A stretch of DNA of 64,000 nucleotides from Lepidostoma basale (Eukaryota; Arthropoda; Insecta; Trichoptera; Lepidostomatidae). The DNA is taken from assembly GCA_022606425.2 (NCBI GenBank), contig JAHDVF020000890.1, positions 834,501-898,500 on the forward strand. Direction: 5' to 3'. The position numbers and the translations under genes were made by a program. Below the pieces are notes generated by a model. It did no database searches. It saw nothing but the letters and a program-made list of their open reading frames with translations, and was not told where the DNA came from. This document shows positions 1-64,000 of this stretch, one piece after another; the stretch's first letter is position 1; every line of letters begins with the position of its first letter.

Positions 1-4
1 TGTG

Positions 5-207
5 ACATTATTAAATATAATATGAATATACTTGTAATTATGTATTTAAACCACTTCATTATTGACAACAACCAACCGGTTTCGCTCCCGCTAGGATCTT
101 TTGTAACTCTGATGAAGCTCTGGCGAGAGCGAAACCGGTTAGTTGTTGTAAAAAATAAAGTAGTTTAAATACAAATTTACACGTATATTTATATTATATT
201 TATTACT
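5..207. repeat. Foldback element, family A
   Basis: Inverted repeat of about 200 bp. The left half (AT-rich, then AACCAACCGGTTTCGCT) is mirrored by the right half (GCGAAACCGGTTAGTTG, then the same AT-rich end reversed). It encodes no protein. The right arm carries the hammerhead-like motif at 105-144; the left arm has a decayed version on the minus strand. Related copies lie at 34620-34850 and 54483-54712. Confidence 0.75.
105..144 (+). ncRNA. Hammerhead-ribozyme-like motif, family A
   Basis: Stem I 5' strand AACT (105-108), core CTGATGA (109-115), one extra A (116), stem II GCTCT (117-121) / AGAGC (126-130) with loop GGCG, GAAA (131-134), minimal stem III C135-CG-G138, cleavage triplet GUU (138-140), stem I 3' strand AGTT (141-144) pairing fully with AACT. 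All conserved hammerhead core bases are present. The extra base after CUGAUGA departs from the canonical form. Self-cleavage is inferred. Confidence 0.6.
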
Positions 208-216
208 ATTATTGAA

Positions 217-727
217 AGCGAAAACGGCCGTTCACAATGGAGTTCTGGTCCCAACCCTAAGTTTAGAAGTGAACCATGGAACTGGCAGAAGAAGGATGAG
301 AACAGAACAAAAGCGGTAGAGATGAGGTCCCTATGACGTATGTGTGGTAGAACGATATACGACAGAATCTCAAAGGCTGGAAAGAAAGAAATGTAGCGCG
401 GAAGTAGGTTTTATGAACAAAGTTATGAAAGGATCACTGCGTTGGTTCGGACATATGGAGCGCATGGATGGAGAAAGAATGGCTAAGAAAGTATACGTTA
501 TTGATATAAATGGAGTACGGAGTCGAGGCAGACAGAAAAAAACATGGCATGACCAAATTAATAAAATTTTAAAGGTTGGTCATGTCAGAAGTCGGAAGAC
601 TATGACTCGCTGTATGAATGTGGAGGAATCTAGAGAGGTGTGCTAGTATAGAGTAGTGTGGCAGTACATTCTCTCTGCTTACACCTGCGGGGAAACGGTG
701 TGATGGTTTGTTGTTGTTGTTGTTGTA
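217..727 (+). mobile_element. RTE-like retrotransposon, 3' fragment, (TTG)n tail
   Basis: 5'-truncated, decayed copy of the C-terminal part of an RTE/CFDP2-type endonuclease-reverse transcriptase. The open stretch at 344-646 contains SLRWFGHMERMDGE, and the copy ends with the family 3' end (TGTGG..TTACACCTGCGGGGAAACGG) and a TTG repeat. A stop and a frameshift break the frame before 344. Confidence 0.8.
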
Positions 728-742
728 CTATATTCTATTAAT

Positions 743-880
743 TAAACAACAAATCATCACGCCGTTTCTCCAAAAGTTTAGGCGGAGATAATGGACTGTC
801 ACACTACTCTATCCTGACACATCTCTTTAGTTTCTCCACATTAATACTGCGAGTAATACACGCAGTCAATTTTTACGAAT
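743..880 (-). mobile_element. RTE-like retrotransposon, 3' end fragment
   Basis: Reverse-strand copy of the last ~120 bp of the same RTE family, starting at its CAACA tail and running through the CATCACGCCGTTTCTCC and CTATCCTGACAC blocks. It sits tail to tail with the fragment at 217-727, which differs enough to be an independent insertion. Confidence 0.7.
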
Positions 881-1047
881 TTTAACTTATTACAACTAAA
901 ATAATTTATCGTTATATCAATATAAGAATTCTGCGTTTAATTAAAACGTGTATATGGTATTTGATTGCAATGTTTCATAAAATAATAAACTTTTTATAAT
1001 AATTAACTCTATAGAATTCCATAATCATGCATTTTATTTATTAGATA

Positions 1048-1150
1048 ATTGATAATGCCTTAGAAAGACAAAATAATAAAACTTCTAGATAACAAACGTT
1101 TTCATTCGTAGATAATCCATTGTTTTGGCTATGATATTTCAACATTATTA
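1048..1150. repeat. Foldback family B, right-arm remnant
   Basis: Carries TTGATAATGCCTTAGAAAG, then AATAATAAAACTTCTAG and AACGTTTTCATTCG, the right arm of the most abundant foldback family. The rest of the element is missing. Confidence 0.6.
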
Positions 1151-1269
1151 TTGTTTATTTTTATAATTTTATGAATTGTCGAAACAGCTTATTCACCAAC
1201 TAATATTGGTATTATCATGTGTTACAAACAACAGTTGTTCCAAATTAAACAGTTAAGAAATGATTATGC

Positions 1270-1335
1270 ATTTTAACACTGTTTTTTCCACCTTTGAATG
1301 TAGAAAAACAGTGTTTTAATTCATAAAAAAAATAT
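1270..1335. repeat. Short hairpin, internally deleted family I element
   Basis: AACACTGTTTTT is mirrored by AAAAACAGTGTT around an ~18-base loop and is followed by TTAATTCATAAAAAAA. These are the outer ends of the family I elements near 5430-5795 and 20690, without the ribozyme-like centre. Confidence 0.5.
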
Positions 1336-1967
1336 TCACACTAAATATCACCATACTATGAAATTTATAAATGAATGCCATACCATGAGAGGGTCGCAGT
1401 ACATCCTTTACGAACTCCGAAAACATATTTTCATTCGATATTTAAAAAAATATATATATTTCGTAACAATGAGAACGCGTGACCCGGAAAATTTCGTAAA
1501 TACAACTTCTGATCTGTGATGCGGAGTTGTCAAGGATTCGGATAAATATTCAAAGCCGAAATTGAATTTGGAAACACTTTAGTTCGGCATTAAACATGAC
1601 TACTTAGTAAGAGAAATCTCAAAGGTTTTCCCATTGGACTGACCTGTATGCAAAATCGCCTTTGTAAGGTCTGTGAATTTAAAATGCAAATGCGAAGTCC
1701 AGGGCACGTACAGGCATCACGGGACTGTGGGGAGAAATATGAAAGTACTGGAATGGTACCCCATTTTGATGTTACATCAACTTAAATTTATCGTTCACAG
1801 TTGGGACGTTTCGCATTCGGCCGAAATGATAAATATTTGCGATGTAACCGAACGTGTGTTCTTTTTTTTATACTTACGATAACATAACGCGTACACGTTT
1901 CGTCTAGCACTTTTTTATACTTCAAAAAATGAATTTCATTCAAATGATATACAAATGGATATATATT
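1331..1967. other. No gene seen; single-copy AT-rich DNA
   Basis: No repeat match within the window and no convincing coding frame. The 69-codon open frame at 1673-1882 has no recognisable motif. Confidence 0.5.
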
Positions 1968-2250
1968 TTTAACTAACTAACCATCACGTCGTCTCCTCGA
2001 AAGGGTAGGCAGAAAGAATTGACTGCCATACTTTAACCGATGCGGCACTCCATTTTTCTCTTTTCGCCCCCGCGAGAGACGCGGTGTGATGGGTTGCGAA
2101 CCTCATCGCCACCAATAGGCATCTCCCGCGCATACTTTGATCGTCCAATATCCACAAAATAAATTGAAAACAAATAATATAAAATACAATGATATAAAAT
2201 AAAATAACAAAATAAAAATAATTTAACAAATAATGTTCTCTTAGATGGTG
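1968..2250 (-). mobile_element. SINE-like repeat with RTE-derived 3' end
   Basis: On the minus strand a ~170 bp unrelated body (with GGCGATGAGGTTCGCAACCC, whose GGTTCGCAACC resembles a Pol III B box) joins the RTE 3' end (CTTTCTGCCTACCC, GGAGACG.CGTGATGG) and a GTTA tail. The same junction recurs at 35212-35345 and 56105-56385, so it is a defined element, not a chance fusion. Confidence 0.65.
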
Positions 2251-2349
2251 CACATGTTGTCAGACTTTTGTGTTTATTTAATTTATATTCCACGTTGTTG
2301 TTCAAATTGTCATTGGAACAGATGAAAAATATGTTTTTTTAATTCATAA

Positions 2350-2460
2350 AATATGAATCTCTCGCTGTTTGGTCTGGTAAATTCACGTGACAATAAAAAT
2401 GCCGAAAGACTAGCTATTAATCAATAGCTAAAATGTTGTGTACAGAGTAATTAGGCTAAA
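2350..2460 (+). mobile_element. tRNA-derived SINE, 3' part only
   Basis: Contains TTTGGTCTGG..AATTCACGTGACAATAAAAATG, the 3' body of the SINE seen complete at 63110-63367. The tRNA-like head is absent. A second copy starts 13 bases downstream. Confidence 0.65.
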
Positions 2461-2472
2461 CAAATTTACGAA

Positions 2473-2645
2473 CTTCGTGGCAGAGGGGCATACCGAAGGT
2501 CCCGGGTTCGATTCCCGACGATGGCAGTGTGATTGTCACAAGTATTTGGTCTGGTATAGAATTCACGTGACTATAAATAAAATGGCGATAGATTAGCTAC
2601 CTATCACATGTCATGAAAATCAATAAAATAGTTGAAAATAACAAA
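2473..2645 (+). mobile_element. tRNA-derived SINE
   Basis: Head CTTCGTGGCAGAGGGGCATA..GGTCCCGGGTTCGATTCCC is tRNA-like with a good B box (GGTTCGATTCC) and a degraded A box. The body has GAATTCACGTGAC and ATGGCGATAGATTAGC. No intact (AAT)n tail remains. Confidence 0.75.
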
Positions 2646-2914
2646 TTGTATACAGTAATTGGGTTCAAACGATCTGTTGTTTAAAAATAGTAATAACCTG
2701 CTGTATTGAAAAATATGGAAAGCAACCAAAAACTATACTATTAAAGGCCCAAGTGGTATCTTATAAACTAGGATTGAAACTTTAAAAGGCGAATCACTAT
2801 CTTTTCACTTATCACGTTTTATTACAATGACAAAATCATCTATTGGGTAATCTAGATGAGAGATACATCATTTAACACTTGCACAAGAGTAATATAAATA
2901 AAATAAAATTTATT

Positions 2915-3092
2915 GGAAAACGTGGCTCGATCAAATGAATCGAATATTAAATGTCGCCCACGTAAGGAGTCGGAGAAATCGATGTGCCTGCATGGCACGA
3001 TGTAAGAATGCTGAGGAAGCGAGGGAAGTATGTCAGAAAAGAGGCAGTCCATTCTTTCTGCCTACTCCTTTGGGAAAACCTTACTAAGTTAG
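2915..3092 (+). mobile_element. RTE-like retrotransposon, 3' fragment
   Basis: About 180 bp covering the TWLDQMN..RSRRNRCACMAR region and the final AYSFGKT segment. The tail is reduced to GTTAG. Both frame and 5' end are broken. Confidence 0.7.
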
Positions 3093-3104
3093 TATAAAAT
3101 TAAA

Positions 3105-3345
3105 AAAATATCCAGAGTGGTATCCCCTTGCCTTCTCTGGAGGATTTTCTGTCGGGGTTACCTTCCCTTAGCTGGGTGTATCCAGTTTTATGGCGCTGGA
3201 AGCTCGCCATTCGTCCTCTCTCTATTCTGCTATGACACTAAGTAATATGTGCCACATCGCTCGGGGTTCGCGGGGTCTTTAAAATACCTTTCGTGGACGC
3301 TAGAGAGTTGGACTTGATAGTAGTGTTGCTGTTGTAAATGCAACA
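3105..3345. repeat. Unclassified repeat-like segment
   Basis: GC-richer block beginning CAGAGTGGTATCCCCTTGCC with GGGGTTACCTTCCCTTAGC. It resembles mobile-element sequence I associate with insect genomes, but it has no second copy in this window and I cannot name it. Confidence 0.25.
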
Positions 3346-3419
3346 TGGCGCCTTACGACATTTTGTAGAGGCTTATTTTCCAGAAAAACATACCCCATCG
3401 TAGCCCTACTACCCTTTTG

Positions 3420-3605
3420 AAGTTTTTTTATATTTTATGCGAATGACGCGTTTCGTCATTCGTTAGAAATTTGCCTGCCTCTAAGACATTAACAAACGTT
3501 TGATACAGAAAATGTCTTAGATAGGCGAAACATATCATTCCTATAAAATATAATTAAACTTCTAGAAAACAGACGTTTACATTCGTATTAATCGGATTTA
3601 ACTTT
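3420..3605. repeat. Foldback element, family B
   Basis: Left arm TATATTTTATGCGAATGACG..TTTCG and right arm AATGTCTTAGATAGGCGAAAC..AACTTCTAG..ACGTTTACATTCG mirror each other. The stem II-like hairpin GTCTTAG..AGGC has drifted. Confidence 0.65.
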
Positions 3606-3968
3606 GTTTTTTACATTTATTAATTAAGAGAATACGTCCAAGTATTTCCCAACCCCCGTTATTCATTGCAGTTAAAGATGATTAATGCGGCCTTGGATCC
3701 ATGTAAGCGAACGTTAACCATGACAGAAAAACGCAATTTATTACCCGCAGACTTGCATTAATTCTACCCACTTTGCATTGTGCCGTTGGAGCGCTCCAGG
3801 CTTGATGGCACTGTAAAGATATCACTTGACGGGAATTGCACATTGGATAAGTACACAATATTTATGCCAATAAAGCATACGTTAGAATAATTGATTTACA
3901 TACATTTTTCAATCACATAATTCCACTAGTCATGCTGTAGCATTACTTATTCGAAAATTTTCAATCTT
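3606..3968. other. No gene seen; single-copy
   Basis: Mixed-composition sequence without repeats or coding signal that I can recognise. Confidence 0.4.
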
Positions 3969-4757
3969 AACTAACTAAATTACCATCACTCCGTCTCCCC
4001 GGAGGGGTAGGCAGAAAGAATGGAACGCCACACTGTTCTGTCCTGACATACGTCTCTCGATTCCTCTACATTCATACATCTTGTTATGCACGCACGTCGA
4101 TTTTTCCGACTCCTCACGTGACCGACATTCAATATTTGATTGATTTGATCGTGCCACGTTTTCCTCGGCCTTCCTCTATTTCTAGCTCCGTTCACGCCGT
4201 TTACATATACCTTCTTTACCATTCTGTCTTCACTCATTCTTTCCATGTGTCCAAACCATCTTAATGACCCTTTCCTTATTTTGTTCATAACACTTTCATT
4301 CGCACCACATTCACTTCTTATACTTGCATTTGTCACTCTATCATATACAGATTTGCCACACATTCGTCTTAGAGATCTCATTTCTACTGCATTTATTCTA
4401 CTTTCATCCTTCTTTGCCAGTTCCATGCTTCACTTCCATACATAAGGGTCGGCACAAGAATACCATTGTGCACTGCCATCTTAGCTTTTTTGGATAGGCT
4501 TTTGTTTGCGATGACAACTTTAAGTGCACCATTTATTCTGTTGCCTGCCCCAACCCTTCTTTCAATATCCTTCTCCACCCTCCCATCCTTTGTAAACATA
4601 CTTCCTAAATAAACAAATTCATCCACTTGTTCCAGATTTTCACCGTTTACACTAACGTTGCAGACTGTCATGCTTCCTTCTTTTTCGAAAATCATTACCT
4701 TAGACTTATTCACATTCATCATCAAATCGTATCGCTTGCATACCTCATACATTTTCA
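3969..4757 (-). mobile_element. RTE-like retrotransposon, RT C-terminal half, one frameshift
   Basis: Two overlapping minus frames, 4393-4758 and 3986-4426, together cover the family from just after the YADD box (MNVNKSKVMIFEKEG, EFVYLGSMFTKDG, NGILVPTLMYGSEAWNW) to SILSAYPSGETE, followed by a degraded GTTA-type tail. A frameshift lies near 4400-4425. Apart from this it is one of the better preserved copies. Confidence 0.85.
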
Positions 4758-4814
4758 ATCTTTAATTTAATAATTTTAAAACATTTATATATATTTTTAT
4801 GAATTAAAACACTG

Positions 4815-5423
4815 ACGTCAAAAGAAGGATTGGTGCGGGTAACAAAGTGAATGGAGCTTTAAAAATAATTATTGGAAACAAGAATTTATCAATGAAAGCG
4901 AAAACGGCTGTTCACAATGAAGTTCTGGTCCCAACCCTAATGTATGGAAGCGAAGCATGGAAATGGCAGAAGAAGGATGAGAACAGAATAAATGCGGTAG
5001 AGATGAAGTCCCTAAGACGTATGTGTGGTAGAACGATATACGACAGAATCTCAAATGCTGATATAAGAAAGGAATGTAGAGCGGAAGAAGGCATTATGAA
5101 CAAAATTATGAAAGGATCGCTGCGTTGGTTCGGACATATGAAACGCATGGATGGAGAAAGAACGGTTAAGAAAGTATACGTTAATGATGTAAATAGGGTA
5201 AGGAGTCGAGGCAGACCGAGGAAAACATGGCATGACCAAATTAATCAAATGTTAAAGGTTGGTCATGTTAGAAGTCGGAGGAATCGTCGTGCGTGTATGA
5301 ATCGTTGTATGAATGTGGAGGAAGCTATAGAGGTTTGCCAGGATAGAGTAGTGTGGCGGTCCATTCTCTCTGCCTACCCCTGTGGGGAAACGGCGTGATG
5401 GTTTGTTGTTGTTGTTGTTGTTG
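4815..5423 (+). mobile_element. RTE-like retrotransposon, 3' fragment, (TTG)n tail
   Basis: Open for 183 codons (4847-5398): NEVLVPTLMYGSEAWKW, EMKSLRRMCGRTIYDRI, SLRWFGHMKRMDGER, RGRPRKTWHDQINQ, VCQDRVVWRSILSAYP, then GATGGTTTG and TTG repeats. The intact frame suggests a fairly recent insertion of the TTG-tailed subfamily. Lacks the endonuclease and the catalytic part of RT, so it is not functional. Confidence 0.85.
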
Positions 5424-5427
5424 TAAA

Positions 5428-5795
5428 ACACTGTTTTTTTCAAATTTGAGTTTATTTTTCTCGACGTGTTTCGAAGGCTTACAACCTCATCGGAAAAACG
5501 ATATATCGCGTCTTTGCAAGAATAACGTGACATCGAAAATCAAATCCGCCGTGTTCAACTTTATTTTCTACAAAAACATGGTATTGTTAAAGTGAAAAAC
5601 AGAGAATTTATGAGGGAAAGAGACAACACATTTTTCAATTTTTCGAGATAACACGTTATTCTTGCAAAGAGGCGATGTATCATTCTCCCGATTATGAAGG
5701 TGTAAGCCTTCGAAACATGTCGAGAAAAAAAAACTCAAAAGTGAAAAAAAAAACAGTATTATATTTATAAAAAAATCGTCATTATGGAATTCCAC
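5428..5795. repeat. Foldback element, family I
   Basis: Ends ACACTGTTTTTTTC..GAGTTTATTTTTCTCGACG (left) and CGAGAAAAAAAAACTC..AACAGTATTATA (right) are mirrored, as is an inner pair around TTTGCAAGAATAACGTGA. Both arms carry the ribozyme-like motif reading outward (minus 5455-5497, plus 5683-5726). It lies directly against the tail of the preceding RTE copy. Confidence 0.7.
5683..5726 (+). ncRNA. Hammerhead-like motif, family I (decayed core)
   Basis: Stem I TTCTC (5683-5687) pairs with GAGAA (5722-5726). Core CCGATTA (5688-5694, consensus CUGANGA), extra T, stem II GAAGG / CCTTC (5696-5711), GAAAC, AT, GTC (5719-5721). Stems are intact but core positions 4 and 8 are changed, so activity is unlikely in this copy. 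Confidence 0.4.
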
Positions 5796-5860
5796 AGCGT
5801 TTACTCCTTAAGTTTATCTAAAAATAATATATTTTGTTTTTACATCGCTTTTTTTTTTAC

Positions 5861-5901
5861 TAACCAACCGGTTTCACTTCTTCTGGAGCTTTGCCAAAGT
5901 T
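5861..5901 (-). ncRNA. Hammerhead-like remnant, family A
   Basis: Minus strand: AACT, core TTGGCAA, a decayed stem II, GAAAC CG GTT, then GGTT pairing with AACT. Only this arm of a family A element survives, just before an RTE tail. Confidence 0.3.
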
Positions 5902-5919
5902 ACCGAAACTTTCTAATTT

Positions 5920-6058
5920 CTATGAATGTGAAAGAACTTTCTAACTTGTATGAATGTGAAAGAATCTAAAGAGGTTTATCAAGATAGAGTAGTGTGATAA
6001 TCCATTCTCTCTGTCTACCCTTTCGAAGAAACGGCGTGATGGTTTGTTCTTGTTGTTA
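5920..6058 (+). mobile_element. RTE-like retrotransposon, 3' end fragment
   Basis: Last ~130 bp of the TTG-tailed subfamily, with a short duplication of ATGAATGTGAAAGAA at its start (5923, 5951). Ends CGGCGTGATGGTTTGTTCTTG. Confidence 0.6.
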
Positions 6059-6117
6059 TAAACAAATATTGAAATTTTACGTCATATACGTTATAATACC
6101 TTCTCAATACGTTATAA

Positions 6118-6512
6118 TACTCTGTGTATGATAGAGTGTCGAATGAAAATATAAGAAGTGAATGCGGTGCGAATGATGGTGTCATGAACAAAATAATGAA
6201 AGGATCATTAAGATGGTTTGGACATATGGAAAGAATGAATGAAGAAAGAATGGTAAAAAAAATATATGTTAATGATGAAAATGGAACCAGAAATAGAGGA
6301 AGACAGAGGAAAACGTGGCACGATCAAATAAATCAAATATTGAATGTCGGCCATGTGAGAAGACAGAGAAATCGACGCGCGTGCATGACACGATGTATGA
6401 ATGTTGATGAAGCGAGAGAAATATGTCAAGAAAGAAAAGTGTGGCAGTCCATTATTTCTGCCTACCCCTTCGGGGAGACGGCGTGATGGTTAGTTAGTTA
6501 GTTAGTTACCTT
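6118..6512 (+). mobile_element. RTE-like retrotransposon, 3' fragment, (GTTA)n tail
   Basis: Uninterrupted for 120 codons (6124-6486): SLRWFGHMERMNEERM, RGRQRKTWHDQINQ, SAYPFGETA, then GATGGTTAGTTAGTTAG. It matches the copy at 49715-50205 closely and belongs to the GTTA-tailed subfamily. Confidence 0.85.
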
Positions 6513-6589
6513 CTCGTGTTCATCTACCATGTAACAAAAAACGTATATATTATATTGTGTAGTTGTTTTGGTAGTCATTACGTATTCGT

Positions 6590-6800
6590 TGCATATTGAA
6601 CAAGCCTTCCGCCAAAGGTCAAGCGTAAGCGGCCTGATAAATGGCGACAGTTCTTAAATGCCCTTTGGAAGGTCCAACAACTATTGCGAATTGCTTAAAG
6701 GCCACAGCGCCCTGGCCGCAAATACCGCCCGAGGACGCCACAACGAATGCCCGACTTCCCTAAATCATTTCACCGAAACATAAAACACAACAGATTAGAT
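6590..6800. other. GC-richer single-copy island
   Basis: Higher GC than its surroundings, free of the window's repeats, no open frame. It could be conserved non-coding or an exon remnant; nothing in the sequence decides. Confidence 0.25.
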
Positions 6801-6968
6801 TAACTACTTTGAGAGCGAGAATTAATGTCTTATTACACAGTAGTGAACGGCATTGGATATGCATGTATACGTTTCATAATGTATTGTTTTAAAGCGAAGG
6901 CATGCTCAATGGAACGAGGATCTCTGGCTTCATGAACCCTTTAGTGTTGAATTGAAAATAATGTAGGT

Positions 6969-7310
6969 ATTTATTGTATCTTGAACAATGATGTAAAACT
7001 CAATATTTAATTATTAATTAATACGAATGAAAACGACAGTTTTCTAGTAGTTTTATTATATTTTATGGGAATGACATGTTTCGCCCTTCTAAGGCATTAT
7101 CAAATTTTTGTTAATTACCATATTCTGCTCCATTTACTTGCGTATATAAATAGTAACGAGCTGAAATTTCGTCACATTTGATAATGCCTTAGAAAGCCGA
7201 AACATGTCATCCCCATAAAATATAATAAAACTTCTAGAAAAATGACGTTTTCATTCGTATTAATTATTTAATATGGAGTTTTTATATCCATTGTTCAAGA
7301 AACAATAAAT
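6969..7310. repeat. Foldback element, family B, near full length
   Basis: Mirrored ends TTTATTGTATCTTGAACAAT and GTTCAAGAAACAATAAA, then ACGAATGAAAACG / CGTTTTCATTCGT, CTAGTAGTTTTATTATATTT, and a centre with CATGTTTCGCCCTTCTAAGG and TGATAATGCCTTAGAAAGCC. The right arm (7177-7210) has TTGATAA, extra T, a GCCTT-type stem II, GAAAC, AT, GTC. Confidence 0.8.
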
Positions 7311-7317
7311 TAAATTA

Positions 7318-7460
7318 TTAAGACGAATGAAAACGTATCTTTGTCTAGAAGTTTTATTATATTTTGTGTGAATATCACGTTTCTGGTGGAACAGGCGAAA
7401 CGTGCCATTCACTTAAAATATAATAAAACTTCTAGAACACAAACGTTTGCATCCGTATTG
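7318..7460. repeat. Foldback element, family B, short
   Basis: Mirrored ACGAATGAAAACGT and ACGTTTGCATCCGT with TCTAGAAGTTTTATTATATT arms. The centre is cut to ACGTTTCTGGTGGAACAGGC. It abuts the preceding B copy. Confidence 0.65.
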
Positions 7461-7559
7461 AAAATAATGTATTTATGAAATCAAATAAATACGATTCATT
7501 GATCACGAAAATGTGATAGTAGTAGTAAAAAAAATATATATTTATTGTGTATGTAATAC

Positions 7560-7762
7560 AATTGAAACCGTCTGTTTTATAGAAGTTATTTTTAATAATT
7601 AATAGGAATGACATGTTCCGTCTGTCTAGGACATTATCAATTGTATTATACATGGACCAAATGAGTTTGATAATGCCTTAGAAATCAAATGGACATTTGA
7701 TCATGCCTTAGAATGGCGAAATATATATTTACCAGAAATTATAATAAAACTACTAGAAGTGG
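7560..7762. repeat. Foldback family B, rearranged
   Basis: Left arm (GTCTGTTTTATAGAAGT..GACATGTTCCGTCTGTC) and a duplicated right centre (TTGATAATGCCTTAGAAAT and TTGATCATGCCTTAGAATGG). Confidence 0.6.
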
Positions 7763-7850
7763 GGATGACGATGGATGAGAGTCGCTCTGGATAGACGAAA
7801 ATGGAGAATGTTTTAGGAGGTCTACATCCAGAAGTGGATGATGGCTAGAA
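7760..7850 (+). mobile_element. Non-LTR RT C-terminal scrap
   Basis: One frame reads MRVALDRRKW with GGLHPEVDDG after a frameshift, typical of the last residues of a non-LTR reverse transcriptase of another family. Too short to classify. Confidence 0.35.
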
Positions 7851-7859
7851 AAATTTATC

Positions 7860-8400
7860 GATTCCCTTTTAAGAGAAGACACCCGAATTAATTATAGCAT
7901 CAAGCAACTGCGAACAACTTAAGCGCTAATGTATACAAGTGTCGCGGCTCCCCTCCGACTGATCGCATTGGATATTGAAGTATTTGTTTATTAGCTTTAC
8001 GACTCATTCACCTTGACAAAAAGTTTCATCCGCCCAATTTAAAAGTTTTAATTAACTCTTCTACTTCCTGCAAAAGGGGTTTTAACTTCTGAAAAGCGGA
8101 TTCTAATGGCTTTCTGTTTAGTATAAAAGTTTTTGCTTTTTTCTCTGTGGAATAATGAGAACTTAATTCGGGGCGCGTATAAATTAATTTTGAGGTTATT
8201 TAAACAGAATCGCGCCCAATTGTATTAAGTACTAAGCCTGGCTGTTTGGAATTAAAAGTTCTCTAACGGGATCTGTTTCAGGTGACCCGCTTGCTTGAAG
8301 GGTGGAGCTTTCGAAACACGAAGGTCACTAGTTCAAATTTTGTTTAATATTAATAAAACTATTTAATACTTTCGTATGAAGCACTTAATTAGTGGAGTGG
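7860..8400. other. No gene seen
   Basis: Single-copy, moderately AT-rich. No repeat or coding signal recognised. Confidence 0.4.
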
Positions 8401-8883
8401 CATAATTTAAAAACACCTTCCTACTTGTTTTTTCACCAATTTATTTTTGTTTTATCAAACCTACTTGTTTCGACAGACATTTTGTTTTGAAACCCGCTAA
8501 AACAATAAGAAAGTGGTGAAAAAACAGGTAGCCACATTAAAATAATGTTAGCCACATTAATAGGCAAAACACATTCAAATAATGTTAATGTCTATGATAT
8601 TGGCTTTATTTAATAGATAATTTGATGCCATTATTGTTTAAATATGATTTTGGGCATATGAGCGCCACGGCTAGCTCGAATGAAGCGCATTCGTGAAGTC
8701 CAATTTTCCACAATTTTATCGAGCAACTGGGTGAAATGGCAAAATGTACTGACTACAAATCAACGGTCGATTTTCGTCGTCAACTTTCAAATTGACAGTC
8801 TGTAGAAACAATGTTGCCAGTTTAAAAACCAAACCTCTAAAAAAAACACCCTATACAATTTGCTTTTTTACCTATTATATATT

Positions 8884-9072
8884 GATTCTCATGACATAGC
8901 TACATACGTAGGTAAACGTAGCGTGTGATACGTAGCTAATTTAGCGCCATTTTATGGTCACGTGAATTCTACACCAGATCAATGACAGTGAAAGTCACAC
9001 TGGCAACGCCAGGAATCGAACCCGAGACCTTCGGTATGGCATTCAGAGTTCTTACCACTCTGCCATGAAGTT
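8884..9072 (-). mobile_element. tRNA-derived SINE
   Basis: Minus-strand copy: tRNA-like head with B box (GGGTTCGATTCC), then TGTAGAATTCACGTGACC and ATGGCGCTAAATTAGC. An internal expansion around TACGTAG has occurred. Confidence 0.7.
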
Positions 9073-9157
9073 GTATTATTTACAATTTTGTCTCTAACTT
9101 TTTATTGGTAATATTATGTGATGCTGTTGATATGTTTAAATAAATAAAATATCTGTA

Positions 9158-9390
9158 ATTAATACGAATGAAAACGTCAGTTTTCTAGAAGTTTTATTAT
9201 ATTTTATGCGAATGACATGTTTCGCCCTTCTTAGGCATTATCAAATGTCAAATATCAAATGACACTTGATAATTCTTTAGAAGGGCGAAACATGTCTTTC
9301 CCATAAAATATAATAAAACTTTTAGAAATCATTCGTATTAATTATTTAATATGGAGTTTTACATCATTAGTCAAGAAACAATAAATTAAA
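9158..9390. repeat. Foldback element, family B
   Basis: AATACGAATGAAAACGTCAG, CTAGAAGTTTTATTATATTT, CATGTTTCGCCCTTCTTAGG, mirrored right arm GAAGGGCGAAACATGTC and the CAAGAAACAATAAA end. Confidence 0.75.
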
Positions 9391-10131
9391 TATCTGTATG
9401 TTACCCTTAATAGCAATACCTGATCGAATACACCAGTGCAGCATAATTTCGCTCTGGGCTACTGTGTCCACTACTGAACTGCCCGCATTAGTGGCAATTG
9501 GACAATTGGCGGTCACTGGAGCAGGAGTGCACGACGGGACAAAGGAAGAGATAATATCCTGCTCCCAGGCAGATTACAATCTATACAGCCGGCCCGTCAT
9601 ACGTGTGTGTGCTCGTGATTAACCGCAAAGGTGACGACTAAGCTCGTTCATTAAGTTATGCCAACACGAACACAGTGATTTAACACTTTGTGTGCGGGAA
9701 ACGTTAAAACAATATATTATGACAAGATCTTCTTCTTCTTCACTTTTGATAGACTCAGGAGTCTGTTATTTCAGGCGGGTCCTCTTGAGACCCTGAACTC
9801 CAGCTTTTTTGACGTCTTTTTCCATTCGCATTACTTAAAAATATAATGTATGCATTTTTTAACAATCTTCTTTGAGAGTAAAATAAAATACTTTCCAACA
9901 ATTGATTCTGGTATCAAAGCCACGTTACCTGTGTAATAATGAATGATTTTGAATATTTGGATGTTATTACTAATTATTAATGTACCTGGAACAATTACCT
10001 TATTATTCATTCGCAATAATACATAATATACATATACATGTGAGAAGCCGTGGCATACTAATGAGATGTATGTATTGTAGTATGTTAAATTGAATACTCT
10101 TGGACTAACATTGGCGCGTAATTCTCTAGAG
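9391..10131. other. No gene seen
   Basis: The open frame at 9398-9622 has no recognisable motif. A TCTTCTTCTTC-led stretch near 9728-9830 may be an old RT tail on the minus strand but is too decayed to support. Confidence 0.35.
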
Positions 10132-10238
10132 CAGCGGTTCTCAAACTTATTATATTCATAGACCCCTTATTGCAAAAACTTGTCCATGAATTCCCAAGTG
10201 AAATAAGTTTACACAAATAAAACATCATTGAATGACCC

Positions 10239-10668
10239 TTATGTATGGAAGCGAATCATGGAACTGGTAAAAGAAGGATGAAAGTAGAATAAATGCAGTA
10301 GAAATGAGATCTCTTAGACGAATGTATGGATACTCTGTTTGAAAGAGTGTCAAATGAAAATATAAGAAGTGAATGCGGGGCGAATGATGGTGTTATGAAC
10401 AAAATAGTGAGAGGATCATTAAGATGGTTTGGACATATGGAAAGAAAGAATGGTAAAAAAATTATATGTTAACGATGTAAATGGAACTAGAAATAAATCA
10501 AATAAATAAAATATTGAATGTCGGCCACGTGAAGAGTCAGAGAAATCGACGTGCGTGCATGATAAGATGTATAAATATTGAGGAAGTGGGAGAAGAAAAG
10601 TGTGGCAGTCCATTCTTTCGGGCTATCCCTTCGGGGAGACGGCGTGATGGTTAAGTTAGTTAGTTTTA
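10239..10668 (+). mobile_element. RTE-like retrotransposon, 3' fragment, GTTA-type tail
   Basis: Starts at the TLMYGSES(W) block, passes MRSLRRM and SLRWFGHMERK with a deletion, and ends at GGCGTGATGGTTAAGTTAG. Several indels; non-coding. Confidence 0.75.
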
Positions 10669-10699
10669 AATGGTCTTGTAAAATAAAATACAAGTTCAT

Positions 10700-11070
10700 C
10701 TTCTTCTTCAGCCTATTCCCGTCCACTCCTGGACAAAGGCCTCCTCCATTTGTTTCCACGTCACTCTGTCTTGTGCAGACTGCATCTAGGTTATTCCGAC
10801 ACGTCTGTTCAGGTCATCCTTCAACTGTAGTTGCGGTCGCCCTGCACTTCTCTTTGCTGTCCACGGTCTCCAAGTCAGCAGTCTTCTCTTCTTTTATCGT
10901 CCGAGCTTCTGGCTACGTGACCTCCCCATTGCCACTTTAGAGTCGCTTCACCGTATCATTTCTGACTCTGTCTCTTAGGCTTATTCCTAACATGGTTCTG
11001 TCCATGGCTCTTTGGGTCACTCATAGTTTCTCGGCACTTTGTTTGGTCAATGTTATATTATAGTTTCGAG
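10700..11070 (-). mobile_element. Second non-LTR RT family, C-terminal fragment
   Basis: Minus strand reads RDRVRNDTV, LTWRPW-like and GRPQLQWKDDLNRHVG-like blocks, with QDRVTWKRMEEAF and EWTGIG at the end. This is the tail of an RTE-type RT distinct from the main family. A sister copy is at 29508-29920. Confidence 0.65.
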
Positions 11071-11344
11071 GCCATAATTAGCAACTGGCAGAAATTTTTC
11101 TTTTCAGGTTGATCGGTATTTTTCGGTTTTAAAGATGTAACCCATTTTTCTGAAAGCTGCCCAGCTTAGTCTAATTATTTTTGATAAGTTCATATAAATA
11201 AAACATTATGTTAAATGTTGACTAAGTAATTAAAAAATAAATAATAATATTTGTTTTAAAAATAAAAATTCACATACATATGTTAACTAGTTAATAAAAT
11301 ATTATTAAAATTAAATTTAATTATCATGTTATTTTCTACTTTTT

Positions 11345-11548
11345 CATAAGTTGTATATCGGCAATGTGAATGGAATAATGGATCGAGGAAGACCGTGGAA
11401 AACGGGACACTAACAAATTAATTAATTACTAAATGGCGGCCATGTTAAAGTGTGTCACGATGTTTAGAGGAATCTCGATAGATATGTCAGGTTAAAACAG
11501 TTTGGCAGTCTATCCTTCCTACCTACCTCTCCTGGAAACTATAAGTTA
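11345..11548 (+). mobile_element. RTE-like retrotransposon, highly decayed 3' fragment
   Basis: Order of blocks kept (GTGAATGGAATAATGG, CGAGGAAGACCGTGGAAAAC, GGCGGCCATGTTAAAG, TTTGGCAGTCTATCCTTCC), many substitutions, internal loss. Confidence 0.6.
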
Positions 11549-12049
11549 TTATTTGTTCTAATTCATAATATTGAAAATGGGTTAGAATCATATCATTATT
11601 TTAAAAACTTTTCACGGGCTTTTATTTAAAAAAAATTTACTACGGACCCTCTCAATGGTTCTTACGTACCCTTGGGAAACTGTGGAAACTACTCTGGGTA
11701 ACTCAGCTCTAAAGTAATATACACATTGGTAATGTTTCGTCTTGAATTTACCAATATCTACATTAATTATTAAATGCTGCCTTGAATTGATGTAATCGTC
11801 AATTACTGAAATAATTGAGGTGTATAATTATCAATCGCACTGAATATAACATATGTACATAAATTAGCGCATGCGAGATGTAAATTTGCTTATGTATAGG
11901 AAGCTAATGGTTAAAATGGATTAATTCTATTATCCCACTAACAACTTGAATAAAGTAAAAAATATTAATTTTAATGAGCGCGATTCAACCTAGTGTTTAT
12001 TTAATATGTGTTTCTAGATTTACAAGTAATCTTCAAATATACTATAAAA

Positions 12050-12205
12050 TTATATAATTATTACGAACTAAAACGTCTGTTTTCTAGAAGTTTTATTATA
12101 TTTTATGTGAATGACATTTGTCTAAGGCATTATCAAATGTGAAATTTGATAATGTCTTAGACAGGCAAAATATGTCATTCACTTGAAACATAATTCTAGA
12201 AAACA
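12050..12205. repeat. Foldback element, family B
   Basis: CTAAAACGTCTGTTTTCTAG and TTTATGTGAATGACAT mirrored by GTCATTCACTTGAAA. The centre has TTGATAATGTCTTAGACAGG, with stem II GTCTT..AGGC drifted. Confidence 0.65.
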
Positions 12206-12217
12206 AAGTTTTTCTTC

Positions 12218-12790
12218 TTCTTCCTGGCGCTTTCCCAACTCATCGTCTGTATTGACTGTTGGGGTCAGCTCTTCTCGATCTAAGGCTGTACCTCGCACGG
12301 TTCTGAGTATCGCCCTCACTTAAGCCATTTCTCTGCAAGACGCTATTGCACTGAATCATCCACGTGTTCCTAGGTTTTCTTCTAGATGTTTGACGAGGAA
12401 GATTCACAGACAAAGCTCTATTTACTGTTTTATATGCCCATACCATTTCATCTGTCTTTCTTCTAGTTTACTATTTATATCCGTAACTACCAGACTATCC
12501 CGAATGCGTGAACTTTTTATTTTATCTCTCAGCGATACCCCAGCAGACCACCTAAGCATTCGCATTTCTGCCATTTTCAGTTGCCCCGTGAAGCCACTGT
12601 ACATTGTCCAACATTCGGAGCCGTACATAATTGTAAGTCTGACAATAGTCTGGTATACTTTTCCTTTTTGTTTTACAGGCATTTTTGGGTCACATAACAC
12701 TCCTGTCATAGATCTAAATTATAGCCACCCCACTATTATTCTGTCATCAACATCTGCTGCACAACCTCCGTTTTTATGAATGAGTGAGCC
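12218..12790 (-). mobile_element. Third non-LTR RT family, C-terminal fragment
   Basis: Open frame 12422-12709 reads GKVYQTIVRLTIMYGSECW, MRMLRWSAGVSLRDKI and QMKWYGHI, the region after the RT domain of a different non-LTR lineage. It continues in another frame at 12240-12446 (RNTWMIQC). At least one frameshift. Confidence 0.65.
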
Positions 12791-12814
12791 CAGGTATTTA
12801 AACGAGTCACAATA

Positions 12815-12900
12815 TGAATGAAAACAGACGTTTTCATTCGTATTAATTATGTATTATTGAGTTTTACATCATTGTTCAAGAAACAATAAATAAAATTCTA
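12815..12900. repeat. Foldback family B, right end
   Basis: GAAAACAGACGTTTTCATTC, then TTATTGAGTTTTACATCATT and CAAGAAACAATAAA; short remnant. Confidence 0.6.
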
Positions 12901-13595
12901 TATTTAGTTTTTTTGTTGATTTTACTCCTTTAACATTATTAAACTTTGATGTAATTTATAAAATACAACATGAACATTTTCAGTTTTTCGTGGTATTATC
13001 TTTCACCTAACTCACCCTACGGCTGTGTAAACTTTTGAAAAAGCTCTTCGAAATGAGAATTTCGGATCATACCCCTTGATTTCCATATTCAATTATTTGT
13101 TTATTATTTGCTCTTATATTTATAAAATATCAATTTCGTTTAATAATAGATACTAAATATTTACAATATAATTTATTATTATTTATTGTTTCTCAAATAA
13201 TGCTGTGAAATTCCATACTTAATGTTAAACATTAACGGAAGTTTCCATTTAAGTAATGGAAGATACATGTGTCATATGACAAATGTATTAAATATTCGTA
13301 CATTGAATAATGTGTCGAAAAAAACTAAAAAATAATAAGTCAAATCCCCAGTTAGAAGGTATTAAAACAATATACTTGGTAAATGATCAATAAATAAATG
13401 AAATATATTTTATCATTATATTTTTATATTTCATTTTAATTATGTTATAACGAGTTTCGAATGACTCTATTTTCGTGGGTACACTTGCAGTAAAAGGTTT
13501 TTAAACCTTATACACGTAATTTTTAAAAACACGTTACGGTATCTGTCTTTAAGAGGAAAATGTATATAAAGAATTTCCTTTCTGTAAACCCGCGA
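12901..13595. other. No gene seen
   Basis: AT-rich single-copy stretch; no supported feature. Confidence 0.4.
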
Positions 13596-13597
13596 CT

Positions 13598-13692
13598 CTT
13601 GTGTATGGAAGCGAAGTATGGAACTGGCAAAAGAAGGATGAGAGTAGAATAAATGCAGTAAAAATGAGATCTCTAAGACGAATGTGTGAATA
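13598..13692 (+). mobile_element. RTE-like retrotransposon, internal scrap
   Basis: About 95 bp (LVYGSEVWNWQKKDESR..AVKMRSLRRMC) without a 3' end, so it was cut on both sides after insertion. Confidence 0.65.
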
Positions 13693-13789
13693 CTTTTCTG
13701 GCTTCTACGACAACTATATATCGTGATATGCAAGCACATCTATTTCTTCGTGGCGATTCGTATAAACGTTGATTTAAGGTAGTCATTAA

Positions 13790-14308
13790 AGTAGTCTGGT
13801 AACTTAAGCCGATTTTCATGTCTTTTTTGGAAGGCGTTTTTTTGTAGGAAAATAAAAATTAATCGTTTTGTAAATTTAGGATGTTTCTATTTACATATTA
13901 AAGATACAAAAATATTTTTTTTTGAAAAAAATTAATAGTTTATTATTATTATTATTATTGTTATTATTATTAATCGAAGTTGGTACCTCGAAAAAAAAGT
14001 GGGTGGCCCGGGTGATTTTGGCTTTTGATGTTATCTGAAATCAAAAATTCTTAAAAATTCTTAATCCAAAGACATGTCATTCTCGTCGGAACTACCGAGA
14101 CATTTTTCACCCCTAAATTTTTATTTTACAACCCCTTCTTTGCTGACATTTTTTTTTTCAAAGTCCGCCATTTTGTTATTTATCCATGAAATTTAACTTC
14201 TGTAGGTAAAAAAACATCCAAAATTTCCAAAACGATTCATTTTTATTTTCCTACAAAAAAACGCCCTCCAAAAAAGACATGAAAATCGGCTTAAGTTACC
14301 AGACTACT
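13790..14308. mobile_element. TIR MITE, probable TTAA target
   Basis: Long terminal inverted repeats (~90 bp): AGTAGTCTGGTAACTTAAGC and CGATTTTCATGTC at the left mirrored at the right (GACATGAAAATCG..CCAGACTACT). TTAA lies at both outer edges (13786-13789 and, one base further out, 14310-14313). No transposase frame. A Kolobok- or piggyBac-type non-autonomous element is likely. Confidence 0.65.
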
Positions 14309-14311
14309 CTT

Positions 14312-14824
14312 AAATTAGGTAAACGATAGGTAAATAATGAAATTAAAAGTTATCGTGAAATAATAAATAAGTAAATTGATTTTCAGATCTTTGTTCGTTT
14401 TCCATTAGTTAAATTGCATGTTCGTATGTGAGAATGGATTAGATTATATAAGAATTATGTGGCCGTAAAATAGGCTGCCGATCGGGTGTCCATTCGGTCG
14501 TGATTTGATAGTATCGGGAATGGTACTTTTGGGAGCAGTGGGCTCTTATCTTCCCCCCGCAGATGCTGCGAACAAATTTGATGTCCCAGAATAAATTGTT
14601 TTTACGATTCAATAAACGACGATTGCACGTTATAAAATTAACGTGAAGGCGAACACTGCATGGTCCACGCGAAATTCTTTTTTTAGTATGTGTAATTTAA
14701 TGAATATTAAGTAAAGTTGTCGCAATTGCATACAGTTTAACGTCGGTATAGCATTGTTGAATGTAATTTTTTTTTTTAATATTTAAAGTTTTTAAAAAGT
14801 TGGTTAAACAACTAACATATATAC
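14312..14824. other. No gene seen
   Basis: AT-rich; a slightly GC-richer centre near 14460-14580. No coding signal. Confidence 0.4.
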
Positions 14825-15130
14825 GAGTATGACTAACTAACTAACTAACCATCACACCGTCTCTCCGAAGGGGTAAGCAGAAAGAAAGGACTGCCACACA
14901 TTTCTTTCCTGACATATTTCTCTCGCTTCCTCAACATTCATACATCGTGTAATGCACGCGCGTCGATTTCTCTGACTCCTCACATGGCCGACATTCAATA
15001 TTTGATTTATTTGATCGTGCCACGTTTTCCTCGGTCTTCCTCTATTTCTGGTTCCATTTACATCATTAACATATAATTTTTTACCATTCTTTCTTCATTC
15101 ATTCTTTCCATATGTCCAAACCATCTTTAT
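14825..15130 (-). mobile_element. RTE-like retrotransposon, 3' fragment, (GTTA)n tail
   Basis: Minus strand from WFGHMER through RGRPRKTWHDQINQ to the SILSAY region. Tail (TAAC)3 at 14830-14845. Confidence 0.75.
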
Positions 15131-15261
15131 ACAAATATACGAGTCTGTATTCTTAAAAATCCATTTTAATAACTAATACGAATAAAAACGACATTATTTT
15201 AGAAGTTTTATCATATTTCATATTTTATGGGTATGACATTTAATACAAATAAAAACGTCTG

Positions 15262-15567
15262 TTTGATTTGATTTATTCGATCGTGCAACGTTTTCCACGC
15301 TTTTCCTATGTTTCGAGTTCCATTAACATAGTTTTAATATATATATTTTTCCATTCTTTCTTCATTCATTCTTTCCATGTGTCCAAACCATGAGATTCTT
15401 TCATTATCTTGTTCATAACCATATCATTCGCACCATGAGGAGTCATAGAAATCGACGCGCGTGCATGACACGTTGAGGAATCGAAAGGAAAGAAAAGTGT
15501 GGCAGTCCATTCTTTCTGCCTACCCCTTCGGGGAGACGGCGTGATGGTGAGTTGGGTAGTTAGTTAA
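15262..15567 (+). mobile_element. RTE-like copy with 5' inversion (twin priming)
   Basis: The 3' part (15437-15567, plus) begins at ATGAGGAGTCATAGAAATC and ends GGCGTGATGGTGAGTTGG. Directly upstream, 15262-15436 is the preceding part of the same element in the opposite orientation (minus reading NGAND..MNKIM, then WFGHMERMNEER, ending at the HDQINQI region). Only about 20 bases between the parts are missing. This is the classic product of twin-primed reverse transcription. Confidence 0.65.
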
Positions 15568-15850
15568 AACATCTGTTTTCTAAAAGTTTTATTATAGTTT
15601 ATGGAAATGACATGTTTCGCCTTTCTAAGGCATAATTATATTAGAAATGCGTTCCACATCATTTCCACATTAATAAAATTCTGAAACCAGATATATTCAT
15701 TCGTATCAATTATTACATATGTAGTTTTATATCATTATTCAGTAAACATTAAATAGGAATAACATTTGATTATTCCCTTAGCAAGGCGAAACATATTATT
15801 CCCATAAAATATAGCACAAAATCTAGTTAACATAAGTTTTCTTTCGTAGC
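15568..15850. repeat. Foldback family B, decayed
   Basis: CTGTTTTCTAAAAGTTTTA, ATGACATGTTTCGCCTTTCT and later AAGGCGAAACATATTATTCC are arms of a B element stretched by unrelated insertions. Another B scrap lies at 15170-15265. Confidence 0.5.
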
Positions 15851-16440
15851 TTATTGTAACTTATTTGCACAGTTAAATGTATCTAATGAACTTTCTGCAA
15901 AAAAATACAAACCTTTTTAACAATATAGATTCGTTTTGACTTTAGTTTTTCCGTTAATTATTTTAATTTTTTTGTTATGCAATATTGTATGAATTCTAAT
16001 GTAATTTACTTTGAATATTCAGATCGAATTTCACAAATAAATTGCGATGAGGGGGCATTAAGGAAAAAACAACTTTTTATTTTAAACAAAACTAATAATC
16101 CTGGCAAAACATGTCACTCCCATATAAAATAAAAATACTCTTTGAAACAAACGATTTAATTGAAAATATAAATTAGAGTTTTACATCGTTGTTCACGTAT
16201 CTCGTAAGAAAAATAAGAACATTATTATTTTAATCTAAAAATAATTATTCTTATAAAATATAACGCAGAACAAAAACGTTTAAGGGTACAGAAATGAGTA
16301 AACACGAAAGAAACTAATAAAGTGAATCGTGGGAGGCCCCGTCTCCTGCAGGGGATGAAATCTGTCGGTATATTACGAGAGAAGGTTAGAAATGTCTGCA
16401 AAGAAAAGACGCACAGTTTTTATACATACGATTATGTAAT
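15851..16440. other. No gene seen
   Basis: Very AT-rich, with B-like scraps (ACATGTCACTCCCATA near 16107). No coding signal. Confidence 0.35.
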
Positions 16441-16442
16441 AT

Positions 16443-17285
16443 AACTAGCGGACCCGACAGACGTTGTTCTGTCCGTTGGCTTGCCTGCTATGAGCTGGCA
16501 AGATAAATAATCAAAATACTACAGAATTCGACATCAGCGCCATCTGTGGTAAACAAATATAACTATGAATTATTCTCAGAAGGTCAATTATTCATGAACT
16601 TCCCATAAGGTTTTAACGGTCATCTACCGGGTTCAATTGTGAATCTAAAGTTTAAATTGAAATCGAATTGAAAGAATCGCCCCCTTTACCACAGTAAAAT
16701 TATCCAACGTCCGCCCTCCTAAACAAGAACCGAAATTTAAAATTTACACTTTTCTCTAATTAGGTATGTATTTTATGCAATGGATTTCCTACTATAAATG
16801 AAAAAAGGCCTCATACGGTACAAAATTTATCCTATATCAAAACAATCATAGGTGATATAATGAACCTTTTTTAATGAGCTTTTATTTTAGATGAAGAACA
16901 TGATATTGAGTATTATGCCCAAGTAAACATTTTGCGTGTGAAAGTGTAGTTTATTTAATAGAACTTATAAATCAAAGCTTCTGAAGAAAGTGTAAAAGTG
17001 TATAATTCTGCATAGCTCGTGAATGAGCTTATTATTCTATATTGACGCAATGCCCACTCGAACTGCTCTAGCGCCTCCTAATTGCTAAAAAATTAAAAAC
17101 GCCCTGCCAGACCTTCAAAACGTCCACAAAGGGACGCTGGCGCCCCGGTTAAGAATCAAAGATCTAAGCCATTCAGGGACCTACTCAAACACACATTTAA
17201 AAAAATCAAAATCGGTCCAGCCGTTTTGGAGGAGTTCAACTACATACGCCCGTACAGAAGAATATACATATACAGATATATGTGA
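16443..17285. repeat. Unclassified interspersed element (partial)
   Basis: Starts TAGCGGACCCGACAGACGTT and ends with CAAAATCGGTCCAGCCGTTT, GGAGGAGTTCAACTAC and a TATA-rich tail. I recognise this pair of ends as a widespread insect repeat but cannot assign its class. No protein frame; single copy here. Confidence 0.4.
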
Positions 17286-17487
17286 TACGTTTATCAGTTT
17301 ACTTTGTACAGAATGGATTTTAAGTGTTAGTTATTTTTTTCAAATTTTCAGTATATGTTAACATAGTGAAAATTTACAATATAATTATTTATTTATATCG
17401 TTTCCCGATGTTGAAGATATTCGCAATGGATTATATTGGTTTTATGTTTGGATTTCACTATGTAAATACAATTTTTATTAATTTATC

Positions 17488-17960
17488 AATTCGGTACATA
17501 TTTGGCAAAAGGTCCCAACTGATTTTTATGAATTTTATAGGAGAGCAAAAATAAGATTTTATAATAACATTATTTTGATTATTTATAAAAATGTTATTTG
17601 TATTCCAAATCGTTTATTTCAAATGTCAATTTACGTAACATAACGTTATCTACAAGATATATTAGTAACTAAATTAAAAAAATATATACATATATTTAAA
17701 AAAAATAGAGCATGAATGCACATAAAAAATAAAATTCATAAAAAAGGACAGCTGTAACGTTTTGTCAAAACATAAAGTGTGCAAAAATAGTACAGATGGC
17801 ATATTTAACTCAATTTCACAAAAAAAAAAACGCATCTGGGACCTTTTGCCAAATAAGTACCGAATTATCGTTCTCCTGACGATGAAGGTAAAATATTTTC
17901 GTAACATGTCGAGAAAAATAATCTCAATTGGAAAAACACATTTTTTATTTGCTATGTTTA
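17488..17960. repeat. Foldback element, family I variant
   Basis: CAATTCGGTACATATTTGGC and AAAAGGTCCCA (17488-17520) are mirrored at about 17835-17868. The right arm continues into the ribozyme-like motif at 17871-17915. Confidence 0.55.
17871..17915 (+). ncRNA. Hammerhead-like motif, family I
   Basis: Stem I TTCTC (17871-17875) / GAGAA (17911-17915), five pairs. Core CTGACGA (17876-17882) fits CUGANGA exactly. Extra T, stem II GAAGG / TTTTC (two G-U pairs), then GTAAC where GAAAC is expected, AT, GTC (17908-17910). The A13 change would disable this copy, but core and both stems argue for descent from a ribozyme. Confidence 0.45.
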
Positions 17961-18099
17961 GTTTAAGAGTGTCATTTTTCTTAAACTAGGTCTCCTTGCG
18001 ATTTACCTAAAACTCACAGCAATTAGCTTAGTTATTTACTAATCTGAATAGTACCCGAATGTTACCGTTTAAACATAATAAGGATTATAAATCTTACCA

Positions 18100-18380
18100 T
18101 TTAGTACAACTATCCAGGCCGCCAGGAGCGCCGCTACCAAGCGGGATCTGCTATTAGTTAATCCTTTAATTGGACATGTCGACAGGAAGGCCCGCCTCGC
18201 CGCCATCTTGAAAGCTTTTTCAGGTAACTTCCGTTTCCGGCGACAGCTTTCAGTGCAGGTGGTGTCTCCGCGTCTCCCCGCTTAATTCCCGTTTAATTTA
18301 AAAAGCTCCGGCGCCTGTCTTAGGGCGTCGTTGTCAATTTGTCTTCACTGCGACGATGGCGCGCCGACACTGCATATCTA
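18100..18380. other. GC-rich single-copy island
   Basis: Markedly GC-richer (CCGCCAGGAGCGCCGC, CGCCGCCATCTTGAAAGC). No long frame and no repeat match. Candidate conserved non-coding or promoter-like DNA. Confidence 0.3.
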
Positions 18381-18486
18381 GAACAATTATGTTTAAAATG
18401 TAATGAATTACGTTAAAATACATTTACTTATCGCGAAGAAAGCTTCAAAATTATATTACGTATGTTCAGTTTTAATCATCCTATAA

Positions 18487-19014
18487 CCTATCCAAAAAAT
18501 CTAAAATGGCAGTGCACAATGGTGTTCTTCTACCGACCTTTATGTATGGAAGCGAAACATGGTACTGGCAAAAAAGGATGATAGTAGAATAAATGCAGTA
18601 GAAATGAGATCTCTTAGACGAATATGTGTATATACTCTGTGTATGATAGAGTGTCAAATAAAAATATAAGAAGTGAATGCAGTGCGAATGATGGTGTATT
18701 GAACAAAATAATGAAAGGATCATAAAGATGGTTTGGACACATGGAAATAATGAATGAAGAAAGAATGGTAAAAAATATATGTTAACGATGTAAATGGAAC
18801 TAGAAATAGAGGAAGACTGAGGAAAACATGGAACAATCAATTAAATTAAATATTAAATGTCGGTCACGTGAGAAGTCGGAGAAATCGACGTGCGTGCATG
18901 ACAAGATGTATGAATATAGAGGATCGAGAGAAGTATGTCATGACAGAACAGTGTGGCGGTCCATTCTTTCTGCCTACCCCTCCGGGGAGACGGCGTGATG
19001 GTTAGTTAGTTATG
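18487..19014 (+). mobile_element. RTE-like retrotransposon, 3' fragment, (GTTA) tail
   Basis: From the AVHNGVLLPTFMYGSETW block to SILSAYPSG and CGGCGTGATGGTTAGTTAG. Several indels. Subfamily as at 6118. Confidence 0.8.
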
Positions 19015-19895
19015 ATTTATTGTTTATTTTTTAAGCAATGATTTTTTACTCCACTTTAATGATATTATTTCTAGGAGTTTTATGATATATTTTGGGTGAC
19101 ACACATTTTGCCTTAGTAGGATGTTATTAAATGGCCAGTAGGTGAAAATGTCATTCCCATAAATATTATAAAACTTATTTAATCAAAATTTAGTAATATT
19201 GTATGCTTTGTAATGAATATATTTAATATTTCAACGAATGTTGAGTTGTGTGACATTTATATGTGTACAAATTATTAAAAAAATATTTTCACACAGAATT
19301 TTTTCTGTCCCATTGTTTCAACCTTCACGCAATCATGTTGGTTTTGTATATGTAATTAATTATGATCTTCACTCTTTTGTATTATTTTTGTGCATTAATT
19401 CTCCCTGTGAACCCTTTGCCGTGAAATTTAATAAAGACATTTTTAAAACACCCCTCAAACACGGCGGCGAAACAAAAAAAATAACAAAGGTTTCGTTTTC
19501 ACGTGCCATGTTCTTTTGTGGAATTGGTAACAATGAGCGCCACCAAAGGGTGCATATGCAGGCGAGGGCGCATTGTTCCCCGTGCGATGAAATGTACTTA
19601 AAAAGATTTTCCAATTTTACAACCCCCTCTCGGAAAATATTCGCGATAAAGCGGACTGCATTGACTGAATCTAAACATTCTTTTGCTCTTGTTTCCTTTC
19701 CTGAATCTTTGTTTGTCGCGAAAAAGTTTTATTATTTTTTTTAGTTCGTTTTTTGGGTGTCTGGTATTTTTCAAAACTAACCATCATACCGTCTCTCAAA
19801 ATGCTGAATCTAAAATTATCACAATTGAAGTTGTATCCCAATCCCAGATCCCTTAATTTTTGGTACTAACATTTCAGAAAGTTAATTATACTCAA
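19015..19895. other. No supported gene; one 168-codon open frame
   Basis: The frame 19238-19744 (plus) is the longest non-transposon frame in the window but has low-complexity composition, no motif I recognise and no gene context. A chance frame is the likelier reading. Confidence 0.3.
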
Positions 19896-19896
19896 C

Positions 19897-20195
19897 ATTT
19901 TGAATGTATACAAATTCTTGTAGACAAATACTGGATTTTACCCATTGCGGATAATTTTTTTTTTATAAGGATTAATTGTATCTCAAAAGAAACGAATATG
20001 TAAATTGTTTTCTGGGAAAATAATATGGTGGCCGAGGCGCTTACAGGACTTATAACCTGTCATTGGTTGGGTTGAGCGATCGCTTTATGTAATTACAAAA
20101 TTCCCCATTTCGCCCTTCTTACGACCACCACGTCTGACAAATTTTTGGAAGTTGTATACATGCTAGGATGCTGCGCTTATCTTCACATTTTTATT
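19897..20195 (+). repeat. Repeat X copy
   Basis: Starts ACATTTTGAATGTATACAAA, ACTGGATTTTACCCATTGCG, later ATTAATTGTATCTCAAAAG, CCTGTCATTGGTTGGGTTGA and AAATTTTTGGAAGTTGTATA. Other copies: 25845-26037, 29960-30530, 44335-46720 (split), 47140-47320. Probably a non-coding DNA transposon. Confidence 0.65.
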
Positions 20196-20196
20196 A

Positions 20197-20269
20197 CACA
20201 CATTTAATTATACTCCAATGCGTGGGATTGGGATGACACACATTTAATTATACTCCAATGCGTGGGATA
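20197..20269 (+). repeat. Two-copy direct repeat, 40 bp period
   Basis: ACACATTTAATTATACTCCA plus ATGCGTGGGAT occurs twice, 40 bases apart, identical over 33 bases. Likely a recent slip duplication. Confidence 0.8.
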
Positions 20270-20397
20270 AGACACTTCGATTGAGTATGGTTTTTGCATT
20301 AGATTAGGTAAATTAAAGTCTAATTAGTTTACATCGCGAAATAGATTAGACGTTGGTACTTCACTTTTGTCTATTGATGTTTGCGAACAGCCGAACG

Positions 20398-20540
20398 AAC
20401 AGTGACGGTGCGGGCAACAAAGTGAAACTAGCCTAAAAAATTGTTATTGGAAATAAGAATTTATCAATCAAAGCATAAATGGCCGTTCACAATGGAGATC
20501 TAGTTCCAACCCATGGAAACGGTGTCATGGCTTGTTGTTT
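20398..20540 (+). mobile_element. RTE-like copy with internal deletion
   Basis: Begins GACGGTGCGGGCAACAAAGT and runs to GGAGATCTAGTTCCAACCC, then jumps to the terminal ATGGAAACGGTGTCATGG and TTG tail, losing about 500 bases. TTG-tailed subfamily. Confidence 0.7.
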
Positions 20541-20554
20541 TTTCTTTCATTTTT

Positions 20555-20760
20555 TAGTTTATTTTTCTCAACGGTTAAACATCCTTGGATGGATGTTTCG
20601 AAGAGAACGACATAAACTGTTTATATCGTCCTCTCGAAGGTGAAGGTATACAACCTTCAAACTAAATGTAAGAGTGAAAAAAGGTGTTTTAATTCATAAA
20701 AAAATTGTCGATATGGAATTCCACAGTGTAAATATCTTAAGTTCATCAAAAAAATGTTTC
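20555..20760. repeat. Foldback family I, decayed
   Basis: TTTAGTTTATTTTTCTCAACG, CATCCTTGGATGGATGTTTC, TCGTCCTCTCGAAGGTGAAG and AAAAGGTGTTTTAATTCAT are family I arm pieces in order. Confidence 0.5.
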
Positions 20761-20815
20761 GATGAACTTATGGTACTAGATCAAAAAAATATCTTGACAA
20801 TAAGTTGCCTTTTAT

Positions 20816-21091
20816 CTAACTCACTAACTAACCATCACGCCGTATCTCCGAAGGGGTAGCCAGAAAGAATGGACTGCCACACTTTTCTTTCCCGACATAT
20901 TTCTCTCGCTTCCTCAACATTCACACATCGTGTCATTCACGCGCGTCGATTTTTTCTGACTCCTCACGTGGCCGACATTCAATATTTGATTAATTTGATC
21001 GTGCCACGTTTTCTTCGGTCTTCCTCTATTTCTAGTTCCATTTACATCGCTACCATATAACTTTTTTACCATTCTTTCTTCATTCATTTTT
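20816..21091 (-). mobile_element. RTE-like retrotransposon, 3' fragment, GTTA tail
   Basis: Minus strand: MNEERMVKKLY-like start, NRGRPKKTWHDQINQ, RSQKKSTRV, then the SILSGYPFGD end and CTAACTCACTAACTAAC tail. Confidence 0.75.
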
Positions 21092-21117
21092 TTGCTTTTT
21101 ATCTAACTGACTCAATT

Positions 21118-21385
21118 ATTATTATTATCATTATTATTATTATTATTTTGTTGAATTGCTCTTTACATCATGAGCCAAATCGATGTAAAGGGCAGACGGG
21201 CAAACAGCTATCATAGTGATTCTCGTGACATATGATAGGTAGCTAATCTATCACCATTTTATTGTCACGTGAATTCTACACCAGACCAAAGACAGTGACA
21301 ATCATACTGCCCTCGTCGGGAATCGTTCCCGAAACCTTCGGGGTGGCAGTCAACGCAATTACCACTCGGCCACGAAGGTCGCTTG
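21118..21385 (-). mobile_element. tRNA-derived SINE, full length
   Basis: Minus strand: head CTTCGTGGCCGAGTGG (A box) and GGTTTCGGGAACGATTCC (B box damaged), body GTAGAATTCACGTGAC and TGGTGATAGATTAGC, tail (AAT)n at 21118-21152. Full-length partner at 63110. Confidence 0.8.
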
Positions 21386-21899
21386 ATTTATGATTTTGAT
21401 TGAGGTATTACTCGCAATGCCTCAATCAAAATCATAAATAATTAATATAAAACAGTTAACAATCTCGAGGCTGGGAAGTTCTGAATACCTGGTGTGCGAT
21501 CCGTGACGAAAGTCGGGGTTCATAAATAATTTGGACGGTAACAACTCTAATTGAATGCAAAGCCTGAAAACGGATTTCAGCCAACAATGGACATGGTGCC
21601 GGGAGACCTGGAACGAAGTTTGACATTTAGGCAGCGGAACTCAAAAGGTCGAAAACTTGGCGTAAGGACGAACCGAATATTTGAATCGCATTACGAAAAC
21701 TGTTTTGGGCGGGGATTGAAATAGTAACATATAAACCGTGACTATATACAGTCAGGTCTGGCCATTACAAATTTATATTGTCACTATCGCCCATAAAGCG
21801 GCGAGTACTTACTTTCCTTACATATTAAGCAGGATACTAAAATTCGTTGTCGTTTTCATCAACATTAAATATTTAATGAATAATTTTCAGATTTGAATA
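21386..21899. other. No gene seen
   Basis: Single-copy, mid GC. A small hairpin (TATTAATTATTTATGATTTT against TTTATGATTTTGATTGAGG) sits at its left edge. No coding evidence. Confidence 0.35.
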
Positions 21900-22040
21900 A
21901 CTTTTTGAAAACATTGTATCTTTACAATTGTTTTTCACTTTTTACAAACATGTTTCGGGACACAGACGCCCTTTCTTAGTAAAAAAAAAATTGGATCGTT
22001 AAATGTACATGTCACTCCTATATATCATATAATAACATAA
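21900..22040 (-). repeat. Foldback family G, one arm with hammerhead-like motif
   Basis: Minus strand: stem I TTTTTTTA, core CTAAGAA, extra A, stem II GGG..CCC, GAAAC, AT, GTT, then TGTAAAAA pairing with the first strand at 7 of 8 places (around 21940-21995). Core decayed. Confidence 0.4.
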
Positions 22041-22102
22041 TGAAACTCATGTTTTTATCAAAATTTAAAATTCATAATGAAAAAAAAAAACTTTTTAATT
22101 TC

Positions 22103-22488
22103 ATCGTCACCTGAGAGTAAGAAGATTCCAACTGCCAAAAGTAAAAAGCTGAGAAAAATTAAGTCAAAGTTTTGTTGGTTTCGGGAGTGTATCTTGGAAT
22201 AAAAGGGTTCCATCTGAAGCAGATGAAACTCTTTTACCGAGAAGCGTGTAAATATTCTGGCGACAGTTGGAATAATACAATTCTAAGTGTAAATGAATAC
22301 TTCTTCAGTGAATCGTGTGTTTTGAATGATCAGATGGAACTTGATTCTTTTCGTAATATCAAAATGACGATACTATTACTGTTTTTTTTAATTGTACGTA
22401 TAGATAAGGTTAGTAAGAACCCTTTTCACGAAAAAAAGCCAAATGTGAAATTTTGTTAGTTGGAACCCTCTTACCCTCAGGTGACGAT
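22103..22488. mobile_element. TIR MITE
   Basis: Ends ATCGTCACCTGAGAGTAAG and CTTACCCTCAGGTGACGAT are inverted repeats that extend ~35 bp (AGATTCCAACT / AGTTGGAACCCT). The 95-codon frame inside (22172-22459) has no transposase motif. The flanks are A-rich and no TSD can be fixed. Confidence 0.65.
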
Positions 22489-22491
22489 ATT

Positions 22492-23420
22492 TAAAAAAAA
22501 TATGTATTTAATAGGTTTTGATTTGTTAAAAAATTTGCCGGCCCTCGGGGTCCGGCTATTTGAATACCTCCCGGCATTTAAAAGGTTAAACTCTATTTAA
22601 AACATAATTTCATAACAACTCTTTTTTTAGATTTATTTTTCAAATTTGTTTGGTTTCTGTTCTTTCACATAATAACATCGTATTTCGTAATGTATTAGCT
22701 GTGGAGAAATACGAAAGCCGTAAATAACACACCCGAATTCAAAATGTCCTCCGCATGATTCGCCTTTCACATCCACACGAGAACTCCGTGGAATATAATA
22801 TGCGATCACGTGATAAATAACATGTAATCTTATTAACGGGCTAATAATGTTTGTTCCATACACCCCGCCTCCGACTAGAGCGAGATCCCTTATACATACA
22901 GATTAATACCAGCTTTTCCAATAGACTGCTATTATCCACGTAGTGATACATTTTTATTTTTGTCTGGCAAGCGCTGTAAACTGAATCTCCCTCGCAATAA
23001 AACAAATGGATTCATTCATGCACCCCGCGCAAAGGTACAACTGAATCTCGTTTTTTGGAACTGCGCGATATGATTCGTTCCCTGGACAAGGGGAATGGAT
23101 ATTGATATGAGCGATCCGTTTTTTTTACTATTGACATATCCACGTTTATAAAAATTCTACAAAATGAGAGAAATTTTATATTTGAAATATTTCCAGGTTA
23201 TAAACTGACGTATGTTAACTATCGATTGTTTTTGTTTTACTCGTATATTTGAAAATAAGATATTCTCTTTGAAAACAATATTTTTGATACAATTTCATTC
23301 TTTGTTATTTTATTTAAAAATAAATACTTTCGTTTTCTAACAGCACTAATTTTTATGCGTTTATTTTTAAAACATTCTTAAACTAATTAATCTTCTTGAA
23401 AGTGCTACTTTTTTGTTTTA
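22492..23420. other. No gene seen; long single-copy stretch
   Basis: About 930 bp with a mid-GC centre (22740-23100) and AT-rich ends, no repeat, no convincing frame. Confidence 0.4.
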
Positions 23421-23421
23421 C

Positions 23422-23646
23422 ATAATTAACACGAATGAAAACGTCAGCTTTCTAGAAGTTTAATTATATTTTATGGGAATGAAATGTTTCGCCCTTCTAA
23501 GGCATTATCAAATATCAAACATTTGATAATGGCTTAAAAGGGCGAAACATGTCATTCACTTGAAATATAATAAAACTTCTAGAAAACTGATTCGTATTAA
23601 TTATTTAATATGGAGTTTTACATCATTGTTTAAGAAACAATAAATC
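23422..23646. repeat. Foldback element, family B
   Basis: ACACGAATGAAAACGTCAGC, AATGTTTCGCCCTTCTAAGG, TTGATAATGGCTTAAAAGGG, CGAAACATGTCATTCACTTG and the CAATAAA end; near full length apart from the left terminal block. Confidence 0.75.
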
Positions 23647-23937
23647 GAGTAGTTACGGTTATTTCGTCGGTTTTTACCAGAGATGCTACCATAATAACCA
23701 TAATCATCTCTCATGCGTTTCTGATAGTATATACTATATAAAATATATTATTTTACCTGTTCTCAATAGATGCCTTAAACCTAAATTTTGTTATGTCTGT
23801 TGATGAAATAAACTGATTAGATTTGATTTGATAAAACGCCTTTTGTCACGTGTAAAACTAGTCTCACGAACCAATAATTTAAAAAGGCGATATAACAAAA
23901 GTTAACTGTAAACTTTTTGATTTGTCTAATGAATCTT

Positions 23938-24290
23938 GTTCTTCTTGTCCTGTTACACCTCCGTGATGCATAGGGCCTCAAGGAATCTTCTCCACCTGAC
24001 TCTATCGTATGCCTGATGCCTAACATCATCCCAAGTTAGGCCTCCTGTTTGACTTCCTCCTGCAGGACTCTTCTCCATGTGGCTCTAGGTCTGCCTCGCT
24101 TCCTCTCTCCCCCCATAGGAGACCAGTCTAGTGCCCCCCTGAGCGATGCAGGCTGGGTTCCGTCTCCGATCTACAGCCATTTGTGTCTAGCGACTTGTTT
24201 TCTGATTGGTTTTTCGCCTGCCATGGTCCAGATAACCGGCATTTGACACTGTTTGGGGCCAATTTATCAAGATTATTGAGCGTAGGCACC
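23938..24290 (-). mobile_element. Fourth non-LTR RT family, C-terminal fragment
   Basis: Minus strand in broken frames: HKWL-like block, ERKRGRPRATWRRVLQEE and a final SGGEDSLRPYASRRCN segment, the tail of an RT lineage with a WIGH..GRPR..TWRR signature. A second copy is split across 61727-62330. Confidence 0.6.
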
Positions 24291-24359
24291 TATTTACATA
24301 TTGTCTAATGAATAATGAAAAAATGTATGTACGAATTCTTTTATGATATGTATTTAGTT

Positions 24360-24475
24360 CTATTCCACTTGTTTTTTTTTTAGTTTCGAATGATTTCGGC
24401 AGCTTACTGCCATTTTCTGAAGTGGAATAAACTATTAAAACGTTCGAAACTAAAAAAACAAGTGTAATAAAACTA
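24360..24475. repeat. Foldback element, family J
   Basis: Left: CCACTTGTTTTTTTTTTAG, TTTCGAATG.., GGCAGCTTACTGCC (a hairpin); right: TTCGAAACTAAAAAAACAAG. On the minus strand GGCAG-TAAG-CTGCC followed by GAAA mimics stem II and GAAA. Other J arms: 31210, 43790, 61165. Confidence 0.5.
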
Positions 24476-24574
24476 CATAAATGAATAAATGCATAATATA
24501 ATATAACAGTTTTTTATACATTTTATTTTGTATAGAATCATGTTTACCACCTCTGATCTGTATGTATATAAAGG

Positions 24575-24745
24575 ACTAAGTTTACAATAGTGTTACCAGT
24601 CTGTCGATGCCAGCGAGCCTGGCGAAACCGGTCGCTGTCTAAATAAAGACAAAAGTGGAAGTAGTTAAAAAACATCGTTTTATTTAATTATTATTTAAAA
24701 TGAACTTCCATCAAGAGATTTCAGTAAACTCATTTGATTATCATA
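24575..24745 (+). repeat. Foldback family E, right arm
   Basis: Arm from GTTACCAGTCTGTCGATG to CATTTGATTATC. The same ~150 bp occurs inverted at 25573-25725, with single-copy DNA between them. Confidence 0.65.
24597..24637 (+). ncRNA. Hammerhead-like motif, family E
   Basis: Stem I CAGT (24597-24600) / GCTG (24634-24637), core CTGTCGA (24601-24607; A6 and U7 differ from CUGAUGA), extra T, stem II GCCAG / CTGGC with loop CGAGC, GAAA, C-CG-G, GTC (24631-24633). The copy at 36571 has CAGT / ACTA, changing the first U-G pair to U-A. Confidence 0.45.
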
Positions 24746-25572
24746 AAAAACATCGTTTTATTTAATTATTATTTTATTTTCATTATTTCCATGAACTTCT
24801 AAAAAAAAATCTTTTGACAATATTATTTTGTGTAATAAATTGTAGATTTTTCATTTATAACTTATTTCTACGTCAACTATTTAAATATTGATAATACGTA
24901 CTGTATAAAATACTTCTTGTCGTAGATTTCTGTCAAAATTGTTTTGTTCTTTGATTTTCAAATTTGGAAGCTGTAGGTTAAGTACAGCTCTGCTCCGGCT
25001 ACAACGTATTTTTTTGCTGTTAAAGTTTCGTAACTTGTGTTGTGTTGTCTTATTCCGGAGCCTTATTGTTTGTGGGCAGGCGTGCCTCCAATTCAGTTAA
25101 GTAATTTTAGAGCGTGTTTTGGAGAAGTGCCAATGAATCAATCTCTCCTCCTCTCCTCCTCTTTTCCTCTTCTCGCCGCTCCCGCCGATACAAGATGGCG
25201 GAGCGCGCGCTTCATGCATTTTACAGGCGTCCTCCAAGTCGGAATGGCCGCGCGCCCGGGTGCCGTCGGGGAGCCAGACGTATTACATTTTACTTGGTAA
25301 CTATTCAATTATGAATGGATTTCTGTTCACCGTCTGCTAGACTTGCCACCTGCCGTGTTCCGTCCAGCACATTCTGTCTTCTACACACTATGCTATTGTT
25401 ATCCTTAACTCATTGTCTGCGGAAAGAGTATTATTACCCGTTTACCGAACTGGTGGTGGCCCGCACGAAGGGTATAAATACCTCTTTCGAGGACTCAGTA
25501 TGAACTATTAAAAGTACACTTTTATAGTCATTTTATTGTCATTTTTAAGTATACATAAACCTAAATGTTATA
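24746..25572. other. Single-copy segment with GC-rich centre
   Basis: AT-rich left part, then a GC- and CpG-rich block (25060-25270, with CCGATACAAGATGGCGGAGC). Two overlapping frames of 66-87 codons cross it but neither has a recognisable domain. Could be promoter-proximal or 5' UTR DNA. No splice or promoter signal can be proved. Confidence 0.3.
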
Positions 25573-25765
25573 AGATAATCAAATGATTTTACTGAAATCT
25601 CTTGATGGAAGTTCATTTTAAATAATAATTAAGTAAAACGATGTTTTTTAACTACTTCCACTTTTGTCTTTATTTAGACAGCGACCGGTTTCGCCAGACT
25701 CGCTGGCATCGACAGACTGGTGTCTGACCAGTCTGTCGATGCCAGCTTTGTCTAAAATAAAGACA
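25573..25765. repeat. Foldback family E, left arm and broken right arm
   Basis: Left arm complete (GATAATCAAATGATTTTACT to CGACAGACTGG); right arm restarts at CCAGTCTGTCGATGCCAGC and is deleted through stem II. The ribozyme-like motif lies on the minus strand at 25678-25719. Confidence 0.65.
25678..25719 (-). ncRNA. Hammerhead-like motif, family E
   Basis: Minus strand: CAGT, CTGTCGA, extra T, GCCAG-CGAGT-CTGGC, GAAAC, CG, GTC, GCTG. It differs from the 24597 copy only in the loop, so all pairs are preserved. Confidence 0.45.
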
Positions 25766-25844
25766 AAAAGCATCGTTTATTATTATCTAAATGTTATAAT
25801 TGTAATTAAAACGGAAGAAAACGTATTATTAAATATTTTTTTGT

Positions 25845-26037
25845 GAATGTATACTTATACTTGTATACGAATACTGGATTCCACCCACCGTGGGTTATCA
25901 ATTCATGATTTAATTGTATCTCAATAGAGACGAAGATGCAAATTGGAAACTGAATAAGTCCTGTAAACACCTTGATCAACCATATTCAGTTTCCAATTTG
26001 CATCTTCGTCTCTATTGAGATACAATTAAATCATGTA
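25845..26037. repeat. Repeat X end with a long palindrome
   Basis: 25904-26035 is a near-perfect palindrome: CATGATTTAATTGTATCTCA..GGAAACTGAAT mirrored after a short centre (AAGTCCTGTAAACACCTTGA). Two head-to-head copies of a repeat X end, or a hairpin derivative of it. Confidence 0.65.
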
Positions 26038-26039
26038 TT

Positions 26040-26400
26040 ATTAAATAATTAATATGAATGAAAACGTCGGTCTTCTAGGAGTTTAATTATATTTTAGATG
26101 GAATGACACGTTTCGCCATTCTAAGGCATTATCAAATGACATTTGATAATTATGTAATAATTATTTAATAATTAATATGAAGGAAAACGTCTGTCTTCTA
26201 GGAGTTTTATTATATTCTAGATGGAATGACATTTTTCGCCATTCTAAGGCATTATCAAATAACATTTGATAATGTCTTAAAAGGGCGAAACATGTCATTC
26301 CATCTTAAGTATAATTAAACTCCTAGAAGACAGACGTTTTCATTCATATGAATAATTTTATATGGAGTTTTACATCATTGTTCAAGAAACAATAAATATG
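26040..26400. repeat. Foldback family B, two copies in tandem
   Basis: First copy 26040-26155 is cut after TTGATAATTATG; second 26158-26400 is full length, with AACGTCTGTCTTCTAGGAG / CTCCTAGAAGACAGACGTT arms, TTGATAATGTCTTAAAAGGG, GAAAC, AT, GTC and the terminal CAAGAAACAATAAATA. Confidence 0.75.
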
Positions 26401-26504
26401 TTTATTATAAATACTCCATTGTTTTGGCCGAAACATTATGATACCTTAACATTTTAAACTGTTAAATTAAATAATTTTGTTTCATGTATCACAATTGTAT
26501 TTAT

Positions 26505-26610
26505 TGTTTCTTGAACAATGATGTAAAACTCCATATCAAATAATCAATACGAATGAAAACGTCAGTTTTCTAGAGGTTTTCTAGAAAACTGACGTTTCCA
26601 TTCGTATTAA
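26505..26610. repeat. Foldback family B, centre-less hairpin
   Basis: ATACGAATGAAAACGTCAGT and TTCTAGAGG run straight into TTTTCTAGAAAACTGACG and the mirrored end. The ribozyme-like centre is deleted, leaving a simple hairpin. Confidence 0.65.
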
Positions 26611-26762
26611 TTATCACAGTTGTTTTTTATTTTACGCGACAGCTGTTTCGTCAACCTATGTTGACATCATCAGGTGATGATGATAACACCTGATGATGTC
26701 AACATAGGTTGACGAAACAGCTGTCTCGTAAAATAAAATAAAATTGTGATACATAAAACAAA
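26611..26762. repeat. Foldback element, family D
   Basis: ATCACAGTTG..TTTTATTTTACG and CGTAAAATAAAA..TTGTGAT ends, with two outward hammerhead-like arms (minus 26638-26676, plus 26687-26727) around GATGATGATAA. Inserted against the B hairpin upstream. Other D copies: 29080, 36290, 53005. Confidence 0.75.
26687..26727 (+). ncRNA. Hammerhead-like motif, family D
   Basis: Perfect core CTGATGA (26690-26696), extra T, six-pair stem II GTCAAC-ATAG-GTTGAC (26698-26713), GAAAC (26714-26718), AGCT, GTC (26723-26725). Stem III is ACAGCUGU, self-complementary, so it could pair between two molecules. Stem I is weak in this family (only 2 of 3 bases near the core can pair), the main argument against activity. 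Confidence 0.45.
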
Positions 26763-27235
26763 GTTATTTAATTTAAGAGTTTATTATATAATAGTTAATG
26801 GCAAATACATGTTTCGCCTTTCTAAGGCGTAATCAAATGTTCACTTTAATATTGTTTTCTCGTTTCTCTAAAAGGGTGTTAATAATTATCTCTTTATATT
26901 TAATCCCTAGATTATCTTTCAATCCAAGTGTAGAGACAACTCTAAGGGCTGGTACCTACCTACCGCCAACTGGGGAAGGTTCCCGCGAAGGGGATAAGTC
27001 TGGTTTGTTTATCGAATTAAAGCCGATTCACACTACACGGTGACAGAATAAAGGGGACTAATGACTGACTGTTTCCCTCTATAATTAAGTTAGATTTTAA
27101 TTACACCGTCTACAGTGTTGAGTGTTGTGTGCATACGTAATTGGTTGTATTTTATTCACAAAACTTATGGTTATTTTCGTGTGCTGGGTTACAGAAATCT
27201 GCATGTTTGGGTTTGATTATGTATAATATCATTTA
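26763..27235. other. No gene seen
   Basis: A B-family scrap (GGCAAATACATGTTTCGCC) lies at 26798-26835; the rest is single-copy. The 81-codon frame at 26798-27043 starts inside the scrap and is not credible. Confidence 0.4.
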
Positions 27236-27482
27236 TTGTTTAATTAATATGAATGAAAACGTCTGTTTTCTAGAAGTTTTATTATATTTTATGAAATAAG
27301 CATTTTTCTTCTTGCTAAGGCATAATTAAATAATTTTTATTTATTATTTCTTGAGCAATGATGTAATACTCCATATTAAATAATTAATACGAATGAAAAC
27401 GACAGTTTTCTAGAAATTTTATAATATTTTATGGGAATGACATTTGTCATTTGATAATGCCTTACAAGGGCGAAACATGTCA
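27236..27482. repeat. Foldback family B, two left-type pieces
   Basis: 27236-27330 and 27345-27482 each hold a B arm; the second ends abruptly at GCGAAACATGTC, where a mariner fragment begins. Confidence 0.6.
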
Positions 27483-27483
27483 A

Positions 27484-27785
27484 AATCCAAAAATTGAGCT
27501 ACGCACTGCTACCTCGTCCGGCATATTCTCTAGATTTACCCCTTTGGGACTATTTTTTTTCCAAATCTGAAGAAATGGCTGGGCGGTAAGAGATTTGGGT
27601 CGAATGAAGAGGTCATCACTGAAACAAACGCCTATTTTTAGGGCCTTGAGAAAACCAATTTTTTGGAAAAGAAAAAAATTGGAAAAACGCTGGACAAATA
27701 GTATCGAGCTAAAAGGAGACTATGTTGAGAAATAAAACGCTTATTTGCCGAAAAATTCATCCTATATTCAAAAACTTTTGACAAT
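27484..27785 (+). mobile_element. mariner transposase, C-terminal pseudogene fragment
   Basis: Translation with one stop and small shifts gives LPRPAYSLDLPLWDYFFF, then LKKWLGGKRFGSNEEVITE and AKRRLC, matching the mariner transposase C-terminus around the third catalytic aspartate of the DD34D triad (the D of WDYF). The N-terminal DNA-binding part, first two aspartates and recognisable TIRs are missing. Not functional. Confidence 0.8.
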
Positions 27786-27789
27786 AAAA

Positions 27790-28335
27790 CGACTTATTAA
27801 ATACTTAAGGAAGGGTTAAGTATTATAAACCCAGTGAATATTCTGTACTCTCTGCGTATACTTGGGTAATACGTACATTTCATATACCGGCACCCAATAA
27901 TTTGTGAGCTTATAGGGAGAAATCAAACAGTCGCGACTGATTCAACACGGGAAGGCGCCGCCCTGAGCATTCGGTATTTACCCCGAGATGTCTGACGGCT
28001 CTCTACAAACAGGCACGTGGATGTGCCGAGGTGCGCCGCACGGAGGCTGTGAACTAACGCGTTACGATCTCAATATGACTGTTTTAATTATTTCCACCGT
28101 AGTGCGCTCATAGAGCCCTTCTAATTTATGCGAATAAATAGAGTATGTGTATTTACATAGTATATTATGTGTATATACGTCTTAATTCATCTTACATGGC
28201 ATGTCCAAAGTTTCGCAACCTTTTACGGACCACCGCCCACTTTACAAGAAAATAATCCGACTACCCTTAAAGTTACACTTAATATTAAAATACACAATAT
28301 TTTTTGGTATGAAGCCATCACTTTGTGGAGTTATC
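27790..28335. other. No gene seen
   Basis: Single-copy with a GC-richer middle (27930-28070). No coding signal. Confidence 0.4.
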
Positions 28336-28339
28336 AATA

Positions 28340-28416
28340 TTTAAATTGAATACACATTAATTTGTTAAAACCAGGTTAAAAGTGGTTTTAACAAATTAAT
28401 GTGTATTCAATTTAAA
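28340..28416. repeat. Perfect palindrome, 34 bp arms
   Basis: TTTAAATTGAATACACATTA..AAAACCA (28340-28373) is mirrored exactly at 28383-28416 around a 9-base loop. Not a member of the named foldback families. Confidence 0.85.
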
Positions 28417-28505
28417 TACACAATATTTATACATAATCTCTTTCTATTAATAATTACAAAATATCAAATGTACCTGAAATGTTAATTTTTTGTTTATTAC
28501 TGTTA

Positions 28506-29046
28506 AAATTTAATAAAACTAACTAACTAACTAACTATCACGCCATTTCGCCGGAGGGGTAGGCAGAGAGGATGGATCGACACAATGCCCTGTCCTGGCA
28601 TACCTCTCGGGCTTCCTCTACATTCATACATCGTACCATGCACGCACGTCGATTATTCCGACTTCGAATGTGGCCGCCTTTTAGTAATTGATTAATTTGG
28701 TAATGCCATGTTTTCCTCGGTCGCCCTTGGCTTCTTTTCCCACTCACGCTGCTTGTGTACAACTTTTTAAACATTCTACTCTCATCCATTCCTTCCATAT
28801 GTCCAAACCATCTCAGGGATCCTTTTTTAATTTTATTCATGATGCAGTCATCTGCCTTACATTTCTTTCTTATTTCATCGTTCGGTATTCTATCATACAA
28901 CGTTTTCCCGCACATTCTTCTTAGTGATCTCATTTCTACGGCTTTTATCCTGCTTTCATCCTTCTTTTGCCAGCTCCAAGTTTCACTTCCATACATGAGG
29001 GTTGGCACTAGAACTCCACTGTGTACTGTCATCTTTGCTTCTGTGG
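28506..29046 (-). mobile_element. RTE-like retrotransposon, 3' fragment, (GTTA)n tail
   Basis: Intact frame of 164 codons (28538-29032): SGVLVPTLMYGSETWSW, RSLRRMCGKTLYDRI, IKKGSLRWFGHMEGM, GRPRKTWHYQINQL, SILSAYPSGEM. Same subfamily as the large copy at 39478-41262 and the copy at 43150. Confidence 0.85.
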
Positions 29047-29079
29047 AAATTTAAAATATTATAATATCACAATTTCTTT

Positions 29080-29250
29080 TCATTTACGGAGTCTCGCAAC
29101 AGCTGTTTCGCCAACCGATGTTGGCATCATCAGGTGTTACAATAAACATACAGTTAGTTTATCAATACAGTTTATTGTAACACCTGATGATGCCGACATC
29201 GGTTAGCGAAACAACTGTCGCGACACTCAGTAAATAAAAAGAAATTGTGG
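29080..29250. repeat. Foldback element, family D, two hammerhead-like arms
   Basis: Left arm (minus, core TCATCAG at 29127-29133) has perfect stem II GCCAAC-ATCG-GTTGGC, differing from the 26687 copy (GTCAAC..GTTGAC) by a compensated pair (C-G for U-A). Right arm (plus, CTGATGA 29184-29190) has GCCGAC..GTTAGC with two mispairs, then GAAAC, AACT, GTC. Confidence 0.7.
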
Positions 29251-29334
29251 TATTATAAAAGTGTTTTAAATTTTGACAGTAATAATGTTGAAGTATCATA
29301 GTGTTTCGGCCAAAAAAATGGACTATTATTTTTT

Positions 29335-29420
29335 TTGTTTCCTAAATAATGATGTAAAACTCCATATTAAATTATTAATATGAATAAATAATCTGTTTTC
29401 TAGAAATTTTGTTATATTTT
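29335..29420. repeat. Foldback family B, left-end scrap
   Basis: AATGATGTAAAACTCCATAT, AATATGAATAAATAATCTG, TTCTAGAAATTTTGTTATAT. Confidence 0.55.
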
Positions 29421-29507
29421 AGGAAGTTTTCTAATGACGTGAAATAACTTTCAATTTTACGTATTGTTTGATTCTAGATAGGCACAATTTCAATCTAAAA
29501 TATATAA

Positions 29508-29920
29508 TACTTTTTCTTCTTCCTCAGCCTATTTCCGTCCACTCCTGGACAAAGGCCTCCTCCATTCGCTTCCATGTCACTCTGTCTTGTACAGACTGCA
29601 TCCAGGTTATTCCGACGTGTCTGTTCAGATCATCCTTCCATTGTAGTTGCAGTCACCCTGCACTTCTCTTTGCCGTCCACGGTTTCCAAGTCAGCAGTCT
29701 TCTTGTCCATTTTTCATCTGAGATTCTGGCTACGTGACTTGCCCTCTGCCATTTTAGAGCCGCCACCCGGTGGATGATGTCAGTGACCTTTGTTTTTTCT
29801 CACCGTATCGTTTCTGACTCTGTCTCTTAGGCTTATTCCTAACATGGCTCTTTGGGTCACTCTTAGTTTCTCGGCACTTCGTTTGGACAATGTTACAATT
29901 TCAAGACCATGAGTATGTTA
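29508..29920 (-). mobile_element. Second non-LTR RT family, C-terminal fragment
   Basis: Same family as 10700-11070 and better preserved at its 3' half (minus QDRVTWKRMEEAFVQ-like). Reads RDRVRNDTV near the start. Broken frame. Confidence 0.65.
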
Positions 29921-29959
29921 GCTAAAAAAAAATGTTAAGGTCATCAGGCCAATAAGAAG

Positions 29960-30530
29960 AATAAAAAGATAGCATATAAATTGGAGTGACATCTCCAGGC
30001 GTTATCTGGCAATACGATAATGGCGGTAGCCTTTCACATTGCGTTAAAAAGATCTTCTGCTTAATGCTTAAAATCCAATCTTCAAAGATGGCGCTAGTGT
30101 GTAGATTGAAACTACCATGTAAAGGGTGGTGTTGCAGATTAACATATATACAACTTCCAAAAATTTGTCAGACATGGTGGTCATAAGAAAATGTGGAATG
30201 GGAAATGTTGTATTACATAAAGTGTGCGCTTAACCCAACCAATGACAGGTCATAAGTTCTGTAAACACCTCGATCACCATATTCTGTTTCCAATTTGCAT
30301 CTTCGTCTCTATTGAGATACAATTAATCCTAATATGGATTGAGTTATAATAGAAATACAGAACGGCATGAAAAAAAAGCTGTCTGCCTACCCCTTCGGAT
30401 AGTCGTCGTGAAGTTTACAATTAATCCTTGAATTGATAACCCGCAATGGCTAAAAATCCAGTATTCGTCTACAAGTATTTGTATACATTCAAAATGTTGT
30501 AAAAATAAAAAGATTAATCAGAAGAAGAAG
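29960..30530. repeat. Repeat X copy, near full length
   Basis: Includes AAGATCTTCTGCTTAATG, GATGGCGCTAGTGTG, CTTCCAAAAATTTGTCAGAC, GCTTAACCCAACCAATGACA, GTTTCCAATTTGCATCTTCG and the end GTATTTGTATACATTCAAAA. A 40-base RTE-tail scrap (CTGTCTGCCTACCCCTTCGG) is inserted near 30378. Confidence 0.6.
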
Positions 30531-31209
30531 AAGGATATTTCAACTATGTATTGAATATACTGCTTCGGAAAACCATTTTTCCTTTTATTAGTACTAGGAA
30601 AACACCGTTATGTATTTGTAAAAGAAAACAAAAGTAAATGCGCATTTCGAATTTCCCGAACGTGTTCATTTTTATATCTCGAATATACGCGGCCTCCATT
30701 GGTCTGTATGATTTGTATTGAGCCCAGACGGAGTAACTTAGCTTCCATAGTATCCTGCGCCTGGCGGGCAAGAATGGTGTATGCGCTGAAATGAAAATGA
30801 ATAATAGAGTCCGCCGGCGATAAACTTGATTCGGTCGGGCTGTCGGGCGATCAGCAGATGAACGATCATCTGGAACACAGCCACCCACATCTTCGCGCAG
30901 AATGTGGATGTGGAAAGCATCGGAAAACTTCAATATTAAAATCCCAAGTGGCATCCCAAGAACCACCAAACATATTAGACTTTTCTGTAAACCAATCCAT
31001 AAGAAACTTTTTAAAAAGATTTTTTGTGTTAATTTTCTTACTCCCAAAAGATTTTGCGCCGAGTCTGTATCAAGATGAGGGTCATATAAAAGTCATTTTT
31101 TACAAAAATATTTTAATGTCTATACCAGACATGAAATTGTTTCCATACTGCAAACCTCCACACTAACTTTATGATCAAAAAATGAGAAAAAAAAAATCCT
31201 AGTTTAATT

Positions 31210-31290
31210 CTACTAGATTTTTAGTTTCGACCGCTTTTGGCAGCTCGCTAACGTCTTCAAGTGCAGTGTTAAAGTGGTGAATTTTTTTTC
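31210..31290. repeat. Foldback family J arm
   Basis: TTTTTAGTTTCGACCGC..TTGGCAGCTCGCTAACG..TTCAAGTGCA. Minus strand: GCGAGCTGCC, AAAA, CGGTCGAAAC. Decayed. Confidence 0.4.
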
Positions 31291-31409
31291 ATTATTTACA
31301 ATGAACTTCTACTGAGAAATTTCATGATCTAATATCGTCATGACATGTTTCAATATCAATTTTTTTAAAATCAAACATTACAGTATATAACCAAAGCGCT
31401 TATGACCTT

Positions 31410-31738
31410 ACAGGTAGGTAGAATACAAAAACAACAAAAAAACAAACGTGAAATTTTAAAATTACAATATAAGCAATATACAAAAACATAAAAAAAAACA
31501 CGATATAATTAAAAAAATTAAGACCAATGAAGTAATTAGAAACAATAAGAAAAACAACACATTATTTAAGAGATATATACAGGTAAAATACAAAAACAAC
31601 AAAAAAAAATGTGAAATTTTTAAATTCCAATATAAGCAATATACAAAAACATAAAAAAACACGATATAATTAAAAAAAATTAAGACCAATGAAGTAATTA
31701 GAAACAATAAGAAGAACAACACATTATTTAAGAGATTG
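31410..31738. repeat. 165 bp tandem duplication in a retrotransposon 3' UTR
   Basis: The block GTA.AATACAAAAACAACAAA to ACAACACATTATTTAAGAG occurs twice with a 165-base offset. It lies directly downstream (minus strand) of the Jockey-like fragment. Confidence 0.8.
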
Positions 31739-32100
31739 ATGTTTTCTGAGGGTAGGTAGCCTCACTATCGTGAAAAATGTCCACATCCGAAGAGATGCGG
31801 TTTAATAGAATTATTGCCCTGCCCACGGACATTACCTTAGATAGATTGGTTCTACACAGTGGCAGGTGAAATAATCTATGTTGCCTTTGTCGCAGATAAT
31901 TGTCGAGGACAAACAAAGTCAAGTCATTCAAAATATCCGAGTTATGTATTCGACCACGAATCAGTTGGAAAAAATGAACACCCGGGTGGATAGTTCGTCT
32001 AATTTCCAATGATTGGTAGTCCAGCATACCCAGCAAGAAATCAGTTGGGTATAGCCAGGGGTAGTTCATTCGAACCAAATTATATATTATTGATAATCCT
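31728..32100 (-). mobile_element. Jockey/CR1-like ORF2 C-terminal fragment
   Basis: Open frame 31728-32078 reads LLGMLDYQSLEIRRTIH, then FQLIRGRIHNSDILNDL, RQRQHRLFHLPLCRTNLSK and a terminal LLNRIS. This is the arrangement after the RT domain of Jockey-like ORF2 (RR.., L..G.., R..FHLP..RTN). Lacks the RT core; not functional. Confidence 0.65.
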
Positions 32101-32496
32101 TTCGTTTTTCTGCATTTTGTGTTATATTTACGTTTGTTTACTTACATCTATAGCTCGCCGTGCTATTGTGTAATAAACCATCGATTTTACGGGATGTTTC
32201 ATATATATTTTTTATTAGGGGGTCAAAGTGGAAATCATATCATTTTATTCTACGACGGTTTTCCATTAAGTATTTATCTCTGTTATCCGGAGTATATTGG
32301 ATAAAGCAAATAGCACAACTTTTCGTAGCTATATTACAACCAATATTCTTGTTCTAAATTAATTTTGGCCTATAGTCCTAGATTGCATTTAAAGATGTTT
32401 TTACTATATAGTTTCCACATCCTTTTGGTTGTTTATATCATACATTACATAAAATATCTTGTATTATTTCAAAAATATATATTTTGATACGTTTTT
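32101..32496. other. No gene seen
   Basis: May include more 5', decayed sequence of the Jockey-like element; no motif supports it. Confidence 0.3.
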
Positions 32497-32720
32497 TTAT
32501 GTCTTCATCGAGCCTTGGCCTTCTTCAACTTTTGCCTCCAACTCCTCCTGTCGTCAGCCCCCGTTTTCCAATTTGTGACTCTTAGAAGCTGTGCCGTATC
32601 TTTCTTCACTTCGTCCTCCCACCTCACCCTAGGTCTTCCATTCTTTAGTTTTACCCCACGGATGTCCAGTCATTATTCTCTTAGGTACTCTTTGATGAGT
32701 TACCTTATTTATTACCAATT
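32497..32720 (-). mobile_element. Non-LTR RT C-terminal fragment, another family
   Basis: Minus strand in broken frames: RVPKRIMTGHPWG, RWEDEVKKD, LRVTNWKTGADDRR and SWRQKLKKAKA, the W.DEV..D..NW...A.DR..WR signature of a non-LTR RT tail. Confidence 0.6.
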
Positions 32721-32739
32721 TCCATTCATTTGACCCAGC

Positions 32740-33480
32740 TAAAAAAACATGACATTTATTTAAATAATTAATTTTTTAAACATTTTATTTCCTGGTCACA
32801 TTTAATTCGTATAATATTATTCATGATGTGATCCCGTCACATTCAACATGATTTATAATATTGTATATCTAGTAAACGTGTCTTCCGAATTTTTTATCAA
32901 CACTATAACGGTATTTTGTTAACCAGTCCTTTTATTTTATTTTTCATTCATCTCATCGTTATTCTGTGCTCCTGGCATAATCGGACATTGTCTTGTAACA
33001 GGATAGCAGATTAATCGGGGGTCTTCCACCACGGGATTGTCGCACGTCGGCGTGTTTTTTAATAACCCAAATACCCTTTTATTGATTACCTGTTTACCGC
33101 AGGTGAGGCGGCCGGGACGGATGAGGGTGGACAGATTTACGGTACAGCATGCCGGAGAATATATCCCTCGCCGTGAATAATGTGACCTCTTACTTTTTAT
33201 GTTCCCCTGGCACTTCATTTATAACTCTCCGGAGCCAAGTACATATCCATAATACATTCACTACGTCTGTTGTACAGGTCTGAGGCTGTTCTAACCAATT
33301 TTTCCTATTTTTCCATAGAATTGTGTGACAATCATCAAAGTTTGATGCAACGCGTTGGTATCGATTTTTGTTTGGAATGACGGACGGCTTTTATGCATTT
33401 CTTTTTAATACCATCAGTATATATTATGTTGATACATATTTAAAATGCAAATAGCATAATATTGTATCTGTCTTTTTATT
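32740..33480. other. No gene seen
   Basis: Single-copy. The 93-codon frame at 32937-33218 (minus) has no recognisable motif. Confidence 0.4.
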
Positions 33481-33600
33481 TTTTATGTACTTTGTATTTA
33501 TATACAACACTAACTTATTTAAAAAAAAATGAAATATCAGACATGTTTCGGACAACCCGGTCCTCCCTCAGTGATATTATAAAGATATTTAAAATATAAA
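33480..33600. repeat. Foldback family F, left arm
   Basis: ACTTTGTATTTATATACAAC, AACTTATTTAAAAAAAAAT, then the hammerhead-like arm on the minus strand. The right arm is missing or unrecognisable. Confidence 0.6.
33533..33578 (-). ncRNA. Hammerhead-like motif, family F, seven-pair stem I
   Basis: Minus strand: stem I AATATCA / TGATATT, seven Watson-Crick pairs flanking the motif exactly; core CTGAGGG then A; stem II GGAC / GTCC; GAAAC, AT, GTC. Position 9 has changed, so this copy is probably dead, but it is the strongest single case for stem I. Confidence 0.5.
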
Positions 33601-33844
33601 ATTGTTTACAAATATGATCAGTTTTGACATATGTTATATAATAGTTTATCATTTTTGTTACATTTTTTTACATTTTTAAGTGGCATGATATTGATATATT
33701 TTGGCTAACTCTCACTCAAGGTATATAGAATAATATATACCTTGACTCTCACTTATTAAATAATTTTGGATTCGAAATAGAAATGAGTCGTTTAAGCTTT
33801 AACTTTTTAATATTTTAGCACAATTACTAATTATCACAAACAAA

Positions 33845-34035
33845 ACATGAATAATTAATACGAGTAAAAACGCACGTTTCCTAGAACTTTTACTTTATTT
33901 TGTGGAAATTATATGTTTCACCTTACGAAATCATTATACAATCAAACATGTCATTTCCAAAAAATATAATATATATTCTAGAAAACAGACGTTCATATTC
34001 GTTTTAATGATTAATTACAGAGTTGTTCAAGCAAC
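33845..34035. repeat. Foldback family B, decayed
   Basis: ATTAATACGAGTAAAAACG, TTTCCTAGAACTTTTACTT, AATTATATGTTTCACCTTAC, AACATGTCATTTCCAAAAA, TTCTAGAAAACAGACGTTC. Confidence 0.55.
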
Positions 34036-34619
34036 GGTAAAAGGATATATATCATTATTTCTCTCGTTATGTTTATGCATTTTAGACATTATTAAAAAAA
34101 TTGAATTATTGAAGTTGTTTAGATAAGTTTTAGGACATTAAAATTCCCATTGTTCGTTGTTATATTTATGCTTTTTGGGAGATGATGACTCATTTTGGAT
34201 TTCTGAAGCCGTTTGTATACGTTTTAGGACCCCTAATATTCGCGTATGTTATTAAACAAATCACTTAAAAATCGCCCCTATTAAAAGTGACGCGTGTCAC
34301 GTCAAGTGATCTAATTTGCTTTGAGCATTTTAATCATGGCCAATTTAATAACGCGAAGAAAACATAAATCTCGTCCTGTTGTAGCCTGTGAAACGGTTGC
34401 CTCATCATGATTTATAGCCAATCTTAAAATATATGTCTGAGAGAATATTGAAACAGCTTTTCAAACAAGAGAATTCATTAAAATTTCATTTATCGCCGTA
34501 ATGAGTTATGCCTTCGTTTCACGCTCTCCGGGGCGGAATAGAGGAGGGGGCAATATGTCTTCGCTGTTACCTATTTGTATCGTATTTGAGTCCTGACACC
34601 AGGGCCGGTACACTAGATA
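34036..34619. other. No gene seen
   Basis: Single-copy. GC-richer near 34500-34610 (CTCTCCGGGGCGGAATAG). Confidence 0.4.
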
Positions 34620-34850
34620 CACACTTATAAAAAAACAACAATTACGAAATATTATTAACACTTTATACTTTGTTTTTATACAACTTTATTTAGTTTTATC
34701 GAACCAACCGGATTCGCTCCTGTAGGAGCTTCACCGAGATTACAAAAACAAACTTTTACTTCGGCGGGAGCGAAGCCGATTGGTTCGATAAAACAAAATA
34801 AAGTGGTGTATAAACAAATAACACAAGTGTAATCAATAATTTTAAATAAT
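34620..34850. repeat. Foldback element, family A
   Basis: TATACAACTTTATTTAG and CGAACCAACCGGATTCGC mirrored by GCGAAGCCGATTGGTTCG and AAAATAAAGTGGTGTATAA. The minus strand 34700-34743 keeps AATC / GGTT pairing, TCGGTGA as core, a strong stem II (GCTCCT / AGGAGC) and GAATC in place of GAAAC. Confidence 0.7.
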
Positions 34851-35211
34851 ACCACGCCACAAATTATGTACTTCATACGAAAATATTTATTAATTTATCT
34901 CAAATTTCAAGAGATTAATTATTGCTATGGCATATAAAAACGTTCGTAGAAAAATTATTAGATTGAATTTTATGAATAAATCTGATTTATAATATATACG
35001 TATAAAACTTTTTTGTGTGGCTCTATAGTGATTTGATTGAACTGTAATTGTTTTTTTACTTATCACATTTTATTTATTTATATACAACCATATTATTTAT
35101 ATACAACCAATACATATATATCCATGATATTATGAAAATGTTTTTGTACTAATTTTCTTCATCAATTTAAAGATAATCTTAGCTTTCAATTTGTGTACTA
35201 CCAAAGAAAAC
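34851..35211. other. No gene seen
   Basis: AT-rich. ATTTATATACAACCA is repeated twice near 35073-35110. Confidence 0.4.
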
Positions 35212-35345
35212 TAATTAACTAACTTACTAGCTAACTAACCATCACGCCGTCTCCCCGAAAGGGTAGGCAGAAAGAATGGACTGTCACACTTTTACTGATG
35301 CGGCACTCCATCCTTCTCTTTTCGCTCCGCGGGAAAACCAATTAT
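35212..35345 (-). mobile_element. SINE-like repeat with RTE 3' end, truncated
   Basis: Same junction as at 1968 and 56105 (RTE tail CTTTCTGCCTACCCTTTCGG joined to TGCCGCATCAGTAAAAGTG), cut after GCGGAGCGAAAAG. Confidence 0.65.
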
Positions 35346-35439
35346 GCTAGGGCATTCTCAAACATGTTTGAGAATGTCCTCACAAGGTGAAACAAAATTG
35401 TTACTAGTGTTTATATATTTTTATATATAAATTAAAAAT

Positions 35440-35660
35440 CAATATAATAATTAAACCTAACGACGTTTTTTAAAAACTACTCCACAGACCGATAGTGAAT
35501 GGTTTCCCCAGACTTGCTTGTATCGACAGACTGGTGATACTATTATAAATAGTGTCACCAGTCTGTCAATATCAGCGAGCCTGGCGAAACCGGTCAAGAC
35601 CGAAATAATGACAAAAGTGGACGTAGTTCTTAAAAAAGATGATTATATTTGAATAGTTCA
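35440..35660. repeat. Foldback element, family E, both arms
   Basis: Left arm ATTTAGTTTTT-like with ACTACTCCACAGACCGATAG and CCCCAGACTTGCTTGTATCG; right arm CACCAGTCTGTCAATATCAG, CGAGCCTGGCGAAACCGGTC. Stem II pairing is poor in both arms; an old copy. Confidence 0.6.
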
Positions 35661-35699
35661 TTGTTTTGGCAATCGCGTTTTTCATTACGCATTTTAAAA

Positions 35700-36010
35700 T
35701 AATAATAATGAGAAGTGTATATTTGGCGCCCAATGCAACCGGCACTGGGCGATATGTTTAATTATGTTTATAAATAGCCGTCAATCAATGTTGGGCCGCG
35801 CAAGTTTCCATCACACAAGTTCCAATATGGCTGCTCCGGCTGGCAGTTTGATGTCCACGTGCTAATTATTCCCCTCACCTAGTATACCGATGTATCCAGG
35901 CCCCAGCCGCCCGCCCGCCTGGATACATTAGTCCTCCTCTATTTATCTTCTCGTTCCCTGCAGCCTACATTAATGGCTTTTCAACTTTACTTTTTATCCT
36001 GCTGCCAGAA
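35700..36010. other. GC-richer single-copy island
   Basis: CCAATGCAACCGGCACTGGG, TTCCAATATGGCTGCTCCGG, CAGCCGCCCGCCCGCCTGG. No frame and no repeat match. Candidate conserved non-coding DNA. Confidence 0.3.
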
Positions 36011-36078
36011 ATTTCAGTTTAGCATAACGCTCTTAAGCCCTTCAAATATAACAACTTTTTAAAGATAATCAAATGATT

Positions 36079-36197
36079 AATACGAATGAAAACGTCAGTT
36101 TTCTAGAAGTTGTATAAAACTTCTATAAAACTGACGTTTTCATTTGTATTAATTATTTAATATGGAGTTTTACATCATTGTTCAAGAAACAATAAAT
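36079..36197. repeat. Foldback family B, short hairpin with target duplication
   Basis: AATACGAATGAAAACGTCAG..CTAGAAGTTG and AACTTCTATAAAACTGACG plus the end CAAGAAACAATAA. Flanked by AATCAAATGATT on both sides (36067-36078 and 36198-36209; 14 bases if AT is included), inside an E element, so insertion and TSD are clear. Confidence 0.75.
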
Positions 36198-36289
36198 AAT
36201 CAAATGATTTTACTGAAATTTCTTGATGGAAATTCAATTTAAATAATACTCGTAAACAAATAAAACGATTTACTATTAAAATTTATAAC

Positions 36290-36440
36290 ACTGTTATGAA
36301 ATTTATAACACTGTTATGAAATCACAATTTATATTATTCACTTTTTGAGTGTCGTGACAGCTGTTTCGCCAACATCGGTTGTCGAAACAGCTGTCGCGGC
36401 ACTCAAAAAGTTAATAATTACAGTGTGATACGTTTAAACA
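36290..36440. repeat. Foldback family D, minimal
   Basis: CTTTTTGAGTGTCGTGACAG and CTGTTTCGCCAAC fold onto GTTGTCGAAACAG and CTGTCGCGGCACTCAAAAAG. CTGATGA and most of stem II are deleted. The preceding AATTTATAACACTGTTATGA is itself duplicated. Confidence 0.65.
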
Positions 36441-36469
36441 GTTAATAATGTTGAAGTATTCAAATAAAA

Positions 36470-36660
36470 TTATGTTTTTTAAGAACTACGTTCACTTTTG
36501 TCATTATTTCTTGAGCGGTTTCACGAGACTGATATCAATAGACTGGTGACACTATCAATAACAATATCACCAGTCTGTCCATACAGCAAGTCTGGGGAAA
36601 CCGGTCACTATCGTATGTATGGAGTAGTTTAAAAAAACATCGTTATGTTTAATTATTATA
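36470..36660. repeat. Foldback element, family E
   Basis: Left GAACTACGTTCACTTTTGTC and TTGAGCGGTTTCACGAGACT; right ATCACCAGTCTGTCCATACA and ACCGGTCACTATCG. The outer left part of this element is interrupted by the B and D copies upstream (36079-36440). Confidence 0.65.
36571..36609 (+). ncRNA. Hammerhead-like motif, family E
   Basis: Stem I AGT / ACT next to the core (plus C-A mismatch), core CTGTCCA (36575-36581), extra T, stem II ACAG / TCTG-type with drift, GGAAAC, CG, GTC. It supplies the U-A replacement for the U-G pair seen at 24597. Confidence 0.35.
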
Positions 36661-36729
36661 TTATAACATAATGGTTTTATATTCAACTTGTCTAATTATA
36701 ATATAATATTTATATATATAATTTAGAAA

Positions 36730-36885
36730 AATAATTATAAAAGAAAACGCCTATTTTCTAGAAGTTGATAATGACATATATCGCCTCGATAAAGCATAAT
36801 CAAATGTTTTAGTCCCTTAGCAAGGCGAAAGATGCCATACCCATAAAATAATATTGAACTTCTAGAAAACAGACGTTTTAATAAA
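36730..36885. repeat. Foldback family B, decayed
   Basis: AAAACGCCTATTTTCTAGAAG, ATGACATATATCGCCTCGAT, AAGGCGAAAGATGCCATACC, AACTTCTAGAAAACAGACG. Confidence 0.6.
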
Positions 36886-36899
36886 TAATAAATATTAGA

Positions 36900-37290
36900 A
36901 ATGTAATGAACCGATTGGAGGCGTTTGGAATGTGGATATACCGCAGAATGCTCCGTATTCCGTGGACCGATAAGGTCAGTAATGCAGACGTACTACAGAG
37001 AGCTAGAGCCAATAGAGAGCTGTAGTCGAGTGTGAAAATTAGAAAGGTCTCATATTTGGGTCATGTGCTAAGGACAGAAAAATACCACCTCTTGCGATTG
37101 ATATTAATGGGTAAAGTGGAGGTACGTCGGGGAATTAGTAGAAGGCAGCTGTCCTGGCTGCGGAACATGAAAAAGTGGACAGAAATTACAAGAGTTCAGA
37201 ACCTGTTCCAAGTGGCGCATGACAGAGGTGCCTTTGCTGCAGTGATCGCCAACGTGGGGGGGACCTGATGCGTCACCGAAAGAAAAAGAA
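36900..37290 (+). mobile_element. Non-LTR RT C-terminal fragment, YLGH type
   Basis: MNRLEAFGMWIYRRMLRI, PWTDKVSNADVLQRARAN, then (37032-37268) SYLGHVLRTEKYHLLRL, RRQLSWLRNMKKWTEI, FQVAHDRGAFAAVIANV. A further arthropod non-LTR RT lineage. One stop between the parts. Confidence 0.7.
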
Positions 37291-37656
37291 GATTAAATAT
37301 GGAGTTTTACATCACTCATCATTTTACATCACATAATTTTCAAATGTTGTTTTTATTATTTTTTCGATAGGTAGTTATATTGTGCGATATATATTTTTTA
37401 CAATTTCATTTACATGATGTTGTCATGTTCAAAAAGTCTTTGTTTATATTACGCATAATTTTTTTTTTACTTTTCCCGTGTGCACAATAGACCTGTAAAT
37501 TATTTTATATTCTCGAAACAAATTCTATGTTGACATTCCTTTGTTATGCGAGGTATGAATTTATTATTTTCGTTTACATGACGTACAATTGAAAAAAAAA
37601 AACATGATGCGTAAACGAAATTAGCATACTGATTAAATCGGGGCAGTGATCTAGGG

Positions 37657-38136
37657 CAGTGCTCCGCAACCGGTGTGCCGCGACCCGGATGCAAGTGTGC
37701 CGCGGCCAAATGTATAATGAAAAAAAATATTTAGTTTCAGTCGGAACTCGTGAATTGCAAAAGAGTCGACTCTTTCGTAAACCAGTTCAGGAGATGTTGG
37801 TGACTTTATGTTTTTGTTTATTTTAGGTCATTCGTGAAAAATCGGTCGCCGCTGATTTCTACTGGCTGGAAGTTGCTGACGAACTCTTTTTTTTTTAACT
37901 TAACAGCGACTTCAGGCTAGTAGAATTCGCGAAAATTTGGTCCTTCGATCTTTCGGGAGGAGCAAAAAAACCGTCGCTGCTGATTTCTAATAGCCGGAAG
38001 TAGCCGATGAGCTAAAAAAAACGTCCCCTAAGCTGATTGACGCCCACGTCCAGATCGAATTTTAGGTTTTGGTGTGCCGCGGAATTCTAGGAAGAACTTA
38101 TGTGTGCTGTAGGTGAGAAAAGATTGCGGAGCACTG
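37657..38136. mobile_element. hAT-like non-autonomous element with 8 bp TSD
   Basis: Begins CAGTGCTCCGCAACCGGTG and ends GATTGCGGAGCACTG, a 12-base inverted repeat. Exact 8-bp duplication ATCTAGGG at 37649-37656 and 38137-38144. Both features are typical of hAT superfamily elements. Inside, AGTCGGAACTCGTGAATTGC and repeated CCGGAAGT..GCCGATGA pieces; no transposase frame. Confidence 0.85.
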
Positions 38137-38144
38137 ATCTAGGG

Positions 38145-38384
38145 GACGAAACGCTTGATTTGTAACTACCAGATATAAAGCTTATTTAATACTAACATGT
38201 ATAAGTTGTTTTCACTGTATTAAGATCTCCTCTTTGTCGAGTTTTACAAGTTTTGTAGCTTGCCCAAATTGTTACAATCGGCACGTATGGGCTTGCATGG
38301 GGTGTTTAAACATAAAATAGAACCTGCAGAAGTTTTATTGCTTAAGTGGATAGTTTTGATTTAAAATTTTGATGTAAAGACTTT
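38145..38384. other. No gene seen
   Basis: Short single-copy AT-rich stretch. Confidence 0.4.
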
Positions 38385-38965
38385 TGTTTACCTGGGGAGC
38401 AGTATTACATGGGGTGGTCGATCCAAGAAAGACGTCGATAGTCGTATCCACCAGGCTAAACTTGCCTTCAACAAACAGTCTAAAATATTCGAGTCCAACA
38501 ACATAGACATGAACCTCTGAAAAGAACTTTTAAAAACATTGGTGTGGAGTGTTTTACTGTAAGGCTGCGAGACTTTGTGACTGGACGAAAGAGAGCGTAA
38601 AAGGCTGGAGGCATTTGAGATGTGGACCTACCGACGAGTTGCTCATGTTTCATGGAGGAACCACATTACAAATGAAGAAGTTCTCAGCAGAGTTGAAGAG
38701 AGTAGGCACGTGTTGAACACCATAGTGGAGAGGCTAGCAAGATGGATTGGTCATGTGTTGCGACACGAATGTTTCCTGCATAATGTGTTGGAGGGAATGG
38801 TCGAGGGATCGATTGGCAGAGGACGACCTCGCCAAGAGTACCTAGACCAGATTTGACGAGATATGGGCTGCACCTCTTATGCGGAGTTGTAGAGAGATGC
38901 CGAGGACCGAGCGGAGTGGAAGAGGAGATGCGTCGCCTTGTTGCAGACGAATCATTAGATTGAGA
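38385..38965 (+). mobile_element. Non-LTR RT C-terminal fragment, WIGHVLRH type
   Basis: VYLGSSITWGGRSKKDVDSR, AKLAFNKQSKIFES, LEAFEMWTYRRVAHV, then (38620-38856) EEVLSRVEESRHVLNTI, RWIGHVLRHECF, GRPRQEYLDQI and AEDRAEWKRR. Three stops or more. Confidence 0.7.
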
Positions 38966-38969
38966 CTGG

Positions 38970-39477
38970 AGAAGAAGAAGGATACTTATGAATGAATCAC
39001 GCAAACAAGTACCCGCACTTAACAGTTTAAAATAATTCTTAATTCAAACGCAAAAGTATCACTTGTTTCAGAAGTTTGCGTTATCTTCCGACCTTATATT
39101 GAATGAAATTTAATTGATTTTGTCATTATAGTTTGTAACTACCAGGGAATTTCACACAAAGTCCCGCGGATTCAATGTACTCAGCTAAATTTACCTTTCG
39201 CTCGATGCAGCGGTGAAACTTTCATACTTTGTTCCAACTTCCTTCACGGGCAACTAAGTCAGAGCTTTCCGGCAATTTTATGACTAAGTCCGTCTATGCA
39301 GTATATGAATATGTAATATATCGTAGTTATTACATATTCTCCAGTTTATAACGTACCTGGAACTTTAACTATCACAGAGTAATTTTACACACCAGTGTTA
39401 TTTTAGATTCATCTCTTCTACAGTCTGAATCGTTAGATTATAAAAGTAGGGAGGCAGAGTGATCATACGCCAAGCGA
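38970..39477. other. No gene seen
   Basis: Single-copy. No coding signal. Confidence 0.4.
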
Positions 39478-41262
39478 GTTAACTAACTAACTAACTAACC
39501 ATCACACCATTTCCCCGGAGGGGTAGGCAGAGAGGATGGATCGTCACACTGGCCTGTCCTGGCATACCTCTCGGGCTTCCTCTACATTCATACATCGTAC
39601 CATGCACGCACGTCGATTGTTCCGACTTCGAATGTGGCCGCCTTTTAGTAATTGATTAATTTGGTCATGCCATGTTTTCCTCGGTCGTCCTCGGCTTCTT
39701 TTCCCACTCACGCTGCTTGTGTACAACTTTTTAACCATTCTACTCTCATCCATTCGTTTCAAATGTCCGAACCATCTCAGGGATCCTTTTTTAATTTTAC
39801 TCATGATGCAGTCATCTGCCTTACATTTCTTTCTTATTTCATCGTTCGGTATTCTATCATACAAAGTTTTCCCGTACATTCTTCTTAGTGATCTCATTTC
39901 TACGGCGTTTATCCTGCTTTCATCCTTCTTTTGCCAGCTCCAAGCTTCACTTCCATACATGAGGGTTGGCACTAGAACTCCATTGTGTACTGCCATCTTT
40001 GCTTCTGTGGATATATTTCTATTTGCAGTAATGACTTTTAGTGCGCCATTTATTTTATTCCCAGCACCAACCCTCCTTTCGATGTCTTTCTCCATTTTTC
40101 CGTCTCTTGTAAATATGCTTCCCAGATACGTAAATTCAGTAACTTGCTCCAATTTCTCGCCCATCGCACTTATATCACAAATCGTCATACATTCTTCTTT
40201 CTCGAAAACCATCACTTTAGATTTAGACACATTCATCACCAAGTCACTCTTTTTGCATGCCTCATACATCCTTAACACTAAGACTTGCAAATTTTCTTTA
40301 CTGTCAGCGATTACCACAGCATCGTCTGCATATAACAAACAGCTGACTGACAAACAATTCATCTTAGCACCAGCGTATATGCCTTCAAGTTCTTTCATAC
40401 ACTTGTCCAAGTATAGATTGAACAACCACGGGGACATCACACAGCCCTGTTTGACACCTGGTGATGTCAAACCAAGATGTGACAGCCCCATTAACCCTGA
40501 CACAAGCGGTGCTTCCCTCATTGAGGGATGCGACCGCGCGTATCAGTTTTGTGCCCACTCCATACTCGGCCAAGACCTTCCAAAGTTTTTTCCTATCGAC
40601 TCGGTCATACGCTTTCTGCAGATCCACAAACGCACAGAAATGTTTTCGGTCCTTGGCCAAAACCTTCTCTGTTAGACTGTGGAGTGCAAAAATCTGGTCC
40701 ATGCATCCACGTCCACTCATGAAGGCTCCTTGTACATCCCAAATCTTTCCAGATGTCACTTTCCTCACTCTTTCTATCAGTATCCTGCCGTATAGTTTGC
40801 CAACGGAGCTTAGCAGACTGATGGCCCTGTAGCTCCCACAGTCTACACGGGCTCCCTTACCCTTGTAAAGAGGCATGATAACTGCTCTCCTCCAGTCCAG
40901 TGGAGTATACCCCTCCTCCAAACATTGGTTAAGGAGTCCGCCAAGCCATGCAAGAACCACCTGGCCACCACTCTTGACAAACTCTATTGCAACGCAGTCA
41001 TATCCAACAGCTTTTCCACCTTTCATCATTTTCAATGCATTCTTCATCTCATTCATGCTTATCTCTTCTGTACTACTTACTTCATTTGTGTTCACAGCAC
41101 TTACATTTTCTCTGGCATCCATATCAGCTGTTACGTTACTGCCATACATTTCTTTAAAATAGTTCATCCATCTTTCTTGTACACTCTCATCATCTGTCAG
41201 CATCCTTCCGTCTTCTCCCAGAATTGCTTTAACACATCCGCTTTCCGAGGAGCGAGTTACTT
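39478..41262 (-). pseudogene. RTE-like endonuclease-reverse transcriptase, RT and C-terminus, one frameshift
   Basis: The longest copy of the window's main retrotransposon, here the 3' ~1.8 kb. The upstream frame (40385-41203) carries RT fingers and palm: YRAISLLSSVGKLYGRIL, FMSGRGCMDQIF, and motif A FVDLQKAYDRVD with its catalytic Asp. The downstream frame (39544-40521) has GVKQGCVMSPWLFNLYLD, the catalytic box LLYADDAVVIADS (YADD codons at 40321-40332), YLGSIFTRDGKMEKDIE and the family C-terminus to VCQDRPV. The frames meet at a single indel near 40459-40463, where DIT should run into GVKQG. The apurinic-type endonuclease expected N-terminal to RT is absent (5' truncation at ~41262). Ends in a (GTTA)n tail, 39479-39500. 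A recent but dead copy. RTE/CFDP2-like assignment is from motif layout. Confidence 0.88.
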
Positions 41263-41514
41263 ATATACATATTTTCCATTTAAAAAAAAAAATTGTTTTA
41301 GGCAATATTTCAGTTTCACTTTTGTGATTATAATTTTTTTCATAACTTAAAAAATGCTAGAGATTCATAAACTATTGGTAAACAAATTATGTTGTTATTT
41401 GAAATTTCATGGTAGAAGTTCATTGTAAATAATGCGATAAGTAAACGCGAAGTGGAATTTAACTATGGTAAATATATATTTTCAAAGATTTTAAACATTA
41501 TTTATTAATGTTTA

Positions 41515-41845
41515 TTTTTTTGATGTACTCACATTTATTAAAAAAATAAAAAAATTATACAAAAAAAAATTTCGGACTAACCAGCCCTTCATCAGTGATA
41601 TGTCTTCTTCTTCTATTATATAATATATTATTTATTATTTATTATAACATCTGTCAAAACTGACCATATTTGTAAACAATTTTATAATATTTTAAATCTT
41701 TATATACTGATGAAAGGCTGGTTAGTCCGAAACATGTTTGATATTTCTTTTTTCATTTTTTAATAAATGTGAGTGTTGTATACAAAGTATATAAAAAAGA
41801 AACATTACACATCTACAACACAAAGTTATAGCGAACATAGAAGAT
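41515..41845. repeat. Foldback element, family F, two hammerhead-like arms
   Basis: Left end TGATGTACTCACATTTATTA, right end AATAAATGTGAGTGTTGTAT and ACAACACAAAGTTATAG. Minus arm 41569-41602: ATCA before a perfect CTGATGA, extra A, GGGCT / AGTCC, GAAAT (3' side lost in a T run). Plus arm 41700-41745: CTGATGA (41707-41713), GGCT / AGTC, GAAAC, AT, GTT, TGATAT with a bulge in stem I. Confidence 0.7.
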
Positions 41846-41904
41846 TTTTTATTATTATTTTCAAAATAAACAACCTGTCTTTTTTGCTTACTTTTGATTA
41901 ATAT

Positions 41905-42030
41905 AAAGTATTTTTTTCCACTTTTGAGTTTATTTTTCTTGACATGTTTTGAAAGTTATACATCTTCATTATCGGAAGATCGATATAAAATATCCTTATG
42001 GGAAAATCGTCATTATTGAATTTCACAGTA
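41905..42030. repeat. Foldback family I, left arm
   Basis: TTTCCACTTTTGAGTTTATTT and TTCTTGACATGTTTTGAAAG, then AATCGTCATTATTGAATTTC from the far end. Most of the right arm is lost. Confidence 0.55.
41937..41979 (-). ncRNA. Hammerhead-like motif, family I, covarying stem I
   Basis: Minus strand: TCTT, core CCGATAA, extra T, GAAGA..TTTC hairpin, AAAAC, AT, GTC, AAGA. Relative to the copies at 5683 and 17871 (CUC../GAG..), the first stem I pair is U-A instead of C-G, a change on both strands. Confidence 0.4.
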
Positions 42031-42289
42031 TTTACCATGCCTGAAGTTTATTAAAATAAAAAATCTGTTTAATGTTTTTCGAACAATGTTGTAAAACGCA
42101 ATATTTAATACCTGTTTCAGAGATACAACCCATCTTAACTAGTAACTTTAACTGTCAGTTATAATCACACCTAAAGATGGAGCGCATCTTTGTACTATGC
42201 TGTGTAAATTCGTTTTTGTTGCAATAAAAATTAATATATTATATAAAAAGTTTATTTTCATAAGAAGCATTCACTTTGTGGTTAGATAT

Positions 42290-42440
42290 TTTAATTTTAG
42301 AGATATAAAATAATAAAACACGTATTTAACCACGGTATGGTTATTATAATTGATGCCAACTAGTTTCGCTTGGACCCAAGCTTCAGAGCTCAAGCCAAAG
42401 GTGAATTATTTTATATCTATAAATAAAAAAAGTGGTTTTA
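42290..42440. repeat. Foldback element, family H
   Basis: TTTAACCACGGTATGGTTAT and GCCAACTAGTTTCGCTTGGA; minus strand keeps GCTTGGGTCCAAGC, GAAAC, TA, GTT, GGC but has lost two core bases (CTGA..A). Right end AGTGGTTTTACACAGGGTT. Confidence 0.55.
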
Positions 42441-42984
42441 CACAGGGTTAAAATTTCGTTTCAAAAGTTTCTTCAAACTTCCTTATTTACATTTTATCAA
42501 AAGTTTTTTTTTAGTTTTAACCTGACGAATTAGTTGAAGAAGGAAGCCAAATGAGGTTACTTAGTTTAGGTAAAGTTATGGCTTTTAGTATTTAGATCTG
42601 AGGGTCTGTCTGCGTAGGATACGCTATTACGCTTTGTTTCCGTATGATAATATCCATGTAACTATTCAACATATTTGCTTATCCCTTTGGGTCTAAACAC
42701 CGCTTAAATACCGTTCTGCTATTAATTCCGGACGCTCTGAAGTTGTGGGACATGTTTGAACCCTCATTCCGCCTGGCGCAAATGATGACGGGCCACTGTC
42801 TCCCTCCACTGTCTCTCTCCCTCCCACCCTTCCCGCTCTCCCGGCGGGGGGAGGGACTTTAAACTACTCTGAATAGACTTCTTAAAGATTTGTCTGACAG
42901 CTATGTCATGTGTTCATAATGTACATATATTATAGGGTACAAGCACCAGTAATGGACTCTTATTTAACAATCTTTAAATAAGAA
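42441..42984. other. No gene seen
   Basis: A CT-rich, GC-richer block lies at 42780-42855 (CTCCCTCCCACCCTTCCC). No coding signal. Confidence 0.4.
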
Positions 42985-43146
42985 TATTGTATCATGTGTT
43001 ATAATATTGTATAATGGGTTATTTTTATTGTATAATGTTATACAATATTGTATAATATTGTATAATGTTGTATAATATAGTATAATGTTGTATAATATTC
43101 TATAACGTTGAAGAAAATATTGTACGATATTTTATAATATTGTATG
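42985..43146. repeat. Degenerate (ATATTGTATA)n array
   Basis: About a dozen imperfect units of ATATTGTATAAT / ATGTTGTATAAT. Ends where an RTE fragment begins. Confidence 0.8.
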
Positions 43147-43149
43147 TAC

Positions 43150-43590
43150 TCGTATATATAAATGCCGTAGAAATGAGGTCACTAAGAAGGATGTGCGGAA
43201 AAACAATGTATGATAGAATATCTAATGATGAAGTAAGAAAGGAATGTAAAGCGGATGAATGCGTGATAAATACAATCAAGAAAGGGTCACTAAGATGGTT
43301 TGGACATATGGAACGAATGGATGAGGGAAGAATGGTTAAAAAGATATATCCAAGTAGTGTGAATGGAAAAAGAAGTCGAGGAAGGCCAAGGAAGACATGG
43401 CATGACCAAATTAATCAATTACCGAAAAGCGGCCATGTTCAAAGTAGGAACAATCGACGAGCGTGCATGTCACGATGTGTGAATGTAGAAGAAGCGCGAG
43501 AGTTATGTCAGGATAGAACAATGTGGCGATCCATCCTCTCTGCCTACCCCTCCGGGGAAACGGCGTGTTGGTTAGTAAGTTATGTTATAT
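43150..43590 (+). mobile_element. RTE-like retrotransposon, 3' fragment
   Basis: Open 43140-43592: AVEMRSLRRMCGKTMYDRI, KKGSLRWFGHMERMDEGR, GRPRKTWHDQINQLP, SILSAYPSGETA, tail GGTTAGTAAGTTA. Same subfamily as 28506 and 39478. The array before it supplied the apparent start codon. Confidence 0.85.
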
Positions 43591-43599
43591 AGAAATACT

Positions 43600-43708
43600 A
43601 TGAATGTTGAGGAAGCGAGATAAGTATGTCAGGAAAGAACAGTGTGGCGGTCCATTATTTCTGCTTACCCCTTCGGGGAGAAGGCTTGATGGCTAGTTAG
43701 TTAGTTTT
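43600..43708 (+). mobile_element. RTE-like 3' end scrap
   Basis: Only the last ~100 bp (AATGTTGAGGAAGCGAGATA to CTTGATGGCTAGTTAG), in direct orientation 10 bases after the previous copy; from the 6118-type subfamily, so a separate insertion. Confidence 0.7.
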
Positions 43709-44334
43709 AATTGAAATTTTTAGATAGAAGTTAATTGTTACAAACGAAAAAAAATTATGCCATTATAAGATTTTTTATAATTTGTTGTACTTACACTTGT
43801 TAATTTAGTATCTGTCGGTTTCGGCCGTCTATATTCATTTTCATAAAGTGCTTTTAACCCTTGTTTTACGGTGTTAAATTCATTATATACTCTTTTTGCT
43901 GGACTCGTTATTTCTATAGCATACTAATAAATGAAATATCTTTTTGTTATTTTGTTAATTTGTTATTTTAAGCAAATTTTTATATGCTAATAGTCATATA
44001 CTGGGGTTGGTCAACTACTGGTATATCTACCGTACATTCATCTCAACATGTATAACAAACTTGGAATTGAAATTGCTATCAAGATGAAGAATTCTGTAAG
44101 GCGTACTTTGATGTGAATCAAAACTTATTGTTTTGAATGCCAAAGATTTGAACTTGGAAATGTAGAATATTTTATTTATAGTATATACTCGTATATAAAC
44201 GCGCACCCACACATATTTTTCCAGACAAACTTGTACAAAAATTGTGCTAGTTTAGAATGCCATTTTTACAAATAAACAAAAGGTTTGCTACAAAAAAAAA
44301 TATAAAGTACTATTCGAAGAGGTAACCCGAGAAG
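43709..44334. other. Mostly single-copy; one family J arm
   Basis: At 43790-43870 ACTTGTTAATTTAG, GTCGGTTTCGGCCGTC and AAAGTGCTTTTAACCC resemble family J. The rest has no recognised feature. Confidence 0.35.
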
Positions 44335-44562
44335 TGAGTTTATTATAACATTTTGAATGTATACAAATACTTGTAGACGAATACTGGATTTTACCCATTT
44401 CGGTTTATCATTTTTTAAAGATTAATTGTATCTCAATAGAGACGAAGGTGTATGTTAATGGCAGTATCTTCTGCCTAATGGTTAATCCAATCTTAATAGA
44501 TGGCGCTAGTGTAGATTGAACTAAAAAATGTGAAGTGTTGTCCGACATTGTAGCATATATAC
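44335..44562 (+). repeat. Repeat X, left part, split by insertion
   Basis: ACATTTTGAATGTATACAAA, ACTGGATTTTACCC, ATTGTATCTCAATAGAGACG, GATGGCGCTAGTG. Continues at 46541 after the inserted element. Confidence 0.65.
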
Positions 44563-46540
44563 ATTAGGGTCTCCCTTATTTTTCAAAGTTTTAATTTTAC
44601 AATGCATAGGCTATTATTTTATTCATTTGGGCCTAAAACATTCGAAAACAATTTTTTTCCTTATTCGGAACAGTGTAACCCGTGCCGACTTACGCGCAAA
44701 GATGTCCCATACAAATTGCGTCACAGGAGCGGCGCGTGGTCGTTGTTATTATCATTTAGTCTCTGCTTGTCGGGTAATACCACGGATTGTTTTATATTTC
44801 GAAGATGTCAGTGGAACTAAGAAGCAATTAAAGTATTTTCTTGGTTGGTGAAGTAAATCACTAAATAACAGATGTAAACTACCATCTAATTGTCAAGTTC
44901 TCGCAGTTCTATTTTTCAACATACGTGAAGTTAATTTGACTGTTAATGAATGCGCAAATCTTGTCATTCTGGAGTGCAATATATTAAGAAAAATGGCTAG
45001 AATACCTACCAGAGCTGTTCCTAATTATGTTAAGAAGTTAGTGGATCTTTATCAGGTCTGAAGAGAACTGCAAAAAAATAGCAAGAAGATTCAGGACTTA
45101 CATAGGCGCCGCGAAGAGAACTTTCAACTTGAATTAGATAATTTATTCGATATCGCACACGCCGATGCTCTTGAATGTGCTGTGGTACGACAGAATCTTA
45201 TACAGAATGCTTAAACGGAGCTTGTGTGCAAAAACTAAAAAGAGATTTGTTACTCCTTGTTTGCCGCCATCATATATACGAACTGATGCTCAAAAGTGCG
45301 TTTGAATCGCAAAATCGATTGTACGAGATGATTATAGCGAACTCATTGAGCTTGCTATTGTTTTTTCTGGGTGAAGGCAATGAAAATAAAATAAAAATCA
45401 TACCTGCTGGCCCAACGCATCAAGCACGATGGATGGCAAGAGCTATTTACTCCTTAAAAATACGTTTTCTGCAGTCCCAGTTTAAAATGTGCGCTAAGGA
45501 CAAATAAGCTTTACGAGATGTTTGTTTATTTATTGTGGCAGTTTATGTGAAGCCCTGGCTTTAATTTAGTTTGGCGATAAAAGCTCCGAATTAAGATTTT
45601 TGTTTTTTAAGGACCTTATAAGATTACGAAGAAGTTGACAATTTCCAATGCGGCTTTAAACAAGTTCAGTCAACATTTGTGGTACTTGTCAGAGGAAATA
45701 GCTATCCTTTTAATTTTTGATGACAACGTTGATGACCAGATCGAAGGATACATTGTAGAAAACTTACAATAATAAAGTTTTGGTGATTCGGGAAAGAGAT
45801 ATGTTCCATCGAAGGAACAGATGTCTGGCTCTCTATATGGTATGAAAGTAGTGTTTAATCTAGTATTTAATTTAGAACTTATTTGTATTATTTATAGGTA
45901 CTACAAGTATTTGTTATCTTGTTTATTGAAAATATATGAGTGATTTTGTTTCTGTCAAGAGTGAAGAATTATTTTCACGACTGAAACTTGATAGTAGTGT
46001 CCTTCAAGAAATTGTATCTTCATAGAAAGACAGCGCGGCGTTTGTGGAAGCTAAAAAGAAGGTTACTAGCTTAAAAGCAGTTAATAACACAGCTGAAAAA
46101 GCTGTTAATCTAATGACAGACTTCTATGGTTTGACTACCGCAGATGAAGAACATAAGCAACTCACATTATGTTGTGTGCAAGAACATAGAAAAATTTACC
46201 CAGACTGTAAAAAAAAAAACTTCGAAGAGGAAATATCCAAGTAAATAAATATATATTTGGACCTTTTTTAATAATTACATGAAAAGTATTACATACATAT
46301 ATGTTTTCATCAATATTTATCTAACTTAATGGTTTTAAATGATCATCTACAACTACATTTAAGGGACACCTAAAGCAGGTATTTTTTAAAACTTTGAGGC
46401 CAAGTCGGCACGGGTTAGAATTAACGTAGGAAGTTGAAATTCTGTATTTGGGTAACTAGCAGGCTATTAAACACAATTAAGGGGTATGCGTTTCAATTAT
46501 CTAAAAAAAATTTTTTTGCCCATATAAGGTACACCCTAAT
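44563..46540 (+). mobile_element. Degraded DNA transposon-like element inserted in repeat X
   Basis: Ends ATTAGGGTCTCCCTTAT and ATAAGGTACACCCTAAT form an imperfect inverted repeat. A further inverted pair, AACCCGTGCCGACTT (44678) and AAGTCGGCACGGGTT (46404), lies inside. Comparison with the uninterrupted repeat X at 29960 shows insertion at ATATATAC, with ATAC possibly duplicated. Carries the pseudogene at 44884-46243. Confidence 0.6.
44884..46243 (+). pseudogene. Unnamed transposon-associated protein, broken
   Basis: Pieces in order: VLAVLFFNIREVNLTVNE, MARIPTRAVPNYVKKLVDL, FQLELDNLFDIAHADALEC, then HQARWMARAIYSLKIRFL (45420-45470), FDDNVDDQIEGYIVENL (45717-45770) and, in 46044-46244, EKAVNLMTDFYGLTTADEE and EHRKIYPDCKK. 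These blocks resemble an uncharacterised multi-copy protein I associate with hemipteran and other arthropod genomes. I see no DDE triad or zinc finger and cannot give a function. At least five stops or shifts. Confidence 0.5.
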
Positions 46541-46720
46541 ATACATCTTCCAAAAATTTATCAGACGTGGTGGTTGTAAGAAGGTCGGAATGGGGAATGT
46601 TGTATTACATAAAGCGTGCGCTTAACCCAACCAATGACAGGTCAAAAGTCCTGTAAATGCCTCGACCACCACATTCCGTTTCCAATTTGCATCTTCGTCT
46701 CTATTGAGATACAATTGAGT
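46541..46720 (+). repeat. Repeat X, right part
   Basis: CTTCCAAAAATTTATCAGAC, GCTTAACCCAACCAATGACA, GTTTCCAATTTGCATCTTCG, CTCTATTGAGATACAATTG; continues the copy that starts at 44335. Confidence 0.65.
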
Positions 46721-46929
46721 TTATTATTTCACAGAACGCTCCAAGCACACCGTGGTTACCGTTAACTGCTAATTTATTCATTGTTTGATTTAATATAAGA
46801 AGTTTGAATTACACTGAAAAACAATTCAATGATAAAGTAATTTAAATGAGGATATTTTCATACAAAGTAATAATTGAATATTTCAGTATCTTTCTCGCAT
46901 AATTAATCTTAAAGGTCATCGAAAACAAT

Positions 46930-47130
46930 AGCCTATCCAAAAATGTTAAAATGGTGTTCTTGTACCGACCCTTATGTATGGAAGCGAAGCATGGAACCTG
47001 CAAAAAAGGATGAAAGTTAAATAAATTCAGTGGAAATGAGATCTCACGAATGTGTGGAAAATCTGTGAGTGTCGAATGAAATTATAAGAAGTGAATGCAG
47101 TGAGAATTAAAATTTTATGAACATAATCAC
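46930..47130 (+). mobile_element. RTE-like retrotransposon fragment without 3' end
   Basis: Decayed block from KMVFLYRPLMYGSEAW-like to NIRSECSEN-like, then lost where a repeat X piece begins at ~47140. Confidence 0.6.
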
Positions 47131-47139
47131 CATGTTGAG

Positions 47140-47320
47140 AAACAGTTCACATATTTTAGTTCAATCTACACTAGCGCCATCTATTGAGATTAAATGTAAT
47201 CATTAAGCAGAAAATCTTTATTAATGTAATGTGAAAGGATATCAACCCAATAATCACACATTCACCCAATTATCACACACTGTCTACAAGTATTTGTATA
47301 CATTCAAAAAAACAAAATAT
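47140..47320 (-). repeat. Repeat X fragment
   Basis: Minus: GTTCAATCTACACTAGCGCC (reverse of the GGCGCTAGTG block) and the terminal TCTACAAGTATTTGTATACA. Confidence 0.6.
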
Positions 47321-47329
47321 TAAAATAAT

Positions 47330-48020
47330 AATAATATTAATATCGTGGTAACGCTTCATTCAATATATGCGGCACAGTACAGGCACTTGTGTTATTATAT
47401 ATGCTGTTTGTAGTTTGCCCACTGCAAACGTATCTGCTGTTAATCGAAATATTTGTGTAATAAATCATTTCGTGACTTGCTTAGAGAAGACTTCGCAAGT
47501 GATAAATGATAACAGGCGCCCTAGCCTCCCAAGGGGCGCTATTGTCAAATCGCTGATAAATAAACTAACGATCGTGAAACTATTTTACTTTTACTCAGTA
47601 CCACGCACTTAATAGAGTGAACAACACCAACTAATTATCGACGCGCCTATTCTGTATTGTTCGTAATATTAGGGGATGAGTAATAATTGTTTAAGAGCAA
47701 TTGTAGCTGCCTCGTCTGCGATTCGGAGCAATCCAACGGAAAAGTGTTTAACCCATTCATCGCCACATGTTTGTAGAAACAGCGCGCCGGTACGCCATGT
47801 ATTTTCTCCCAAACTATCGAAGAATATCGATCCTTTTTTGTTCGTTAATATTTTAAAATATTCATAGATGTCGTTGTGAGAAAATCGGAATTAATTTTGA
47901 ATTACATCTTTCGAATATTGCGAAGCGCGCACAGCTGCGCTTATGGCGATCGTGTACGTAGAGCGCACATGTGTGCTTACGGCGATCGTCGGGTTAAAAA
48001 AGTATTCTTGTACGTTTGTT
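47330..48020. other. Single-copy; short GC-rich direct repeat
   Basis: At about 47926-47991, GCGCACAGCTGCGCTTATGG with CGATCGT is followed 33 bases later by GCGCACATGTGTGCTTACGG with CGATCGT. Each unit has its own small hairpin. No gene recognised. Confidence 0.4.
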
Positions 48021-48027
48021 AAATAAA

Positions 48028-48330
48028 TTTGTGTACAATGGAGTTCTGGTCCCATTCCTAATGTATGGAAGCGAAGTATGGAACTGGCAGAAGAAGGATG
48101 AAAGCAGAATAAATGCGGTAGAGATGAGGTCCCTTAGACATATGTGTGGTAGAAAGATATAGGACAGAATCTCAAATGCTGATATAAGAAAGGAATGTAG
48201 AGCGGAATAAGGTATCATGTACAAAATTATGAAAGGATCGCTGCGATGGTTCGGACATATGGAACGCATGGATGGAGAAAGTATGGTTAAGAAAATATAC
48301 GTTAATGAATCGAGGCAGACCAAGGAATAA
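48028..48330 (+). mobile_element. RTE-like retrotransposon fragment without 3' end
   Basis: NGVLVPFLMYGSEVW, EMRSLRHMCGRKI, SLRWFGHMERMDGE; ends at ESRQTKE. TTG-tailed subfamily by sequence. Confidence 0.75.
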
Positions 48331-49364
48331 TGTTGAAATATCGAAGTGTTTTGGTCAAAACAATGGACTATTTAAATATAATATTTTTTCACTAATTCGG
48401 TTTTATCTATGAATTTTTTACCATAAATAATATATGTGAGTTGTATGTTAAACAAGTTTACTTTTCTATGCATATTGTGACATGTGAGTATACTAAGTAA
48501 TAATTAATATCTTAACTTAAAATTTGATAAGGGTGTTACTCTGTATAAAAGTTGTCAAGATAAGGAATCCTTTCACCCGGTTTCACACACGTTTTTGTCG
48601 TATAAATGTCTACGTGATCATACGCAAAAAAAATTGAGATTCCAAAGCATTTTAGGCTCTTTACATTCTAGGGGAAACCGCGATACCGCTCAAATCTAAG
48701 CATGTTATGGGCGCGATAGGGAAAAACAAAATATTTTCGGCGTCCAAAAAACAAACGCGCACGATTTGATTGTGCTTTTCCGCGCTAAACTTTTAGTGTC
48801 GAGTTGAAGTACAAATATTTAGTATGGTAAATGTTTTGGGGGTTAAGCACGGAAAAAAGGATTTTCTTCGTTTCGTATTTCGGCTTAACACAAAGTATTT
48901 TGAAACCAGTCAGTGAATAATTTCAATACCTTTTTATTTTATCTTACAAAGCTGATGTAATATATACAATACAATGTATAATTTTGAATCTCTTTAAAGA
49001 ATGTGTGGTAAATATTTGTATGATTATGTGTCAAATGTAAATATATTTATATTTTTCTGTATTTTCGAAGGTTTGACACAGAAATTTTACACATAAGTGT
49101 CTTCTCACATCTTTATACCTGTATTCTTCAGTTAAATAGTGTCATTTCTTAATTATTCCACATACCCGTATTCTCATTTATAATAGTGTCCTTCTTTCAT
49201 GAATAATCTACATACTTACCTGTATTCTTAATACTGATCACTGTCTTAACTCGTCTTAGGCAAATTTTTTACCGTTTCTCTTAAAATAGTCATAGATTAA
49301 AGTAAACAGCCCGTATAAAAAAATGTATTGGAATTTATTCCGTTTAAAACAAATAAATAAATAA
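48331..49364. other. No gene seen; long single-copy stretch
   Basis: About 1 kb of AT-rich DNA. A B-type scrap (GTTGAAATATCGAAGTGTTTTGG) opens it. No coding frame. Confidence 0.4.
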
Positions 49365-49520
49365 ATAAAGAGTCATCGGGAGAACGATATAAATAGTTTA
49401 TGTCGTTCTCCCGATGATGAATGTGTGGAACCTTCCAAACGTCCATCGAAGGTGTAAAAGCTTCGAGATAAATTATCTCAAAAGCGGAAAAAACAGTTAC
49501 TCTTAAATATATCCGTCTTT
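49365..49520. repeat. Foldback family I, decayed
   Basis: GAACGATATAAATAG and GTTTATGTCGTTC form a hairpin. Plus strand 49406-49443: TTCTC, CCGATGA, T, GAATG..CCTTC, CAAAC, GTC, but the 3' stem I strand is lost. Confidence 0.45.
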
Positions 49521-49579
49521 ACAGAATTGTCGATTATAATTTTTTTTAAAGTACTATGAATCTCTCTTTAAATTCTCTG

Positions 49580-49700
49580 AAATTAATTCTCTTAGACGAA
49601 TGTGTGAAAAGTCTGTATATGATAGAGTGTCAAATGCAAATCCATATAAAACTGTATATGATAGTGCTGAATGCAGTGCGAATGAAAGTATAAATAATTT
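49580..49700 (+). mobile_element. RTE-like retrotransposon, internal scrap
   Basis: LRRMCEKSVYDRVSNAN-like block followed by a second, partial copy of SVYDS..ECSANESI. The 49715 copy begins 15 bases later. Confidence 0.55.
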
Positions 49701-49714
49701 ATGGAATTTTAGAT

Positions 49715-50205
49715 TTTTTATGGAAGCGAAGCATGGAACTGGCAAAAGAAGAATGAAAGTAGAATAAATGCAGTAGAAATGAGATCTCTTAGACGAATGT
49801 GCGGATACTCTGTGTATGATAGAGTGTCGAATGAAAATATAAGAAGTGAATGCGGTGCGAATGATGGTGTCATGAACAAAATAATGAAAGGATCATTAAG
49901 ATGTTTTGGACATATGGAAAGAATGAATGAAGAAAGAATGGTAAAAAAATTATATGTTAATGATGTAAATGGAACCAGAAATAGAGGAAGACCGAGGAAA
50001 ACGTGGCACGATCAAATAAATCAAACATTGAATGTCGGCCATGTGAGGAGTCAGAGAAATCGACGCGCGTGCATGACACGATGTATGAATGTTGAGGAAG
50101 CGAGAGAAATATGTCAGGAAAGGAAGGTGCGGCAGTCCATTCTTTCTGCCTACCCTTTCGGGGAGACGGCGTGATCGTTAGTTAGTTAGTTAGTTAGATT
50201 TTTTT
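49715..50205 (+). mobile_element. RTE-like retrotransposon, 3' fragment, (GTTA)n tail
   Basis: Intact 131-codon stretch (49779-50174): MRSLRRMCGYSVYDRVSN, SLRCFGHMERMNEER, GRPRKTWHDQINQTL, SILSAYPFGETA, then GATCGTTAGTTAGTTAG. Confidence 0.85.
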
Positions 50206-50817
50206 AAAAGTAAATATTTTTAACAACACAAAATACAAATTCTTTTACTCTACGTTATTCAATTTCTATCATTTGAATACAAGTTTGACGAATATTTTCT
50301 AGTAAATAGACATGAAACGTAATTTGTTTTACGATTTTATCTCACTACGGAGATCTGTAAGATGTTCCACGGTTTTGTTTTTTTTTCACCGTAAACATAA
50401 TATTAGGTTCCAAGAGTCTTCCTTTGTGTTTTTAAGAATGTGATTTCCGCTTTGGAATGAAGAAAATATTTGCTAAATTTAACTCGTGCACGATATTAAA
50501 TTTGTTTTTCCTACTTAGTAAATATACAATTTCCATTCATTTAATCTCGGCAAAGTTATGAAGAGTATCGCTATTTAAAATATTTTCATTTTGGGAAATG
50601 ATTGTTACGTATTTATATTGAAATAAATCATCCCACACACAATATTATTATTCTTCTTCTCTAGTTTCAATCCAAGGGGTTGGTTTGAAGCAAATTGTTG
50701 TATTTTTGGTGGTCATTGGGAAGACCCTTAGGCCTTTTAACTTGGTAGTTTCTTGTTGCTTTCCACATTTGTATACAACTGTTTATTTGAACCCAATTAA
50801 CGAGTACAACATTTTAG
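50206..50817. other. No gene seen
   Basis: AT-rich single-copy sequence. Confidence 0.4.
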
Positions 50818-50968
50818 CTATTGATTCTCATGACATGTGGAAGCAAAACTTTCGCTATTTTATTGTCACGAGAATTCTACACCAGACCAAAGACAGTGTG
50901 AAATCACACTGCCATCGCCGGGAATCGATCCCGGAACCTTCGGTGTGGCAGTCGTTACGTTACGGTAC
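50818..50968 (-). mobile_element. tRNA-derived SINE, 5' part
   Basis: Minus: GGTTCCGGGATCGATTCCC (B box region), GGTCTGGTGTAGAATTC, TCGTGACAATAAAATAGCG. A box and head missing. Confidence 0.65.
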
Positions 50969-50984
50969 GTTAGAGGTTTAAATG

Positions 50985-51423
50985 GACTGCAGAGTTGAGA
51001 AAGACCGTCGAAAACATGGAATGACTTAATTAATCAAATTTTAAAGGTCGGCCACGTTAGAAGTAGATAGAATCAACGTTTTTGTATGACTCGCTGTATG
51101 AATGTGGAGGAAACCAGAGAGGAGGTGTCATGATAGAGTTGAGTTGTATTCCATTCTCTCTGCCTACCCTTTTGGAGAAAATCGTAATGGTTTGTTGTAT
51201 GATAAGTATTCTAGCAAGGTGAAACATGTCACGTCCATAAAATGAAAACGACGTTTCTGTATGATCCGCTGTATGAATGTGGAGGAATCTTAAGAGGTGT
51301 GTCAGGATAGAGTTGTGTGGTATTCCATTTTTTCTGCCTACCCATTTGGAGAACCATCGTGATGGTTTGTTGCATAATTAATATTCTTGCAAGGTGAAAC
51401 ATGTCACGCCCATGAAATGAAGT
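50985..51423 (+). mobile_element. RTE-like 3' end, tandemly duplicated
   Basis: RTE tail (KTWNDLINQI..to the LPFG-end) plus its flank (AGTATTCTAGCAAGGTGAAA, CATGTCACGTCCATAAAATG) is repeated: 51078-51252 and 51253-51423. The flank contains a B-family GGTGAAACATGTCA piece, so both were duplicated as one ~173-base unit. Confidence 0.7.
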
Positions 51424-52189
51424 AAGGTTTCATTTAAAAAAACGCAGGTTTTCATAAATATATTGTATTTAATACAGCGTTTTCGATCATTGTTCATGCA
51501 ACAAAAGAGTTTGTAACTGTACGTATTAAATTGTTTTATTATTTACGTCATTCAAAATATACTATTATTCATTATATATATATATATTTTTTTTATATAA
51601 TATGGTTAATGAATTAAATTTTTGTAAGGCCTAATTTCGGTTGTGCACGATCAAACCTATCCCTAGGAATTTTTCTGAAAATAGATTGTTTGACTTAAAC
51701 TCGTTTCTAATCATTATATCTACAACTGCAATTCTCAATATATGTTACGTTACCGTTAAATCTAGTCGGGCGTACTCTGCCACATTCGTGATACGTGTTG
51801 TTTACAATTTGCCTAATGGATTTTATTAAAGCGTTTTGCTTGCACAATGTAGTCGACTTTTATGAAATGACTGATCGTTTACTCTGTGTGCCTATTCACC
51901 GTAGTTGAATGCATTCCGTCACTATGAGAATTCGTTAAGCATTGTATAGTATCGCGTTTGAATGTCTTATTGTGTTTCTTCCCCCACAGTTCTGTGCTTC
52001 GTGCAATGTCACATTAACTAAGGTTAAATAATTTATATTAATATTTCTCTTTATTAGTGCCATAACACAACTGCCAGCGGGCGAACGTTGCCGAGGATTG
52101 AAATGGTTGTATTAACTAGATTAATAAATAATTTTTCGTGTCCTGTTGCAGCTAGAATCAAAGATAAGCGTTGAATGTTAGATAAAAGT
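51424..52189. other. No gene seen
   Basis: Single-copy; (TA)n at 51575-51600. No coding signal. Confidence 0.4.
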
Positions 52190-52395
52190 AAACTTGGACT
52201 TGGATCTTCTGGCTTACAGAGGTTCAGCTCTAACGGCTATTCCTCTTACGTCTGTAGGAAACATTGTTGGAATGTGATTTGGTAGTTGTTTTATGATGGG
52301 GCTAAATGTATGGCCCGGAGTGTCCCTCCGAAAGGGGGCGGGGGGGATTTAGGGTTTATGATGAAGTCTTACATTATTGTCAAAGAATGGAAGAC
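52190..52395. repeat. Repeat Y copy
   Basis: ACTTGGATCTTCTGGCTTAC..TCCTCTTACGTCTGTAGG..AACATTGTTGGAATGTGATT..CCCGGAGTGTCCCTCCGAAA. Near identical to 60747-60928; its core also lies inverted inside the element at 61803-62051. Confidence 0.75.
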
Positions 52396-52719
52396 CAGTT
52401 AGGGTTGGGATTGTATTTATAAAAAAGTCTGTTCCCGAGGGGAAGATAAGAGGAGCAGTGCCTGGATGGAGTTGTGGTAGGAGATAGCATCCTGCGTGAG
52501 ACCATTTTGTTTGACGGAGTATGTCTAGGGCTATCGGGGAGGATTATTATTTTTTTTTTATTCGCATTGATTGCGGGAGGGGTAAAGGACTGAATGATCT
52601 AGTATCATTGTACTGCTTGTCGCAGCGGAGCCCTCGCAGAAACCTCGAGGAGCCCCATTGGAGGAGGAGCCCCGAGGAGCTCTATTGTTATGACGGCGCT
52701 AAGAATTATAATCTCATTA
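52396..52719. other. Single-copy G-rich stretch
   Basis: Purine-rich; the 80-codon frame at 52521-52763 runs into a B element and has no motif. Confidence 0.35.
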
Positions 52720-52955
52720 TTTATTGTTTCTTGAACAATAATGTAAAACTTCATATCAAATAATTAATATAAATTAAAACGTCTGTCTTCTAGGTGTTCT
52801 GTTAAGTTTTTTTTTATGGAATGACATGTTTCGCCTTTCTAAGGTATTATCAAATGATGCAACATTTTTTGATTTTGCTTTAGATGGTCGAAACATGTCA
52901 TTCCATAAAAAAAACTTAATAAAACTTCTAGATGACAGACATTTTCATATATATT
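52720..52955. repeat. Foldback element, family B
   Basis: TTTATTGTTTCTTGAACAAT left end, AACGTCTGTCTTCTAGGTG, CATGTTTCGCCTTTCTAAGG, then GATGGTCGAAACATGTCATT and TTCTAGATGACAGACATTTTC. Confidence 0.75.
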
Positions 52956-53004
52956 AATTCGTTATAAACTGTAAAATTATGAAACTTTGCTTTTATGTAT
53001 CACA

Positions 53005-53180
53005 ATTTTATTTTTATTTTTCGCAACAGCTATTTGTCAGCATATGTCGACATCATCAGGTGTTACAATAATAATATATCAACTGTCAAATTTTCGTGAT
53101 TTTTCGAACCTTTATGTGTATTTATTCCTATGTCTATATATGATATATTATTGTAAAATAAAATTGTGATACATAAAAAC
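53005..53180. repeat. Foldback family D, left arm plus end
   Basis: TTTTTCGCAACAGCTATTTG, GTCGACATCATCAGGTG (minus: CACCTGATGATGTCGAC); the right arm is reduced to AAAATAAAATTGTGATAC. Confidence 0.55.
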
Positions 53181-54099
53181 AATTTTTTTATAATTTAACA
53201 GTTTATATTGTTGAAGTATCATTGTGTTTATGCCAAAACAATGGACTATTTAATAAATTTCTCGTATAATCTCTCACGGGCCATAGACTTCTCTGAAGAT
53301 CGTTTGTAAATTTTTCGATTCATCCATTTGTTATTCTTTATACTGGAAAGTTAGTCACAAGTTATTATAACATTAATTTAGCTTTCTTTTTCATTATTTA
53401 CGATGCTCATATACGCAAAGTAAAAAACATTAAGAGACAAATTCCGCTCTATCGTAAAGTATGTCAACTTTAGTGCTAAAAGTTTCCAAAAACATTTGCG
53501 CGTAGAATAACTCACGCCAGCGTTCCAGATTCAAATATTAATTTTACGATTTGATTGGTGTGCTTTGCCTAGTCTAAGTGGAGCCTGTTAATTTTTCTAG
53601 TCTCCTCGTAAAACCATTTGGCATTATCGGTTGCGAAATGTCCGAAAGTTAAGTGAAGCTTTATGTTAAGGGTGACAAATTAAGGCCCTGCTTTTTTTGA
53701 TAAATTTAGATTTTATGATTTCAAAATTTATCATTTATTTAACTATTTGTGCGAAAAGGCCACATGATAAACATATATTATACATTATTTAGTCGCTAGG
53801 TATGATCCTCAATTACCATAAAAATTACTCATGGATTTCATTTATCTAATTATTATTAATAATAATAAACATATGTGCTATTTTTTATGGAATCGTCATG
53901 TAATTACATGGGCGCATTTTTTTTTTGACAATTGTTAATTTTTTCCTGTATATTCATATAATACTAATAATTTTGTAACCTACTTTTTAAATATATGTCT
54001 TTTAGTTTGATACTTGGCCCGTAGAAGTTAAACTATTTACTATTTGTAATTTTTAAAAATTCCTTTGACTTGCCTTAGATTAAACATTAACAATACGAT
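53181..54099. other. No gene seen; long single-copy stretch
   Basis: AT-rich, no frame or repeat recognised. Confidence 0.4.
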
Positions 54100-54410
54100 C
54101 AGTTATATATGTCTATGACATATTTGCGATAAATATTTGTATAATGCAAGCTCAAAAGCTGAAATAGAAAACATATAAGAGGGGATGACAACATTATGAA
54201 CAAAATAATTAAGGATGACGAAACGAGTATATGATTGTGGTGTGAATGGAGTGGAAAGTCGCAGAAAACTGAAGGAAATGTGACACACGACCAAAGTAAT
54301 ATAATTTTATCTTTCGTTCGTCTGAGGAATCTGAAAGATGAACGTTCGTGAATGATGTATGAATATTGAAGACGCAGAAGTGTGCTAGGATATGAGGTTA
54401 TGAAAGGACG
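54100..54410 (+). mobile_element. RTE-like retrotransposon, very old fragment
   Basis: Only landmarks remain: AACATTATGAACAAAATAAT, GTGAATGGAGTGGAAAGTCG, CACGACCAAAGTAATATAAT, GATGTATGAATATTGAAGA. Older than all other copies here. Confidence 0.5.
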
Positions 54411-54482
54411 TCATGTTTATTTTGTTAATTAGTCTTAAAAAATATCTATTTACTATTTTATAAAGCATAATTTGTGGTGTGG

Positions 54483-54712
54483 CATTATAAAATATAATAT
54501 CAATACATTTTAAAATTGTTTTTACACCACTTTATTTTTTAACAACCAACCGGCTTCGCTGCCGCGAATGAAAAATAAAAACTTTTATTTTTTGTGTGTC
54601 TTTTGTAACTCTGACGAAGCTCTGGCGAGGGCGAAACTGGTTGGTTGTTAAAAAATAAAGTTTTGCAAAAACAAATATAAATATATATTTATATTATATT
54701 TAAAAATATATT
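54483..54712. repeat. Foldback element, family A
   Basis: Left CACCACTTTATTTTTTAAC and AACCAACCGGCTTCGCTGCC; right GGTTGGTTGTTAAAAAATAA. The centre gained a palindrome (AAAAATAAAAACTTTTATTT). Confidence 0.75.
54607..54646 (+). ncRNA. Hammerhead-like motif, family A
   Basis: Stem I AACT (54607-54610) / GGTT (54643-54646); core CTGACGA (54611-54617, a valid CUGANGA); extra A; stem II GCTCT / AGGGC (54619-54632) with loop GGCG; GAAAC; TG; GTT (54640-54642). Compared with 105-144, three pairing positions changed yet all stay paired through G-U. Confidence 0.55.
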
Positions 54713-55261
54713 TGCTGTCATCTGTGTAACAATAGTCACTTAACCGAGACACAATTTCGTTTGTTAAACAATATTACTATCCAAAATGTGGATTTGGTTA
54801 TAAGCTGGATCTAATATTGTTCAACGGTGAATATATTGTACAACCGTTATGACGAAATATTAATTAACCTATTTCGACCTGACCCCATTATGATTGGGGA
54901 TTGTTCTACGTTCAAGGATAAATTCAGAATATTCGTTTAATACAATTATTATATTCGCAATATTACTGTAAATTATTACGATATTAGCAGACCACGTAGA
55001 CCTCATTCTTTCTTACGTTTTTTGTATCCAATTTCTGTAATTAACTATCGCATATCTCTCTGCTTACGTTCATTGGGATAACTTGCAATTTCTTTATTTT
55101 GTACAAATTCAGTCTTCAATATTTTACATCCAAAACTACTAGTATATCTATTCCATTATACTATTTTTAATTTGTCGATTCTATCGTCTATTGTTAAATT
55201 GTTCATAAGATATATTTTGGGATACATTGTACATTAAATATTCCTATTATTTTGAAGTATT
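54713..55261. other. No gene seen
   Basis: AT-rich single-copy DNA. Confidence 0.4.
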
Positions 55262-55400
55262 ATAACTCATTTATTGTTTCTTGAAGAATGATGCATAAAC
55301 TCCACATTAAATAATTAAAGCGAATAAAAATGTAATAGTTTCCTAAAAGTTTTATTATAGTTTATGGGAATGGCCAGTTTCTCCTTTCTAAAACATTATC
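55262..55400. repeat. Foldback family B, left half
   Basis: TTATTGTTTCTTGAAGAATG, AGCGAATAAAAATGTAATAG, GGAATGGCCAGTTTCTCC, TTCTAAAACATTATCAAG; right half missing. Confidence 0.6.
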
Positions 55401-55509
55401 AAGCCTTCAAAATACTTCTAAGTTCTTCACTGATTTCAGTTTTTTGCCTCTCTATAATATTTATTGATGAAATTAGGAAACACGAATGATTCATAATTGA
55501 ATAATTTAA

Positions 55510-55710
55510 AATGCTTTGTTTCACAACACCTAACTAAAATTTAAACAAAAACACGTTTCGGGACACAGAATCCCTTCATCATTGCAAATATTGTCAAAAT
55601 CGTGACATATACGATTACGATGTTGTCAATATTTACACTGATGAAAGACTTCCGTGTCCCGAAACATGTTTGTGTTTAAATTATAATAAAGTGTTATGAT
55701 ACAAAGTTTT
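55510..55710. repeat. Foldback element, family G, two hammerhead-like arms
   Basis: Ends CTTTGTTTCACAACAC and GTGTTATGATACAAAG; arms ATTTAAACAAAAACACG and CATGTTTGTGTTTAAAT. The minus arm (55553-55590) has ATGATGA, extra A, a clean stem II GGGA..TCCC, GAAAC, GT, GTT. Confidence 0.7.
55634..55674 (+). ncRNA. Hammerhead-like motif, family G
   Basis: Stem I ACA / TGT next to the core (U-G beyond); perfect core CTGATGA (55638-55644); stem II reduced to GAC / GTC with flanking mispairs; GAAAC (55661-55665), AT, GTT (55668-55670). The partner minus arm keeps the better stem II. Confidence 0.4.
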
Positions 55711-56104
55711 TTTAAATTATTCAATTACGAATCCACAGCACAAAGTGATGGTGAATAAAGAAGAAATTCTAATGATCCATTTCGTTGTTATTTTTTTGTA
55801 AAGGGGAATTTTTATGTGAATACAAGTGTGTAACGTTTGTAATTGCCCGAATTTTAATAGTGTTTAATTAACACCTACGCACTTTTTTTGCAGAATAACA
55901 AATTGTATGTCAGTTTCTACTAGGTTAAGATCACAACGCGTTTCTGGGCCGGAGTTGGTGCGAGGGCCCTTATTTACCATATACGGTACTCGAAGCTTAA
56001 CATAAATAATTGGTTTAATATGATTTGAATAATATTTTTAATAGTTATGAATTTCAAATATACCACACTTAAAACATATTAACATATTTTAAAAAATGTT
56101 TATC
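55711..56104. other. No gene seen
   Basis: Single-copy with a GC-richer bit at 55930-55990. Confidence 0.4.
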
Positions 56105-56385
56105 ACGTATTACAATGTGAACTAACTAACTAACCATCACGCCGTCTCCCCGAAAGGGTAGGCAGAAAGAATGGACTGTCACACTTTTACTGATGCGGCA
56201 CTCCATCCTTCTCTTTTCGCCCCGCGGGAGACGCGGTGTGATGGGTTGCGAACCTCATCGCCACTAATAGGCATCTCCCGCGCACACTTCGATCGTCCAA
56301 CACCCACAAAATAAATCTAAAACAAATAATATAAAATACAATGATATAAAATAAAATAACAAAATAAAAATAATTAATATTACAA
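56105..56385 (-). mobile_element. SINE-like repeat with RTE-derived 3' end
   Basis: Best copy: body from GATTTATTTTGTGGGTGTTG through GGCGATGAGGTTCGCAACCC and GCGGGGCGAAAAGAGAAGG to TGCCGCATCAGTAAAAGTG, then RTE tail and GTTA repeats (56107-56120 on plus as CTAACTAACTAACC). Confidence 0.7.
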
Positions 56386-56809
56386 TGTGCCTGATCTATA
56401 AAATGAAACCTGTGCAAGTTTTGTTTAAATACGTACAATGTGTAAAGCTTATTATCTAGAAAATTTATTACATTTTATGAAAGTGAAATATTTTGTTTTG
56501 CTGGGTATTATTAAATGTGAGATAAGGATATTCGTATTATGCATTAGCAAACAAATATTGCTCCAATAAAATTTAATTAATCTAGAAAACATTTGACTAA
56601 AATGCTAATAAATATTGAATACTTCATATGGAGTCATTACATAATTGAAGGCTAGTTATTGCAAATATGCTTATTAGTTTAGACATAAAACAAAGAAAAA
56701 TATTTAAAAAAACGTTTATTGTAACTTGTATCAAATAACTATTTCAATTGCCTTAATTACCATATTCTGTTACACTTACTAGGATATATAAACGATCGCT
56801 CACTTGATT
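56386..56809. other. No gene seen
   Basis: AT-rich; B-like scraps (TATCTAGAAAATTTATTACA, AATCTAGAAAACATTTG) at 56450-56600. Confidence 0.35.
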
Positions 56810-56930
56810 CTCGCCATATTTGATAATGCCTAAGGGCGAAACATGCCATTACATATGAAATTTAATAAAACTCCTAGAAGACAGTCGTGTTCATTCATAT
56901 TAATTATTTAATATGGAGTTTTAAAACATT
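56810..56930. repeat. Foldback family B, right half
   Basis: TTTGATAATGCCTAAGGGCG, AAACATGCCATTACATATG, ACTCCTAGAAGACAGTCG, TATGGAGTTTTA. Confidence 0.65.
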
Positions 56931-56992
56931 ATTTCTCTTTTTCTTTTTTTATACACTTTGTTTATACAAAACTTACATTAAAAAAATTAAAA

Positions 56993-57036
56993 TTACGTAG
57001 ACATGTTTCGGACAACCAGTCCTTCTTCAGTGATAC
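56993..57036 (-). ncRNA. Hammerhead-like motif, family F
   Basis: Minus: ATCA, core CTGAAGA (a valid CUGANGA; revcomp of 57024-57030), extra A, stem II GGAC-TGGTT-GTCC, GAAAC, AT, GTC, then TACG. Core and stem II are fully intact. Stem I next to the core pairs at only one position. A second copy on plus at 57472-57502 has GAAGC for GAAAC. Confidence 0.45.
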
Positions 57037-57305
57037 ATATTATAAAGATACATATTTAAAATATTATAAAATTGTTTATTGATCTGACAGATGTTATAAA
57101 GATTTATTTTGGAACGTTTATGTTTTTTTTTTATAACAAATATGATTAAATTTAAAATAATAATTTAAAGTTATTTAAATTATTATTTTAAATGAAATCA
57201 TAATATTTGCTATAATAAAAGCATAAACGTTCCAAAATAAATCTTTATAACATCTGACAGATCATATAATTTTTTTATAATATTTAAATATGTATCTTTA
57301 TAATA

Positions 57306-57452
57306 AGTCGGAATAATCGACGTGCGTGCATGGTACAATGTATGAATGTAGAGGAAGCCCGAGAGGTATGTCAGGACAGAGCATTGTGGCGATACATCCT
57401 CTCTGCCTACCCCTCCGGGGAAATGGCGTGATGGTTAGTTAGTTTGTTAGTT
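57306..57452 (+). mobile_element. RTE-like 3' fragment nested in a foldback, 12 bp TSD
   Basis: 147 bp from AGTCGGAATAATCGACG to GGCGTGATGGTTAGTTAG. Exact target duplication ATCTTTATAATA at 57294-57305 and 57453-57464. Shows that these short tails are genuine 5'-truncated insertions. Confidence 0.85.
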
Positions 57453-57659
57453 ATCTTTATAATATGTATCACTGAAGAAGGACTGGTTGTCCGAAGCATG
57501 TCTATGTAATTTAAATTTTTTTAATGTAAGTGTTGTATAAACAAAGTGTATAAAAAAGAAAAAGAGAAATAAAGCAATTACAACACAAAGTATGGCGTAT
57601 ATAGGAGAAATTTTAAAACATTGTTCAAGAAACAAAAAATCATAAATGTTTAGTAAACA

Positions 57660-57900
57660 TAGTAGTAACATCTGCTCCTCATCTCCAGACCGCCCCTGGC
57701 CGCATGTACGCGCGGTGTATGTACGTGACCTCGGTGATTTAATAGCCCTTAATTTTTCACTTACGCCATGTCCTGGTCCATCCGATCTCTGGCGGGAGGC
57801 GGGCAGTAAGTGGGGTGCTCGCGGTGCCACTAATAAGGCGGCACGACGATCCAATTCGTAATGACGCTTCGGTTTATGTAGATTCATCCACGCTTGTTTA
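57660..57900. other. GC-rich single-copy island
   Basis: CTCCAGACCGCCCCTGGCCG, GGGAGGCGGGCAGTAAGTGG. Open on both strands for 70-180 codons but without a recognisable domain, and the minus frame runs into foldback sequence. Possibly conserved non-coding or exon-derived. Confidence 0.3.
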
Positions 57901-58040
57901 TCGTGAGACAAAATGGCGAATCTCGTCTGCTTGACACTCAATTTTTTATTGGATAATCGTGTATTTGTATACGTATTGAGATGTGTTTTTTTTTGCATAG
58001 CTGATAATGTATAGATGGCTCATTATGTGATTGTCAAACA

Positions 58041-58313
58041 ACATATCGCACCGTGAATGTAAAACCTACGTAAGTGCAAATATACTTTTTGGAGATATGG
58101 GAGTTTAAAGACTTCATATTGCTTGGAAAACATTTTTTTTTTTTTAAATAAACCAATGATTTTCGGTTTATAGGTATATTACTATAAACCGAAAATCATT
58201 GGTTTTTAAAAAAAAAAAACAGTTTTTCCAAGCAATATGAAATCTTTAAACTCCCATATCCCCAAACTGTATATTTGCACTTACGTCGGTTTTACACTCA
58301 CGGTGCGATATGT
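58041..58313. repeat. Long palindrome, about 130 bp arms
   Basis: ACATATCGCACCGTGA, GTAAGTGCAAATATAC, GGGAGTTTAAAGA, ATTGCTTGGAAAA and CCAATGATTTTCGGTTTATA are all mirrored around GGTATATTAC. Few mismatches. No hammerhead-like core. Confidence 0.85.
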
Positions 58314-58611
58314 GTTTCTTCTATATTAGCCTTTGCTTTATTTTGTAGATTCATATTTGAATTAAACATAATTATATTTTTTATTACAACACTTTATTTC
58401 ACTTAACACAGACATGTTACGGTTTGCAAGTAACCTTTATCAATGTACATAATTTTGACAATCGGATAAAACAGAATGGTCACTTATGTACTAAAAGGGG
58501 GTGGAGTTCTGTACAAAGGTGGAGGTAGTATAATTAGGATTGAGGAGAGGGGAGATGTAACGGGAATATTTCGAACATGTTAATTTAATTTAAATTATAT
58601 TGGCCATAACT
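58314..58611. other. No gene seen
   Basis: Has AACACTTTATTTCACTTAACACAGACATGTTACGGTTTGC at 58386-58425 in two parts resembling a further foldback arm. Not enough to assign. Confidence 0.3.
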
Positions 58612-58850
58612 TTGTGTTGCGGATGTTTAGTGTTTCTTTTTTATATACCTCGTATAAAACACATATTAAAGAAATAAAAATTAAAAACCTAACATGTCTC
58701 GGACATACAGGCCCTTGATCAGTGATATTATATAAATATTAAAAATATTTATATTATATCACTGATGAAGGGCTTGTGTGCCCGAAACATGTTTGGTTTT
58801 TATTTTTCTTAATATAAAAAAGAAACATTAAATTTAACTGGTTGTTTATA
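58612..58850. repeat. Foldback element, family F
   Basis: Left GTTTCTTTTTTATATACCTC, AAAGAAATAAAAATTAAAAAC; right TTTTTATTTTTCTTAATATA, AAAAAGAAACATTAAA. Minus arm (58692-58735) decayed (CTGATCA, GAGAC); plus arm well preserved. Confidence 0.75.
58758..58797 (+). ncRNA. Hammerhead-like motif, family F, best preserved
   Basis: Stem I ATCA (58758-58761) / TGGT (58794-58797), four pairs with one U-G. Perfect core CTGATGA (58762-58768), extra A, stem II GGGC (58770-58773) / GCCC (58780-58783), GAAA (58784-58787), C-AT-G, GUU (58791-58793). Versus GGAC / GTCC at 56993, the third stem II pair changes from A-U to G-C on both sides. Confidence 0.6.
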
Positions 58851-59265
58851 GTGTTATATTTTCACTATTTTTGATGACTTTTTTAATTTCTAAGATTTCT
58901 AAATTATTTAATCTTAGGTTTTCGTTATTAATATTAAAAATTTAACTTTTTAGGCTACTTGTAACCGAAAGATCTGTGTGTTAGTAAAATAAAGTGTTGT
59001 AATACAAGGTGTAATTATATTCATTCAAACATATAAGTTCATCATTTTTCATTTTTATTGTTTCTTGAACTCTTTTTTTAAATAATTGATTCGAAAGAAA
59101 AATGTCGTTCTCGAAGTTGATGGGAATAAAATATTTTGCCTTGCTAAGGTATTACCGAATATCATTACTGTTAAATTTGAAACCCTTTTATCATATCACT
59201 ATTTATTTATTGTTTTTATTTCATTTTTTATTAATAGAAAAACAAAAAAATACTTATAATAATAC
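58851..59265. other. No gene seen
   Basis: AT-rich, with B-like scraps (ATTGTTTCTTGAAC, TTGCCTTGCTAAGG) at 59058-59150. Confidence 0.35.
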
Positions 59266-59425
59266 TAGCTAACTAACTAACTAACCATCACCGTCTCTCC
59301 AGAGGGGTAGGCAGAAAGAATGGACTGCCACACTTTTCTTTCCTGGCATAATTCTCTCGCTTCCTCTATATTCATACATCGTGTCATGCACGCACATAGA
59401 TTTCTCCGATTCCTCACGTAAACAA
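59266..59425 (-). mobile_element. RTE-like 3' fragment, (GTTA)n tail
   Basis: Minus: EESEKSMCVHDTM-like, then REL-region to SILSAYPSG and (TAAC)4 tail. Confidence 0.75.
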
Positions 59426-60244
59426 TGTAAAAATTCAAAAGAATTCGATGTGTCTGGAAGTTCCCATTATTCTAGTAAATTTGTGATGATACAGGAATTC
59501 TGAAACCAAACCACAAACACAAACATGTCCTTCCACCTTTGAAATTAATTCTGTTTCTAAATTTCGACATGGTAGTAATTCCATAATCACCAAGTATTTA
59601 AGGAGCCAATGCCGTACGCTACGTCTACTTAGACCCAGGAACCAATCAGATAGCTTTCTATAACTAAAACCATTCTATAACCGGAGGTTTTACTCACACT
59701 ATTGAAAATATTCTCCCTGAAGTGAATAAACTATCCATGATTTTTATATATTCAAACTGGGGTAACCCGTTCTTCGATCCATGTACTGATCCATGGTAAT
59801 GTTCGAATAATTCTATGTTATTTAATGTGCACAATTTTCATTAACAATGTCTTATCTCGTACAATAACGTAATAAACGTTGTGAATACGATATGGTTACC
59901 CATCTCCCACTGTTGCGTAATGTAATTTTGAGCAAAGAGTGATCTTGAATGTATGTGGAGGTCAATAGACCTGTTACATTAGTTAGCTTCTTGAACTCAT
60001 CAAACACGTCTTGACCTACACGCTAATATACGTTTAATACGACAATTGTCGAACTATAACTCTGGAAATATTCGTAAGAAAACACAAGAAGTACGTACGG
60101 ATGCTACGAAAATACATTGTTAGATACGATATATTTTTTAATATGTAGAATTCCACATTTATATATCTCGACATTAAAAAAATATTTAAATTTTCGTATG
60201 AAGCGTTCACTTTGTCGTTAGACATTTAATTTTTTTATTATTAT
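59426..60244. other. No gene seen; long single-copy stretch
   Basis: AT-rich with no recognisable frame or repeat. Confidence 0.4.
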
Positions 60245-60480
60245 TTGTATTAAAAATAAAAAAAATAAAGACACTACTTTGTTTTTCACCACTATGCGGT
60301 TATTTTAATTGCCGACTAGTTTCGCTTGTACCCAAGCTTCCTCAGGGCTTCGTAAATTTATTAAACGTATTACGAAGCCCAGAGGAAGCTTGGATACAAG
60401 CGAAACTAGTCGGCAATTAAAATAACCGCATAGTGGTGAAAAAAAAGTAAGTGATTTTATTTTATTTTAAATACAAATAA
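60245..60480. repeat. Foldback element, family H, two hammerhead-like arms
   Basis: CACTATGCGGTTATTTTAAT and CCGACTAGTTTCGCTTG mirrored by CAAGCGAAACTAGTCGG and ATTAAAATAACCGCATAGTG, nearly perfect over ~60 bases, so fairly young. Confidence 0.8.
60311..60348 (-). ncRNA. Hammerhead-like motif, family H
   Basis: Minus: stem I GCC (revcomp of 60346-60348) / GGC (of 60311-60313); core CTGAGGA (of 60339-60345), a valid CUGANGA; extra A; stem II GCTTG-GGTA-CAAGC; GAAAC; TA; GTC. Complete core. Stem I has only three pairs but all are G-C. The plus arm (~60374-60413) has CAGAGGA as core. Confidence 0.55.
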
Positions 60481-60649
60481 TAAAAAATATTAAAACATTT
60501 CACCGACGACGAATCGAAATAATGACATCCATATGTTTTTTTAAAACACTCTTCGAAAAAGTTTTTTTTATTACTACATGTACTTTGTAGAGTAAATTAA
60601 TATTTAAATTCAATTCGAATTATTGTATTGTAATTAACATATCTTATTT

Positions 60650-60720
60650 TATAATACCTTAGCATGGAGAAACCATCATAAAATGTAATAAAAATTCTAG
60701 AAAACGTTTGTTTTCAATCG
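60650..60720. repeat. Foldback family B scrap
   Basis: TAATACCTTAGCATGGAGAA, ATAAAAATTCTAGAAAACG, TTTTCAATCGTGTTAATTA. Confidence 0.5.
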
Positions 60721-60746
60721 TGTTAATTATAATATTTTAATATAGG

Positions 60747-60928
60747 ACTTGAACTTGGATCTTCTGGCTTACAGAGGTTCAACTCTAATGGCTATTCCTC
60801 TTACGTCTGTAGGAAACATTGTTGGAATGTGATTTGGTAGTTGTTTTATGATGGGGCTAAATGTGTGGCCCGGAGTGTCCCTCCGAAAGAGGGCGAGGTG
60901 GGATTTAGGGTTTATGATAAAGTCTTAG
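60747..60928. repeat. Repeat Y copy
   Basis: Over 95% like 52195-52390 by eye (GGATCTTCTGGCTTACAGAG to GATTTAGGGTTTATGA), placed inside a split B element whose right end follows (60930-60960). Confidence 0.75.
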
Positions 60929-61164
60929 TTTTATATCATTGTTCAAGAAAAAAATATATGATCTTATAAAAGATACCGGAGATACCGAGTACAAATCGGT
61001 CGGTAAAAATAAAATAAATAAAATATCAAATTGTACTTTTATTCTATTCATTACATCACATTTTTCTCTTCAATCGAGAATTAACAAGATATTTTGGTAG
61101 TTACTTGAATTTTCTTGATACTAGAATAAAATGAATTAAAATTCTTTAATAATATTTATTTAGT

Positions 61165-61230
61165 TTTATTCCACTTGTTCTTAAGTTTCGACCGGTTTCG
61201 GCAGCTCCAGATGCTCCAATTAGTATTTAT
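61165..61230. repeat. Foldback family J arm
   Basis: ATTCCACTTGTTCTTAAG, TTTCGACCGGTTTCGGCAG. Minus: AGCTGCC, GAAAC, CG, GTC, GAAAC; the CUGANGA side is lost. Confidence 0.45.
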
Positions 61231-61234
61231 TTTC

Positions 61235-61726
61235 ATTATTTAACAAGATGTTAAAACGAAATTATATGGTAACAAAATCTATTGCACGAACGAATCTGAG
61301 GGCTTTATAAAATGCTCATTATTAGACGCACAAAGTGCACACAATAACAATTGTTCCTTTTTATTAAGATGTAATTTCCCCTTTATTAAACCCGCATTCC
61401 CCACTAAAACCTTATGACACGGCCGCAGTGCTGCCAACACGGCGGTCGGAGTGCTCGCAGTTAATGGTAGCCCGCCACATTCTGTCACCATGTTTTCCCG
61501 CCCGTGAACGCAATTGGCGCCTAAATTACCGGCTACCATGTACAAACACGTAAAATTTGATTCAACAATTGCGCGAAATGCTTATCGTTGAAAATTTCAC
61601 ATTAATTATACGACTCGGACGGCTTTCTATGCTGCGTTTCATAATGAGAAACGTTAATTATATGCTGTTTATTGTACCATACCTCACACAAATATAATGG
61701 TTTCAAAACTTTTATAAGTTTCTCTT
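61235..61726. other. No gene seen
   Basis: GC-richer block at 61410-61545. The 88-codon minus frame (61279-61545) has no motif. Confidence 0.35.
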
Positions 61727-62330
61727 CTTCCTATTGTCCTGTCACACCTCCGTGGTGCATAGGGCCTCAAGGATTCTCCTCCACCCGACTCTATCACACA
61801 CCCAGTGGCGGAACTTCCATAGAAGCCCAGAAACCCGACTTGCATAATAAATTTTGAATCAAAACCTCCAAATCTAAGAAATCGTGCCCCCGCATGAACC
61901 AACAACCCACCAAATCACCTTCTAACAATGTTCCCATCGGACGTAAGAGGAATAGCCACAAGAGTTGAACCTTTGTAAGCCAGAAGTGGTTTTGATTCAA
62001 AATTTCTTACGCAAGCCGGGCTTCTGGGCTTCTATGGCAGTACCGCCAGTGCACACACATGATGTCTAACTACACTCCAAGTAAGCGTCCTGCGGGGTTT
62101 TTCTCCAGGTGGCTCTAGGTCTGCCTCGCTTCCTATTTCCACCCACAGAGAACCATGCAGGCTGGCTTCGGTCTCAGGGTGTGACCGATCCATAGCCTTT
62201 TGTGTCTAGTCACCTTTTCTTTAATTGACCTTTTGCATGTCACGGCCCAGAGAATGGCATTTGACACTGTTTTGGTCCAAAAGATCTTGAATATTGAGCA
62301 GAGACACCTATTTATAAACACCTGGAGCTG
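61727..62330 (-). mobile_element. Fourth non-LTR RT family, fragment split by an insertion
   Basis: Outer parts match 23938-24290: minus GHTLRPKPA with KRSIKEKVTRHKRLWIGH (62133-62321) and the SGG.ESLRPYAPRRC end (61735-61800). The element 61803-62051 interrupts it. Confidence 0.65.
61803..62051. mobile_element. hAT-like MITE carrying repeat Y core
   Basis: Ends CAGTGGCGGAAC and GTACCGCCAGTG, inner arms ATAGAAGCCCAGAAACCCG and CGGGCTTCTGGGCTTCTATG. Flanks CACACACC and CACACACA (7 of 8). The middle is the reverse of part of repeat Y (GACGTAAGAGGAATAGCC), linking Y to this element family. Confidence 0.6.
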
Positions 62331-62511
62331 TCCGATGATTTATGAGCTTATTGTATAATATTTCATTTTGATTTATTTTTTAAAAGCTGTTTGCAAATAA
62401 TAGGTATTAAATACAAACGATTTGACGTAAATATTGCCCTTGAGATGATTGATTTATTTAAAACGGTGCTTTATAAATCATCTTTTATATTATCACTGTA
62501 ATAGAATATAT

Positions 62512-62968
62512 TCAACTGGCAAAAGTAGGATGAAAGTAGAATAAATGCAGTAGAAATGAGATCTCTTAGACAAATGTGTGAATACTCTGTGTATGATAGT
62601 GTCGAATGTAAATTAAAGAAGTGAATGCAGTGCAAATTAACGTGTTATGAACAAAATAATGATAGAAACAATAAGATGGTTTGGACACATTGGAAAAATG
62701 AAAGAATGGTAAAAAAAGTATATGTCAACGATGTAAATGGAACTAGAAATATAAAAATACCGAGGAAAACGTGGCACGATCAAATAAATCAAATATTGAA
62801 TGTCGGCCACGTGAGGAGTCAGAAGTCGACGCGCGTGCATGAGACGATGTATGAATGTTAAGGAAGCGAGAAAAATATGAAAGGAAAGAAAAGTGTGGCA
62901 GTTCATTCTTTCTGCCTACCCCTTTGGGGAGACGGCGTGTTGGTTAGTTAGTTAGTGAGTTAGATTAA
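62512..62968 (+). mobile_element. RTE-like retrotransposon, 3' fragment, (GTTA)n tail
   Basis: From QLAKVG..VEMRSLRQMC through NERMVKKVYVNDVNGTRN, KTWHDQINQILNVGHVRSQ and the terminal SAYPFGETA-like end; tail GGTTAGTTAGTTAG. Confidence 0.8.
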
Positions 62969-63109
62969 TTCATAATCTTCATACGTATATCTGATTAATT
63001 TATTTTTATAAAGCAATGTTAACACCAAATATGGCTGTTTTTTTTAGTTTTTGTAATAATAAATTAAGTGTTGGCTTGACAAAATATTTTTATTCAATTA
63101 TTATTGTCG

Positions 63110-63367
63110 ATCTTCGTGGCCGAGTGGTAAGAGCATTGACTGCCACCCCGAAGGTTCCGGGTTCGATTTCTGGCGAGGGCAGTTTGACTGTCACACTGTG
63201 TTTGGTCTGGTGTAGAATTCACGTGACAATAAAATGGCGATAGATTAACTACCTATCACATGTCACGAGAATCACTATGATAGCTATAATACCCTTTACA
63301 TTGATTTGGCTCATGCAGTCATGATGTAAAGAGCGATTCAACAAAATAATAATAATAATAATAATAA
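63110..63367 (+). mobile_element. tRNA-derived SINE, full length
   Basis: A box TGGCCGAGTGG (63117-63127), B box GGTTCGATTTC (63160-63170), then ATTCACGTGACAATAAAATG, GGCTCATGCAGTCATGATGT and an (AAT)n tail at 63345-63367. Pol III promoter boxes intact, so it could still be transcribed; mobilised by a non-LTR partner unknown from sequence. Confidence 0.85.
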
Positions 63368-63440
63368 CGGCGAATGCCAAAGAGATATTAAATATGTAAA
63401 TATTATTGTATATATTCGTGCGTTGGTTATTTATATATTT

Positions 63441-63735
63441 ATGCGTTTGTTCGGACATATGGAGCGCATGGGTGAAGAACGAATGGTTAAAAATGTATAC
63501 GTTAACGATGTTAATGCAGTACGGAGTCGAGGTAGACCGAGGAAAACATGGCATGACCAAATTAATCAAATTTTAAAGGTTGGTCATGTCAGAAGCCGGA
63601 AGAATCGACGTGCGTGTATGACTCGATGTATGAATGTGGTAGAAGCTAAAGAGGTATGTCAAGATAGAGTAGTGTGGCGGTCCATTCTCTCTGCCTACCC
63701 CTGCGGAGATACGGCGTGATGGTTTGTTGTGTTGT
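63441..63735 (+). mobile_element. RTE-like retrotransposon, 3' fragment, TTG tail
   Basis: Open 63423-63719: LFGHMERMGEERMVKNVY, GRPRKTWHDQINQIL, CMTRCMNVVEAKEVCQD, SILSAYPCGD, then GATGGTTTGTTGTGTTG. Confidence 0.85.
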
Positions 63736-64000
63736 TAATTTATATATTTTTCAAATGTTTTTCATTTCATCCCTAAATACTATTGGGCAGGTACCTACCC
63801 CATTGCATATTATAACTTTATAGCCGTTTTAATTTTTGAGTGTCCTCGGCAAAATTCAATTCTTTGTTATGAATTATTCATCCGCTGGATTACTGGAATG
63901 CCTTTTCTTTAATTTGTATGCTCCGCGCTTGTTTGGGAAGCCCGAGTATTACAATATTTTACGCTAAATGACGTCATTGAGGGCCCGAATAATTAATTGA
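63736..64000. other. No gene seen
   Basis: Single-copy sequence to the window edge. Confidence 0.4.

Follow-up and report, generated by a model that had tools for sequence, protein, structure and literature searches.

Foldback repeats with hammerhead-like motifs in the caddisfly Lepidostoma basale and their probable descent from Penelope-like elements

Small hammerhead variants of Penelope-like elements (PLEs), those of Lunse et al. 2017 and Cervera and De la Pena 2014, reportedly cleave as dimers. Minimal PLE hammerheads are described in the accessible part of PMC6155905. The available text of PMC3846280 presents PLEs with head-to-head pLTRs, one of which optionally carries a 31-bp tail, with target duplications of 8-10 bp and with unrelated DNA captured between the pLTRs. 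According to the accessible sections of PMC11167929, the PLE protein cuts and extends both DNA strands and is needed for the hammerhead cut in vitro. Reverse transcription started internally at +111 to +118 and the hammerhead cut was at +26; no reads ended at the cleavage site, and insertion was independent of cleavage. C3-G8, which pairs within the active hammerhead core, was probed there by C3G/G8C rescue.

Seven repeat families in the window, the 64-kb stretch of L. basale DNA analysed here, share one motif: stem I, CUGANGA, an extra base, stem II, GAAAC, a self-complementary linker, GUH and again stem I. They resemble the small variants of Lunse et al. 2017 and Cervera and De la Pena 2014 in the minimal stem III and the association with PLEs and, as proposed below, in dimer cleavage. 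Compared with the inverted-pLTR PLEs of PMC3846280 (Adineta vaga Pen2a and others), those of the window lack ORFs and belong to several families within 64 kb, and their three duplications measure 11-12 bp. Their arms carry the hammerhead motif, whereas the word hammerhead is absent from the accessible main text of that paper. Shared with the Poseidon PLE of Anolis carolinensis (PAc, available parts of PMC11167929) are a hammerhead near the ORF start, AT-rich targets and, as proposed below, an internal start of reverse transcription downstream and extension of both strands. Unlike in PAc, the hammerhead precedes the apparent ORF start in PLE-3 and PLE-4, one extra base precedes stem II, and one lineage has U3-A8. 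Phage type I hammerheads (IMG/VR) have the same core, but a longer stem III and unrelated hosts.

Hairpins of at least 4 bp directly 5' of GAAAC were found at 66 sites in the window, including the families where the initial annotation had placed them. A descriptor combining a CUGANGA box, 0-2 extra bases, a stem II of at least 4 bp, GAAAC, 1-5 bases and GU[ACU] matched 8 times with a perfect box, 13 times when one box mismatch was allowed and 18 times when two were. The means in 60 dinucleotide shuffles were 0, 0.05 and 0.45, so that the proposed single core architecture across families held (13 versus 0.05). The gap between box and stem II was exactly one base in all 18 matches, and the linker was exactly self-complementary in 16. 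GUH in 18 of 18 is not independent support, because the descriptor demands it. At the 45 GAAAC-NN-GUH sites of the window, many of them copies of one family, the linker was self-complementary in 34, versus 28% expected by composition.

Stem I pairing was scored on seven hand-picked family representatives (the better-paired copy for E and F, the worst-paired for D). Over the first four positions 24 of 28 were paired, versus a mean of 12.1 over 5,040 re-pairings, among which the true pairing alone reached 24. Over five positions 26 of 35 were paired, a value reached by ~3 of the 5,040. Stem II, which the initial annotation had described as pairing in each family, did so at 28 of 28 positions in the representatives, its pairing being part of the search. 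The CUGANGA and GAAA core of type I hammerheads was present, with eight perfect boxes and all four bases represented at N7; the boxes of B (CUGUCGA) and E (UUGAUAA) differ from this consensus. Three stems surround the core and its GUH site: I and II, which pair in one family after another, and a minimal III; D, with 0-1 bp, is without a stem I.

The covariance search with Rfam hammerhead models, to which the initial annotation had looked, returned nothing across the window at thresholds up to E 10. With 81 bases alone HH9 matched at 14.1 bits, below the cut-off of 52, and a second stretch of 56 bases alone gave no hammerhead match; the window copies did not reach the Rfam gathering score for type I. 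A covariance model built solely from 36 phage hammerheads was then run on the window. Its top seven matches were all copies of these families (E 3.1e-5, 8.7e-5, 0.0012, 0.0016, 0.09, 0.36 and 0.74). Four copies had E <0.01, from families A, F and H only; B, D, E, G (the 17.9-kb copy excepted) and J were at E 2 or worse, or unmatched. As a reading of sequence, the hammerhead interpretation is well supported by the motif itself, by covariation (the own-partner stem I was the best of 5,040) and by the phage-trained model, significant for A, F and H only. Current Rfam models overlook these putative hammerheads. Rfam microRNA matches to the long hairpins were weak and all below cut-off, and were taken as hairpin artefacts, not precursors.

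The motif sits on the inner side of the foldback arms, and many foldback copies are decayed. The family A foldback at 9-206 has a full hammerhead in its right arm (109-140, +; AACT/CTGATGA/A/GCTCT..AGAGC/GAAAC/CG/GTT/AGTT), the third-best match of the phage-trained model (E 0.0012), and its left arm starts inside stem II. A second lies at 54484-54712 (hammerhead 54611-54642, +). The family A arm had 52 matches in its own genome, with 40 candidates scored of 1,398. Family B (PLE-1) forms a head-to-head pLTR pair at 24595-25721 with a centre of 787 nt and hammerheads at 24601-24633 (+) and 25683-25715 (-); a second, decayed pair (35441-36662) is split by one foldback each of E and D. Family D foldbacks lie at 26601-26762 (hammerheads 26638-26673, -, and 26690-26725, +; linker region ACAGCUGU) and at 29029-29291 (hammerhead 29098-29133, -). 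Family F comprises the best match of the phage-trained model, in the foldback at 58677-58807 (hammerhead 58762-58793, +; E 3.1e-05), and a hammerhead at 33540-33571 (-) with a perfect stem I, ATCA/TGAT (E 8.7e-05). The F2 foldback at 55488-55733 (hammerhead 55550-55582, -) is related to the PLE-2 pLTR. Family G is found at 5434-5750 (hammerhead 5688-5721, +; stem I TCTC/GAGA) and family J at 60234-60487 (hammerheads 60314-60345, -, and 60380-60411, +; linker region ACUAGU). The family H foldback (56931-57610; hammerhead 57000-57030, -; E 0.0016) lies inside an E arm. An additional tail of about 38 nt is present on its right arm, and a 12-bp duplication, TTTTAAAACATT, flanks the foldback at 56919-56930 and 57611-57622. 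The families had been called unrelated; seven do share the architecture, but F, F2 and H align with one another.

In the family E foldback at 6969-7310 (hammerhead 7073-7103, -; box UUGAUAA) both arms have long, tailed outer ends. Two others have a short left and a long right end, one (9158-9386) with the target duplication AAATATCTGTA at 9147-9157 and 9388-9398, and one (23423-23645) for which a duplication was looked for and none was found. The copy at 26039-26397 consists of one inverted right arm and two direct left arms. A short E foldback without a hammerhead (36079-36197) lies inside family B, with the target duplication AATCAAATGATT at 36067-36078 and 36198-36209. The AATCAAATGATT target is present once in the B1 copy, which holds the empty site of this insertion. 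Two further copies are pLTR pieces, a short PLE-3 foldback (28302-28418) without a hammerhead and with a start-codon tail on one side, and a decayed PLE-4-like piece (35366-35456, +; box UUGAGAA), 74-75% identical to L310/L312.

The same genome (769 Mb) carries PLEs that combine RVT_1 and GIY-YIG reading frames with a hammerhead of this kind. Where family B hammerheads flank such an element, RT and GIY-YIG share one frame, as expected of PLEs. The hammerhead lies upstream of this frame in PLE-3 and PLE-4, and again downstream in coding elements. With fixed family patterns it was found within the retrieved flanks of 29 of 30 PLE-protein loci, at 7 of 7 retrieved loci, in 6 of 6 downstream stretches and at 19 of 30 GIY-YIG loci, the other 11 giving no motif with these patterns; the loci of these sets overlap in part. 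The family B left arm was 98.8-99.4% identical to PLE-1 pLTRs over 162-165 nt, and 92.6% to another over 188 nt. The 28.3-kb copy matched PLE-3 loci at 72 of 72 and 42 of 42 bases, F2 was 77-81% identical to four PLE-2 pLTR loci (L283, L284, L308, L311), and family A was about 70% alike to one PLE-3 locus over 78 nt. By long match, no coding relative was found here for families A, D, G and J. No PLE coding sequence was detectable in the window or its copies, which are therefore non-autonomous, as first proposed. The foldbacks of B, F2 and 28.3 kb thus match pLTRs of PLEs in their own genome; the other families are likely to share this origin, and many arms carry a hammerhead fold for which cleavage after GUH is predicted. 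As a whole, we consider this reading highly probable. The data favour derivation from coding PLEs. Among the three homes initially suggested, Penelope elements were retained, and retrozymes and satellites were not.

Two features of the core stand out. U3-A8 replaces the C3-G8 pair in family E and PLE-4, and an extra base was present in 18 of 18 matches; both look new in the comparison with PAc. Phage type I hammerheads (IMG/VR) had one extra base in 35 of 121 pattern matches with good stems (33 T, 2 A). They had a U3-A8 core in 8 of 50, and changes at position 3 or 8 alone were rarer in controls that covered patterns without the extra base. The two features occurred together in 0 of 60 phage hammerheads, and exact-pattern scans of viral contigs for the D and E cores gave no match. 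We tentatively propose, with rather more doubt than confidence, that the PLE-4/family E lineage runs on a working U3-A8 hammerhead, a variant that also evolved in phages, and that PLE foldbacks are one RNA copied twice, once per broken DNA end. A natural U3-A8 replacement, if true, would reveal what the C3-G8 pair must supply.

In the RNA of a full element, the minimal, self-complementary stem III would enable dimer cleavage by two paired hammerheads, probably aided by the element's own protein. A foldback may arise during insertion if the two broken DNA strands each prime reverse transcription at internal sites just downstream of the hammerhead. The 3' sides of the RNA would therefore point outward and the 5' sides meet mid-foldback; the nearly coincident inner ends suggest a single RNA molecule copied twice. 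The motif is on opposite strands in the two arms, and a transcript therefore has one sense copy. The foldbacks are probably dead end-products, because this single hammerhead would pair with the antisense arm.

As in PLEs, the window copies have pLTRs in direct or inverted order with an optional tail, often on one arm and holding an ATG, and short target duplications, one of 11 bp and two of 12 bp. Clear duplications were seen at 3 of 27 places examined and none at the others, where approximate boundaries made most unreadable. Possible AT-rich duplications at the J copy and the 41.5-kb F copy were left out of this count.

The arms could also stem from snap-back (hairpin self-priming) of one cDNA or antisense transcript, an explanation that we take seriously while leaning slightly against it. 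In the available text of PMC3846280, palindromes at the junction are the reason given for preferring self-priming, with an antisense template. Unpaired centres of only 3-25 nt in nine family foldbacks fit such an event, but others are long (70 nt in one E, 401 in H and about 790 in B). Arms of the same E element were on average more alike (0.177, 12 pairs) than those of different elements (0.224, 194 pairs), which favours snap-back, yet the partner was not the closest arm in several elements; that of e15 was closer than only 1 of 19. Of eight E elements read by eye, six had unlike outer ends (short versus tailed), as two initiation events predict, and the accessible part of PMC11167929 shows extension of both DNA strands in vitro. 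Readable foldback ends make two-sided priming and snap-back distinguishable from genome data. With such ends, the tailed head-to-head mini-copies would record Penelope insertion, a step still unsolved.

The fold may persist as a signal through which the element's protein binds or primes, with self-cleavage weak or irrelevant, which we think rather unlikely. Without protein the anole PLE hammerhead stays uncut, and mutants unable to cleave still insert (available sections of PMC11167929), but N7 is free while adjacent core positions are fixed in most families, and C3 and G8 have changed together in family E and PLE-4. An origin from animal retrozymes, which are small retroelements with tandem units, circular RNA and canonical type I hammerheads, is very improbable. 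Metazoan retrozymes are known (accessible part of PMC7229834), and the type I motifs here do lie within short AT-rich repeats. However, stem III is minimal, RT and GIY-YIG genes have a motif of this kind at their flanks, and the units are head-to-head; a tandem scan (19 rows) gave one E dimer with a 123-nt period and no array of units. The scan thus did not show the tandem repeats of 170-400 nt with a canonical hammerhead that mark metazoan retrozymes. Foldback DNA transposons or MITEs with chance hammerhead likeness would account for many AT-rich inverted-repeat copies, but this reading is rejected as having almost no chance of being right, given the shuffle and permutation tests, the phage-trained model matches, the 11-12 bp duplications, the inner position of the motif and the pLTR identity.

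The initial annotation had several families active in one genome, which was not borne out. PLE-4 reading frames on different contigs are 99.6-99.9% identical, computed ungapped and meaningful only for pairs above 99%, a hint of recent PLE-4 activity unless the contigs are haplotypes.

A pattern scan for any hairpin with GAAAC directly after it found 66 sites in the window. With a CUGANGA-like box and a GUH added, this formal descriptor gave 8, 13 and 18 matches at 0, 1 and 2 box mismatches; the averages over 60 dinucleotide shuffles were 0, 0.05 and 0.45. Seven foldback families contributed (A, B, D, E, F, G and J); copies within a family do not count as independent matches. The spacer between box and stem II was exactly one base in all 18 matches, with 0, 1 or 2 permitted. 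In 16 of the 18, the linker and its flanking AC/GU were self-complementary (ACCGGU, ACAUGU, ACUAGU or ACAGCUGU), a G-U pair being needed in F2 and one A copy. This fits the requirement of a dimeric hammerhead, where an extended stem III can be shared between two copies.

Stem I was no part of the descriptor counts. With one hand-picked representative per family (a better-paired copy for E and F, the worst for D), 24 of 28 stem I positions paired, compared with a mean of 12.1 over all 5,040 re-pairings, and only the true partners reached 24. In family D, stem I was nearly absent. Stem II, which belonged to the original search, paired at 28 of 28 positions versus a mean of 16.6. The initial annotation had claimed one common motif across differing foldback families, and the excess over shuffles and the stem I pairing bear this out.

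The Rfam hammerhead search that it had also proposed gave no match in the window at E 10. Rfam HH9 scored 14.1 bits when 81 window bases were searched alone, placing the extra A as an insertion. A phage-trained covariance model was built from 36 distinct hammerheads (the extra base present in 14 and absent from 22), chosen from 117 IMG/VR pattern matches. Its top seven window matches were all family copies, at 58756, 33534, 103, 56997, 41557, 17870 and 41702 (E 3.1e-5 to 0.74, the first four below 0.01). The eighth, at 27561 (E 0.81), lay outside the hammerhead families, and families B, D, E and J appeared in this search only at E > 2.

Among the phage pattern matches listed, with a three-base stem II anchor, stems I and III were good in 103/137 without the extra base and 35/121 with one; the inserted base was T in 33 of those 35. 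As far as sequence goes, the extra base is no bar to a hammerhead assignment.

Family E has the box UUGAUAA and a decayed window piece UUGAGAA. PLE-4, a coding Penelope-like element (PLE) lineage of the same genome, has UUGAAAA 28 times and UUGAGAA once (loci overlap; 26 identical occurrences are non-independent). In family E and PLE-4, C3 and G8 are both altered and N7 is variable. Among viral-contig matches lacking the extra base, stems I and III were good for the U3-A8 double variant in 8/50 (6 distinct; one of the eight, L353, looks weak), for U3 alone in 1/39 and for A8 alone in 0/37 (Fisher p 0.003; 0.013 on distinct sequences). With the extra base, viral double variants had good stems in 0/60. 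The comparison therefore supports the swap as natural, though not in the exact form of the window and PLE-4, where the extra base is present. Phage hammerheads L315, L319, L339, L347 and L352 have the UUGAUAA core with well-paired stems I and III. According to PMC11167929, a C3G/G8C double change partially restored cleavage; this paper was the sole match of the literature text searches on the variant, with two key PLE papers outside their reach.

Coding PLEs were sought in the whole genome (769 Mb, 1,572 contigs; the window corresponds to C1528:834501-898500), where all counts are lower bounds. GIY-YIG matches numbered at least 62 (best 150 of 541 candidates scored). A 758-residue frame carries RVT_1 and GIY-YIG, and at locus L270 it is flanked on both sides by hammerheads with a core identical to family B. 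Searching with this protein gave at least 59 matches, some of them in lineages 38-46% identical to it. Four lineages, PLE-1 (family B) to PLE-4, are 38-55% identical to one another, and each has an extra-base hammerhead in its end repeat (pLTR). A fixed-pattern hammerhead was present in the retrieved flanks of 29/30 PLE-protein loci (exception L281), and at 7/7 retrieved loci and 6/6 downstream stretches; some of these loci overlap. It was found at 19/30 GIY-YIG loci; the 11 lacking it may represent different genes or distantly related copies. Near GIY-YIG genes at L253 and L257 stood a further hammerhead family (CTGAAGA T GGAGG tat CCTCC/CCTCT GAAAC AT GTC), with no member among the 18 window descriptor matches. 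C308:2096145-2107985 and C502:3014-14849 each hold four PLE-4 copies, two minus then two plus, over ~12 kb; these arrays may represent haplotypes or result from the assembly.

Of the element types named initially, Penelope-like elements are favoured, since three sets of foldbacks match these pLTRs. The left arm of B1 (24595..25721) was 98.8-99.4% identical to PLE-1 pLTRs over 162-165 nt, the 28.3-kb foldback shared 72 identical bases with PLE-3, and F2 was 77-81% identical to PLE-2. Families A, D, G and J had no long match to any coding element among the PLE loci compared; family A was ~70% alike to a PLE-3 locus over 78 nt. For family E the only ties to PLE-4, read by eye, are the shared core variant and a reading-frame start in the tail (MEFYIIVQETIN versus MEFYQTKTSTIN).

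In the foldbacks, the 5' side of the hammerhead points toward the centre and the 3' side outward. Family E arms have two alternative ends, ...TATTAATT or ~43 nt beyond; by eye, the eight elements readable at both ends comprised six short+long, one long+long and one short+short. Clear target duplications accompanied three insertions: 12 bp for H within an E arm, 12 bp for E within family B (the B1 copy has this sequence once) and 11 bp for one E near 9 kb. At the remaining places among 27 examined, where boundaries are approximate, no duplication was counted. Rotifer PLEs have the same anatomy (PMC3846280). In PMC11167929, the protein of an anole PLE cleaves both strands of the DNA and extends each of them, with synthesis beginning at an internal site downstream of the hammerhead. 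The observed geometry would follow from two-sided priming. The unpaired centre is only 3-25 nt in nine family foldbacks and 70 to ~790 nt in others; the short centres suggest one RNA copied twice, or hairpin self-priming (snap-back).

Inverted copies are not restricted to PLE families, since the foldback at window 601-858 consists of the 3' part of a LINE, with TTG repeats at its end. The closest named relatives of the window LINE reverse transcriptase are from moths and butterflies (Phthorimaea, Plutella, Parnassius); the two best matches are unnamed. On this basis the host would probably be lepidopteran. P0032, a reverse transcriptase labelled Klebsiella pneumoniae, matches this animal LINE at 43% identity, and its label probably reflects contamination or misnaming. 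Two further inverted repeats had no match among PLE loci: a 90% palindrome with 111-nt arms at 58041-58313, and one at 13790-14308 with 97-nt arms (96% complementary) and a 325-nt centre. Positions 31416-31736 hold a tandem repeat, two copies of a 162-bp AT-rich unit.
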